Shown here one piece after another: positions 1 to 64,000 of a stretch of 64,000 nt of DNA. Location of the stretch: positions 4,278,001 through 4,342,000 of the forward strand of contig NC_060259.1 of NCBI RefSeq assembly GCF_921293095.1, written 5' to 3'. Position 1 is the first letter of the stretch. Every line of letters starts with the position of its first letter. A program made the translations under genes and the position numbers. The stretch comes from Ischnura elegans. Lineage: Eukaryota; Arthropoda; Insecta; Odonata; Coenagrionidae. The notes under the pieces are model-generated. The model saw only the letters and a program-made list of their open reading frames with translations, made no database searches and was not told the DNA's origin.

Positions 1-233
1 GCCCAACGCTTGCAATATGTGCACTAAATACATTGTGCTGCAGGCTGACCGTCGAAAAAGGCACACTTTAGGCACAGTGAATCTTCATCTTCCTATATCA
101 GACGCGCGTATTTTATTTTTTTTAGCTTCAGTTGACATGCGTTACATTGTGATACTATGCTACGTTCAAATAGATGTCTGTCTTCACCACTGAGCTTATA
201 TTTTAGTAGCCTCTGTGAATTTAATTTGAGTCT
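1..233. other. Left edge, no gene recognised
   Basis: AT-rich sequence with a T-run near 110-123. I see no reading frame, repeat copy or TIR. It may be the 5' flank or first intron of the piggyBac remnant that follows, because the sequence just before 245 ends in a possible splice acceptor (CTAATCAG). Inference only. Confidence 0.3.
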
Positions 234-813
234 TTGTGTCTAATCAGTTCAGACGCAACCCAACGCTCCCAAAGACGACTAATCGCAGACCCAGCGGCAC
301 CTCTGGAGTTGACTATTGATGCAAGGTTACCCTCAAATGTAACTGAAAATAATCCATGTAAGTGGGGAATGGGTAAGCCAGCTTTCGAGCTCAATTTAAA
401 TTGTAATCCAATTCTTCCTACTCAAGAGGCAATAAAATGCGTAAGTCCACTCGAATTTTTTTCATTTTTCTCGGATGAACTGCTTAAGCACATTTGCATA
501 AACATTGACATATATGCTAACCAGAAAAATGTAAATCTAGCTTTGGAGAAGGAGGAGCGTATGACATGATAAAGACGGGAAATACGACATGTAATGCTAA
601 TGTCATGCTACGATAAATACCCTAATAAACGTATGTGTTGGTCCAAAAAGGTAACAAAACTTAACAAAAAGTACATCCCCACACTCTTGTCGACAAGCAT
701 GCGGTGTAACCGATTTGAAACAATATTTATTAATTTACACTTGAATGCTACCTCATTTGATGATGAAAGTGACCGTCTATTCAAAATTAGGCCATTTTTG
801 ACGAAGAAATACA
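234..813 (+). pseudogene. piggyBac-type transposase remnant (N-terminal third)
   Basis: PiggyBac transposases cut and paste DNA at TTAA sites in the nucleus. The first frame (234-569) ends in a segment like the start of the DDE_Tnp_1_7 domain: SPLEFFSFFSDELLKHI followed by an INIDIYANQ-like stretch. After two adjacent in-frame stops (567-572) the same frame resumes with YPNKRMCWSK, then MRCNRFETIFINLHLN and DRLFKIRPFL, which match the family pattern MSRNRFxxILRxLHF...DRLYKIRP. No catalytic aspartates are present: the homology stops near 805-813, where a MITE-like element begins. The opening TTG codon at 234 is only the frame edge, not a credible start. Two adjacent stops plus truncation make this a dead copy. 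The family call is fairly secure; subfamily is unknown. Confidence 0.75.
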
Positions 814-1243
814 TAGGACGGGCATGTTGGCCCGGGTGGCCAACGTGCCCCGTCGTCGCTGGGCCAACCTGCCCCATCGCCATGTTTACAACAAATTCTA
901 TTCGTTACAAAACTCGTTGAAGCAATTTACATTGTATGCCACACAGAAATTATCCTTAAACTATGATCTTTAATTATAGTACTCAACTATTGGGCCCAAA
1001 TTGATCAAAACGTAAATAACACACATTTAATCTGGAAGTAGAATTTTACTGAAACACGCGCAAATACAATTAATCACTATAACTTGTCAAAAACTGCTCC
1101 GCCAGTCATCATGGTGTTGTGGAGAAAGGGGAAGTGTGCTACCAACCTTCTGATAGATTCCTAGCACGATTCAGTGTCTATTGTATGAATTAGCTCGACT
1201 GGGCCATCCTGCCCCTATGGCCAACGTGCCCCGGTCTCCCCTA
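814..1243. mobile_element. MITE-like element with GGGCA-GTTGGCC ends
   Basis: The left end reads GGACGGGCATGTTGGCCC (816 onward). The reverse complement of the right end reads GGGGAGACCGGGGCACGTTG. Both are bordered by TA, so a Tc1/mariner/pogo-like TA target is possible. The motif GGCCAA(C/G)(C/G)TGCCCC recurs at 838-850, 860-874 and 1201-1232, giving reiterated terminal repeats. The interior is AT-rich and non-coding. The element truncates the piggyBac remnant to its left, so it is younger. Boundaries are approximate. Confidence 0.5.
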
Positions 1244-1267
1244 CGTACAAAATATTAAAATATAGAG

Positions 1268-1989
1268 CAACGTTGCTCTATATTTTCATATTTCCTCCCT
1301 TGATTTTAAACATCATGGAATTTTCTATGTCCTTCCGTAACTGAAATTGAACAAGTACCGTAAAAAAATTGAGTCCATCGTAACCATCGAGAAGCACCTA
1401 TCTCGATTTTTGTTGTGAAGTTGAGTTTTTATTCTACGACGGCCGAATGATCGAAAAATCTCAGTTTCAAGTTATTAAGTCAAAGAAATATGGAAATATT
1501 ATTTATATTAAAGTTATCTTCGCTCACATAGCACACGGGTTTATCATTTCGTTTATTATACTCTTAATTTTCCGTAACGCTCATCCCGACAGACGGCATG
1601 CATCGAGGCTTTTCTTCTAATTTCCTCCGTGGGAATGCAGACGAAAATTTTTCTGGGGTGTTATTGCACAGAGAAATAATGCACCACTTGCAATATTTCC
1701 TTATTTCAGCCATGTTCTCCTTTAAACGCAACGTGGCTCTTCCAAACCAAGGTCTATGTTCCAAACCTGCAGTTACTGGGCTTGGATCTTGGACTCCTAC
1801 TAAACTATGACGTTACGGCCTAAGATTAGTGGGGGCGGTATTTTTTAGCCCGCGAAACTCGGGAGACTTTTGGGAGTCATTTTCTAGTGTATAAACTGAA
1901 TTTTAAGCGGAAAAAAGTATATTGCAGTACTAAGTGTTTACTGTAGTATATCATCATACTGTTTATAAAAAGTATGCAATTTCCCTATT
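1268..1989 (+). repeat. Dispersed repeat R1, copy 1 (722 bp)
   Basis: This segment recurs in the same orientation at 34052-34754 with roughly 95% identity by eye. Both copies begin CAACGTTGCTCTATATTTTC and end GCAATTTCCCTATT, then diverge sharply, so they are two copies of one mobile or duplicated unit. There is no TIR, poly-A tail or target duplication. A GC-rich part near 1800-1865 contains TGACGTTA, where copy 2 has the full CRE palindrome TGACGTCA, followed by a G-rich box. Reading frames on both strands are short and not conserved. Class unknown; an LTR-like or promoter-bearing fragment is possible but unsupported. Confidence 0.75.
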
Positions 1990-2200
1990 GTCGACTGCTG
2001 TGCTGAGTTCAGTAGGAAGGATGAACCAGATGAACCTCCTGACTTAGGCGAGGGGTTGGCGGAGAAAGGGGGGCTTGCGGCGGAATAACATGGTCTCGGA
2101 GCTGCAAAGACAGTGCAGCGACAACCGACTTCTCCCGAGAGTAACCGAACGTGTCCGAATGGCGGGTCCCCGAGAATAGCCGATCGTTCCCGAGTGCCGG

Positions 2201-3250
2201 GTCTACACTAGTAACTTAAGTGACTACTTAAGTTGGCTCTGTATTTAAGTTGGTAGTGTAGGTGTCACCAGCTTCATTTAAGTACACCTCCACTTAAGTC
2301 ATCTTAGAACCCAACTTAAATTGCGTAGGCAACTGTTTCCGAACGGTTGAAGCTCTTCAAGTGTTGTAAATGGCAAATAATACCCATCTCACTTCTGAAT
2401 CATCCCGTTGATTATGTTCTAAGTTGTGCTGTATTCTATGATGTGGTTATTGAGCGTTCTATTTCGTTAGTTAATTTCAAGTGTTAGGGTTATTAATTCG
2501 ACGAATTTATTTTGTAGTGTTTCCCATCTTATTGTTGGTTTTATTTCCGTGAAAACTAATTGCTATGCCTGTTGCTCACGGTGAATTTCGATTTATAAAA
2601 CTTAGAAACGTTTTAAGGAATATTAAGACTGACAATGAGACGACGGCAGAGGATCCGGTAAAGCAGTTCATTTTCCATGGTGTTATAATCGAAAATAATG
2701 TAAACGAATGCACTCACAATCAGTAACTTCCCACACACTGTTATTGAAACTATTGCATAGGGCTTTAATTTTAGTCCTAGGCATGCCGATGGAGATAAGA
2801 TGTGGCGATTTCATTGAACTTGGGAGGAATTAATGGTTGAAATTAACATCAATGGTTTTATTAAAGCAGTGGAATTTGACTAGCAATAAGTGTTTTTGTT
2901 TACGTTATGAATATGTCATTCCACGAAGTCACGCTTAGTAATTCTAAATTCCTCTGGCTCCATCGCCTCTCGCCATATAGCGTTCCCTCAGGAACTGAAA
3001 TCGGTCTTTCCTTTTAATATTCTAAATCCAAAATGGTTAATTCACGGAGTTTGGAAGTTTATTTCAAATAACAGTCGCTTTGGATCAAAGAATCATCAAA
3101 GCTCTCCTAGACCTTCATCTGTCAACATAACTGTTTCTCGATATAGACAATCACGGTGCTGAAGTCGACTTAAAGCTCAAATGTAGCTACCGCACCACAT
3201 TTAAGATTATATTTAAGTGAAGTCACTTAAGTTAAGTCTGTAGTGTAGAC
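2201..3250. mobile_element. 1,050-bp DNA transposon with GTCTACACTA TIRs
   Basis: The left end is GTCTACACTAGTAACTTAAG. The reverse complement of the right end is GTCTACACTACAGACTTAAC. Inside both ends the octamer ACTTAAGT and close variants are repeated (2213-2310 and 3205-3235), as expected for subterminal transposase-binding sites. I see no clear target duplication (flanks GTGCCGG and AAGGCAG). The flanking GC-rich sequence (1990-2200 and 3251-3340) looks like one locus split by the insertion. A 53-codon frame at 2565-2726 (starts MPVAHGEFRFIKLRN) could be the first exon of a lost gene, but I do not recognise it. Superfamily unassigned; PIF/Harbinger-like ends are one possibility. Confidence 0.65.
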
Positions 3251-3363
3251 AAGGCAGAGGTTCACGAGTCTGCCGTAAACTGCACAACAAGAGGTTTCTC
3301 ATGTCCGCCGCTATAGTTGTTTTCGCTCCGCGCGCATTGAAATCAGCTTAAAAAATCGCCACT

Positions 3364-4050
3364 AGTGATGGGTCGATCATGAACGATTCGATCAAAAAGA
3401 TTGAATCACTAGGTGAATCAAATGACTCATGATTCATTTCGTTAAACAAGTCGATCATCAATCATCAATCACTCCGACTTCCGGTTTCATATCAATCATC
3501 CCGGTTTCCGGTTTATTTCAAAATTTGCAACGATCGATGCTTGATCTCTTTTCGACAGGGCAGAAATAGTTGTAAGAAAATTAAATGCTATGTTATGAAG
3601 AACTGAATACTTGTGTAATCTTTTTCTTATTTGCTTTCCAGCAGTTATCAGTATTAATAACACAAATACACGTAAAAGGAAAATATTAATATGACTCTTG
3701 TAGGAGAACGTTAAGAAGTAGAAGTTAAAGCTGTTAACATTTTATTGTGCCGTTCATAAAATTATCCTGCAGATCAGATATAAGCATAGTGTGTGGTGTA
3801 TTTTGTGTTATATTTTGACATAAATAGTTAGAAATTATTCTATTAGTGTTAAGAAACTGTAGCAGTTTTGCCTTCCCAAATATTTTCATGACTACTTCCT
3901 TCATTTTTGCAATCTAATTTACTCTTCTAAGAATTCACAATCAAAATAGTATATGAAATGATAATATGGACAGCAATCAGCGTTACCAATGCTCTTCGCA
4001 GATGAGGTAGTATTTATTCGATTATTCAAAGTGATTTATTACATCCATTG
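3364..4050. other. hAT-like terminal motif, then AT-rich DNA
   Basis: At 3363-3378 the sequence CTAGTGATGGGTCGAT resembles a hAT end (TAGTGATGGG). It is followed by many short GAATCA/TGATTC words up to about 3480, typical of hAT subterminal repeats. A similar word cluster sits at 16960-17115. I cannot find the matching right end, so this is a fragment at most. The rest, to 4050, is AT-rich and shows nothing I can name. Confidence 0.35.
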
Positions 4051-4054
4051 ATTG

Positions 4055-4445
4055 ACCCAGATAGCATGCTAAACTTGCAGCAAGCTTGCTGCAAGCTTGT
4101 CACGACAAAGTTGCAAGTTTGCAGCAAGCTTGTCATGACAAGCCTGCAAGCTTGCGGCAAGCTTGAATCAAACCTCCTAGTTACGCTTTTTCAAACTTGC
4201 AGCAAACTTGTCGCAACAAACTTGCAACAAACCTGTCGCATCAAACTTGCAGCAAACTTGTCGCATCAAACTTGCAGCAAACTTGTCACATCAACCTTGT
4301 CGCATCAAACTTGCAGCATCAAACTTGCAGCAAACTTGTCGCATCAAACTTACCGCAAACTTGTCCCATGAAACTTGCAGCAAACTTGTTGCCTCAAACT
4401 TGTCGTATCAAACTTGCAGCATATTGTCACATCAAACTTGTTAAT
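4055..4445 (+). repeat. Minisatellite of AACTTGCAGCA words behind a CCCAGATAGCA head
   Basis: From about 4195 to 4400 a 25-26-bp unit (AAACTTGCAGCAAACTTGTC then GCATC) repeats about eight times with few changes. A more diverged block with inverted words (GCAAGCTTGC) lies at 4069-4170. The block starts with ACCCAGATAGCATGC at 4055-4069, which matches the terminal core of the CCCAG...GCACA elements found further right, so the array is best read as the subterminal region of a truncated member. The overlapping cysteine-rich reading frames here in three frames are a by-product of the repeat, not genes. Confidence 0.85.
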
Positions 4446-4650
4446 GTTTTGATAAAATAAAAAAAAACAAGGATGCAAATTGGCTTTGAGGATGTAAAAT
4501 TAAAAACTCATTTTCTTGAATTCCTGTTTATTTACACATATAATTACATATTTAGAGATTTATTTACATATCTTCATCAGCCTGAACCTCGGCGTGTTTG
4601 TTCATCCTGCCAATCCTTGAAGAGAAAATAGTTATAATTTTCTCCACCTT

Positions 4651-6237
4651 CTGCACAGAGATGGATGTCTTATTTTTGCAAGTGTTTATACATTTATGAT
4701 TAACTTTACCGTGCATTATTAGCAACGATCTTTGTTGTGAAGTGATTGTGTGAAGAGAGTTTAGTGTTACATAGATGCAGACCGGAGAGAGGTGGATATA
4801 TTATTGTGTTATAATGCAATGTAAGGTGTTTCATGATAGTTATTAATAAATTTTTTGCTCTTCCAATGAATAAATGTGTTCATGATATCATTCTGCTTTC
4901 ATTTGTGTGTCTTTGGCATTTAATTTCAGTGCCGGTAGTTAAGTTGGTGTATTTGTTTTGAATTTTGAGAAAGTGTAGCCATGGATATTCCAGAAGCCCA
5001 CGGAGGAAGTCATCACAAAAACAATAATATAATATGACTCGCTTGCAATAGTGCAAGCTTGGCGGTTGGCATATAATATACTTATTCATAAAACCATTTA
5101 AATATTAATTTAGCCGTCGTGAGAACGGCACGACAGTAGAGTTTTGTGTAAATATCGTTGACGAAATCACGTAACTTTTCACGCTCGTTTCATTTCGTAA
5201 CCTGCGGGAAAATCATAATGTAGTCGTTCTCGGCTGACTTTTTCTTCTAGTTGAAATTAATGTGCATTGTAAATTACGAAATGCTGAGTGCCTTCAGCTT
5301 TCATAATAATAGAAATACGAATAATAATAGAAATACGTAGAAATAATTATATTTGGCTAAGCGGCTTTTATATCAATTCAATAGTTTCGATCGATGCAGC
5401 AGTTTATGTCACGATTGATAATCATGTAGGCCATGTAAATCTAATGAAGAGAAAATGTTAGTAAACTACCAACACATTAAACCAATGCTATCACATTGTC
5501 GTTCTAATTCCCGAGAACTTTACACTCAGCGCTCCTTATGCTTTTGCCTGTTTGATGCAAAAATTTTGATGACCAACTGTTTCTGTGCAGAGATTGTTCC
5601 TTCTTGCACTGCGAGAGAATATCGCAATAACATGTGCATACGATAAGTGTATATTATTTCGGGAATATCTTCAACAAAGTTAATCAGAAGGTGGAGAAAA
5701 TTATGTTTGAAAGTTACGTCATTTCGTCAACGATATTTACACAAAACTCTACTGTCGTGCCGTTCTCACGACGGCTAAATTAATATTTAAATGGTTTTAT
5801 GAATAAGTATATTATATGCCAACCGCCAAGCTTGCACTATTGCAAGCGAGTCATATTATATTATTGTTTTTGTGATGACTTCCTCCGTGGGCTTCTGGAA
5901 TATCCATGGCTACACTTTCTCAAAATTCAAAACAAATACACCAACTTAACTACCGGCACTGAAATTAAATGCCAAAGACACACAAATGAAAGCAGAATGA
6001 TATCATGAACACATTTATTCATTGGAAGAGCAAAAAATTTATTAATAACTATCATGAAACACCTTACATTGCATTATAACACAATAATATATCCACCTCT
6101 CTCCGGTCTGCATCTATGTAACACTAAACTCTCTTCACACAATCACTTCACAACAAAGATCGTTGCTAATAATGCACGGTAAAGTTAATCATAAATGTAT
6201 AAACACTTGCAAAAATAAGACATCCATCTCTGTGCAG
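4651..6237. repeat. 1.6-kb inverted repeat (532-bp arms, 523-bp loop)
   Basis: Bases 4651-5182 are the reverse complement of 5706-6237. Identity is so high that both arms encode the same 69-residue chance frame (MNKYIICQPPS...). The loop, 5183-5705, is AT-rich with no gene. An 18-mer next to the left outer boundary (4634-4651) recurs inverted at the inner edge of the right arm (5687-5704), a signature of template switching or snap-back copying. It could be a foldback transposon, a recent inverted duplication or an assembly artefact; no target duplication is visible at the outer ends. Confidence 0.85.
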
Positions 6238-6690
6238 TGGATACATTGGCATTGGTAATGATTTCAACGCATCAATTTGTACCGTCACTACAAGTCTCTC
6301 GCAACATCAATAATAATCACTGTTTTCGGGGTTTTTCTTCTCACTAGTAATGACTTCATGCAAAATAAGATTTCACGTGATATAAAATGATTGAAAGTAA
6401 CATTTATCTTCTCCAAATAATGAAATCAACTAGTTAACGCGATCGATAGTTCACTCCGAAACATATATGTTTAGACACGAAATTTGTCACTCATGCCCAC
6501 TACTTTGTTAAGAATACAATAATTGAAGGCTTCAAACAATTTACGCAGCATTCCCGACCTCATTAAAGAAAATAATTACGCAAAACAACAAAAATAGTCA
6601 ACACTTTTCTTGTTTACCACTCAATCGCTAGCCGTGTCAAGAAAGACTGATGGGATAGAACAAAAGATTAGCGACACGCGCCACTTGGTT
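6238..6690. other. AT-rich spacer, nothing recognised
   Basis: About 450 bases of AT-rich sequence with no reading frame above background and no repeat shared elsewhere in the window. Confidence 0.4.
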
Positions 6691-6992
6691 CACGGCGGTT
6701 CATAGGAATTCCCATGGCCCTATGGGAATTCCCTATGTATTTTGATGGTAGCTAGCTGAAGCGCGGGGTTCGAGGGCGCGCTTCGCGAAGCTACCGTGGT
6801 AGCTAGTTTGAAGCTACGGAAGTAGCTTCAAATCCCATAGAGAATAAGGGTTGGAGCCTAATAAGCTACCGGTAGCTTCTGCAAGCTCCCTTCGCTGGAG
6901 CTTCAGCGTTAGAGAATACAAGTGGGAGCAAGTAGCTTAATTAAGCATCTTTCCACCAGAAAGCTACCGCGCTTCGAGTTAGAGAATAGACC
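6691..6992. repeat. Palindrome-rich block built on AGCTAC/GTAGCT
   Basis: The hexamer AGCTAC or its complement GTAGCT occurs about ten times in both orientations between 6750 and 6970, mostly inside AAGCTACCG or GTAGCTTC contexts. The block opens with a perfect hairpin (GGGAATTCC and GGAATTCCC around 6705-6735) and ends TTAGAGAATAGACCCCC. The phrase AGAGAATA occurs three times. This looks like a small non-autonomous element rich in inverted words, but I could not fix its left end or a target duplication. Confidence 0.5.
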
Positions 6993-8583
6993 CCCAGAAC
7001 TCTTCCACTGCGCTATTCAGACTTCAATTGATGAGGATTGTAATTCTGATAATTTATCTTAATAGTAACATGAGCTGCTGTCATATGCTTCCCAATTGAA
7101 AGATTTTTCAACAAATAATCACTTCCTCAGTATTTCAGTCTTTTATTCGTTTATGTCTTTATAGCTTGAATACGGAGGCTTTCACATACTTTACGTTTCC
7201 GCTGGTTAGTAAAGGAATATTATGATGTTGCTGCTCGAGTCGCCTGCGGCTTCGGTATCATGGTATCGTCCTTATAAGTTATTATTATTTGTTATTATGT
7301 TTCTAACTCGGTATTTGTATTTCTAATGAACAAGTTTATACATTCATTTCAAACAGAAATTCTGTTAAGATTTGCTTACGTCCTACTTTCTCGACTTGAA
7401 AGGTTTTATGAAATGAGCTGCAGTTCCACCGATTTCAATCCTGCCCTAAACATAAAACGTATTGCCAACGAACACATTTCCTAATACCATATAAACTACT
7501 TAATACATGTAGAGAAGTTAATTAATGATGCTAAGTAAGTATCATAATTATCCCTAATTCATCAGAGCATTATTTAAAAGATTGCAGGATAATATATACA
7601 TAATAACTTAATCATCAACGATATAGCAGCTTAGAATTATTATATGCATTCACACTTATTTAGCAGCGCAACATATTATCAAACAATACCTGTTGAAATC
7701 CGAAAATCATTGAAAAAGAGACTTTTAGCAGGAATTAAGCTTTCCTCGTCATATCTTGAATACGTGGAAAGGAATACCTCTTTACCGGTTGACGGACGTC
7801 AGAGAACTCTGTTGTTATTTATGCAACGATTAAAGCCCATTAGTTTCACTAATTTCATATTTTTCGCGTTTGCTCAGATATTTATATGATGAAACATTTG
7901 GAATATCAAAGCTTCCTCATATCTTATGTCATAGATATAGTATTTAAAAAATCAACTCGAGTCAATAAATGTAAACAAAAGTCCACCATGTTCACAGTGA
8001 GCCACTCGTGATTTCCAGCTCTCTGAAAAGAACTAAGATCACTCAAAAAGAGCCAAGCTACAAACTTTTCAAAATCTCTCCGAGGAATTACCCTCGATCT
8101 TTTCTCCTGCATAAAATGCTACAATGTGTTTGGGGGAATATCATGAACATTAATTCACTTAAATGGAAGCGATCAATTCTCGAGACTGAAAAGGATTAAA
8201 AAAACCTCACCCACACAATGACCCGTTCTCCATACATTGAACCATGAAGACAAGTGTTGGATTGCTGCACACACCCTAAAACCATACATTTTCCGGGCAC
8301 AATCTTTGTGGTGCAAAAGTGGCGCCGCTCGATTTGTTGCAAGACTTTTGCAAATGATAGTACATTGAGAAATTATTAACTGATATTCCAAAATGAATAA
8401 GCAATCAAATTTAATATTTAAGATGTCCATTGTACCCCCACATTCTCATAATGGCTGTATATGATTCAACTTCCATGGAACATTATAGATTAGTGTATAC
8501 CTAACGTAAGAGGGAATGGAAAATATGAAGAAAATGTCTGATGATGATCGAATTAATGTGGCAGAGAAATGAGAAGCAACAAC
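6993..8583. other. AT-rich interval downstream of the DUF4806-like gene
   Basis: Short frames exist (for example 7644-7889 plus strand and 8173-8430 minus strand), but none shows a motif I recognise or codon use unlike background. The right part probably belongs to the 3' side of element K, whose gene ends at 8584. I could not find K's terminal repeat here. Confidence 0.3.
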
Positions 8584-10728
8584 TTACTTTCTCATTTTCC
8601 TCACTTTAGCCTGGTTCAGCCAATCACTTAAACAACCCTTCAGCGACACATCCGACGCCTCAGGGTAGATCCTTCTGCATACACCTATGAAAGAATAAAA
8701 AACATACCTAATGTCACTTAATGTAATATGTTAAAAGTTCATTTCAATGATCAATTATTATAATAATCTTAGAATATCTTATTGAATGCACTCACGAAAA
8801 ATAACAGGACACACAGATGTGCTGTAAAAAGATTTCTTTGCTGAATTCTTCAGTGGTTTGCCCGTAAGAGAGTACAATTCTGCCACATCATCACTTATGA
8901 GACGACGCAGTATATTTTGAAGCAGTGCTCTTTCATTTTTCCCACCAACTGCTACCAAACATTGCATCTAGAGATAAAAAAGACCAGATCAATGAAGAGT
9001 TTACATGTAATACAAGAATTAAAAAAATCATGTTCACAGCCAGAAGAAAAATTCACTAAAAAATTCACATAATTGTCATGGTCAGTATGCACATGTAGTA
9101 CGTGTACACAAGTGCGTATGAAATAACAGAAATCCATGTATACCGTAATTGTATAACATTTCATTGGACATTAATGCATACACACTTCAAAATTATGCTG
9201 TACTCGAGTATTTTTGTACTTTGAATTGCAAACAACCACGAGTGTTTGGCGAGCTCAAGATTTACATAGATTTTGTACTTTCTTACAAATACATCAGCTA
9301 AGATAACTAAAACTTAATTTTTCTTTCATTTAAAAAAATCATACACTGTATAAATCAGGATGGTAGCACCCAAATTATCATTCTTCACTTACCAACTTTG
9401 CCTCAACTGAGGGATCTTCACTTATTTTGCGGCAGAGTTCAATCAAATCATCATCAGCTGTTAAAGGCAATTGAAAGAAATTCATTTCTTCCACATCAGC
9501 ATCCAGTCCCTTTGCCTCACGTGCCAATAGACTATCTATTTTGCTTTCCAAACGAGAAAAGCCAGATGCCATCTCCCCCATCCACATCAGTAACTGGCTA
9601 TTTTGCAGCTTTAATTTACTGCAGCCTGTAAATATAAAATTGTTATAAATACACTAATACCAACTGATTTGCTTATATTACACAACCTTAGCACGCTTGG
9701 TACTTAATCATTATAATTCCTGCATAAATGCTCATCAAACCAGTGCTAACCATAGATTTTAATGAACCACTGATTTTTCTGTCAACAAATATGAGTAATT
9801 GCTTACTTTACAAAGCAAAAATTTTAAGGATTGCAATCTTACTGCATAGAAACAGCTTAGAAATGTGTTACTATGTCCTTAAGTGCAACATGTCTGTTAA
9901 AAATGTACTCTAAGAACTGAACATTACCCGAGCACTCTGAAGTTTTTACATGACATGCATCAGCACAATTCTCTGATGCATGTCTAATTCTCCTGGATGT
10001 AGACCCTGGTGGCATAGGATAAGGCTCCACCACAAATGTGCCTTGAGAGCCAACCTCTCTAGCCTTTCCTCTGGCATTCCCTCTCTCTTTTATGGCTGGC
10101 TCATCATCACTCTCCTCCCCAGGCAAGTAGACAGTCTTCACTTTCTTTTTCCTCTTTCCCATCAACTCCTCGTCCGAATCCAAATTTGATGTTTCCTCTG
10201 CTCTCCTCAACTTAAGGCGAGCTTGAGAATATGTTTCTGAAAGATTTTAAATAACATAAGTATCAAAGTTTAGGCTAAAATTTGGAGTTGGTACTAAGGT
10301 TAAAACCGTATAATATCTAGGATTACACATTCCATTCTCTTAAAACGAAGATATGGCGAAATGCAAGGATGATGGGATAGAAATCAATGTTCCTATAGAT
10401 AAGTGAGTGATAAGTGATAGATCTATAAGACATTTAAGTATTTACATGCCATCAATCAAATTTATGAACGTCAAAGGACACAGGACACACAACACAAATC
10501 AGTGAAATTTACTGGAAATGACTCACCATACTCTGCCAGCACTGCTACTTGGCAAAAATGCCAGTCTTCTTCAGGAGCTGCATGTGTCCTCAACAGTCTG
10601 TCCCGCACTTCGTCCACCTTACTGTTGGGATAGTGACACCACTTCCTTGTGCTATCCAACCACTGCAGAGAGATGATGCCAGGGGCATCATCCTCATCAA
10701 CAAACTTCACAATTGCAAAGTTTTTCAT
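8584..10728 (-). CDS. DUF4806-like protein, five exons, intact
   Basis: Five exons on the minus strand with canonical GT-AG borders: 10728-10527, 10236-9928, 9625-9393, 8967-8796, 8684-8584. They total 1,017 nt, 338 residues, with phases that agree at every junction and no internal stop. Start: ATG at 10728, just inside an acceptor-like TACGAAAAG complement, so a 5' untranslated exon is possible. Order: an N-terminal module (MKNFAIVKFVDEDDAPG, ...LQWLDSTRKWCHYPNS, ...WHFCQVAVLAEY), a basic/acidic linker with KRKKKVK, a short helical segment, then a DUF4806-like domain (FQLPLTADDDLIELCRKI, RALLQNILRRLISDDVAELY, SLTGKPLKNSAKKSF, VIFRVCRRIYPEAS, DWLNQAKVRKMRK). Function of DUF4806 proteins is not established; in arthropods they often occur near transposases. 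Part of exon 2 is duplicated at 12966-13342. The intact frame beside a wrecked transposase is notable. Confidence 0.8.
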
Positions 10729-11167
10729 CCTACGAAAAGAAATAATTATTACATTACCAGACCTATTAGTGTAAGTCAGCAGTGGTATATAAGGAGGTAA
10801 ATATAAAACATCTTCTCTTTTCAGAGCCAGACTGACCCAAGCACATACTCCCAAGTATTGTTTCATTCTAAATTTGGGTCAGTCCCAGTAAGCATTGATT
10901 TTAAAAGTTTATGCACCTTCTGGATCAGAGCCTCAAGATATAGGTAAACTACATATTACACACAGCCAACAGCCTCCACACAAGTTAAAGAATCATGTGT
11001 AAAATCAACGAAAAAAGTTAATACATTTACAGTGAAAATATGCTGTGCAAATGGATCAATGACACATTACTAAGGGGCCACGGCTTAAACTGAATGGATT
11101 GAAAAACTAGAAAGAACACCATTTTCAAACAAGCAAACTTTTTATTTGATTGCACTAAGCATGTACA

Positions 11168-11717
11168 TCACCCATGATGCAGCATTGGAAATGCTACATT
11201 CTTCCCCTGAAGTGGTAGCAACACAATTTTCCCAGCAACATGAGACACAACATGCTTTTTAAGGTTAGACAGTTCACTGACGACAAAGATACCAAGCAAA
11301 GCACTATCGACTAAAGGTTCACCATAAAAAGATTGCTTTTTAAGGAACTCCTGGCAAATGAACACCATGCACTTTTCTTCAATGGAAAAAACAATATTTT
11401 TAACAACTACAATACTCCCATTGCTTAACACAGCACAGGAATTTGGGGGAGAGCACCTTATTTCAAACGTAGGGAATGTTGCTTTATAAAACTGCTGATT
11501 ATTATCACAACCAGGTAGAAGTGGGCCACTATAATGCTGCATTGAGAACACAGGAACACAAGATTTGGGACCTGATTTTAAAACACTTTCAAGCCAGTAA
11601 GAAGATGATGAGAGCTCATGCACTCTTTTCACTAGCTGCTGGAGGGGTTTATCACCCTTTCTGAGAGATTTCTTCAAGAATTGAAGAAAATTTTCGAAAG
11701 GAAAAGCACTACAATTG
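11168..11717 (-). pseudogene. C-terminal exon of the K transposase
   Basis: The frame reads NCSAFPFENFLQFLKKSLRK, then KPLQQLVKRVHE, a HYSGPL motif, and a long beta-rich tail ending FPMLHHG and a stop at 11168. This fits the C-terminal region of the animal transposase family whose core lies at 23475-24638: (S)AFxFENxLxxLKKxxRKPxxPLQQxxxR. The open frame runs on to 11752, but residues upstream of 11718 belong to the inserted element J. The 9 bases 11709-11717 (CTACAATTG) are J's target duplication and encode part of DNC, which is repeated at 23110-23118. No internal stop is seen in this exon. Confidence 0.7.
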
Positions 11718-13542
11718 GGGTACATTATCTTGACCCATGGAAGGTCATCCAACGCTCAACGAAATAACGCCAATGTATAAGCTAAGAATTAATGCTTTAT
11801 ATTAACGTTATTAATGCGATTTTGGAATTGAAACAAAGTATAATGCCAGAATAACGTTTATTTTTTCATATAACCACATTAAATTATTCTTTTTTATATA
11901 AAATACGCGAAAATGAGACTTTATCATATAAGTGTAGTCAAAGTTTCAGTGGGTCATTCATAAATACAATAAAGCCAGAATGCAAATGAAACCAGCTTAA
12001 AGGTAGAGAAAAATGATCAATATTTATGAAACGTCCCATTACAACCATCATGCAGCATAAATAAATTAACAATAAATCATTTATTACTAGGACGCTATCC
12101 TAAAAGCAGTGCCGTTGGGAATCGAATAACTGATGCAACTTATGACATTGGATTTTACAAAACATAAACGCCAAGCACGAATGAAATTTCTTATTAATAT
12201 ACTTTACAATAAATTAATCTATTAAATGAATCATTAAAAACATTGTAGTATTAAATTTAAATGTACAGAGGCCATTATAAATACATGGGCGCTATCGGAA
12301 TCTCGCGACGGGGAAAAAGCCATTGCAGACCATATTTTACTGGGTCATTCACTGTCAAACCAATATGAAAAATCTAAAACAACGCACTTTATATGAAAGA
12401 AAAAGAATGAAAATTAATGAAACAGAGGATCCCCATACACATATAGTACGAATAGAAAAACCTTAGTTATTTAAAAAATAGGGCGCTATCTCATTTCAAA
12501 AGCGAATTAATCACATGCAAGGCAAGGGATTTGCACTGAACTATTCATAAATATAAGAATGAATTTTCTTCAAAACGCATTCAAATTTGGACATACTTTA
12601 AGGAAATAAAGTGAAACCGGAGCATTTAATAAAATTGGATCTAACCTAATAGGACAATATAAATAATAACAATTGACATAACAACAATTCGGAGTAAAGT
12701 TATCAATGGGTCATTTAAAAATTACTGAAAGCGAACTTCACATATGAACTACTATAGATCACGAGATAAAACATCAAATATAATGAAACGTCTATAGCCC
12801 ACACTGTTTTTTCGTATATAGAGTAACATGGTGCCATCAAATTCTACGCCTCACACCCGAAATCACCCGCACGATGGTGGAATGACATGACTTGGAATTC
12901 ATTTCTTTCTCACCACTGCGATGAGCCCACACTTGAAATAACGCTTAGATCATTGAAAAAACATACCAGTGCTATCTGTCAACAAATATGAGTAATTGCT
13001 TACTTTACAAAGCAAAAATTTTAAGGATTGCAATCTTACTGCATAGAAACAGCTTAGAAATGTGTTACTATGTCCTTAAGTGCAACATGTCTGTTAAAAA
13101 TGTACTCTAAGAACTGAACATTACCCGAGCACTCTGAAGTTTTTACATGACATGCATCAGCACAATTCTCTGATGCATGTCTAATTCTCCTGGATGTAGA
13201 CCCTGGTGGCATAGGATAAGGCTCCACCACAAATGTGCCTTGAGAGCCAACCTCTCTAGCCTTTCCTCTGGCATTCCCTCTCTCTTTTATGGCTGGCTCA
13301 TCATCACTCTCCTCCCCAGGCAAGTAGACAGTCTTCACTTTCCACACATATACCACACGCTGGAAATTAAAAAAACTCTAATAATTCATTTCCCTCTTTG
13401 AAAATTAGGCATGGGCTGGCCCTACCCACACCCTACGCAACCAACTCGCGTACAGGAATAGAAAAACTTTCTAACTTCGTTGTTTATCAAAGAAATTCAA
13501 CGATTTTTTCTGCATACGTAGGTGGAAAACTACAATGATAAC
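11718..13542 (+). repeat. Left TIR of J, interrupted at 12966-13342
   Basis: Reverse complement of 21665-23109, nearly identical by eye except for a 377-bp insertion. The inner boundary is at AACTACAATGATAAC (13528-13542), after which the left arm continues AGGTTTTAC while the right arm differs. AT-rich, non-coding. The word CATTCATAAAT or GTCATTTAAAAAT (GGGTCATT context) recurs and also appears in the inner tandem units, so the TIR itself is built from the satellite-like unit. Confidence 0.85.
12966..13342 (-). pseudogene. Captured fragment of the DUF4806-like gene (exon 2 plus intron)
   Basis: Bases 12975-13342 match 9778-10145 with no difference that I can find. The preceding CCAGTGCTA (12966-12974) matches 9740-9748, so the copy has one deletion of about 29 bp. 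It covers most of exon 2 of the DUF4806-like gene, its splice donor and part of intron 2. It sits only in the left TIR of J; the right TIR has uninterrupted sequence at the matching point (around 21865). The longest frames here are therefore gene debris. Near-perfect identity implies recent copying from the adjacent K element. Confidence 0.85.
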
Positions 13543-16360
13543 AGGTTTTACAATTGGATTTTATCCATGTCCGACAGCGTAGATAAAAAACTAATCAACA
13601 GAAAAATCGAGGTAAAGTTATCAATGGGTCATTTAAAAATTACTGAAAGCGAATTTCACTCTCAAACTACTATAGATCACGAGATAAAACATCAAATATA
13701 ATGAAACGTTGTTAATAACATTTTGGTATTGAAACAAGGTATAATGCCAAAATTACTTTTATTTTTTCCATATACCTACAAAAAATTATTCTTTTTTATT
13801 TTTAATACGCGAAAATAAGACTTTATCATATAAGTGTAGTCAAAGTTTCAGTGGGTCATTCATAAATACAATAAAGCCAGAATGCAAATGAAACGAGCTT
13901 AAAGGTAGAGAAAAATGATCAATATTTATGAAACGTCGCATTACAACTACCATGCAGCAGAAATAAATTAACAATAACACATTTAATACTAGGGCGCTAT
14001 CCTAAAAGCAGTGCCATTGGGAAACGAAACTGAAGCAACTTAGGACATTGGATTTTACAAAACAAAAACGCAAAGCACCAATGAAATTTTTCCTTAAAAT
14101 AATACTCAATGTCATAATGTGCATAAAGAATCATTAAAAATATCATAGTATAAACGCTAATCAAAAAGAAGCAAATATAAATTCTTGAGCGCTATCGCAA
14201 AGTCACCACGTGGAAAATAGTGATTGCAGACCATATGTCAGTGGGTCATTCACTGTCAAACCAATGTCAATAATCAAAAACAACACTAAATAAAAAAGAA
14301 AAAAAATCAAAATTAATGAAACAGATATTCCCCGTGGCCATTAAGTAAAAATAGAAAAACCAGAATTATTTAAAACATAAAACTATCTCATTTCGGAACC
14401 GAAATAATCACATGTAAAGCTTAACATATGCACTGAAACATTCATAAAAATAAAAGTGAATTTTAATTCATAACTCATTCAAATTTCCACTTATAACGAG
14501 AAAATAAACTATAAACCGGAGCATTTCATATCATTGGATTTAACCCAATAGGACAATATAGATATAATAAAAATTGACCTCCCAACAAGTCGAAGTAAAA
14601 TTTCAATGGGTAATTAAAAAAAATTAAAGCGAAATCCCCATCGTAATACCTCTAAATTACGAGATAAAACATCAAATATTATGAAACGTCCATAGCCCAC
14701 AAGGTTTGGCATATATATAAAGTAACTTGGTGCCAACAAATACTACGCCGCCCAACCGAAATCACCCGCACGAAGGTGAAATGGCATGACTTGGACTTCA
14801 TATTTTTCCTACCACTGTGATGTGCCCACACTTGATATACCGCATAGATCATTGGAAAACCTACACATCAAGAGATAAAGCGTCAAATATTATGAAACGT
14901 CGATAGCCCACAAGGTTTGGCAATAAATAGAGTAACCTTGTGCCAGCAATTACTACGCTGCACACCCAAAATCACCCGCGCGAAGGTGAAATGACATGGA
15001 CTTGGAATTAACATTTTTCTTACCACTGTGATGTGCCCATATGCTTGATTTACCGCATAGATCATTGAAAAGACATAATATACCACACGCTGGCAATTAA
15101 AAACACTCATATAATTCTTTTTCTACTTTGAAAATTAGGCCTGGGCTAGCACAACCCACCCTCTCCGCAACCAATTCGCGTCCAGGAAAAGTGAAAACTT
15201 TATAACTTCGTTGTTTGCCGAAAATATTTTTTAAAAATTTCCACACGCGTAGGTGCGATTAAATTTCAAGGATAACAGGTTTTACGATTGGATTTCATTC
15301 ATATTCCACTGCATAGAAAAATAATTTACCAAAAGAAAAATCGTGGTAAAGTTATTAATGAGTTATTTAAAAATAACTGTAAGCGAATATCTCATCAGAA
15401 TACCTCTACATTATGAGCTGAAACATTAAATATAATGAAACGTCCATAGTCCACAACGTTTTTTAATAAGTAGAGTAACCTGGTGACAGCAAATATTTTG
15501 TCGACCACCCGGAATGACCCGCGCAAAGGTGAATTGACATAACTTGGAATTTATTTTTTTCTTACCGCTGTGATGTGCCCACACTTGATATACCGCATAG
15601 ATCTATGAAAAGACCTATTATACCACACGCTGGGAATTAAAAAAACTCACATAATTCAATTTATTCTTTGAAAATTAGACATGGGCTGGCCCAACCCACA
15701 CCCAACGCACCCAACCTGCGTCCAGGAAAAGTAAAAACTTTATAACTCATTTGGTTATCGAAAATATTAAAAGAAATTTTCCACAAGCGTAGGTGAGATT
15801 AAATTACAAGGATAACAAGTTTTACTATTGCATTTCGTTCATATCCGACAGCATAGAAAATTAACTTACCAACAGAAAAATCGAGGTAAATTTATCAATT
15901 GGTCATTTAAAAATAATTGAATGGCAATTTCTCATCAAAGCACTTACACGTCACGAGGTAAAACATTAAATAATATGAAACGTCCATAGTCCACAAGGTT
16001 TGGCTATATATAGAGTAACCTGGTGCCAAAAAATACTACTCCGCCCAACCGAAATCACCCGCGCGAAGGTGGAATGACATGGACTTGGAATTAATTTTTT
16101 TCTTACCACTGTGATGTGCCCACACTTGATATACCGCATAGATCATCGAAAAGACATATTATGCCACACGCTGGAAATTAAAAACACTCATATAATGCAT
16201 TGTCTTCTTTAAAAATTGGGCCTGGGCTGGCCCAACCCACACTCTCCGCACCCAAGTCGCGTCCAGAAGAAGTAAATACTTTATAACTTACAATTAGTAG
16301 TTTAACGAAAATATTAATAGAAATTTTCCACACCCGTAGGTGCGATTAAATTACAAGGAT
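13543..16360 (+). repeat. Tandem satellite-like units inside J
   Basis: Bases 13620-14700 repeat the outer part of the TIR (11800-12790) with roughly 85% identity. From about 14700 a unit of roughly 545 bp is reiterated; landmarks CCACAA(G/C)GTTT...GAGTAAC fall at about 14697, 14909, 15450 and 15992, the first spacing being short. Each unit contains AATCACCCGC(A/G)CGAAGGTG, a CACTGTGATGTGCCCA block, TACCACACGCTGG and a CCAACTCGCGT-like block. The same unit occurs inverted at 21300-21960. No coding capacity. It looks like satellite DNA grown from a transposon terminal repeat. Confidence 0.75.
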
Positions 16361-16394
16361 AAATAAAGGAAGGGTAACTCTACAGTGTGTTAGT

Positions 16395-17115
16395 GTAAGA
16401 GCTGCTAGTAGTGGTTCTTCTTCTTTTTATTACTGACTGGAACATGAGGAATGTAGAATTCTACCTTGTAGGAACTTCTTGTTTCAATGTTGCGTAGTTT
16501 CCTTGACCATGATTTTTTTTAAATTTTATGTTGGCTGAAGAGCTCCTTTTAAAATATTCAACAACATTCTTCACTCTTGTTCGGAGGTCTCTAACCCCAG
16601 TAAGTGAGTTCTGTACAATCAAATTGAATGTATGGGCCTATATTGCTAACACCGCTGAGTCAGAGGTGTTGCGTGGGTTACGCGGAATAATGTCATGACC
16701 ACTGTGCTCCCGATAAATCCGTCTGTTTTTAGGGAAAGTTCCTTTAGGGTGTAACGCTAATTTATATAATCTAATTTAATAATAAATCACCAAAAAGGAA
16801 GGAAACATGTTCAGTCGTATTTATTAATTATTACCTTAAATTTTTTATAAGAAGATATGCTTACTAGTAATTACATATATAATTATGTAAGTTCATGCGC
16901 ACAGCCTTCAATGTTTTCAGTTAACTCTGGATTATTTCGCTTCATTGCAATCATTTGACTCACATTGTTCTTTTAGTTCCCATTGTTCATTTGGTTCTCA
17001 GCGCTCATTTGATTCGCAGTGTTCATTTGGTTCATGTGATTCTTTATGAACGACATGAAAGAACGATTCATTCACGTGAATAGAACCGAATGAATCGAAT
17101 CACGGATATGAACCG
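16395..17115 (-). pseudogene. hAT transposase remnant with terminal word cluster
   Basis: Minus-strand translation of about 16745 to 16395 gives AHTFNLIVQNSLTGVRDLR, then RVKNVVEYFKRSSSAN and LKQEVPTR*NSTFLMF. This matches the central part of hAT transposases (C.AHxLNLxVQxxL, VxYFKxSxxA, LKQxxPTRWNSTYxM). The expected W of TRWNST is a stop, and the frame fails on both sides, so only about 115 residues survive. To its right, 16960-17115 is crowded with GTTCATTTG/GAATCA words like the hAT end at 3364, consistent with a hAT terminal region. Both are insertions or relics within J. Confidence 0.7.
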
Positions 17116-18374
17116 AAAATCCATTTGCAGTTGTTACGAAAAAATGTAGCTCTCGTACTAGTCTCTATTTCAAGATTTCACGTCTTGCGTGATGCTGTGA
17201 ATTTAAATAATTTAAGTATTTATTTATTTAACGTGGTTGAGAAACAAGCGAAGGAAATCATTAAGACTTTTCAAAAATTCTTCCGTTGGAACATTGTTCC
17301 CAGCGTCCCCTGCGTCACTGGCTGCCGTTCTCTTTATCGCTGGGTGGTTGGGGGGGACTCCTCCCCCACCACCACCGGTTCCAAGCGTGGGAACCGCGCG
17401 TCACACAGATTCCCATGCAAGTTCTCTCTGCGTAAGCTCCTCCCCCCTTCCCTCCCGAATTCTTCCGACTTTGGTCCCTGGTACGGCAAGAACACGCATC
17501 CCGGAAAAAGTCAGTGTACGACGCGTATTGCCTAAAAACATTTGGCGAACGAAATAAAGAAGAGCGAGAAAGAATGTCTACCGCAAACATTTACGTTACG
17601 CTTTATTTTCACTGAAAGTATCCTCAACAGTTACGTTTCCATTGAATGGCAGGAAGGATTAATAAAAAAGAAAATAACGTCAATAATTGTTGGTGCATAA
17701 ATCCAGCAAGCATTTACAATTGTTGGCAGCATCGCCGCGCTCCGTTTCCCGTTGCCACGTACAGTAATAATAGTCGTAGGTTAGTGATACAGAAAGGAAG
17801 TATTTGCAATTTTTCTATGACCAGAAAATACATGATTTTCTGTAGCATAAATTATATATGGACATTAAGAAAACACGCCGGAGTGAACAAATGCTGCGGA
17901 ACCACGTTCCCGGGAAGTGGAAGCGGCCCGCTGCGGCCACATTTGGCAACATGGCATCAATAGAATTGATGAATATTCACAAATATCAGTATTTTTATAG
18001 ATTACGGATCATAAATAAATTACAAATATAGAAAAAGTGCTTTTATTAGCTATATGTCTTATTTCGAGGAAAACTGAAGGACTACGTAATGTTTATGGGT
18101 TTTTACAGTCGGAAGAATTCGGGAGGGAAGGGGGGAGGAGCTTACGCAGAGAGAACTAGCATGGGAATCTGTGTGACGCGCGGCTCCCACGCTTGGAACA
18201 GGTAGTGGTGGGGGAGGAGCCCCCCCCCCCCCAACCACCCAGCGATAAAGAGAACGGCAGCCAGTGACGCAGGGGACGCTGGGAACAATGTTCCAACGGA
18301 CGAATTTTTGAAAAGTGTTAATGATTTCCTTCGTTTGTTTCTCAACCACGTTAAGGGGGCGCCCTAGCGTTTGA

Positions 18375-18796
18375 CTTTCCCAATTTAACACTGAGGAAAG
18401 AAGACGAGAGAAGATTGGAGGCATTCGAGATGTGGGTATGGAGAAGAATGGAGAGAGAGGAATGAAATGGACGGAGAGGAAAAGGAACGACGAAGTGCTG
18501 GATATGGTTGGCGAGGAGAGGCAGCTTTTAGATGAGATACGCAGGAGACGGAAGGTATGGATGGAGCGAGTCGTAGCGGGGAGGGGATGTTGAAAATGGT
18601 GTTGGAGGGTACAATGTTAGGGAAACGAGGGAGGGGAAGGAAAAGAATAGAATTTTTGGATAGATTGAAAGACAGTAGACCTTACAGTGAATTAAAGAAG
18701 GCAGTGCAGGAAGGAAAGGGAGGCTCCCAGATCGCTTCTCGAATACTCCATGGAAACCTACCTTAATCGGAAGAACACTATAATAATAATAATAAT
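18375..18796 (+). pseudogene. LINE 3' fragment (ORF2 C-terminus) with (TAA)n tail
   Basis: The three forward frames in turn give EAFEMWVWRRME, then KWTERKRNDEVLDMVGEE with RRRRKVWMERVVAGRG, then MLKMVLEGTMLGKRGRGRKR. This is the usual C-terminus of RTE/I-like non-LTR retrotransposons (EAFEMWxxRRM...W...L..IxxG.xxGKRGRGR). At least two frameshifts break it. It ends with a stop at 18764-18766 and a run of TAA/TAATAA repeats at 18780-18796, the normal 3' tail. The 5' part is absent, as in 5'-truncated insertions. Confidence 0.7.
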
Positions 18797-19157
18797 GGCT
18801 CACGAAGGCCTCTAGCTGCAGCGCCGGGATATGGAGACGGAAGCCGAAGAGCCTCGAGGGAGAGAAAGGGGGGGAAAGGCAACTCCCCTCCCAACTTCAC
18901 CCGCGACGACTCCGAGGAGAAATTTGATGCTAAGGATAAACTTGATACGGGTCGTTGGAACAGGGTTAGCAGTCGGAGTTGATATGTGACACCTAAGTAG
19001 GGGCGAGCCAATTAAAAATATTAGACGCCAACTTCTTGTTCCTCTCTCATGCGCTGAAAAAATAGGCCTGTGAATGCAAAGGTCCTTTTGAGTTAACATC
19101 TTTTCCGAAATTGTTGGCGATGATATCTTCATTACGTAAACAAGCATGTCGTCAACA

Positions 19158-19340
19158 TAACACCGCCGACCTCGGTGTCGGCTGAGTAATGTCCTCGCCC
19201 GCCAAACAAGAACTCGCGGGTTCGAGTCCCGGCTGGGTAGGTTACCCCTATCCAGGGCTTGGTTGTTCGTGTAAATAATTGCTAAACTTTTTGAATAATC
19301 TATATAAAATGGCCCAATTTGAGCTGTATTAGGTGGTTTT
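19158..19340 (+). mobile_element. tRNA-derived SINE
   Basis: The head contains an RNA polymerase III B box, GGTTCGAGTCC (19219-19229), in the context CTCGCGGGTTCGAGTCCCGG, and an A-box-like GTCGGCTGAGTAATG upstream at 19178-19192. The spacing is longer than in a functional tRNA and the acceptor stem does not close well, so it is a SINE head, not a tRNA gene. A tRNA-unrelated body (TACCCCTATCCAGGGC...) follows and fades into an A-rich segment near 19350-19370. It lies inside the piggyBac-like element. Confidence 0.75.
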
Positions 19341-19769
19341 GGAATAAAACAAAATTAAAAAATAAAATTTCAGCTATTTTAACCAGTAATCAGCCAAATT
19401 TTAAAATTTGGCTGGTTGGATATTCTTTACGTGATTTTGCGCCGTGGTATTAGTCATTGAAAAAAATCGAAATTCGTGAAATTAAGCGTCAAGTATCTCC
19501 TGTAGGAAACCTGGTAAAAGACACGTCTTCGTATCAAGGCACAGATTTAAGCTTTATAAATATTCTGAGTCAAGAAACCGCTATGTACCTATAATAAGCG
19601 AAGCACAAACTGGTTAATAGAAAGGGTCTGCATCGTCTTCCGCGACCGTGCTAGGGCGCCCCCTTAAATAAATAAATGCTTAAATTATTTAAATTCGCAG
19701 CATCACGCAACACGTGAAATCTTGAAATAGAGACTAGTACGAGAGCTACATTTTTTCGTAACAACTGCA

Positions 19770-20613
19770 TATAGTTACACATTATCTCAAAGGTGTATTT
19801 AAAATATCTAGTGTGCAGGAAAGCTGAATAAATAAAAAATAATAAAAAAATTATAAATCTTGCATATGACAGCAAATCTGAATACAAACTATATTGTAAT
19901 GAACAAAGAATTTCTTCTCTAATGTAATTGACGTTATTAATATAAAAAAGTAAAATGAAGAAAAACTCATGGTCTTCAACCAATAGAGCATTGAATATTT
20001 ATTCGTTTATTTTAACTTTTACCCCGAGAAAGACAGGCTAAATGTTAAATTTCTTCGACGGCCGACAGAGGGCTTTGGTAATATTTTTACAACATCTTCC
20101 CCAAGTATTTCGCTGGAATCCTCAATCCGTGGACAGGTGAAACTTATTTCAGTTCCAAAAAATGTCCTCAAAAAGCAAACCACGGCATCACCTTATTCAT
20201 TAATCTCCAGAATTTTCCCTACATAGTGAGCAACTGACTTTTTGCTGCTGAATCTAGCCAGAATCCAATCTCAGCTTTGAATGTTAGTCACCGAATTTGT
20301 TAAGCTTTTTCCACTCATGCTATCTTGTTTCAGGCATTAATACCATGTCGTCTACATCCTCCTCGTCGAAGACATGATATCCAATGCCCTATCATAATCA
20401 ATCAACAAACTGAAGTAAGCTATCTTTATCAGATAAACCTTCAAAATAAAAGTTGATGAGAGGGATCTAATTAGAAGACCTAGTTTTATAAACTTCGGTG
20501 TTTTGCAACATTTAAGAAAGTTTAACGCAAGAACTGCCAGGCAGAAACGAAAAGTTTACCGCAAGAACTGTTAGACAGAAACTAAAAATTCAATCCATAC
20601 TTCAACCTCGAAG
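19770..20613. other. No gene recognised
   Basis: AT-rich to about 20040. Bases 20050-20400 are less AT-rich and their minus-strand translation gives broken stretches such as GFWLDSAAKSQL and VSPVHGLRIPAKYLGKML that look like old coding sequence. I cannot assign them to a family, and stops are frequent. Probably a decayed element within J. Confidence 0.35.
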
Positions 20614-21114
20614 CCTGGGGTAAGTGCGACCCCCTGTCAGGCAGGGCCTGTTGCCTGGGGTAAGTGCGACCCACTGTCGCACTTACCCCAGGCAACGGGG
20701 TCGCACTTGCCCCGGAAGGTAGGAATGAATGGTTACGACGGGGAAAGTGCGACCCCCCATCGAAACTAAATATAATGACCCGAGTTCCTAAATTTAAAGT
20801 AAAGCAAGGAAAACCAATCCATGAAGAAGAGAAAACAAAATATAGTTCTTACCTAACACCTCCGATGCGTTGATTCAGAGGGAACTGCGGTATAGCCTCT
20901 CCTCACAAGCAACTAAGACTGCGAGATGAACGGACGGGTATATTTCCTAAGCATGTGGAACGAGAAATTAAGGGATAAGTATTACAAAGTCGTTGGCTCT
21001 GGTTTCATAACAATGTGTGGAATATGTTGCACGACCGCCACCTGCTTCGAGAACGGAAATACGATTTTCCTGAAGGGGGGTCGATCTTACCCCGCAGTCG
21101 CACTTACCCCACCT
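20614..21114. mobile_element. MITE-like element with GGGGTAAGTGCGACC ends
   Basis: The left end CTGGGGTAAGTGCGACCCC and the right end (reverse complement GTGGGGTAAGTGCGACTGCG) form a TIR. The motif GGGGTAAGTGCGACCC, direct or inverted, is reiterated at 20617-20633, 20657-20673, 20674-20692 and 20698-20713, and GGGGAAAGTGCGACCC occurs at 20740-20757. The interior (about 20760-21070) is non-coding. No clear target duplication; boundaries plus or minus a few bases. Its architecture parallels the element at 814-1243 (reiterated G4-spacer-GNCC words). Confidence 0.6.
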
Positions 21115-21299
21115 CACCTTACTTTTATTTACAAGTGCGAAAAACAAATGTCGAAATAAATAAATGAATTGCCTGCGTTGGGACTTAAATGTGCGAAGGA
21201 TGAGATTACATTTCCACTGCTTCAATGAGGATCATCACTTGAACGCTTTCCTTTTTCCGTCAACATAAAACATTTCATTTTCGCATTTAAATCATTTTC

Positions 21300-21664
21300 T
21301 TCTTTTCAGATTTTGGAGAAACTTATTAGTGTTTTTAATTTCCATCATGTGGCATAATAAGTCTTTTCGATGATCTATGCGGTATATCAAGTGTGGGCAC
21401 ATCACAGTGGTAAGAAAAAAATGAATTCCAAGTCCATGTCATTCCACCTTCGCGAGGGTGATTTCTGGTGTGCGGAGTAGTATTTGTTGGCACAAGGTTA
21501 CTCTATATACAGGGTGTACCATTTTAAGTTCCCACCCCGAATATCTTGAAATCTGAGCAAAATGAGAAAAAATGTTTCAGATAAAAGTTATAGGGTTTAC
21601 AAAGGGACATACGATGGTGATATTGAAAATGACCTTGAAGTCGATTTTCAAGGTCAAAGAAGGG
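21300..21664 (-). repeat. Inverted satellite unit with an ACAGGGTGTACCA insertion
   Basis: Bases 21310-21507 are an inverted copy of the J satellite unit (ATGATCTATGCGGTATATCA, ...CACATCACAGTGGTAAGAAA, ...GTTACTCTATATAC). At 21508 the homology stops and about 157 bp begin with AGGGTGTACCATTTTAAG (ACAGGGTGTACC including the preceding AC), a frequent terminal motif in arthropod repeats. This is probably a small separate insertion, or the piece that joins the array to the right TIR. Confidence 0.5.
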
Positions 21665-23109
21665 GTTATCATTGTAGTTTAATTCCACCTACGTGTGCAG
21701 AAAAAATCGTTGAATTTCTTTGGTAAACAACGAAGTTAAAATTTTTTTCTATTCCTGGACGCGAGTTGGTTGCGTAGGGTGTGGGTAGGGCCAGCCCATG
21801 CCTAATTTTCAAAGAGGGAAATGAATTATTAGAGTTTTTTAATTTCCAGCGTGTGGTATATTATGTTTTTCCAATGATGTAAGCGTTTTTTCAAGTGTGG
21901 GCTCATCGCAGTGGTGAGAAAGAAATGAATTCCAAGTCATGTCATTCCACCATCGTGCGGGTGATTTCGGGTGTGAGGCGTAGAATTCGATGGCACCATG
22001 TTACTCTATATACGAAAAAACAGTGTGGGCTATAGACGTTTCATTATATTTGATGTTTTATCTCGTGATCTATAGTAGTTTATATGTGAAGTTCGCTTTC
22101 AGTAATTTTTAAATGACCCATTGATAACTTTACTCCGAATTGTTGTTATGTCAATTGTTATTATTTATATTGTCCTATTAGGTTAGATCCAATTTTATTA
22201 AATGCTCCGGTTTCACTTTATTTCCTTAAAGTATGTCCAAATTTGAATGCGTTTTGAAGAAAATTCATTCTTATATTTATGAATAGTTCAGTGCAAATCC
22301 CTTGCCTTGCATGTGATTAATTCGCTTTTGAAATGAGATAGCGCCCTATTTTTTAAATAACTAAGGTTTTTCTATTCGTACTATATGTGTATGGGGATCC
22401 TCTGTTTCATTAATTTTCATTCTTTTTCTTTCATATAAAGTGCGTTGTTTTAGATTTTTCATATTGGTTTGACAATGAATGACCCAGTAAAATATGGTCT
22501 GCAATGGCTTTTTCCCCGTCGCGAGATTCCGATAGCGCCCATGTATTTATAATGGCCTCTGTACATTTAAATTTAATACTACAATGTTTTTAATGATTCA
22601 TTTAATAGATTAATTTATTGTAAAGTATATTAATAAGAAATTTCATTCGTGCTTGGCGTTTATGTTTTGTAAAATCCAATGTCATAAGTTGCATCAGTTA
22701 TTCGATTCCCAACGGCACTGCTTTTAGGATAGCGTCCTAGTAATAAATGATTTATTGTTAATTTATTTATGCTGCATGATGGTTGTAATGGGACGTTTCA
22801 TAAATATTGATCATTTTTCTCTACCTTTAAGCTGGTTTCATTTGCATTCTGGCTTTATTGTATTTATGAATGACCCACTGAAACTTTGACTACACTTATA
22901 TGATAAAGTCTCATTTTCGCGTATTTTATATAAAAAAGAATAATTTAATGTGGTTATATGAAAAAATAAACGTTATTCTGGCATTATACTTTGTTTCAAT
23001 TCCAAAATCGCATTAATAACGTTAATATAAAGAAATACTACTTGGCATATACATCGGCGTTATTTCCTCGAGCGTGGGATGACCTTACATGGGTTAAAAT
23101 AATGTACGT
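21665..23109 (-). repeat. Right TIR of J
   Basis: Reverse complement of the left TIR, uninterrupted, 1,445 bp. It ends at the 9-bp target duplication (23110-23118). The outermost 60 bases, GATGACCTTACATGGGTTAA and on to AATGTA, mirror 11718-11760. AT-rich and non-coding; the forward frame 22991-23218 is fortuitous. Confidence 0.85.
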
Positions 23110-23118
23110 CTACAATTG

Positions 23119-23251
23119 TCCAGAGCTCCAAAGTGTTCCACATCATCCGCTAAATGCGTCAGTCCATGGAAGTTGTGGGTTATGTACTGTGACCCATACA
23201 ACGTGGTACAAGTTTTAACAAAGTGAAACAATAGGTCCTTTGCATACTTTT
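23119..23251 (-). pseudogene. K transposase, internal exon piece
   Basis: Reading right to left, the codons give YAKDLLFHFVKTCTTLYG, then HNFHGLTHLADDVEHFGALDN. This fits the segment that follows the core in this transposase family (LLxHFVxTFxxLYGxxxxxHNxHxLxHLxxDVxxFGxLDN). It lies between the solo-LTR-like insertion (23252-23474) on its N-terminal side and element J on its C-terminal side, and continues logically into 11717-11168. No stop inside it. Confidence 0.7.
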
Positions 23252-23474
23252 TGTTGGGATCCAGGTGCCGGCCGAGAGAGTCAACTGAGGCGGCTGACTA
23301 ACGGAGGCGGCTGACTAACGCAGAGCCTGTGCGTCATCACCTGCCGTTCGCATAAAAGGCCGTGGCCCGGCGTGACGGGAGCAGTATACAACTCGACGCC
23401 AAGCCTCGATGTAACAGAGTGACAATAAATTGTTGAACCCGGAGTTGGTGTTTTAAAATTAAAAGAACCCTACA
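23252..23474 (+). mobile_element. Possible solo LTR (fossil)
   Basis: About 223 bp beginning TGTTGGGATCC and ending ACCCTACA, i.e. TG...CA borders typical of LTRs. It has a TATA-like CATAAAAGG in the middle (about 23351) and an AATAAA signal about 75 bp downstream, which sets the + orientation. It interrupts the K transposase between HQD and YAKDLL. No internal coding region is present. Family cannot be told from this; Ty3/Gypsy, Bel or Copia all fit. Target duplication not convincing. An old relic, younger than K. Confidence 0.5.
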
Positions 23475-24638
23475 ATCTTGATGCTCAATACAATACTTGG
23501 GGCTAAGCAAAATCCTCATTGCAACAGACAAAGACAAAAAATTATTATAAAAAGATGAATACTCCAATTTCAACTCTGTAAACAGAACAACAGGCCCAGA
23601 ATATAAAAGAAATTGGCGAAACTCTGTAGATTTCCACTTTCGAATCTCATCCAAACCCCGTGGTTTCCTGCTAAATTCACAGGGTACATGTCCAGCAAGG
23701 GAAAGAAGATGCATTGAAATTGAATTCTTAACCCTATGAGGAAACTTCAACGGCACTGGACCAGAAACCCATATAAAAATCAGGGTACGCATTACACCCA
23801 AGCACACTAAGTGCATATAGTCCAGTGGGAAATTGTCAATGAAATGTAAGTCAGGAATTCTGGTTAAAATAGTGTTTGTTACATGAAATTCACTATCTTC
23901 TTGGAGAAGAAAGCCCTCATTTGTTCTTGGAATGCCATCGCAGAGAGGAAAAGACATCCTGTGGTGTATCCAAACACCTTCTTGTTTGCACTTGGTGCAC
24001 GATGAATATCCTGTGTGTCCCTTGATGCCCAAAATGAAGGCCTTAGCTGGCGCATCACATATGAAGCCTTTTATAAACACCTTCACTTTTCTACCTTTCA
24101 CCATCATACCATTCTTTAATAGTTCTACCGCCTCTGATACAAAGTCATTTAAGAACTCACTACAGTCCGGTTTTCCTTTACCCAAATAAATCCCAATGGG
24201 AAACACAAGAGATTTCACTGATGGCAAATTGACTACAGATGCAAGAATCGGCCAACACTCACTTGAACCACTCTTAAACAGGGGACAACCATCAACACCA
24301 ATTAACAATGAAATGCTAGAGAAAGAGCTAGCAAGTGAGTCAATAACTTTTCTTATACTGCATTCCAATCCAAAGTATGAATAAAGCCCAGGATGCATAA
24401 CCTGAACAGAAACAGATGAAGGAGTTTTCAATAACGACCGGGCATCGCAAGGCAAATCGAAACATTTGTGAGTCCTTAGAATACACAAAAGAGCAGATAA
24501 AGATACAAGACTGATTTTGAATTGAACTGCCCAATTCCGAAGATTTTCCCGAAGGATTTCATTATCTGAGAGTTCACAGCCCTGACAAAAATAAACTCCA
24601 CCATGGTGGGTACAGGAAGGGTACAGGAAGGGTGGCAT
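23475..24638 (-). pseudogene. CACTA/CMC-like transposase core (element K)
   Basis: About 385 open residues on the minus strand. In order: LRNWAVQFKISLVSLSALL near the N-terminus; IGVDGCPLFKS; VFPIGIYLGKGKP; FICDAPAKAFILGIKGH followed by a CxxC knuckle (SSCTKCKQEG); FPLDYMHLVCLGVMR; EFSRKPRGLDEIRKWK; TEFRQFLLYSGPVV. These match a widespread animal transposase family that I place with the CACTA/CMC group. Candidate catalytic aspartates are in GVDG, ICDAP and PLDYMH. The C-terminus is displaced by a solo-LTR-like fossil; the open frame runs on to 23337 through it, so residues after HQD are not transposase. The first methionine at 24638 lies in repetitive GGGTGG sequence, so the true start is probably in an upstream exon not identified. 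Confidence 0.75.
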
Positions 24639-25172
24639 CCTTCATGGTGGGTAGTTACCCTTGCACAACCCACGCCCTACCCACCATTAAGGGTAAGGGT
24701 GCCTTCATAGCTCGGCGTTGCGTACTTGGGGGCGGAAATAACTCATCGCAGCAAGTTGGAGCCCTTCACAGCTCTGCGTTGCAAAAACAAATGAAAGGCA
24801 AAAAGCGTCGGCTCCTAAAAATCGGCCTGTGAGCATATCATCTTAGGATTTCGAACCAAACGCACAATACATATGCTGTTTTCTGCATGTTTACCCAATT
24901 TCATTTCTTAAAATGTTCTTCTTAACTATAAATAGCATTTGAAGTTAATATGGTGACCATAAAGTCGTTAATAATGCATGTAGTGATGGCCCTTGCCTAT
25001 GCATTATTATGACCTTTAAATTTTATTTCCTAACTCGGAATATTCGAAAAATAGCTAATTAGATACACTCAATGAACATGAGTAACGTGGAATATTATCA
25101 GGAATATTTATTAATGATAACTGTTGTTCAAACAGAGTGTCCTAGTCATGTTATCTAAATAGCTCTAACTGA
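24639..25172. other. Upstream side of the K transposase, no gene
   Basis: 24600-24710 contains inverted and direct copies of GGGTGG/CCACCATGGTGG and GGGTAAGGGT words. The rest is AT-rich. No exon or terminal repeat of K could be recognised. Confidence 0.35.
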
Positions 25173-25578
25173 CCCAGTCAGCACAAAAGATAATTTAGAC
25201 GGAAAATTTTCTGGTAATTTGGGGCGAATTTACCCCAGTAAGCTTTACCTCTTCTTTACCGCGTTATTACTCGCGTGAAGAATTGCCAACAGCGAAGTGT
25301 AAAATATATAAAGTGAGTAATTTATTTCGTTGTATGAGGTTGAGAAAAGTTTAAAGAAGAAAAGTAAAGTTCAATCCCAGATAGCACAAGATTTGTAATA
25401 CCACTGCAATACCACCACAATACGATCATATTACAAAATGGAACTCTTTGTATTCCAATTGTATTACAGTGTCAAATGTCCTCTAATACAATTGTATTAT
25501 ATTAGTATTACAAGGAAAAATACGAAACTTTTACAAATTGTATTTCTCCTGTAATACCATTGTAATACAGACAATTGT

Positions 25579-25732
25579 ATTTCCCTTGTCATACAGTTAC
25601 AAACACAGGATTCATCAGGTGTTATCTCCAGATCCATAGTTAGCAGTCTTCTATGAATGGGAAACTGTTAACTATGGATCTGGAGATAACATCTGATGAA
25701 TCATGTGTTTGCTACTGTATTACAAGGGAAAT
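25579..25732. repeat. Imperfect hairpin, 67-bp arms
   Basis: 25579-25645 pairs with 25666-25732 at about 85-90%. The core ATCTCCAGATCCATAGTTA is perfect. The loop is about 20 bases. It sits just inside the GTATTACA array of element A, and its outer bases contain that array's words. Confidence 0.75.
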
Positions 25733-26910
25733 GCGAACAAGGCATAAAAAATCAAAGGACAAGACAAATAATTTTTCCACTTAGGAGTATCCTCACTTAG
25801 GTATGCCTAACCTCAGGGTTATAGTATAATAGATTCGTTTAAAATAAATTTTTAGGGTAAAGGGGGTGTCTGCATTTCCCTGAAAAAAAAACTTGAGGAA
25901 AAAGCATGAGGAAAATTGATTGAAAAATCAGAATAGTTGACCAATCACATAAAACATAAATAATATAAGCCAAAAATAACTAATCCAACACAAATGCAAT
26001 GAAAAAAATATTGTTGACAAATAACAGTAACACTCGCAATCAATGGTAGCCCATGACTAGCCGGCATTTTTCCTGGAAAGGGAGTCTCAGGGAACATACA
26101 ACCTACCTGAAGAATGATTGAGGCTTTCCCAGCGTATAGAATCATGAAATTCCCAAGTAACCTTCCAGGATACCACATACCTTGAGTTTCACTGAATTTA
26201 GTGCACTTCCAGCTCATTGATACCCTCTAGTGTTATCTAAGCAGTAAAATTAAACAGATTGAGGGTAACAGGTGGAGGAGGATTTGAAAAGAGAAAATTG
26301 AAGTTCATAATTGCATTATGATTTATTCATGGTCAAAACACTTTCAAAATAAACATACTCCATTCTTGTAGCACTCTGGTACATTCAACTGATATTTTCC
26401 AGACAAAAAATTTGAATCAATCAAACAATTTAGCTTAACTTCCCAGACAAACACTTAAAAATAATCATCCTGGCCCAGTGCAAATCCCAGACGGCACAGG
26501 AAGTTTTCGTACCTAAATACGAGGGTGGACAATCAAGATACAAAAATCGCGCTTAGGAAGTTACTTAGAAGGTTTTGTTTCTTTATTTCCTTTAATGACG
26601 AAAAAAGATGCAAGAGGACTGGCAAATTCATATGCATCGATAAAATTGTATCTCATCGATAAAACTGTAGTCGGTCTGGGACTATTTTCTTTCGCGGGTG
26701 GTGCCATCGTGCCATATCCTCCTAGAAAGATCACATGCCTTCACAAGCCGTTGGAGATGGCATGGTTTACGTCACGTCTCACCACATTTCAGGGATTTTT
26801 GTGGTTAAGTTTGTGAAAAATAGAGTGTCTGGTAATGGTGAAGTTTCCCTTATTCTTTAATTTCATTCTCTGGGCTTCAGAAACGTGTTTGTGAGATATT
26901 TTTGTTAAAA

Positions 26911-27729
26911 ATGCCTTCCGTGTGTGTATTGTCGGGATGTAATGGAAACTCCGGGACATGGCTCAAGTTTTTAGCTTTCCAAAAGATCCTGAGTTGAAGA
27001 AGAAGTGCATTTGGGCGATAAGAAGAAAGCATTTCACCCCTACGAAAAACTGTGAGGTATGTACTCTTTCTCGCTGTAATTATTTGGATGTAATTTTAAG
27101 TTAGAAGTGGCTTCGGGATGTTGATGCATCAACATCCCGAACTATTCAGTACTGAAGTACTATAGTACTATTCAGTACTAAAAATGGTGATTCAAAATAT
27201 TGTAGCAGCAATTCTTTTGAAAATTCTTGCATTTTAGTTGTCTTTTTTGTATTAATTCATTCGGTAAACGTGTGGTTAAAGGAGAAACTAGGAATAAGCT
27301 GCCAAGTTTATAGGATCGAATTTTGCTTCTTAGCTTGCCCTATGGTGTATTACACGTCGGCTTTCATCGTTTCAAATTATCTTATGCTATAGTTTAAAAC
27401 AATAAAAATATCAGGCATACAAATATTTACTATATTTACGAGCCTATAGTAATTTGATTTCTCATGTAGAAATACCAAAAATTGGAAATGATTTGACCTA
27501 ATAAGTTACATGGTATTTTATTATTTAGTAATTTTAGGTGTGTGAGCTTCACATCGCACCTTGTGATATCAGAAAAAAATCTGTGGCCTTGGACGAGAAG
27601 ACGAGGAGAAAATTCTTGCTGAATTGAAGGTGCCCAGATTGGAGGAAGGTACCATTGCTTCACTGTTACCTGTCGCCAAGAAGACAGACATTGTGGCAGA
27701 AGTGACATATTTGTGGATGTGGATTTGAT
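26911..27729 (+). pseudogene. THAP zinc-finger remnant, two exons
   Basis: THAP domains are C2CH zinc fingers that bind DNA, often at the N-terminus of P-element-type transposases. Exon 1 (26911-27057) starts MPSVCVLSGCNGNSG (C-x4-C). After a one-base frameshift near 26972 it continues FPKDPELKKKCIWAIRR KHFTPTKNCE, ending at a GTATGT donor. Exon 2 starts at 27538 after TTTTAG with VCELHI, which supplies C-x2-H. It continues through DIRKKSVALDEKTRR and, after a second frame change, RLEEGTIASLLP. All four zinc ligands and the conserved W are present. The rest of the transposase is missing. Confidence 0.7.
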
Positions 27730-28508
27730 TTGTGCAAGTTGGTGCAGTGATAGTGGACGTTCATCGGAGAAAGTATTGACGATAGTTTGTATGTATCGAC
27801 CAGTCCTCTTTTAAATAATTTTCTATTCGAAAGAGAATAAGAGTAATTGTTTCGCTAAATTAGATGTGGGATAGAAGAGAAAATTGGAAATATTATTGTG
27901 GTTGACAATAGAAAATACATAATATATGTATTGTATTTCTGTGGGTTTTTTCTTTCCTGCCTCTTTAAAATATCTTGTGGTGGTGACTTCATGCAAAGTA
28001 AGTATAAAATTGGAGGTGTGATCTAAGAGATAACATGTTTTATTTTACAAGTGTTTATGCTGGTGATTTGGCAGGACTTTCATATTTTTAATAGGTTGAT
28101 ACATTTACTGCAGTGACCTAGGGACTTTTACTCATACCAAATAATTTTTCAAATACTTAAGCGCCTGATATGGGTAAGTTTTAGTAGCTGAGACTGAACT
28201 ATACGTTAATTTTTGCTTGCATTTTGATGAATTCGATCATACTAATAGCAGATGTGTCAGCAATCCTGTTTCATCGGCAATTTTTATTTAAAAATTTTAT
28301 TTCGTCAGGCTTTAGGGTAAGCTTTTTAATGCTCGTGGGCTATGTGATGTCTTATTTAGTGTCAAAATTAATAAGAATTTACTCTCATTAACATCTCAAG
28401 GTTTCCAAGTAAGTACGAGCCACTTAACAATGCTGGATGCTGGGGGTGCGTGAATTAGACGTGAGAAACTCATTTTTCGCAGAGTTATTTAAGTGGCCGA
28501 GTAAGTTT

Positions 28509-28655
28509 TGTAAGTTCTCAATGGGTAAATAATACTATATCATGAATTCTAATTACCATGAAAAACTCACAACCGACAAAAACTTTGTCGGTCGTGAGTC
28601 TTTCATGGTAATTAGAATTCATGATATGGTGTTATTTACCTATTGAGAACTTACA
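28509..28655. repeat. Near-perfect 72-bp-arm hairpin
   Basis: 28509-28580 pairs with 28584-28655 with only a few mismatches and a 3-base loop. Such a stem would fold as RNA or cruciform DNA. It contains ATTCATGATAT and GTCGGT(C/T)GTGAGT blocks. It lies inside element B, so a small foldback insertion or a product of terminal rearrangement is likely. Confidence 0.85.
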
Positions 28656-28990
28656 ATTCATAATGATTCGTATCAAGGTTCTCGCTACGGTCGGTAGCTA
28701 TCGATTGTGTTGCGTTCGATACATTTTTCGATCGTGCGAGTTACGATATATCTAATTTCGACCTAATCGATTGAGATTAGCCTGAGTGCCGTGTTCCTGC
28801 GCGCTTCGTATCCAATCGTACATGCTTAGTAGCGGACATTCACATGCTGCGTACGCGCTTCGTCGACAGGCCGCGAACGGAAATTATCCATTGACGAAAA
28901 GCGACGGAGCGGCATAGTATCCCCTTAGTCAATGGGTACTATGTACATACGAATTAGATACGGAGGGTTCTGTGCCGTCTGGGAATCGAT

Positions 28991-29989
28991 TCAGGCAGAG
29001 ATGTTACCTTCATAGTCTCCGATGTTATTTAACATGTGTCAAACTTCAGGACAAAGTAAGTAATAAGCATTTTTTTAGTTTTTTCCAAAATAATTTTTGG
29101 CCCAAGATATATTCCTCCGAACATGGACCCATGGGTGCTACTTTTCACATTAGATTTCGGACAAAATACTAAAATGCTCATATATAAGCAAGAGTTCAAG
29201 ATATTTTGCTAATTTCAGTTTTATTTGAAAGATAATAATTTTCTAACGATACCTTGGGACAAAAAAATCAGTAACACACCAACATCTGAAGAAGATGCAA
29301 CAAGAACACATTGCAGAAGAGTAGGGACGGATAGAAGCTGCACGTTAAGTGCTTCACTTTGATTTTGCTGAGACCTGGTCAGTGTTTCTACCACAAGAAG
29401 TTCAAGGATATCACTGGAGTAATGACCAAGTTTAAATTTTTACAGGAGTGACATATTTTAAGAACAAGGCCACAAGTGTAGCAGTTATAAGTGATGGCAG
29501 AGGACATGAATCAGCACATGCATTGTTGGCAATTAACAAAATTCTTCAACCACTGCAATCACAGGTAGAACATATCATAATTATTTCCGATGGTGCCGCT
29601 AGTCACTTCAAAAACCTTACCAACTATTCGAACTGGCAATGTTTAGGGATTAGAATTTTTGAGAAAAAATGTTTTTATGAAAAAATTTCAGCAAGAGAAT
29701 GTGGACACAAATTTTCAATTTAAATTTAATCACAAAATTATTACCTTTAAAAAAACAGTAATAAGTATATTATCTTGAACCGTTCCTGAGCATTTTAGTA
29801 TTTTGTCCAAAATCACAAGTGAAAATTATAGCACCCGCAGGTCCATGTTGGGTGGAATGTATCTCGGGCCACAAATGTTTTTGGACAAAACAAAAAATAC
29901 TTACTACTTACTTTGTCTTGAAGTTCGACGTATGTTAAATTCAATAACATACGAGGTATGAAGGTAAGATTTTTTCTTAGGCTGCCTGA
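28991..29989. repeat. Inverted pair (about 195-bp arms) flanking a transposase fragment
   Basis: 28991-29180 is the reverse complement of 29788-29989 at about 80%. Both arms contain an exon-like end (CTTCA(G/A)GACAAAGTAAGTA in sense), with a GTAAGT donor preserved, so the repeat seems to be a duplicated piece of a transposon gene. Between the arms lies the DDE-like fragment. Confidence 0.7.
29301..29722 (+). pseudogene. DDE-like transposase fragment (SDGAASHFKN family)
   Basis: One frame with three in-frame stops (29322, 29343 and 29430, approximately): GRIEAA, LHFDFAETWSVFLPQEVQGY, HWSNDQV, then VAVISDGRGHESAHALLAI and HIIIISDGAASHFKN. It matches a recurrent animal transposon protein pattern (EVQSxHW...Q, VxVSDxxxHD, SDGxASQFKN) in which the aspartate of SDG is probably catalytic. 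The downstream HGKGxxDGxGG part is absent. I know the pattern but not a formal family name. It belongs to element A or to an insertion in it. Confidence 0.6.
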
Positions 29990-31254
29990 ATGGATATGAA
30001 CTACTCCGACTACATTCTAATTCAAAAAGTTAAAAACAAAGTACATGTACATGATGCAAGAATGCTAATAATTGTAGCAAAGCAATATAAAATTAATTGA
30101 ACATTAACTTATTATTTGTCCTTTCTGAAGCACTCTGGTACAACCATTTTGATATTTCTCGGACATAAACAACTTGCCCTCGTGAAGTCCCTTCCTCCGG
30201 GCAGAAACTGTAAAGGTAAAGGAAATGCTATCATTACTCCCTGGGGTATACAGGAAAAATGCTTGAAAATTATATTAAACTCCTGAAGCATTTAATTTAG
30301 GAATAGGTTCCTCTATTCAGTTTAGGGTATTTGGTTTTCCCCAGAGAAATAAGTCAAAAGATGAAGTTATTACTCCATGGGGTAATACAAATTACCTAAA
30401 ATTTCGTTGCATTCCAAATACCTTAATAACAAACCTCCCCTATCATCACATTTACTGATGTACCACAAAACTGCATCAGGAGTTTTATACGGGAGAAAAT
30501 TTAAAAAAATGAAATTGGCACTTCTTCAAGTCTTCACAAGATTGGGTGACCTTTGACTTTCACGAAAATGTAGTAAACACCCAAAATTCTCTCTTGCCAC
30601 ACTAATTCCATTCATTAAAATTATACTTTTGTTGGCTTCCCTTGGTCTATGTTGTGTTGATGTTAGATTGACTATTATATCCGTAGCGATAAATAATGAA
30701 TAAAACGAGACAGCAACACGTCACTAGTACATTAACTGCATTATCAATATGCCTAAAATTTCTACAGCAGAACCACTTTCCAAGCTTAAAATTTGTATGC
30801 ATGCATCGATTAAATCATTGAATGCCAGCACTTACCTGAAATAACAGCCGTGGGTTCTAGAGTTGACACGGGAGCTTGTAGCACAGATGACCTGGGAATC
30901 TATTAAGGCTCACTAAATATCGCAGAATGGTAGGAAATACTACAGTATTTCACTGTCGCAGCCGTAGTTTAACAACAACGAAGAGTCCAAAATCACAACG
31001 AAGCCGGGGTCAAAATCGTGAGAATAGTCCAAACCAAATGAAGCAAGGGGAAAACCGAGAGAAAAAGAATCCAACACGGCGAGGGGTCAAAGCAATCTAT
31101 AAAGCGAACCAGAAAATATGAAGAAGAACTCTATCTACCTTCTCAGCACTTCTCATAACGAGGTATAAGGAAAGTGAGTTTTAGCAAGTTCGACGATACG
31201 TATTCCATCGTTCTTTTGTTTTCCGGGCGGGTCTGTATACAAGACGTTTGAATA
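29990..31254. other. Interior of element A, no clear gene
   Basis: AT-rich with short frames. A basic frame at 30927-31121 (many R, K, N, Q) has no motif. 30120-30200 shares about 40 bp with 26355-26410 in the same orientation. Nothing else recognised. Confidence 0.3.
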
Positions 31255-31347
31255 CAACTGTAATACAGTTGTATTACAAAAATCGGTACAATTTGTAAGG
31301 GTACAAAAGATTTACCATTTGTATACAAATGGTTGTGCTGTCTGGGA

Positions 31348-34051
31348 TATAGCCACAGCGGCGCTGTAGTGATATTTTGCAAACTATTTTCGATTTATTT
31401 TCGCAAATAGTTTCACTTTATATACCTACACGCTATCGATGAAAGGCTATGGTCATTAACAAAAATTCAATTACTTAAAATTTACCTGATTATTTTCGTA
31501 AATAAATAGATTAGAGTACTAATTTTCATCGGATAATTATTTTCGTTTAAATTTTATGAAAGGCCGAGTTCAAATCTTGACAGTTGGCTATTTTGGATCC
31601 TCAACTGCAATTTGCGACTAGTGGAACGTACGAGTGAACAAGTAAACAATGAAGAAGGAACATGAACTACTAGTGCCGAAGTAACGTGCCTGGTAATTAT
31701 AATTTCTATCTATTACTGGAGCATGAAGTAAACTAAACTAAGTTGCCTGATACAATGCTGAAAATAGTTGAATATAATTCAGTTGAAAATTTAACCAGAG
31801 AGTTGCATCACTTTTTGTTGTGACGCCATGGTGAGGCAATATACTTTTTAATAACCTTTATAACTGTAATTTGGTTCCCTCAGCCTTTGCTAAAGTATGG
31901 CGCTCTTTATTTACAGTGATTTCATTGAAAATTTCAGGTGAAAAACTTTGGAAAAGCAATTTTTAGGATTCTCGTTGGGGTGAATTGTTTCCTCGTAAGC
32001 ATGCCATTAGGAGTTCGGTGTGGAAGCTCTTGTCACCAAGTGCCTAACGGAAGGAAATTAGTTCTAAGTTTAACATTGTATCTATTTTAAAAGAAATCAA
32101 ATTGGCAATAGGGAACTTGGATATATTTCAGATATAATCAATAGCCCCAAAATTATATAAAAATATATGTTTGCATACCTCGGTGAAAGTTTTTTTATTA
32201 TTTTATGACGTGGTTTGCGATATTTAATGCATCAAAGTTCACGAGAATTTTCAAATGCAAGTGAGAAGCGAAAACGCCCGATCATTGGCTGGTAGAAAAG
32301 TGACGTCATAGTTCAGTACGAGGCACGGCGGCACGGCCATAGTATAGGTTGCATACTTGAATACATGCGACGGCGTGGTTATGATTCATTTATTGAAGTG
32401 CAGACTTATCGGAGTTGTTCATTGTGACTTCAGGGCTATTATTTGATCTATTTCTCCTCCATTGAAAGCGATAGATTGCGTAAAGATGAAGGCATATGGT
32501 TATTCTTAGGCTGATCCTAGCAAGCTTCCTGTTACTGATTCCATCATGATAACAGGGTATTTTAGTGAAACTGTAGACTTCGTCGGCTCGGAAAGTCGAT
32601 GCCGAGAAATGGAAAGGTAGCTGATGTGCATCTGTAATGTTTTATAGTTCATAACAAAGTGAGACTTGCGTATAATATTGGCGAAAGCGTATACTCATGT
32701 GAAATGTGTATTCTTTTGGCAGTCCGGTAGAGTCTTATGGTGAACTTATTTCCACCTCGAAGCTGTCGATGATACTTTCAACTTAAAAATACCTTGCCTG
32801 GAGGGCGACAGGAAGCTCTGAGGAAGCCAGACTATTAATGTTTCAATTTAGTAGCGATAATATAGACGAACTTCCAACACAATCTACCATCTTGTGACTA
32901 AAAACCCCGAAGCCACTTCCTATTCTGCAGAAAGAATCGGTCAATCGCACTTCGATCAATATAATAAATACAACGTCTTCAGGTGTTAATAAGTTACTTT
33001 TGAAATGAAATACTTCCTAAATTAGCATTAAAATGTGCATGTTTTCCAAACAGAGTCTTTAATACATTTTGGGAGCTTTTCTCACGATATATCTGAAACC
33101 TTCTCTAAAGGCGAGCTCATCGTCATTGCGATCGGTTGTCACTTAAAAATTCCGTATCGGAAATCCTAGAGGGATGACTTTCGACGATGACCGTGATCAC
33201 CTTCACTCTCACTATCACTGGAACCCGTGGTGAAAATATCATCCCAATCCAATATCTATTTGGTTTTAATTGGGGAAAGAGCAACATAGAACTGCACATA
33301 CTTTGGGTTTGACTTTCCCTCAAACACACCATTTCCCCTGTGGTGCACATCAGTCCTATCTTTATACGATGGCCTGACAGCCTTTAAATGGATCCTTGGT
33401 TTATCCTGACAACCAACTAAATGGAAATTGCTGATCCACACATGTCCATTCTTATCTCCATAATTTCCAAATCAAAGGCCGCGGAACATTCCTCTTGTGA
33501 CTCAACTATTTTTTGAAAAGCAAGCAACAGCGCAGAATAAAATCAAAGAATGGTGCGATTCATTTTTTGTGACCACCTCTGGATTCCATTCTTTTTCCAT
33601 CTACAACTTCCTTTATCTTTCGGCGTAAACTATGGGACAAGATAATGTTTAAATATTTTCATTTATTTATAACAAAATATAAGTTCTAAAAATACCCAAA
33701 AGCCATTTTATTAATTCGCACTGATGAGTGTAAATTAATGTGGAAGATGAATGCTGTAGACGTAGTAGTTTTCCTTAGGTTGAGTTGCAAAGTTCATGAA
33801 ATTGACAAAACGGCTAATTTTTCGGTGCGCGGAGTCATTTATTGCACTGACCGTGTCTACATTTTTCAATTTTTTTGAAATAAAATAAATCAGATTTAGG
33901 ATAAAATTTCCTTTAAAATGACGTATAGTTCATTTTTATAGCATGTAGTGAAGCCAGGATATACATTTGCAAAGTGCAGCGGCACATCATTTTGACGCCG
34001 ACAGTAGAAGAAAACGCTGTCTTCTTGGCTGGCACTCGAATGCATGAGGAT
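31348..34051. other. Interior of candidate element E, weak coding traces
   Basis: Mostly AT-rich. At 32485-32610 an interrupted frame reads ADPSKLPVTDSIMITGYFSE then TVDFVGSESRCREMER and stops at a GTAGCT donor-like site; it looks like old coding sequence of unknown family. 33256-33441 (minus) gives VWISNFHLVGCQDKPRI, also unassigned. A promoter-like cluster lies at 32280-32310: CATTGGCT (CCAAT box, inverted) 12 bases before TGACGTCA (CRE). No function is claimed. Confidence 0.35.
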
Positions 34052-34754
34052 CAACGTTGCTCTATATTTTCATATTTCCTCCCTTGATTTTAAACATCAT
34101 GGAATTTTCTATGTCCTTCCGTAACTGAAATTGAACAAGTACCTTAATAATTTGAGTCCATCGTAACCATCGAGAAACACCTATCTCGATTTTTGTTGTG
34201 AAGTTGAGTTTTTATTCTAGGGCGGCCGAATTATCAAAAAATCTCAGTTTCAAGTTATTCAGTCAATGAAATATGGAAATATTATTTATATTAAAGTTAT
34301 CTTCGCTCACATAGCACACGGGTTTATCATTCCGTTTATTAAACTCTTATTTTTCCGTAACGCTCATCCCGACAGACGGCTTGCATCGAGGCTTTTCTTC
34401 TAATTTCCTCCGTGGGAATGCAGACGAAAATTTTTTCTGGGGTGTTATTGCACAGAGGAACAATGCACCACTTGTAATTTTTCCTTATTTTACCCACGTT
34501 CTCCTTTAAACGCAACGTGGCTCTTCCAAACCTGCAGTTACTGGGCTTGGATCTTGGACTCGTACTGAACTATGACGTCACAGCCAAAGATTAGTGGGGG
34601 CGGTATTTTTTAGCCCGCGAAACTCGGGCGACTTTTGGGAGTCATTTTCTAGGGTATAAACTGAATTTTAAGCGGAAAAAAGTATATTGCGGTACTAAGT
34701 GTTTACTGTAGTATATCAGCATACTGTTTATAAAAAGTATGCAATTTCCCTATT
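34052..34754 (+). repeat. Dispersed repeat R1, copy 2 (703 bp)
   Basis: Same orientation and same borders as copy 1 (1268-1989). It lacks about 20 bp present in copy 1 between two CCAAAC motifs. Contains a full CRE palindrome TGACGTCA at 34573-34580. Flanks are unrelated to those of copy 1, so the borders mark the repeat ends. Unclassified. Confidence 0.75.
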
Positions 34755-34821
34755 CCTCTTAAAACATAACTGTTATTTATTTCAGTCATCTCTCTTTCTT
34801 TGAGTACGTATGTCCTGGGGG

Positions 34822-37800
34822 ATTTCATCTCAAATCAGGCAGAGGGGTGTCAGGTGACCATCGCCGATTTCTCTGAAATTTATGTATGTGAAAGCAGTAT
34901 CCTTATGATGAATAACGATGACTTTATCTCTGCTCAGAACTGAACCGTCATAAAGTTACCGCCCCTTGAACATTGCAGTGTCAGGCCTCAGAGTAAAAAA
35001 TGAAAAATCACATAAATGCTGATTACTAAGGAACCATGGCCCATAAAGCAGTGGTTTTAGTTTTATTTTGAAGAGAATTTATTTATGCACATTATGACAT
35101 AACTTGCAAGTCATTTGAAGCAATAATAAACAAATAGGACTTGTTTAAACAATAAAAATTAGTCATTATTTAACAATTTATTACTAAAAAAGGCCACCTT
35201 TTATTTTCTTTAAAATTTCTCAGCGGCTAGTTTAAATGTTCTGCTTTCAATTAAAAAAATAAAAAAAGGTAGTATTTTTATACTTTTTGTTTTAAGGCTT
35301 GTCAAAGTTAGGCATGTTTACGACTATTTTACACCAAGATTGCATACCTTCAAGGGGGGAAAAATGCTGTTTCATTCTACTTAGCATTCATAACAGTGAA
35401 AAGTTCATATCTGAATGATTGGTTACATCTATTGACTGAAAGCAAGTCCAATCTTGTTTACTTCCATGGCATCCCATGTGTGCAAACACCCACTGCTACT
35501 GGCTGGAAACGGTGAATGAGTCGCAATTTGCTCAGAGTATTATTCAATGGCAGTTCACATAAGTCTTTCTTCTACTTTGGGCCATGTGGAACATTTCGAT
35601 GGACCATGTGGATGCATAAGTGAGACACTAATGTCATTCTCTTCTAAAGACAATGCAGTGATTTTTGAAATCAGGTTTGACCAGGTTTTTCGGAAACACA
35701 CAATGAAGTCATTCATGGTGAGATTTTGAGTACTGTACGTCATTATATCTGAATTTGTTAGTGTCACAGCCTGTTTGATTGTGTGGATTACAGAGCGAGC
35801 TTTAGTTGTCCCGTGTCTGTTAACTACCAAGCATGAAACTATTGATGCCATGTATAGGTGCACCTTTCACCCAATCATTTTTTTTGTCTACATAGGGTGG
35901 TTTCCTATTATTGTTCATTTGCCTAAATCGAAAGATTATTACTCCTGGAGAACATATATCTCGCTTTTAGATTTTGAAATGATGATATCTGTTATTTGTG
36001 ATTAAATGATAAGTGAAAATTTTCAAGCGTACGAAAACGCGACGGCTAAGTATGAATGCTGCGAGAAGCCCGTGTGACCTCTGGCTGCTTGCTGCCGAGC
36101 ATGGCGGTAGTGTAGAGTTCCTTGCTAGCAGGTAGTGCTTGGTTTAAATAAGGATTATTAATACCCTATCAAACAAAGAAAATTCTCTGACCAAAGGCAA
36201 TTTTAAGAGGGGATTGTTAAGTGATGTTTCTCGGAGCTCTGTGCCTCATGTATACATTGGTAATCTCAGGTGATGTAAAACTCCTATCTACTCGTATAGC
36301 ATTTAGGTCCCTGTGACGTCATGTGGAGTGGGATCGCATCGGTGCCAATCTATCCTTTTTCAAATGAGGTTAAAATTGACCATTAACATTCGTCTAAACA
36401 GGGATTTCTAAAAATCAAATAATTTGTATATTATGAATACACTGAAGGTGGGTAACGAATCGCAATCAATGCCTTTCGTTTTCTTTGATGAAAGAAAATG
36501 AGAGGAATGAACCCTATTTGGCTAGTTTAACATGTGTAAAATGCAAAAGTTTGATATTAGGCAAGGATATACTCACATGTTGTACAAAGGACTTGTTTGA
36601 ATTTACTTGCCACAATTGAAATATCTCAGGTTTCAGTTTGTGTCATAATTTTTTACCAATTCTTGCAACTCTATCAGATGGACCCTATTCATGTCCTGTT
36701 GCATTGAACAACCACCAATGACTTTCTTCCTGTTTAAGACTTTTCTCCAAGTCAAATATCTGATATGTTTTTTTAATTAGCGGCTGACTTTTCTAAAATA
36801 TATGATTTATTTCTCCATATGATATCTTTTTACTCTATTGTTCTTCTATTTGATTCATCCTAAGAAAGGCATGTGCAGTGTCCTGTGAGAAATCATCTGA
36901 AGTGCCTGCATACCTTAGTTATTATATTCCACACAGGTTAATATTGATATCTGTACTTTTTGCCAGTCATACGGTTGTACTTAATCTGGAAGAATCACAC
37001 TCCAATTCTCGGAAAAGTTGAAATGAAGCACCAACTCCACACCAATTAGTGTTACCAACTTCTCTTTTTGAATAGCTTCCCTTTCTTTTTTCCAAATATG
37101 GTGATGATAAACACCTTTCTTGGTTCAATCCTAAACTTCAGCAATGAATTTCTCTGAATGGATGTTTTGTCTGAATGATTCTCAATGGCAGTGAACACAT
37201 CTTGCTGATTAGGAGTTACACAAGAACAATCTTTATCATCATCCAAGTAAAATGAAAGCACAATGTTGATTGAGCACTATGAGGAAGAGGATGCCAGCAG
37301 TATACATCAGCATTGCCCCATATTCCGAGTTTTTTTTTTAGCTCCGCATGATATGTCAATCGTATGTTTGGTTGAAACTGGAAAAGCAGCCAATTTATGT
37401 TGTTTGGATTAACTTGTGGAAAAGAATGATAAAATTTGAACATGGTCACTCATAGACATTTCACTCTCGCTTCTTCAAAAACTGCTGAGACATTATTTTA
37501 CCATGAAGTACATATTTGACATTTATCACTTTCATTAAGTTAGTAAATTCTTGCCTAATATGAAACTTGCATTTTACATATGTTAACAAGCTAAATTTAG
37601 ACAAAAAAATAATTAGGTGAAAGTAGCACCTGTACATGGCGTCAACAGCTTCATGCTTGGTAGTTAACAGACACGGGACAACTAAAGCTCGCTCTGTAAT
37701 CCACACAATCAAACAGGCTGTGACACTAACAAATTCAGATATAATGACGTACAGTACTCAAAATCTCACCATGAATGACTTCATTGTGTGTTTCCGAAAA

Positions 37801-38674
37801 ACCTGGTCAAACCTGATTTCAAAAATCACTGCATTGTCTTTAGAAGAGAATGACATTAGTGTCTCACTTATGCATCCACATGGTCCATCGAAATGTTCCA
37901 CATGGCCCAAAGTAGAAGAAAGACTTATGTGAACTGCCATTGAATAATACTCTGAGCAAATTGCGACTCATTCACCGTTTCCAGCCAGTAGCAGTGGGTG
38001 TTTGCACACATGGGATGCCATGGAAGTAAACAAGATTGGACTTGCTTTCAGTCAATAGATGTAACCAATCATTCAGATATGAACTTTTCACTGTTATGAA
38101 TGCTAAGTAGAATGAAACAGCATTTTTCCCCCCTTGAAGGTATGCAATCTTGGTGTAAAATAGTCGTAAACATGCCTAACTTTGACAAGCCTTAAAACAA
38201 AAAGTATAAAAATACTACCTTTTTTTATTTTTTTAATTGAAAGCAGAACATTTAAACTAGCCGCTGAGAAATTTTAAAGAAAATAAAAGGTGGCCTTTTT
38301 TAGTAATAAATTGTTAAATAATGACTAATTTTTATTGTTTAAACAAGTCCTATTTGTTTATTATTGCTTCAAATGACTTGCAAGTTATGTCATAATGTGC
38401 ATAAATAAATTCTCTTCAAAATAAAACTAAAACCACTGCTTTATGGGCCATGGTTCCTTAGTAATCAGCATTTATGTGATTTTTCATTTTTTACTCTGAG
38501 GCCTGACACTGCAATGTTCAAGGGGCGGTAACTTTATGACGGTTCAGTTCTGAGCAGAGATAAAGTCATCGTTATTCATCATAAGGATACTGCTTTCACA
38601 TATATAAATTTCAGAGAAATCGGTGATGGTCACCTGACATGATTTTGCACTATCTGCCTGATTTGAGATGAAAT
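34822..38674. repeat. 3.9-kb inverted repeat (1.07-kb arms, 1.7-kb loop)
   Basis: 34822-35890 is the reverse complement of 37598-38674, near 98% by eye. The arms contain a frame of about 100 codons (35555-35863 minus, 37636-37932 plus) including NLTMNDFIVCFRKTWSNL, vaguely like the end of pogo/Tigger transposases; very uncertain. The loop 35891-37597 has minus-strand fragments such as RLTYHAELKKKLGIWGNADV that look like decayed coding. No target duplication at the outer edges. It may be a foldback transposon or a segmental inverted duplication. Confidence 0.8.
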
Positions 38675-38939
38675 GGCCCTCCTCATGAATGTGGGTTTTA
38701 TTTTTGTTATTATTTCTCTTTCACCAAGGGTTATTTCATAATATATGTCGTGTTTGTATATGTAGTTACTTTTCGTCATTCAATAAACAGTTATTTTTCA
38801 ATATCAATGTCGATTTCGTTCATTTATCGTGCATATGAATGCCTATAGCGTATTGCAATTAGGTACTGTTAGTTCACAATAGCACCAATAGATGGGGTGT
38901 CGTCATGTTTACTTTGAAGCTCCACAGATGGCTCTGATG

Positions 38940-39130
38940 TCGCATCGGGAAGTTTTACCCGGAAAAAGTACGAATTTTACCCGTGTTTTACCATGAAATT
39001 ACCCGAATTTTACCACTTAAATTTGCAGATATTTTACCCGTTACCATGCAGGTTACCCATCTTTTACCACAATTTTACCCGTGTAAAATTTGGGTAATAA
39101 TGGGGTAAAATATCTTTTGTGCTGACTGGG
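38940..39130 (-). repeat. TTTTACCCG word array at the right end of E
   Basis: About eight copies of TTTTACC(C/A) or its complement GGTAAAA in 180 bp, directly inside the terminus CTGACTGGG. The spacing is irregular (15-30 bp), unlike a satellite, and fits subterminal binding sites of a DNA transposon. 38675-38939, just outside, is AT-rich with no gene. Confidence 0.65.
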
Positions 39131-39646
39131 GAGTAGATCATGAGGGCACAATTATTGGATATAAAATGGAATTTAAACGACCTTAGTCACCAACAAGCAC
39201 CTCTCACGCTGTATTTAGCTTTTGATTCCATTTACGGGTATGTGTTACGCTAATCTATGCTCCTCAGTGATTGTAATCTAATTTAGGGTTAACATTTGTC
39301 TTGTGTTTAGGAAAGATACGAAATATCTAAGCTGAACACTTCAAAATAATAGTAAATAATAAAATAAATAGCATTTGCCACTCCCATTAGAGCTAATCTT
39401 GCATATTTTCATACCCATAAACAAACACCAATTCCAAATCGTCGGCGTACTGCCGCCTTGACGCAGAGAAAATTGAACAGGTTCAGTTTTTCTGCGACGA
39501 CGCAGCGAGCTGGAGACGTGACGTCATCAATTCTCAAAGACGGGCTCTGATTGGCTCGCTAGCCGCGGCGTCAACGCAACGCCGAACTGTGAAGGCCCCC
39601 TAAGTTAGCGTCGCAAGTGGCGATATTTGAAGCTGATTTTAACGTA
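39131..39646. promoter_or_regulatory. Spacer with CRE and CCAAT-like promoter module
   Basis: 39131-39420 is AT-rich with nothing recognised. 39440-39600 is GC-rich: TGACGTCA at 39519-39526 is followed 21 bases later by TGATTGGCT (inverted CCAAT). This combination is common in animal housekeeping and element promoters. No transcript can be assigned, because the element starting at 39655 interrupts the downstream side. Low confidence. Confidence 0.25.
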
Positions 39647-40700
39647 GATCTTTCGGTTAATGTCGCTCTCGTGGGGACTACCGACGGTCAGTCCCTCTAA
39701 TGAGGGTTCATCCTCGACTCCGAGCCTAATCCTATCCTTTCCCGGGGACCCAAGCTCGCGAGGAAAGGACCCAAAACACCGGGAGGGCCCCCGCCCATGT
39801 GGGCCACGTGTAGTACAATTTTGATTTTATAGTTCCTCTCGTGCTATCAACAATTTATTGCCTTTATTGTCTTCTTGATCACACCAGAAATACGGTCCTT
39901 TTTTGATCGTCTTTCTACGGTAATTTTCAAGAATTTTGTTCAAACTGCGGTTAAAGTCCCCTTTTGACTTGGCAACGCTGCAACCATCATCTGTGGGGTG
40001 GGGCGAGAAAGCCCTCTTGGGCCCAAAGCGTCCGACAGCCAAGAATGCCAAACTGTGCTCTGACCTGGGATTTGGAAAATATTATGCGTACTTACTTGAA
40101 TGAAGGTGGAGATTTCAACATATCTTATATGGAATGGGAGACTTTCCGCTTTATTCCTGTCCTAGCATGCTAGGATATAATGAGCAGAAGCCTCGCCATT
40201 TGGTCTACTCTACATACTTCGAATTCATTTTCATTATAAATTAATACAGTCTCTGGTTTACGTTTAGTACCTTAATTAAGGGTCACACTTGGTCGTATAA
40301 GAAGATATTTTAGTTTTCCTGACTTGCAATATTACGAATGTGATATTATCCTTTTTCTGAATTTTGGCTTTGTGAAGCTCTCGTGCTCTCGATCTGTTGA
40401 TAGTTCCAAAAAACTAGTAAGCTTACTCTTCAGCCTCTGCAAGGTAAAGAGAAGTAAATTAACAAGTTATAATCCTTCTTTTTCATAAATAGATGGAAAT
40501 CAACTTTATCACCACATGGCATCCAGAACGCATATCATTTGGCCAGAGATGATATTTTCCAAGATAAGGAAAAGCATTCATGAAGTAATTTTGATCCGTA
40601 TCCACAGCTACCCATGCTTTTTGAATTTACTTCCCGGGATTTCTCGGAATAAATTACGAAAATGGATAGCGGGTTTTAGTGGTGAAAAGTTATTACTTTA

Positions 40701-41620
40701 TTGTTACGTAGGGCCCTAAAATTTAGAATGACAGACTGTTTTTATAATGAACCCGAGGTGAATATTGCATCTAATTCATTGTTTCAAATAGCATCCGTAC
40801 CAAACAGAGGAGAAAGTATTCTTGATTTATTGGCGACAAATATACTTCATCAGGTAATAGACGTGAGCACCGTCGAAGGAATAAGTAACCTCAGGGTAAT
40901 AACTGCAAAGTTTTCTCTAAATACCGCTAAAAATAAAAAAAAGAGCGTCAAGTTTTCATTTTTAAAAGACCTGATTTTGATGGGTTTGAGAGTCATCTGA
41001 AAAATGCTCTCCCATAGTTTAAAGAATCAATAATAAAAATAAATGTAGAGGGTACTTGGAAAGCTTTTCTTTCGCTCGTAACCTCGGCAATAAATAGCTG
41101 AATCCCTAGTACAACAAAAAAGAAGGCAGCGAGCCGAGATGGTATGACGCGGAAGTGTGAAAATCATTTAGGCGACAAAGAGCGTGTCATGCTAAAATGA
41201 AAAAAGCCAGCACAGATTTATTTGATAAGGAACGCGAGTTAATAATTCAAAACTATAGGTTGCCTAAAGCCACCACGAAGGATGCGTTCAAGAATGCATT
41301 CACGAATTTTAAAAGAAAAACACTAGTAGAGCAGTTACTGAATAACCCAAAAGCATTTTGGTCTTATTTTCGGGAAGCTCAAGGTAAACGATCTACCGTA
41401 TGTCGGCTGGGAAACGATGATGGTTGACAAACCGTCCTGATAAAGCCAATTTATTAAATTCCTACTTCAAGAGCGTGTTCACCGAGCCTTCTGAGAACTC
41501 ATCCGAGAAAGCTGACAATCTCTGCATACGAAAGATGCCGCCTATTGACATTAGTGCCCACGAAATAGAAAATTCATTGAACTCGCTCATTCCAAATACG
41601 GGGGCGTTTAATTTTTCAAC
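40701..41620 (+). pseudogene. CR1/Jockey-like LINE, endonuclease end and ORF2 linker
   Basis: 40701-40960 gives IASVPNRGESILDLLATN, the end of an AP-endonuclease domain (xxPTRxxxILDLIxTN) leading to SNLRVITAKFSLN. 41197-41600, across a frame change near 41424, gives LLNNPKAFWSYFREAQGK and then PDKANLLNSYFKSVFTEPSE, the linker before the reverse transcriptase (NPKxFWxYx...DKAxxLNxYFxSVFT). No RT domain follows directly. Several stops and frame changes. Orientation +. Confidence 0.7.
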
Positions 41621-41952
41621 CTCTGATCCCTCACCAAAAACACCATACAAGCGAAAGGCAGGTACTGCACAGGTAGGATGATTGCGTGCCCTCCGTACCA
41701 CACACTCAAGTCATTTCTCACCGTGTTGTTAGTTTGAGGTTAATAGCAATCTCATTAACTACACTGCCTCAATAGATTCTCCCGCCAAGTGTGCACTGCG
41801 GAGAAACAGCCAGAAAACTAGTCGAATGGCTTCAGCATTGACATGTCATGACCTTAATTCCGACCACAAAATATTTAATGGATAGAGTGTGCACCAGTAA
41901 AACAAAACGTCCATTCCCATTCACAACAAAAGAAGAGACATGCTGACTTCTG

Positions 41953-42050
41953 GAAGTATTCATCTACATTTACATAATACCCTGCGAACCACCTCTAGGG
42001 TGTTTGGCAGGGGGTGATCAATCACCAACATGCAATTGAACTCCTGCGTA
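41953..42050 (+). repeat. LINE 3'-UTR motif (CATCTACAT...GGCAGGGGGTG)
   Basis: CATCTACATTTACATAATAC, CCTGCGAACCACCTCTAGGG and GTTTGGCAGGGGGTGATCA follow one another. The same module recurs at 49815-49890 and 50262-50345 (+) and inverted at 45255-45345. Two of the copies sit next to LINE C-terminal coding sequence, so this is taken as the 3' untranslated region of that LINE family. Confidence 0.65.
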
Positions 42051-42577
42051 CACACCACAAGGTCCAAAAAACGTCACGTATGCTAAAAAATTATACTACC
42101 ATACTCTGATAGAAATAATAATAATGAAATTCGGAAACATGCATTAAAACATACATAAGTTAGTAGGCTGCACTACAAAGTCATGTAATCTGTTTGTTCT
42201 GATCCTTGACAATGCCCGTCACCTCAGTGCTGATGCAGCCCAATAGCTCCTATAGCAATGGGACGCTTTCGAGCACCCGTTCGATGTCGACATAGTGCCG
42301 TGTGACTTCATATTTACGCTGAAATGAAGAAGTGGCTAGGAGGGAAGCGTTTTCAAACGGGCGATGAGCTTCAAGGCAAAGGCAAAATTCGTAGCAAGTA
42401 ATTGGCGGCAACAACCTATGAAAAAGTATAGTAAAGCTTGTCCACAGGCTCGACATATCCTTAATAGCCGAGACGATTCTGTCGACAGGATACCACAATT
42501 GTACTCAACATTTAGCGATGAAATAATTTTTAATCAATCACTTCGTCTTCTGTTCATGAACCATCGGAGCTTGAAAA

Positions 42578-44540
42578 GATACGGGCCCTCGTAAATCCTC
42601 GGGTCCCGACGAAATCCCTTCTCGCTTGTATAAAGAACTAGCCACAGAAGTTTCCCTCTACTTGCAGTCAATATTCTGTAAATCCAATCAGGAACACGAA
42701 GTGGCTAATGACTGGAAAATTGCCTAAGTTAAGTAGTATATGATTCCTTATTGTACGCGGGAAAAACATCTAAAATATATCTCCAGGTTTGTGAATAACT
42801 TTTAAAATCCGTATTATTGGCCAAAGTAGGATCAGAATTACGTTTATTTGGAAGCTGTATCAATTAAAATACGGATGGGGTCCCACAGAGGCGTAACTAT
42901 GGGGGGATGAGGGGATGTTTCCCCCCTCCCTTCCAAAGCCTCAGAGAAATCAAAAATTTATTTAAAAATTTTGTCTGGATTGGATACATAATAACTGCCT
43001 CTGTTTAAAGTTAAATTATAAGCGCCAAAATGATGTAAAGTGCTTTTTTAGGCATGTTATTTTTCAAATATTTTCCTAAACTCGCCATTTCCTGGGGTAG
43101 GGGGGTTGCCCCCACTAATCCCCCTCCAAAGAATATCTCTAGTTACTCCGCTGGGGTCCCAAATGGACCCCATTTGGTAACCAACTTTCCAGGCTGAATG
43201 TTTGACTGCTTTGAAAATGTTTGCGTGTACAACTGCATCTTTATTAATTAATTATTAATATATATCAACTCTGTTAAATAACTAATTTAATTATAAACAA
43301 TTGATTCTATCAGGAATTATTATTTTTACGTACTGTCATCAAGATTTGGATTTTGGCGATTTTCATGAGTAAAATGTGATCAAGAAAATTTTTATCATGA
43401 GGTTGTGTTTACTTAGCCCACTGTCAGTCGTCTCACACTGAGTGAATGTTCTTAGAGTAATATTACAATTATCGCACGGTCCTCTGTCCTGCTTTACGTT
43501 CCTTCACTGGTGAACTGCACATGTCGTCCGTACGTTAAATCCATACATTTCCCCTGTGAAATACTATTTCGTCGTTTTGGACTACACAAAATTGGTGAAA
43601 GATGTAAAATATATATCTGTGATTGAGAGTTCGTGTTCTTCACAGCGGTAGTTCTCTGCTCGTTTCAGCCATATCCCCTATTACAGAGGTAATTCACATT
43701 CGAAATAGTAGACGCGATTTTTCTTGATTTCAAAATAGCATTTGATAAAGTACACCACGGAAAGTTAATAATAATAATACTGAAATCTCATGGCCCAGAT
43801 GAAGATATCATTTCCTGGATAAGAGAGCTTTTGGACGACCGCGTAAAAAGGTAGTATTCGATGTAGTAGTCTCCAATGAGGATTAGGTCATTTCTGGCGT
43901 CCCCCAGGGTGGTGTCATTGGCCCACTCATATTCCTTCTTTACATAAACGACACTGGCGAAGTAGTACACAGTAAGCTACGATTATTTTCGGACGACTCT
44001 GTAGTTTACAGGGAAACCCATTCCAGTAAAGATAGGGATAAACTAACGAACGACCTTGCTGCTATCCAAGCGTGGTGCGATGTATGGCAGTTAGAATAAA
44101 ATTTGAAAAAAATGCGTAGTAATGAATTTCTGGAAAAAGAATAACTCCCCACAACATAGCTATATCATTCGGGGTATCTAATTAGAGACTGTTGGGTCCG
44201 TGAAATATCTAGGAGTTAGACTCAATAATGATCTATCGTGGATTAAACATATTCGGGAAATAACAGGTCAAGCCAATTTTAAATTCGGTTTGGTTAAAAG
44301 AATATTAGGAAAAAGTGAGGACAAAGTGAGAGAAATTAACTACTTCTCCCTCGTTAGACCCCATTTAGAATACGCTGCCAGTGTTTGGGACCCTCGTGAA
44401 AAAGGCTTAAAAACAGAGTTAGAACGCGTGCAAAAAAGGGCTGCCAGGTACGTGAAAAGTCGCTACGACAGTCTTTCTACTGTAACTGACCTCTTATTGT
44501 TAGATAAACTCGGATAGGAATCTCTGTCAGACTGTAGAAT
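42578..44540 (+). pseudogene. CR1/Jockey-like LINE reverse transcriptase, interrupted by a hAT MITE
   Basis: 42590-42727 reads KSSGPDEIPSRLYKELA then EVANDWKIA (RT pattern KSPGPDGIP...WKxA). After AT-rich sequence and the MITE at 42886-43153, coding resumes at 43700: AIFLDFKIAFDKVHHGKL, GVPQGGVIGPLIFLLYIND, LFSDDSVVYRE (catalytic FADD box as FSDD), then 44200-44517 KYLGVRLNNDLSWIKHI, YFSLVRPHLEYAASVWDP and VQKRAARYVKSRYDSLSTVT. At least four frame changes or stops. The last block is the C-terminus typical of Jockey/CR1-type ORF2. Confidence 0.8.
42886..43153. mobile_element. hAT MITE, 268 bp, duplication GGGTCCCA
   Basis: Starts CAGAGGCGTAACTATGGGG and ends TAGTTACTCCGCTG, the common arthropod hAT terminal CAGNGGCGTAACTA. 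Flanked by GGGTCCCA at 42878-42885 and 43154-43161, the 8-bp duplication expected for hAT. G- and C-runs just inside each end are inverted. Non-coding. It inserted into the LINE remnant, so it is younger. Confidence 0.9.
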
Positions 44541-44606
44541 GAAAATTAGACTAAACCTATCAGTAAATTCAAGAGCAGTGTCTTTTCTGATGAAGTTAGC
44601 CATGTC

Positions 44607-45052
44607 TTGCGGGAGGAATGGAGTGAATTCAAAACAAAATTATTTGGCGAGTGTTTAGACGACATTCCTGAGGCTCTCTGGTCATACGTGAGGGGGATGC
44701 AGGAAAATAGCTCTTCACTTATAAATGTAGTGGGCAATAGAGTGACGAACAATCGAGATGAAGCTGATCACTTACATTTTTTTCGTAGTGTCTTCACTAA
44801 TTTTACGACGAATATATCAAAGCATCTACCTCGACTTACTGTACTTCAACTTGTTGCAAAATATTGGAACATATTATTTTACGTTCGATAATGGGTCACC
44901 AAGACAGCCAATATCTGTTAGCAAAAGAACAGCATGTATTTAGAAAAGGGAAGACTTGTGAAGCTAAACTCATTCTTTACAGGAGCGTCGATCTAAGTAT
45001 ATGCAAAATTTACTTAGTAAATTTGGAGAAAATGTTTTCTCAGACGACGTGA
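44607..45052 (+). pseudogene. Second LINE copy: ORF2 linker and RT start
   Basis: 44607-44810: EALWSYVRGMQENSSSLINV, DEADHLHFFRSVFTNF (same linker as at 41330-41470 but diverged). 44864-45052: QDSQYLLAKEQHVFRKGKTC then EAKLIL, the RT motif QHGFRKGxSCExQL. Coming after the C-terminus of the previous copy, it must be a second LINE copy in the same orientation. Several frame changes. Confidence 0.7.
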
Positions 45053-45254
45053 AAAATATTCTACGTTTAGCGACGTACTTACTATGACGTGATCACGAAA
45101 AGAAACTAAAAGATATATACTGCAAATCAGAGATATTTAAATCGTTATTCTTCCCTCGTACTATTAATAATAGCAACGTTGTCTCAATTAATAGAATTAT
45201 TCGCGTCACTCCCTCGACTCTCTGCATGTTTTGTTTTTCTTTTTAGTTCTACAC

Positions 45255-45345
45255 TTGCATGGAGTGTCATCTTCAATGCTGCATGTTGAAGATTGGTCGC
45301 ACCCTGCCAAACACTATGGTGTTAGGTGTAGATGTAGAACTTACT
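45255..45345 (-). repeat. Inverted LINE 3'-UTR motif
   Basis: Reverse complement reads CTACATCTACACCTAACACC, then ATAGTGTTTGGCAGGGTGC: a diverged copy of the 3'-UTR module at 41953, on the other strand. It marks a LINE copy in opposite orientation or an inversion. Confidence 0.55.
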
Positions 45346-46587
45346 TATAGGTTTGTTGAGTTTTTGTGTATCCTACTGACTTATGTATTCCTTAATTTAC
45401 AATTATTAAAATATATTACATGATTTGAGCGCTAAAGTTTGGCTTGATAGTCCCAATTAATAACAAAATCTCTGTTTATTCGGTGAACACAAAGTAAAAC
45501 GAAAACGAGCCGTTACGTTATCTTGGCTCCCCTATCAAATCACAATATTGCCTATCTCTCATCATTGAAGGAACACATACGAATTAAATGTCGAGTATGT
45601 CCTAATTTGCTTGAACGATTCCGTGAATGATATAAATGATATAGCCATTTGAAGAGTAAATTTCCTTATGATGATGTTCTAGAGCGCACTATCTTGAAGC
45701 ATAACCATCGTTGCTCTGAAGCGAAAACAACTTATTATGTACTTCGTTACGGGATCACAAAACGCACGATTTATTAAAGTGGTTTTCCGCTATCAATTCG
45801 TACCGTTCTAATCTCTACTTAGTGCGTCATACCCCACCGAAAGACGAATGAATTTAATTCGAATGATCATTCGAATGAAAATTCACCGTGTAAAGCTGCC
45901 TTTATGCCTTCTCATCTTGCCTGTATGAGCAGTTGGCAAGTTTTTCCTATGCATGAATGTGGACGTATAATTTGTTAGCATGCAATTTTCAATTCTTTGC
46001 AACTTTCCAATTCCCAGGTCAGAACAGAGTTTGCCATTGTTGAGCGTCGAGCGAGAGGGCTTTCCTATCCCACCCCACAGATGATGGTTGCAGCGTTGCC
46101 AAGTCAAAAGGGGACTTTAACCGCAGATTGAACAAAATTCTTGAAAATCATCGTAGAAAGACGATCAAAAAAGGACCGTATTTCTGGTGTGATCAAGAAG
46201 ACGATAAAGGCAATAAATTGTTAATAGCACGAGAGGAACTATAAAATCAAAATTGTACTACACGTGGCCCACATGGGTGGGGGCCCTCCCGGTGTTTTGG
46301 GTCCTTTCCTCGCGAGCTCGGGTCCCCGGGAAAGGATAGGATTAGGCTCGGAGTCGAGGATGAACCCTCATTAGAGGGACTGACCGTCGGTAGTCCCCAC
46401 GAGAGCGACATTAACCGATCTTTCATATAGGTCTGTATAAAAGATCTATGGGTTAAAGTGCGTTTGGTGGGGCCATGAAGCAGGTAGTCCCAGGTTGGGC
46501 GTGGCAACCCTCGGAAGGGTCGCTAATCCTCGACCCTTTCCTCGACGTGCTCACCTTCGCTGTCCCACGTCTTCGACCCTACCAGCG

Positions 46588-49250
46588 CACAGTGGGCGGA
46601 ATACCCAATCTAGGCGGAAAAAAATATTTTTTTTCTAAATTTGGGAAAAATATGAACTACCTCCATATTTTTGTTAATTTATTAGTGAAAATTATTAGCC
46701 AATGATATTTTTAAGTATAAATTCGCTTAAAAATCAATTTTAGCCATTCCATACCATTTAACGGTAGTTAGGGTCTAGTCCTAAACCAGCGGTTTGACAA
46801 TGGCAACCTTGCATGCACATCCGATAATGGTACTTCCTTTTACTTGCCCAGGAATTGTGATTGTCTCCAAAACTATATCTTCCAAATCGTAGAAAATAAT
46901 GGCACTTTTGTTTGCGGGGGAGGCGGTTTATGGCAGTACATGCGACAGCGTACGTGCGGCTAACAAAGAAACTTACCGTGATCACCCGCCTCCACGAATT
47001 CGATTCCGCACAAATTTTGTTGATTTTGACTGAGGCAGAAGTAAAATATAGAAATGAGATATAAATTATTTTATTGTATACGATCAGGTATTCAAATCAT
47101 TCCTCAAGACAAAACAAAAACAAATATGAGCAGAGCAAGGCTGCAAACATTCAAATAAAATAAAATATCTATTTCATTAATTCACTCAGTACAAGCGAAG
47201 AAGAGCAAAATAATAGTTTTATACAAATGGTAAAGGTGGCTAAAAGTTTAATTAATATTAATATACGAGTCAAAATTTTGAATGCATGTAATTTTCCCTG
47301 CGGCAGAATGATAATAATCACAATAATGCTATCATATTATTAGTCAATGTCTGACGTTTAGATTTCACTGCTATAATCTACCTCACTTTCTCCTGGTTTC
47401 ACATGGCTCTTTTAATAATTACAAAACTTCAGCAGAAATACCATTAATTTTCTTTGTACTTTGTTGACGTTTGGATGAAATGAGAGGATCTGAATAAATT
47501 AGCAACCTAATGAAGGCATCCTCAATATTTGCGGAACGAGAAATCTTCATAGCATGCCTACTCCTAACTTTTTTAAATCCTTTTCTCTTGCCTCCTGTGC
47601 CTCTTCTGACAACTGTCCAATAGGAAGAATGGCTGATTCTATTATGGAAGCATCATGTATTACTTTTATTGGCCGGCAGAATTCAGTGGACGACGTTTGT
47701 GGATTTTTCCACAGTATCGTTCAATTCCCCACTAGTCCCTGCATTTCATATAATTCTAGAGGTACCTACGAGAGAGATGACAAACATAGATGAATCATTC
47801 TGAGCACCCTCGTTAAGTTTCATAGCGCTGTTTATATACGCTTTGACCACTACTAGCGTCACACCACCATTTCAACATTAAATGCAGTTCTCTCTTAATA
47901 GTGCACTGCATGAGAACATCCTTTTGCACTAGTGCAATGCGTTCGATTGTGTGGTCCAAAAGAGCTAGTAATTTATTTCTGCCCACCTTTCTGGTACTTT
48001 TAAAGTTTCCTTAGGAGGATAGCACTGCAATTTTGACTATTTTAACACATCATAAGACGGGTAAATGTTGCTTAATCTGTCAATCGCTCCTGTCCTGATT
48101 CTCGTGTACTGCGCCTTTGTCAATCCAGTTTCAATCAGAAGCGCTAGCGCCTCCTCTCCAGGTATTGTGTGTTATGGGGGCGAATTGTAGGCTTTCTTTA
48201 GTTTATTAGCCCTACTAAGTAAGTAGTTTGGGTAACTGCTCTCTCCATAGCTGCAGCGTCTCGTTTCCCAGAAGAAAGGAGAGAATACTGGGCCGCGAAC
48301 ACGATCTCATCCTCTGTGCGCGACTTAATCAACGGCTGCACTCTCGTCCGTTTCGCTCCATCCGTGCAGTGTTTGAACACTTTTCTGGGTCTTCCCTTGG
48401 AAGTTGATGGCTTAGCTTCGGCACTAAAGTTAATTCTGAGACGTTTTTCTGTCTCTTTGTTGGGCAGGAGCAATGGGTTTTGAAGCCACGTATTATATTT
48501 TTTTAAACGCCACTTTTTTTAAACGCCTGGCGTAATTGTTTAAAAAATTCCTAATAGCTACACTGTTACACTTCTTAGCATCAATTTCACTGTGACTCAA
48601 CTCAAATTTCTTAATTAAATAATCTGGTAATGAGTCTTTTGTCTCGATTTTGTCGTGAAGTAGGCTACATAGCTCTCCGTGCGTCACGACAGCGCTCTCC
48701 ATGTCGCCAGAAAAAAACACAAAAACTATATTTCCGCACTTTTCCGCACCAAATCCTTTTATGGTCTCATTTTTAAATACATTCTCTAGACATTACTACT
48801 TAAATTAGCTTGACATCCCTAGAACATTTTTTTATAAGTCAAACCAAACATTTGGTATCACAAAAAATCAAGTATTTTTGCAATGTTTATTTCAAAAAAC
48901 AGTAAAAAATTTGAAATGGCAAAGGTAACACTAAATATCATGAAAAACGGTGGAACATACCTTAAAAATAGTAATCCAAATTCTACATATATGCCTTTTG
49001 CACTGGTCACCTTACTGCAAGCTCTTCACTTCACTGTCATAACACAACTGAGCCTGGTCGGAAATTGGTCTCCGTAGAAAGGGTGCCTTTAAATGGCCAT
49101 AGCGGCGCTATTTTGCCGAGGGTAGTGACCTCAATGGTGAAAAAGGGTGCTCCAACTATCCCAGGATAAGGCTAACGGCAAAAATTGTCCCAACTGTAAA
49201 GTCGGTTTTTGGACTTTTTTCCGCCTAGATCCTGGATTCCGCCCACTGTG
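46588..49250 (-). mobile_element. Transib-like transposon with RSS-like ends
   Basis: Ends CACAGTGGGCGGAATACC and (right, reverse complement) CACAGTGGGCGGAATCCAGG; TIR about 36 bp. Flanked by the 5-bp duplication CAGCG (46583-46587, 49251-49255). CACAGTG is the V(D)J recombination-signal heptamer. On both ends exactly 23 bases separate it from an A-run (AAAAAAATA, AAAAAAGTC), as in a 23-RSS. A 5-bp GC-rich duplication and CACWRTG ends are diagnostic of Transib, the superfamily from which RAG1 arose. The interior carries a broken minus-strand gene (47800-48720). 46640-47800 has no recognisable coding. Confidence 0.85.
47800..48720 (-). pseudogene. Transib transposase N-terminal remnant
   Basis: Reading leftward: 48720-48493 MESAVVTHGELCSLLHDKI, then LPDYLIKKFELSHSEID; 48473-48198 with an AT-hook-like KGRPRKVF and DEIVFAAQYSLLSSGKRDA; then, in a third frame near 48155-48046, EALALLIETGLTKAQYTRI and IYPSYDVLK. 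The last two resemble the N-terminal region that I associate with arthropod Transib transposases (GRPxK...; ALxLIxxxxLSKxQYxxIR...YPxY). Two frame changes and stops; the DDE core is not recognisable. Family assignment rests mainly on the element ends. Confidence 0.55.
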
Positions 49251-49814
49251 CAGCGGGGCGCTTCCCTCCCTAAAAGTGACCGTTCCGACTGCAATTTGAA
49301 AATCAATCAATCGATACAATAATCAAAAAATAAATGTTTTCATCGTACTCCTGTCAATCGTGCGATCAAGTACGTCTTTGAACCGTGTTTCTGCGATGAA
49401 AAATAACGATTTTGTTAACTTTGCTGAAAACGTGGTTTCGGACCACCGGAAAATGGCAAAAGCGGTTTGAAATGGGCAATGTAGCGGGCTGTTTGAGTGA
49501 GTTACGAGCGTGAGTTTGGCCATGTGGTACCGTTCATTTGCACGCCAAGGCTTCAGTTAATTTACCAGAGTATTTTCTCAGTCACCAGCTACTGATACTA
49601 AGTTCGCAGGCTTTCAAAATGTCAATCTTCCATCGTACTGCAAATGATAGCAACGGTATCTCAATAAGTAGATCATTACGTTACTCGCTATGATGACTAC
49701 CCTAGAGGTGCCTAAGCTATGTGAGTTTTAGACGGTGACTGCGAATATTTCGGAGTGCGTAATCAGAACTGAGGCTGTTATTAATTACCACAAGGCACAT
49801 ATATCATACCTCAC

Positions 49815-50350
49815 GGTTCGTCTACGTCTACATAAAATCCCGCAAGCCGCCTAAAAGGCGTGTGGCAGGGGGCGTTAGGACACCCCCTTAAAGATATCCA
49901 TTCTAAATTCTTTACGTTAGTCTTGTTAGTGCTAATACCTCATTGATGAACTCGAATGGAAATCTCTATCAGACCGCAGGCTGAAAAATAAACTGAACCT
50001 ATTAGATAAATTCAAGAGGAGTGTATTTTCAGACGAAGGTGGACATATGTTACCAACCAACGCCAGCATACCACGGTAGATCGAATCATATAATATCAGA
50101 GAGATAGACTGTAGAACAGACAGATTCATTATGTCTCTTTTCCCACGATTTATGAGACTGTACAGACAGCATTTCCACGATAGATCATTATTGAGGTTTC
50201 GCATGATCTACTTTTCCTGAATACATATTGTGCTCTCATTAACAAGTTTTGCGCGTCTAGGTGTTCTACATCTACATTTTAACGATACCCCGCGAGCCAC
50301 CTCTAGGGGGTTGGCAGGGGGTGACAAATCACCTTTCAGTGCACCTCTTG
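49815..50350 (+). pseudogene. LINE 3' ends inside L2
   Basis: The 3'-UTR module occurs twice (49815-49890 and 50262-50345). Between them 49945-50205 encodes LDELEWKSLSDRRLKNKLNL then LDKFKRSVFSDE and CRTDRFIMSLFPRFMRLY, the extreme C-terminus of the same CR1/Jockey-like ORF2 as at 44480 (LxxLxWxSLxxRR...CRTDxFxxSFFP). One stop near 50090. So two overlapping 3' ends are stacked, the first as UTR only. Confidence 0.65.
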
Positions 50351-51434
50351 CAGTGCCCAGCGATTGCATAATGAGAGCCATTCGTAGCAATATTTATTAA
50401 TTTTACTTTCTGGTGATTATTCTCTGTCACTAATATATCTGTTATCCACAAATAAGGTGAATGATACCATATTGCATCCACCTGCTTCCCGCCTCGCCGT
50501 ACTCTCCGCCGCCGCCGGCCACAACCGGAGTCGTCCGTGCGTTCGAAAAAACGATTTAAAATTCGGGGTTGCAAATTGGTGCAAGGTTTGACTTTAGATT
50601 CACAATATAGAAGCTTCAAAGAACGGCATGATATAAGTTACTTAGTGTAAGCCGGTGATTATGTCAACTTTTTTTCTACGTTTATGTAAAAAAATGGGTT
50701 GAAAACAGGCTCCGCCATTTTGTTATGTATCTATGGTTATTGATGAAACAAAATCTTTAAAAACCCTTAAAATGAAAGAGTAAGAAGTGTCAATTACGAT
50801 GGTATAACAGTTTTGTCGATAAAACTATTTATAAAACCACTGCACGAGGATAAAGTCGGCAATTTTCATAAAAAATCGAGGGTGGTTGTTTTTCGCTAAA
50901 TTTGCTCAACTTTGACCTCACATATATTGTTAAAGTGAAAACACAGGACCAAAATAATCTGGGTAGTTATGCACAATTTATTTGAAAATGTGTATGCGAA
51001 GTTTCAACTTCCTAGCTCAAAAAAATCGATTTTGAGGTTTTGGCCAGCTTTTTTCGTTTCTAGCCCACTGTGCGCTGTTGCCATTTTCCGGTGGTCCGAA
51101 ACCACGTTTTCAGCAAAGTTAACAAAATCGTTATTTTTCATCGCAGAAACACGGTTCAAAGACGTACTTGATCGCACGATTGACAGGAGTACGATAAAAA
51201 CATTTATTTTTTGATTATTGTATCGATTGATTGATTTTCAAATTTCAGTCGGAACGGTCACTTTTAGGGAGGGAAGCCCCCCGCTGGTAGGGTCGAAGAC
51301 GTGGGACAGCGAAGGTGAGCTCGTCGAGGAAAGGGTCGAGGATTAGCGACCCTTCCGAGGGTGGCCACGCCCAACCTGGGACTACCTGCTTCATGGCCCC
51401 ACCAAACGCACTTTAACCGATCTATGGATTTTAA

Positions 51435-52183
51435 CCCTTTCACTGCTGTTCAATCTGCGGAAACTTTCTCCTCACATGCGGCGAAAATGTTAAAATGCGT
51501 CTCTTGGGCCCATGGAGCAGGTACTTCCAGGATGGGTGTGGTACACCCTCCGAAGGGTCGCTAATCCCCGACCCTATCCTCGACGAACTCACCCTCGCAG
51601 GACCGTCTCATCGGCCCTACCAGCGGGGGCCCTACCTCCGGAAAAGTGACCGCTCTGACTGCAATTTGAAAATCAATCAATCAATCCGATCATCACAATA
51701 TGATTGTTTTCATCGCACTCCTGCCAATCAAGCAATCAAGTAGGTCTTTGAACCGTGTCTCTGCGATAAAAAATAACGATTTTGTTAACTTTGCAACAAA
51801 ACGTGGCTGCGGACCACCGGAAAATGGCCATTATATCAAAGTTAACAAAATCATTATTTTTCATCGCAGAAACACGGTTCAAAGACGTACTTTATTGCTT
51901 GATTGGCAGTGCGATGAAACCAATCATATTGTGATGATCGGATTGATTGATTGATTTTCAAATTGCAGTCAGAGCGGTCACTTTTCCGGAGGTAGGGCCC
52001 CCGCTGGTAGGGCCGATGAGACGGTCTTGCGTGGGTGAGTTCGTCGAGGAAAGGGTCCTGGATTAGTGGATCCCTTCGAAGTGCTTCGTGGAAGTGCTGA
52101 CCGTATGGCAGGAAGGAAGAAAAAGTACATCCACCGCAGTCTGTCGTGCGGACGTACCAGGTACGTCCACAGCAGTGAAAGGG
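51435..52183. mobile_element. piggyBac-like element, TTAA duplication, CCCTTTCACTGCTG TIRs
   Basis: Flanked by TTAA at 51431-51434 and 52184-52187. Ends CCCTTTCACTGCTG on both sides, perfect over 14 bp. CCC-starting TIRs with TTAA are typical of piggyBac. A palindrome GACGTACCAGGTACGTC lies just inside the right end (52151-52167). The interior is mostly an L2-like foldback (51489-52105) with no transposase. It lies only 4 bp beyond the right target duplication of L2. Confidence 0.85.
51489..52105. repeat. Miniature foldback related to the L2 terminal repeat
   Basis: 51489-51835 and 51838-52105 are inverted copies of each other, centred near 51836, and each matches the L2 TIR at about 80% (GTTAAAATGCGTCTC start, CCTACCAGCGGGGG, AAAATCAATCAATCAAT, ACCACCGGAAAATGG). 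The right arm has lost its outermost bases. In effect it is a palindrome of two L2 ends with no internal region. Confidence 0.75.
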
Positions 52184-52187
52184 TTAA

Positions 52188-53973
52188 TGCGCGCGGATAA
52201 GTGTGCACAGCGCTGTCAACAGCTGGCGCACGATATCGCTGCAACTCATTTGTTTACTACAATTTTTAAGTTACGTCTCTGTCAGTCAGTATTGGTCAGT
52301 ATCACGAATAGTGTTTCACCCTACTGAATGTGTCATCGTGGATTGTAAATTATTTCAGTTGATTGTGAGCGACTGTATAGTGTGGGCTTAGTGCTTCGAA
52401 ACGTGTCAAGGATGAACAGTGTTTCATCATTACTTAGCCCCTCAACGCCGTCATGCGTACCCAGTACGCGCCCTTTAAATTTCGTATGCCGCCGTCATGC
52501 GTACCTAGTACGCTTCCTGACCTACTGTGTATAATATTTTTTCTCCGCCAGATATTATGTGTTAAATTAAAACTAATTACTCTATCTTTTGAAGAAATGT
52601 TTTTTCTCTCCAATAAAATCTTAATAGTGGCTTTATGCCTTCAAGATTTTTTTAAAATGCTTCGATAAAATTGCGTTTTAAACCAGCGCGTTGACGAGTT
52701 CGGTCCAAAAACTCAACGCCTTCCTTCAACTGTTCTATCATGCAAAATTCCACCTATTCTGCTTGAGAGACGTCAAGATGGGTCAGCTACTTTAGCTTGA
52801 GATACGGTATCTTCTAAGCTCAATGCCTTCTCTCCGCCTTCTCCTTGTTTGTCGTCACCTCGAGCCCCAACTGTGTTTGGTCCGCCTCGTTCGTCCTTAG
52901 CGTCCTAAGCGAAGGGGCCATGTGCTTCGCTCTGCATTTACTTTTTTTATTTTTTTTTCTGGACAGTAATCAACGAAGATAAGATTCCATCTAAACAGTC
53001 AGCGTATACCAGGGCCCTTTCGAGATATTTTCTCGTCTCTTGAGGGAGCTTCTAAACCACGAGCTTCAGTCCACTAGAGTCATTCATGCTGTGTGGTCTT
53101 CTTTCAGGCAGTGTGTTGAAATTCTCGTCGGGTGTACTTCTTGTGTGTGGTTATTTTAATTTATAATTGGGGATATATAAGAGCCTCGGAAGTCTGTTTG
53201 TGTGTTAGGTTATAATAAATTCATTGGTTGAGTGAATTTCAAGGATCTGTTATTATATTCGTAACTAATGGAAAGAAAACGCCATTACAAGTAGTGTATG
53301 AAGTTATTTGGGAGATTTTTGAATGCGGCAGTCCTAAATTCATATGTTTTTCATAGGAAAAACACATCTAAAAATTTGACTTATCATTTCACGTGCCATA
53401 GGTCGAAGTAATATTTTTGAAATATCTAACGTCATACGAACTGTTTAGACATGGCCGTCACTCATTACACAATTTAGTACCAAGACTCACAGAAATACAT
53501 TTCCTAAAGACAATTCCTGCAGCTGGGAAGAAATTAAAGTCTCAAAGGAGGTGTGCAGTTTGTACCTAATATGGGAAATTAAGAGACTGCGTGTACTGGT
53601 GTGAAAAATATGCAGTGGGATTATGTTTGGATTGCTTCGCATCATTTCACACGAAGCAAATTTTCTAAGGTAAATCATTTGAATATTCACATATTGACGT
53701 TTGAAACATCAGCACGTGATTACCTATTTGAAATGAGGCGGTAATAATGGAAAAAAAGTCAGAGAAGTGGGCGGAGTGGTAAATTTTCAAGTAGGTGAAA
53801 TGGGTAATCCTATCGAAAGTATCCAATCTGTTATGAAATTTTCAACCACAAATAACTGAATAACATCATGTTATTGTATTTTTTCAATGCATGGAATGTT
53901 AGAGATGTCGCAGCTCATTCGAAACCAAATTCAAATCTTTAAAAATTGCGAATTTATTCATTAGATCATAGAA
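52188..53973. other. No gene recognised
   Basis: 52440-52515 has two direct copies of CCGTCATGCGTACC(C/T)AGTACGC, each with the GTAC-NN-GTAC palindrome also seen at the end of the neighbouring piggyBac-like element, so it may be a diverged piggyBac end. 53150-53230 has a TATATAAGAG box and AATAAA about 45 bp apart but no coding. The remainder is AT-rich with short frames only. Confidence 0.35.
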
Positions 53974-53981
53974 GGAGATAC

Positions 53982-56900
53982 CTTAGACCATATAAGAACT
54001 AGACCCGCCATTCCCCACCCCTACCCATGTCTCGCCGTGTGGCCAACATCTCCCCTCCGCTCCCTTCCTTCCCCACCCACTTTTAAAGGGGCGTGACGTA
54101 ACGGTTGGGACGCTCATCGTCGTAGCGCATGGCAACGAATGGGGATTCACTGTATCACTGCGGTATTTTGACCATTTTCTTCGCGATTTTTCAATTAAAA
54201 GTACTAATATTTATTGCGTTATGTACGAGAAGTATCCTCTCAGCCATGGTTGGATTGGTGAATTTACAATTAATGAACAGTGGCATTTTTCGTCATTGGC
54301 AGCGACGAAAAAATATTGTGGCAGTAAAATGAAGACAAAGCCCTTTGTAAACTTCCGCAGATTTTTTTCTTATCTCGTTAGCGATCTAGCATCATTCGGA
54401 ACATCGTTATAAAAACATGAAATCTTGCACAAAAGTTGTAAACGGGGGAATTTTAGAGAGGAAAAGGGTCATGGTGTAAAGAATTTGCCGGTCGTCCACG
54501 AAGTAACGCGGCAACGCCTTCGCATATAGTGATTTTTAAACGGTCAATTATGCGATGCAAATTGAGCTGCGTGCTAGCGCTACTAAAAAGGGATGTCAAC
54601 AAATCAGCATTCATATTATTTAGGTAAGTAATTTAGTTATTTCATAAATGCATAATTTTTTTACTTAGCAGACAGCTCTCGTGTTATATATATTTTGCGA
54701 TGGTGGAAAAAGGTCTAGCGCCGGCTTTGCAAGTGACACCTACGATTTACGTACGCTACGGAAAATTCTGGGAATAAATACCTATTAACATATTTATAAT
54801 TAGAAAGAAAGAGAGGATTGGATTAAAATAATTTTAAAAATAAATTTGCTTTATAACAATCAATTATATTTAATATATTGAATAACTTATTAAATATTTT
54901 TATGTAATTTTGTACGTATGTACTTACAGAGTTTTCCATTAAATTCTTTAAACAATTTACGACATAATTTAATTTTTTATATTCTTGTTACAATACGTAA
55001 GAAAAGAGGATGTGGATTCAAAGATCATCTAAGAAGTGAATCTCATTTTATTAAAAAAATCCAGACGCGATTACTCTGTCAAATGTGTGAAATGTAACGG
55101 ATAAATTTATATTTTTCACGGCAGTATGATATTTCGAAGCACTTGGAGACGCAAGACCATAAAAGATATTTAAATACTGCTCTATCTTCCTCCAAAATAC
55201 AGAAATTTTAAGTAAAAACAATTTATGAAAACGAAGAAAAGAAACTAGCATTAGCAGAAGGATGTATTTCCATTCTATTTTTTATAGTCATTCCTTCAGA
55301 TCTAAGGTCTGTACATCACAAGTTATCAAATCGGTTTTGCAGCGCACATGATACATAAGGCCGTTCAAACAGCTGCTGTTTTGTTGCCCGCAGATGTGGA
55401 AAATATTGTCATTAAAATATATTTCTATTTCTACATTACACTGTGCGTCTTCAAATGCTGAACGAATTTTGTGAAAATGCGGAAGTCGCATGTATAAGAA
55501 AATACTTGGTTACAGTAAAACGCGCTAGTTACCTCTTTCGTCAGCTGTAGATAGAATTTTTAAATTATACCACACCATGAATTCCTACTTTCTATATCAG
55601 GCTTAATGTCCTAGAATTGTAGAAGAGAGTTTTGAAAAAGAATCCTCAAATTTAGCTAGAGTTTAAAAACAAACAATCACCTTTTTTTAAATGCTATTGA
55701 AGTTATTGAGGGAGATAAAATTTGGTAATCGAAGTAGCGAATGAAGTTTAAAATATCTGAATCAAAAGCGGTCAGAAAGTCAAAGCGGTCGACTAAAATC
55801 TCTATCACCTTTGACCCCCATTATGACTTTCGGAGGTCAAAATAAATTGTTGCATGGATGAATGAACTGCGTAACCGACTTTGGGACCCTTCAAAACCTA
55901 TGGTTTGACACGTTGGTTGTCATGATGGCCAGACATTTAACTCTATGACCTTTGACCCCCATTGAGACCTCGGTGGTCAACAAATCAACAATACGGATCT
56001 ATTAACTGAAAAATCGACTTTGGCACCCTTGAAAACATATGGTTCGAAACTTGGGTGTCACGATGGCCGGACGTTTACCTCTACGGCCTTTGACCTCCGT
56101 ATTAACCTTGGAGGTCAATTAGTGAATAATACGGGTATTTGGACAATATCAATGACTTGGGTGCCCTATAAAATCCATGGATCGACACCTTTGTTGGTAT
56201 GCTATTCTTTTTGCCACCCTTATGACCTTGACGGTGACCTTACTGGGTCAACGGTTGAATTTTCGTAAATTTAAGTGTTTTTTTCGGGTTTCTTGTGTCC
56301 GAAAACTCAAGAATTGACATTTTTGGTCAATGAAATTTAGACATTTTTCAATCTCGATTTTTTACATTAAAACCACATAAGGCAAATTAAAATTTTTGGT
56401 TTGGACCCACATTGCGAGGTCAAAAGGTCAAAATTGTAAAAAATTTCCTTAAACTCAACAAAACTTAGGACCTTTCCCCACAAGTGTGCCAATTTTTATG
56501 AATATTGCTCGAGGCAAAGTTACTAAAATTACGGGTCAAAAATGACACACGACCGTTGGGACAGTCTTAATATTCATTTTCTAGGAATGTCACCGTTAGG
56601 TTAATCTACTAGTAATAAGGAATATTTCAAAAATAATTTTGCCTTTTTATGGACCCCTCCCTTCACCCTTTGTGAAATATCGTGGGATTTTGCTCCACGC
56701 CTTCTTTTTAATCTCACGTAGGACTTTTCAAAATGCGTATTTTCAGTGTAAATACGTTAATCTAGGCTTCATTGTACTGGGCTTATAAATAAAACGATTT
56801 GTTTAATTATTTTTATTGAAGATTACCGAGATCGCAATAAACTGGTTTTTGCGGAAAAAATTACGAGATACTTGCCAGGACCCCTTCTTTTTACCTAGAG

Positions 56901-57580
56901 GGGGTGAAAAGGTATGGTCTAGGGGGAGGAAAGCCATGGTCTAGGGGGGGAAGCCATGTTCTAGGAGGGGGGGGGCAAGCCAAGTTGAGACATTTTAGCA
57001 TGGAAAAGATGAATGAAGAACATTATAACAACGCTTTATTAGTTTATGAGATCATTTCCTTGAAAAAATAGTTTTATTTCAGTTACTTAACTTATACTAA
57101 TACATATCATTTTTCGTTGGTTTGAAGAACATTTGTTGAATACTTTCGTTCCAATTCAGTACTGATTTTGCTTAAAGAATTTTGCGATTTTTGCTTCTAG
57201 GGGGACAGCTGCTCCCCCTGGCCTTCGCTGGGTACGCCCATGTTTACATATGACATTCTTAATCAATTTATTTAATACGATCGCTTCTAGCTTTATCTTG
57301 ATTTATTTAGCTTTTTGCGCACAGTCAAGGCTATAAAATGCCTTAGTTCATCGTAAAAATATATTTATTAAGTGTATAATCATTTTTCGTGCCCAATATC
57401 GTCACTTTTCGGCGACTTTGCAGCGAATGAGCGTTAAAATATCTCAAGCGCGCATACGGAATATCGTCTGCAGTCCCAACCGTGACGTCACGCTCCCTCA
57501 TCCCACTCACTTCCCCGCCGTGCGATGTTGGCCACAGCGTTCCGCCCGAATGGCACGTCTACTTACTTAAATGGTCTAAG
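53982..57580. mobile_element. 3.6-kb element, 8-bp duplication GGAGATAC, CTTAGACCAT TIRs
   Basis: Flanked by GGAGATAC at 53974-53981 and 57581-57588. Ends CTTAGACCATATAAG and, mirrored, CTTAGACCATTTAAG. TIRs extend about 125 bp at 75% identity and contain GTGGCCAACAT and a CRE-like TGACGT(C/A)A (54094 and 57483). An 8-bp duplication suggests hAT or P; no transposase is recognised. Two overlapping frames at 54129-54412 are unassigned. Inside are a 140-bp tandem array (55740-56270) and, at 56880-57245, G-rich CTAGGGGG repeats ending in CTGGGTACGCCCATG, probably the right end of another small hAT-like insertion. 54420-55740 is AT-rich, nothing recognised. Confidence 0.8.
55740..56270 (+). repeat. 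140-bp tandem array with nuclear-receptor-like half-sites
   Basis: Four units at an exact 140-bp spacing (anchors at 55801, 55941, 56081, 56221). Each has CTATGACCTTTGACCCCC or a variant: a direct repeat of TGACC(T/C) with one-base spacing (DR1), followed about 20 bp later by an opposed GG(A/T)GGTCAA half-site. Between them lie a GACTTTGG(C/G)ACCCTT block and an ATGGCC(A/G)GAC block. Units differ at about 25-30% of positions, yet the half-sites are the best kept part. DR1 is the binding site of RXR/USP and HNF4-type receptors; function here is only a possibility. An open frame at 56020-56268 is incidental. Confidence 0.7.
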
Positions 57581-57799
57581 GGAGATACATAAAACAAAAA
57601 ATATTTTTCAAATTGCTCGAAAAATTATTATATCGTAGCGCATTGTATTACGCAAGTTTACAAAAATTTCAACGATACAGATCGCATATTATGAAAGATA
57701 TACATTATTGAATGATAGTATGCCAAAAAGGCGAAGTCATTTAAATCTCATCCGGCCGCTGGGATGGGATTTAATTAAATGTCCGCCGCGCTTGAGGGG

Positions 57800-60677
57800 T
57801 TAGTGGTAACTTTTGCGCCCTTTTTTCTCTTGAACAAAAATGTGCAATCAAAGCACTAGGCAGACCGACGCCGCCTTTGGACATTCGTCTACAGCAAAGT
57901 TCTCGAGGCAAAAACTACACTCGTATATTCAAGTCCCATCTGTATGATAGAAATTCGTGGATTTGTGGATGTGAAGTAACCAATAGATTCTTTTGCTTCC
58001 CGTGTCTTCTATTTTATAAAGGAAAGGACACAACATGGACAACTACTGGAGTTTCAGACTTGAGTCATCTTACCCAGAAAATAAAAAAAAACATGAAACA
58101 CCTTTGTATCATAGGAATGCCTGCTTGGATTTATCCATCTTAGGTCGTACTGAAATAAGGCAACAACTCAGTGAAGCTTTTAGGCTTAATGTTGAGAAAA
58201 ATAACGACCAAGTCAGGAAAAATCGGTATGTCCTTTCAAAAATAATTGATTGTATTCGATTTTGTGGAGAGTTTGAACTAGCTTTGCGTGGACATAATGA
58301 AAGAGATGACTCCAATAACCCCGGTATTTTCAAAGGATTAGTGAATTTCTCAGCTACATTAGACACTATTTTGAAATCACACCTGGAAGTTGCCACTGTT
58401 TTTAAAGGTACGTCCAAGGAAATTCAAAATGACCTGTTAGATTGTATGCTGCACGTCTGCAAACTACATATTCTTGAAGAAATTCGCTCAGCAGATTTTG
58501 TGTCTGTGATAGCTGATGAAACTACAGATGTGTCTGCTAAAGCCCAGATGGTTGTAGTGTTTCGCTCTGTTCTCAAAAGTGGGTTGCCTATCGAGAGATT
58601 TTGGACATTTCTAAACCCTAAACATCATGATGCTGAAACATTATTCGCCTGCATAAAACATGTTCCTGTGGAAGTGCTAGGAGATGCCAAAAACAAACTT
58701 ATCTCACAAAGCTATGATGGTACAAATGTAATGAGTGGCCAATTCAATGGTGTTCAGACACGTGTCAAGGCGGAGTATCCAAATGCACACTTTGTACATT
58801 GCTACGCGCACCAGCTCAACTTGGTCATGGTTCAAGCAACAAGTCAAAACAAAGAAGTGAGGGTATTTTTTGCAAATCTTCAAGAGGTGTGTACCTTTTT
58901 AGCCAGTCCTCACAGAGAACTGACATTTTGGATGAAATACTTGGAAAACGACTTCCTTCTGGCTCTTCAACAAGATGGAACTACAATTTAAGATCCGTAT
59001 TAGTAGTTCACCAAAATATTCAAGAATTAATAGAATGCTTTGAAAAAATTGAAGAAACAAGCAAAATGACTTCTACTTTGAATAAAGCTCAAGGACTTAA
59101 ACTGAAACTGCAGCAACCAGAGTTTAAATACTGGCTCGAATTCTTTTCAAAGGTTATGCCTCATGTAGATATTTTGTATAGCTCACTGCAAAAGAAAAAT
59201 ATAAACCCTGTTTGGGCAAAGGAAGCAATTTCCTCTTTCAAAAGAGAAATACAGAAAGTAAGGGAGAGTGTGGAAAGCCTGGCCACAGCAGATGAATCAG
59301 CAGAGCCTAGACCAAAGAGAAATAAGGTCGAAAACTGGCAAACATTGCGAAATGCAGCTGCCAAGGAAGTTTGTGACGCTATAGCAGCAGGGACAGAATG
59401 CAGATTCGAATTCACTGGTCATCTAGTTGCAGCAAACTTGTTTGACAAAGAAAATATGTCCGGCTATAGAAAAAGGTTTCCTGATGATATCCTAAACACG
59501 ACAATAGAATCATTTGGTTTTCTTGACAAAAATAAACTAAGATGCGAGCTTCAGCTTATTTACAGCAGGGAAGATTTTAAAGAAGTTGAGAAGGCCACTC
59601 ATTTTTTGTCATTCCTTCTTGAAAACAATTTAGAAGAATGTTTCAGTGAAACGGTGAAACTGCTAAAAGCACTGATCACAATACCAATGACAACGGCAGA
59701 AGCAGAACGTTGTTTTTCATGTCTGAAAAGAATTAAAACCTTCCTCAGAAGCACAATGGACGAAGACCGGCTCACAGCACTTACCATGATGTCAATTGAA
59801 AAAGAGATGGCCCGCAAAATAGTGGACTTTAATGAAAAGGTGATTGACCATTTTGCCGCAAAAAAGGAGAGAAGAATGGACTTCATGTTTAAACATACAA
59901 CAACTGCAGGAGTCGCTTAAGGGTTCTTATTAAAATTAGTGTGGTTTAAGTCTCATTTTAACAATGAATGTAACTTAACTGTTTAGAATATCTGTAGCTG
60001 TGCGATTTTATTAGTTAAAATATACAATTGTAAAAAAATTGCCAAAGTATTAATTGCAACTTGATATTCTGATTACAGCAAGAATCTCAACTCACGGCTC
60101 AGCTTTCGAGAGTGAGGATGGGAGTGTCATTTTGAGAGGTTGGTGATTCGAGTTTAAAAAATATCAAATTTCATGCAACTTCTTTATTTCATGATGTCCC
60201 TGCGAGGAAAAATCTCGGGGGGGAGACGCCATTGAGCCTGCCTCATATAGGTGTTTGTGAATTTGCAATTGCCTAAATCGTGTGTACATCAAATTAAATA
60301 TGCTGGGGTTCTATTACCATTAAAAACTAAGAATAAAATATTTCAATATGCAAGCATTTGTAGGCTGCTAGTGAATTCACAAAAACTTAAATAAAATAAT
60401 ATCATTCTTTATTTTTCCTTTTCCATAGTACAACTTTTATAAAACGACAATCCATAGTAAACTAAATTAATTGCATAAAAATATAATTGTAGATACTTAT
60501 TTTCAAATAACTAAATATTTTTCAAAGCAACCAAATTGGGATCAAAATAGCTTTAAAATAGTTTTTTAAGCTCTAAAAATATAAAATTTTCCTGGGATTC
60601 TCCCTCTATGGTTGGAAGATAGACTACCCGCACCTCCCGGTTGAACCTCCGAAATAAAAGTTCACCAGCCGCCACTG
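57800..60677 (+). mobile_element. hAT element (ZMYM/TTF-type), right end recognised
   Basis: A long transposase remnant (57829-59920) is followed by 757 bases of 3' sequence ending at 60677 in AAGTTCACCAGCCGCCACTG, whose complement CAGTGGCGGCTGGTGAACTT is a well-known hAT end. The left end is poorly kept: TTAGTGGTAACTTTTG near 57801 may be its degenerate partner. No 8-bp duplication is visible. Bases 59921-60676 contain a short GC-rich patch (60190-60245) but no further gene. Confidence 0.65.
57829..59920 (+). pseudogene. hAT transposase (TTF zinc finger, DUF4371-like, hAT dimerisation)
   Basis: Nearly full length, about 690 residues over three frames. Frame one (from 57829; no ATG until 57877): ALGRPTPPLDIRLQQSS, then a TTF-type finger (WICGCEVTNRFFCFPCLLF). 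A slip in the A-run near 58085 leads to frame two: RKNRYVLSKIIDCIRFCGEF, ELALRGHNE, ADFVSVIADETTDVSAKAQM, SQSYDGTNVMSGQFNGVQ, HFVHCYAHQLNLVM. A second slip near 58908 leads to frame three: LPSGSSTRWNY and, at the C-terminus, MTTAEAERCFSCLKRIKTF (hAT dimerisation motif), ending at 59920. Catalytic-site residues appear present (DETTD; the W of TRWN). Only two frameshifts and no stops suggest a young loss. Similar domesticated proteins are ZMYM1-like. Confidence 0.85.
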
Positions 60678-60683
60678 CCTGAC

Positions 60684-60822
60684 ATACACAGAGTTTTTTT
60701 ATCAAGGTTGTTTCTTATTGTCTTTTTATGTTTGTAAGTACCTATCTTTTGACGATGTCTATTGTGATTTTACATCATTTAATGACAAATAAACGGATTG
60801 ATTTGATTGATTGATTCATTTA
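60684..60822 (+). mobile_element. LINE 3' tail (RTE-like)
   Basis: TTTTTATGTTTGTAAGTACC, a GACAAATAAACGGATTGATT block and a short TGAT repeat (GATTTGATTGATTGATTC) form a typical RTE-type LINE 3' end with microsatellite tail. Only about 140 bp remain. It abuts the hAT element's right end. Confidence 0.5.
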
Positions 60823-61747
60823 AAATTTTCTTATACTATGCCTGTGACTTGATCATTTTTCATTACGATTAAAGTAAAGACAACTGGGTCTTGGTGATAA
60901 ATGTGGTAATTGTATACACTTTAATTGGAAAATCTTACAAAATAACCATTATGAAATTTTAAGTAGTATATATTAAGAAATTTTTGGCATCTATTTGTAA
61001 CTATTTTTTATTTATTTTAATCAGATTAGTTTACATTGAAACGCATTGTGTATTACGTGTGAAATATGAAACTAATTATGAATAGCAGCATAGCACTCTA
61101 GAATAATTGTTATTTTTTTAAGCTGAGATATGGGCTGCTAAAAACTTGTTCTTTTTTCTGTTTCTTGGCATTCATTACTACAGTTTTTATAATAGTTATA
61201 TAAACATACGTAAAGTATTTTCTATTTTCAAACTATTCTCAACATGAGCCGAAAATCAATTGTGTCCCCAATATTCTTTATTCTGTCTATATTGATGTTG
61301 ATGTTATTATTTATTTAGGTGACTGAAACAGTAAACATAGTCCTAGAGGTAGGTAAGTGTAACTTTCAGGGTCAATGAAAATAGTTACGTGATAACATAT
61401 AAGCTGATTTGGGGCCACACTCTAAACTATCATCTCTTCAAATCAAAATTTTCATTGATGCAAGTAACAACTAGTTCAAACATCCCACTAGCCTCGTCAT
61501 TAAATCATATTGCATCAAACGTAGGACATTTACTGTACTACACATTACAGTATATAGCCTGATATTTACAATAAAATGTTGTTCATTAATTGTCATGAAG
61601 GAAGCTTATTTGTTAATATAATGAATATAATTTCAACGTATAAATATAATTTTCATGTGTGTTGGTTGTAACCCATGTTTGTTGATTTGAGCTTTCACAA
61701 ACTTTTTACAATGTTAGTTTAGACTGGTAGAACGTACGAGTGGTACA
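60823..61747. other. AT-rich, no gene recognised
   Basis: Highly AT-rich; no reading frame or repeat copy seen. The 15 bases GAACGTACGAGTG at about 61731-61743 also occur at 31623-31635, just outside the right end of element A, which hints at a shared flank or insertion context. Confidence 0.4.
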
Positions 61748-61915
61748 TCCCAGACGGCACAGAAACCTCCGTATCTAATTCGTATGTGCATAGTACCCAT
61801 TGACTACTGGGATACTATGCCGCTCCGTCGCTTTTCGTCATGGATAATTTCCGTTCACGGCCTGTCGACGAAGCACGTACGCAGCATGTGAATGTCCGCT
61901 TCGGTACGGTTGTTT
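61748..61915. mobile_element. Truncated copy of the element B right terminus
   Basis: Begins TCCCAGACGGCACAGAAACC and matches the reverse complement of 28818-28983 at about 95%: CCGTATCTAATTCGTATGTG, a CTCCGTCGCTTTTCGTCA block, and a CGGCCTGTCGACGAAGC block. Homology ends near 61912. No mirrored end is found to the right, so it is a single terminus, probably truncated. Confidence 0.8.
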
Positions 61916-62079
61916 GGACTACATGTTAGTCGAAGTTTGATGGTGTACGTTCATTGAAGGTGGGTGAAATAGTGAAATTCTCTCGCGTTAACTTGAAACT
62001 ACCAATTGATTTGAAGATTTACCGGTCAGTGGTTCTCAAGTAAAAATTTCTCCCTTGAAACAGAGCTGATTCTGGGCTG

Positions 62080-62575
62080 AAACTCCACTGAATGCGCTCA
62101 AACTGCCTTGAAACAACCTTGTCACTGCACTGCACTGCCTTGTCCTCAACAAGAAAAAGAGCACTCAACTGAAACTCTGATGCCATTCTCCCTTGCAAGT
62201 CCATTGAATCTGAACTGCTTCTCCCTTGCTGCATATGTGCCCCACTGATACTGAACTGGACAATAGCCTCAGGCCAGGTCGAATTTATGGCTCCACTGCA
62301 TCTCTCTTGCCGCATGTCTTTACTGCCTTGCCACAGAGCTGCGGCAGCATTGGGTATCCCCTCTCCCTTATGGATTTGAACTGCTTCTCCCTTGCTGCAG
62401 ATGAGCTCTACTGGCACTGAGCTGGACAGTAGGCTCAAAGGCCAGGCCAACTTAATAACTCCACTGAATCTCTCTTGCCGAATGTCCTAACTGCCCTGCC
62501 ACAGAGCTGCTGCAGCATTTGGGTATCCCCTCTCCCTCATGAATTTGAACTGCTTCTCCCTTGCTGCGCGTGTGC
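62080..62575 (+). repeat. Imperfect tandem repeat, period about 168 bp, three units
   Basis: TGAACTGCTTCTCCCTTGCT occurs at 62211, 62377 and 62546. CACTGNATCTCTCTTGCCG, CTGCCTTGCCACAGAGCTG and GGGTATCCCCTCTCCCT blocks occur in two units. The minus-strand open frame here (62019-62450) is Q/S/A-rich and follows the repeat; no known domain, so probably not a gene. Confidence 0.7.
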
Positions 62576-63121
62576 TACCCACCGTAAGTTTTGCCAACAT
62601 ACGGAACCCTTCTACCGGACATATACGCGACCCCTGTTTTCAGCGGCAATTTATTTTTTTAAATTTAGCTTTTGGCAACACGTATATATTTTCCCGCGCG
62701 TCAAGCTGTCGGTTGCCGTTATTTCTCTCAAGTTGCTAGGAGCGAAAGACGAGTGGTGAGCGTGGGTTTTGGCATGCAAAGTGTAACGTAAGACTATTAA
62801 TTTTCAGAACCCTTTTTATTTCCTTCTATTATCTCCACAATCCTCCACAAAAACCTCTCCTTTTACATCTCACTCAACAATCCCCTCTCCCCAAACAAAC
62901 CCTTCACAACCAAAATAACAACTTTTAAAAATCAGACGTTACAGTCTTTCCTCCACCCTTTAAGAATTTTGTCCATAAATGTTTTAATGCTTCAATCACT
63001 GGACAAAATTTTATTGCGATGCCGTTGGAGTACCCCTTGCCAGATGGTGCCACACCCGAACACTTACCGACTTCCAATCTATTTGATGTCGCTCATCGCC
63101 CTGCTTAGCGCATCCGCGTTC
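62576..63121. other. Spacer downstream of the hnRNP M-like frame
   Basis: 62810-62940 is C- and A-rich, low complexity. 63000-63121 is the direct 3' side of the hnRNP M-like frame and contains a tail-like frame, NADALSRAMSDIK, on the minus strand (63115-63073), one base out of register with it. Confidence 0.4.
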
Positions 63122-64000
63122 TTATGAGCTGACCCCGGCTAGACCAGCCCCAAGGCTGCATCCCAAACTGCCTCCAATGCTGCCAATGTCACCTCCACCG
63201 GCCAAAGCTCCAAGACTGCCCACTCCCACAGACAGCCCACCTGGCAGGGCAGCAGCTCTACTGCTATAGCCAAGGGCTGATCTCTTTGGAAGGGGTGGAC
63301 TATCAGCAAACCCACCAGTACTATTCAGTCCTAATGATGGGGACACCACACTTGGCAACACTGCAGCACGAGAAACATCAAGTAGAGGGTTTCCACCAGC
63401 ACCCAGACCCATACCAATTCCACGTAGACCTTCAGGTAACTTTGAGGGCAAGCCTTCAGTCTTTTCATTCACACGGTCCATTCTCACTGTCATTTTCCTA
63501 TCATACAACAGCTGATTATGAAGCATAGATATTGGTTGCACAGCTTCAACTGGATGCTCAAATTTCACCACACCATGTCCACGACTCTTTCCATCTTTGT
63601 CTCTGTTAAGTTTTGCATTAGTGACATTACCAGCGAGACGGAAGATATCCCTCAATTTCTTTTCATCAACTTTGTAGTCCAAATTGGCAACAAACAATCT
63701 ACTGACTAGGGGTCCATTTATTCCCAGGCATTCTAAAAACTGTGGGCTCAGTCCATACGTATTACCCCACTTGTTCTGAATTGCAGGTGAGGTAGGACCA
63801 ATTGGACCAGGTAAAGGTGCTGGTGCCTGACAGCTAGACCGTGGTTCATCTCTGGGGCGACTACTTCCTCCACTCATACCAGCATTTCCTCTACCCCCAC
63901 CACCACCACTGGAACCTCCCTTCATTGGCCTGCCATACTTGTCCCTCTCAATATCAAAATCCTCCTTAACAACAAGTTTTCTTCCTTTCAACTCCCACCT
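63122..64000 (-). CDS. hnRNP M / rumpelstiltskin-like RNA-binding protein, partial (possible retrocopy)
   Basis: An open frame enters from the right edge (RWELKGRKLVVKEDFDIERD, where RRM1 ends in hnRNP M) and runs 290 codons to a TAA at 63122. Order: RRM1 end; Gly-rich linker (GGSSGGGGGRGNAG); a complete second RRM with RNP2 LFVANL, RNP1 KSRGHGVVKF (usual RNP1 has F where H stands) and MTVRMDR; then LPEGLRGIGMGLGAGG and a Gly/Ser/Leu-rich tail. hnRNP M binds pre-mRNA and mRNA in the nucleus; fly rumpelstiltskin acts in RNA localisation. No intron in 880 bases and no third RRM. Just past the stop, one base out of register, NADALSRAMSDIK follows, so the tail may be frameshifted. With the H in RNP1 this favours a processed copy, but a real 3' exon cannot be excluded. 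Confidence 0.7.
   Translation of the reverse strand, partial: RWELKGRKLVVKEDFDIERDKYGRPMKGGSSGGGGGRGNAGMSGGSSRPRDEPRSSCQAPAPLPGPIGPTSPAIQNKWGNTYGLSPQFLECLGINGPLVSRLFVANLDYKVDEKKLRDIFRLAGNVTNAKLNRDKDGKSRGHGVVKFEHPVEAVQPISMLHNQLLYDRKMTVRMDRVNEKTEGLPSKLPEGLRGIGMGLGAGGNPLLDVSRAAVLPSVVSPSLGLNSTGGFADSPPLPKRSALGYSSRAAALPGGLSVGVGSLGALAGGGDIGSIGGSLGCSLGAGLAGVSS

Follow-up and report, generated by a model that had tools for sequence, protein, structure and literature searches.

Nested transposons with CCCAG-type termini in Ischnura elegans, probable members of the animal TRC/EnSpm form of the CACTA superfamily

The animal elements of the CACTA superfamily that were named TRC are described by DeMarco et al. 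(2006; PMC1636069) as having termini that start with CCC and flanking direct repeats of 2 bp. The terminus is given in that account as CCCAGTCAAC for Aedes and as CCCTAGTAGCACCGAATATTTGTAAAA, given also as CCCTAGTAGCACC..., with 2-bp repeats for Tribolium, and 2-bp repeats are listed for 7 of 14 copies of SmTRC1. The Hydra element Spongebob_HMa (EnSpm-4N1_HM), with the end CCCAGCCAACATTGAC and a 2-bp duplication, is classed as CACTA/TRC in PMC4298943, and the termini of CACTA elements of Daphnia are aligned in a figure of PMC2884549. In the plant CACTA elements, as presented in PMC2613891 and PMC8195511, tips of 13 bp are conserved and the subterminal repeats, which are bound by TNPA-type proteins, vary; the TNPA of En/Spm is stated to bind such repeats (PMC2613891). 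A study of soybean CACTA elements from 2008 proposed that conserved transposases most likely go together with conserved tips, and diverged binding proteins with diverged arrays (PMC2613891).

The window analysed here is a stretch of 64,000 nucleotides of the Ischnura elegans genome (NC_060259.1, positions 4,278,001 to 4,342,000). Within it, the pattern CCCAGWYRGCAYR was matched exactly at eight places when both strands were counted, compared with a mean of 0.05 and a largest count of 1 in 100 dinucleotide-preserving shuffles, a contrast which is generous because the pattern was fitted to the same sites that were then counted. The first C of each end lies at 4056+, 25173+, 25376+, 26486+, 28983−, 31346−, 39130− and 61749+. 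A terminal core of the CCCAG type had been proposed from a reading of the sequence only, and it is real, with three of the eight coordinates in that reading being exact and five being off by one. All eight ends start with CCCAG, as the pattern dictates, and six of them make up three inverted pairs, designated A, B and C (Table 1). The proposal that three of the elements are nested was also borne out, with C lying in A and A lying in B.

Table 1. Elements, lone termini and transposase-like fragment located in the window
Feature	Coordinates	Strand	Description
Element B	25173..39130		Outermost element, about 14 kb including A and C; 20-bp end in common, CCCAGTCAGCACAAAAGATA
Element A	25376..31346		Inside the left arm of B; ends match the core, flanks AT/AT
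Element C	26486..28983		2.5 kb, inside A; ends CCCAGACGGCACAG
Terminus D	61749..61900	+	Second copy of the right end of C
Terminus E	4056..4441	+	CCCAGATAGCATG, behind which extends a long array of the AACTTGCAGCA type; tandem arrays, 8 exact words
Transposase-like fragment	23340..24641	−	434 aa, Mirage/CACTA-type (CMC), weak match to DUF1258

Short direct repeats were found immediately outside the tips of each pair. Those of B (GA/GA) and A (AT/AT) fit a 2-bp target-site duplication at two of the three pairs, and those of C (AAT/AAT) match over 3 bp, which is the length known from plant CACTA elements. Taken singly these flank matches are weak, and jointly they are less so. A pairing of 4056 with 39130, both of which are flanked by GA, was also considered and was dropped, as the 20-bp end and the words at 39130 match those at 25173. 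Empty sites, which the sequence-only reading had suggested as a check, were sought by joining the two flanks of each of the three elements and comparing the resulting sequences with the window. No copy in the window spans the junction of A or of B, and for C there is a weak candidate, a paralogue at 29840–30002 with 76.5% identity over 166 aligned bases, which reads across the junction if a 3-bp duplication is assumed and in which only about 6 bases to the left of the duplicated bases back the junction.

To describe the sequence behind the tips, 7-mers in common within single ends and between ends were counted over 250 bases from each tip (203 for the left end of B) after removal of the 13-base core, with 300 shuffles for each of 36 comparisons, and the positions of individual words were taken from exact matches on both strands of the whole window. 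Three reiterated words were found to belong largely to single elements. All eight copies of AACTTGCAGCA begin at 4072–4411 in E, five of the seven copies of TTTTACCC are located at the right end of B (38953–39110), with shorter TTTACC-type words at its left end, and 8 of the 11 copies of GTATTACA lie within the ends of A, where GTATTACA and TGTATTAC words occur in both orientations at both ends. The fourth word, CGTATCTAATTCG, is present in two copies only, one at each of the ends at 28983 and 61749; since these two ends are homologous and each has it only once, it does not count as reiterated, and the four word families proposed earlier are thereby reduced to three.

The degree of self-reiteration was reached by none of the 300 shuffles at 4056, at either end of A or at the right end of B, and by 2, 20, 50 and 228 of 300 at the right end of C, the left end of C, the left end of B and 61749, respectively. 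Both ends of A have 88 7-mers in common (shuffle mean 13.5) and both ends of B have 34 (shuffle mean 12.0), in each case with 0/300 shuffles reaching the count, whereas no excess was detected between the ends of C (7 against a mean of 6.7, reached by 148/300). The right end of C and D have 110 7-mers in common (0/300 shuffles) because these ends are homologous. Sharing was weakly raised between the left ends of A and C (6/300) and between the left end of C and the right end of A (5/300). E and D have 20 7-mers in common (mean 6.3; 0/300 shuffles), which is unexpected for separate dictionaries, and it may be that the dense array of E inflates this count. A clear word array was absent from C and D in the 7-mer test. 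The view that each end carries its own reiterated word behind a constant terminus therefore holds fairly well for A, B and E but not, by the 7-mer test and the word counts, for C and D.

The sequence-only reading knew of no named superfamily with this terminus, a statement which is superseded by the published TRC/EnSpm elements of animals, which belong to the CACTA superfamily and whose termini are described as starting with CCC next to 2-bp duplications (PMC1636069, PMC4298943). Like SmTRC1 and the elements of Aedes and Tribolium, A to C have inverted termini starting with CCC, with 2-bp direct repeats at A and B, and the motif repeated inside the terminus of SmTRC1 is comparable to the arrays found here (PMC1636069). 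The Aedes terminus and the tip of B are equal at 9 of 10 bases and differ at one, and a likeness of this level to any of the cores after CCC was reached by 696 of 200000 random sequences starting with CCC. For Tribolium and Hydra the likeness was equalled by 20105 and 20254 of 200000 such sequences, respectively, and with about 10% of random sequences matching as well it adds little beyond CCC or CCCAG. Spongebob_HMa, of which partial copies are reported from insects, shares the CCCAG start and the 2-bp duplication, but over the 9 bases thereafter it agrees with the core at no more than 4 (PMC4298943). Further differences from TRC are the 3-bp flanks of C and the length of the core, which is stated as CCC in the account of TRC elements (PMC1636069) and here extends over 13 bp common to the elements of the window. 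The ATon elements of Aedes, which insert at AT, were rejected as relatives, as ATon-I and -II are described as ending in ATAGGCC and so are different (PMC3422177).

With En/Spm, Tam1 and Tgm the elements have in common a constant tip and, apparently in A, B and E, family-specific subterminal repeats in both orientations, whereas the tip of these plant elements is given as CACTA... with a 3-bp duplication (PMC2613891). No counterpart of TNPA was identified here. As a set, A, B and C do not show this combination of a CACTA start and a 3-bp duplication, and since their inverted repeats begin with CCCAG they are not filed as plant-type CACTA elements.

A transposase was searched for inside A, B and C by scanning 17 of 196 listed ORFs (≥35 aa) against Pfam in three scans with different thresholds (E up to 1, 10 and 0.1, respectively). 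No match to Transposase_21 or DUF1258 was detected among these 17 ORFs, a further difference from the TRC elements. A transposase-like ORF lies outside A, B and C, to the right of E and to the left of B (Table 1); its match to DUF1258 (E 3.1e-05) scores 24.1 bits, below the curated cut-off of 33.1, so that its likeness to the Mirage transposases is weak. In PMC3985635 DUF1258 is assigned to the Mirage transposases, which are placed close to the Transposase_21 of CACTA. When this 434-aa fragment was compared with the window by tblastn, no significant copy was found in A, B or C, with the best match having an E of 0.048 and 26% identity over 77 residues (32488–32718). It should also be noted that an inverted repeat of 1246 bp (11720–12965 and 21862–23107, 98%), enclosing about 8.9 kb, adjoins this ORF on its left, where direct repeats of about 540 bp (14841–16362) are also located.

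Element C contains a match to a THAP domain (26943–27101, E 0.0098), which is below the Pfam cut-off. THAP is a transposon-associated domain, and it is the only one of the sub-cut-off matches in A, B and C to which weight is given. The others were taken as chance matches, all being below their cut-offs: Zds_C (27439–27810, in C on the strand opposite to THAP, E 0.0037), AcnX (29436–29720, E 0.2), TMC (33126–33383, E 0.02), and AtaL and VPS13_C (35558–35866, E 0.026 and 0.038). With no CACTA transposase found among the 17 of 196 ORFs scanned in A, B and C, their superfamily membership rests on the structure of their ends, and the interpretation that suits them best is that of non-autonomous or decayed elements. 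Searches of IMG/VR found no relative of the transposase fragment, no confirmed case among 13 stretches that matched a pattern for the 29436–29720 fragment, and no occurrence of the CCCAGACAGCACA plus TGTATTAC pattern; the CCCAGWYRGCACA plus TTTTACCC pattern was found in one stretch (L001), 1.4 kb of which is GC-rich, unlike the window, and this was taken as chance. A search of solved structures returned a single insignificant match (E 1.6), the single-sequence structure prediction of the transposase fragment (mean pLDDT 37) was too poor for a structure search, and Rfam and tRNA scans returned nothing.

A number of other explanations were weighed against the assignment to TRC/EnSpm. It is hardly credible that chance or simple repeats account for the eight matches: the pattern was indeed derived afterwards from the sites themselves, but eight matches were counted where 0.05 are expected, the ends pair in inverted orientation with equal flanks, and the ends of A and those of B each have words in common. 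The two lone ends leave more room for doubt. It may be that only A, B and C are true elements, with the match at 4056 having arisen by chance next to an array of satellite type and 61749 being a truncated fragment, an explanation which is compatible with a TRC/EnSpm origin of A, B and C and which we regard as a serious one, albeit not the one we favour. The core at 4056 is unexceptional when taken alone, its PWM score of 15.7 falling within the range of 20 simulated windows (highest 18.6, mean of maxima 14.7), and a partner scan of the window found none for it; yet this end is flanked by GA and its array starts directly behind the tip, as in A and B. Similarly, no partner was found to the right of 61749 within the window and its likeness to the right end of C (28831–28984) stops after 154 aligned bases, but over these the identity is 95.5%, and D is thus at least a copy of the end of C.

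It is unlikely that the elements belong to another, or an undescribed, superfamily with duplications of 2–3 bp, in which the CCCAG start would be a coincidence and the transposase perhaps kin to the THAP-like remnant in C. Such an origin would agree with the THAP match, with the failure of both the scan of 17 of 196 ORFs and the tblastn search with the fragment to find a CACTA transposase in A, B and C, and with the weak likeness to two of the three published TRC ends. However, the THAP match lies below its cut-off, the Aedes tip is equal at 9 of 10 bases, the duplication length and, in A, B and E, the array layout are as in TRC/CACTA, and the window does contain a weak match to a transposase of the Mirage/CACTA type.

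The elements are therefore considered likely to represent TRC/EnSpm, the form in which the CACTA (En/Spm, CMC) superfamily of cut-and-paste DNA transposons occurs in animals; they are treated as new members of a known superfamily and no new superfamily is defined. We infer this membership, and with it both proteins (transposase and binding protein) and the whole of the biochemistry given below. The short CCC-type tip would be recognised and cut by a transposase that an autonomous relative provides from elsewhere, and a second, fast-changing protein encoded by the elements, comparable to TNPA of maize En/Spm, would bind the subterminal words and join the two ends. Insertion would duplicate two (sometimes three) target bases, and the order of insertion would have been B first, then A into B and then C into A. 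By analogy, the layout and mechanism of plant CACTA elements may also hold for these elements. The idea of a constant catalytic end with a changing DNA-binding part, put forward by the sequence-only reading, was already in print for plants in 2008 (PMC2613891).

More speculatively, the genome may hold no fewer than three and perhaps four families of TRC/EnSpm with a common 13-bp tip, CCCAG(A/T)(C/T)(A/G)GCACA (4056 being less exact), and unrelated words, in which case one transposase could cross-mobilise all of them, with family-specific DNA-binding proteins choosing the ends that are joined. This is suggested only tentatively and we consider it rather doubtful. If true, it would represent a natural modular system whose tip and array evolve independently of each other. 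This one window suggests that the tip which animal CACTA elements have in common can exceed CCC and be accompanied by plant-like family-specific arrays; such a longer tip together with the arrays would help to annotate elements of this kind without a transposase.

A number of other features were observed. Directly behind E lies a fold-back, a near-perfect inverted repeat of 528 bp (4651–5178 and 5710–6237, 99.8%) with its arms 531 bp apart. Element B includes an inverted repeat of about 1.08 kb (34822–35893 and 37595–38674, 97.8%) and one copy of a dispersed repeat (1265–1989 and 34049–34754, 92.8%). Inside A, the ORF at 29436–29720 (+), for which no Pfam family fits apart from the AcnX match given above, encodes ISDGAASHFKN, which we take to be a peptide of transposase-like insect proteins. 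A 368-bp repeat with 100% identity (9778–10145 and 12975–13342) overlaps part of the ORF at 9860–10246. A hAT transposase is encoded in two overlapping frames at 58020–59917 (+), with matches to DUF4371 (E 2.1e-21) and to the hAT C-terminal dimerisation region (E 1.4e-08), and the peptides at 43887–44514 (+), with the motif GVPQG...FSDD, presumably resemble a non-LTR reverse transcriptase. At the end of the window, an ORF with an RRM RNA-binding domain (63125–64000, −; E 7.7e-14) is probably a host-gene exon.
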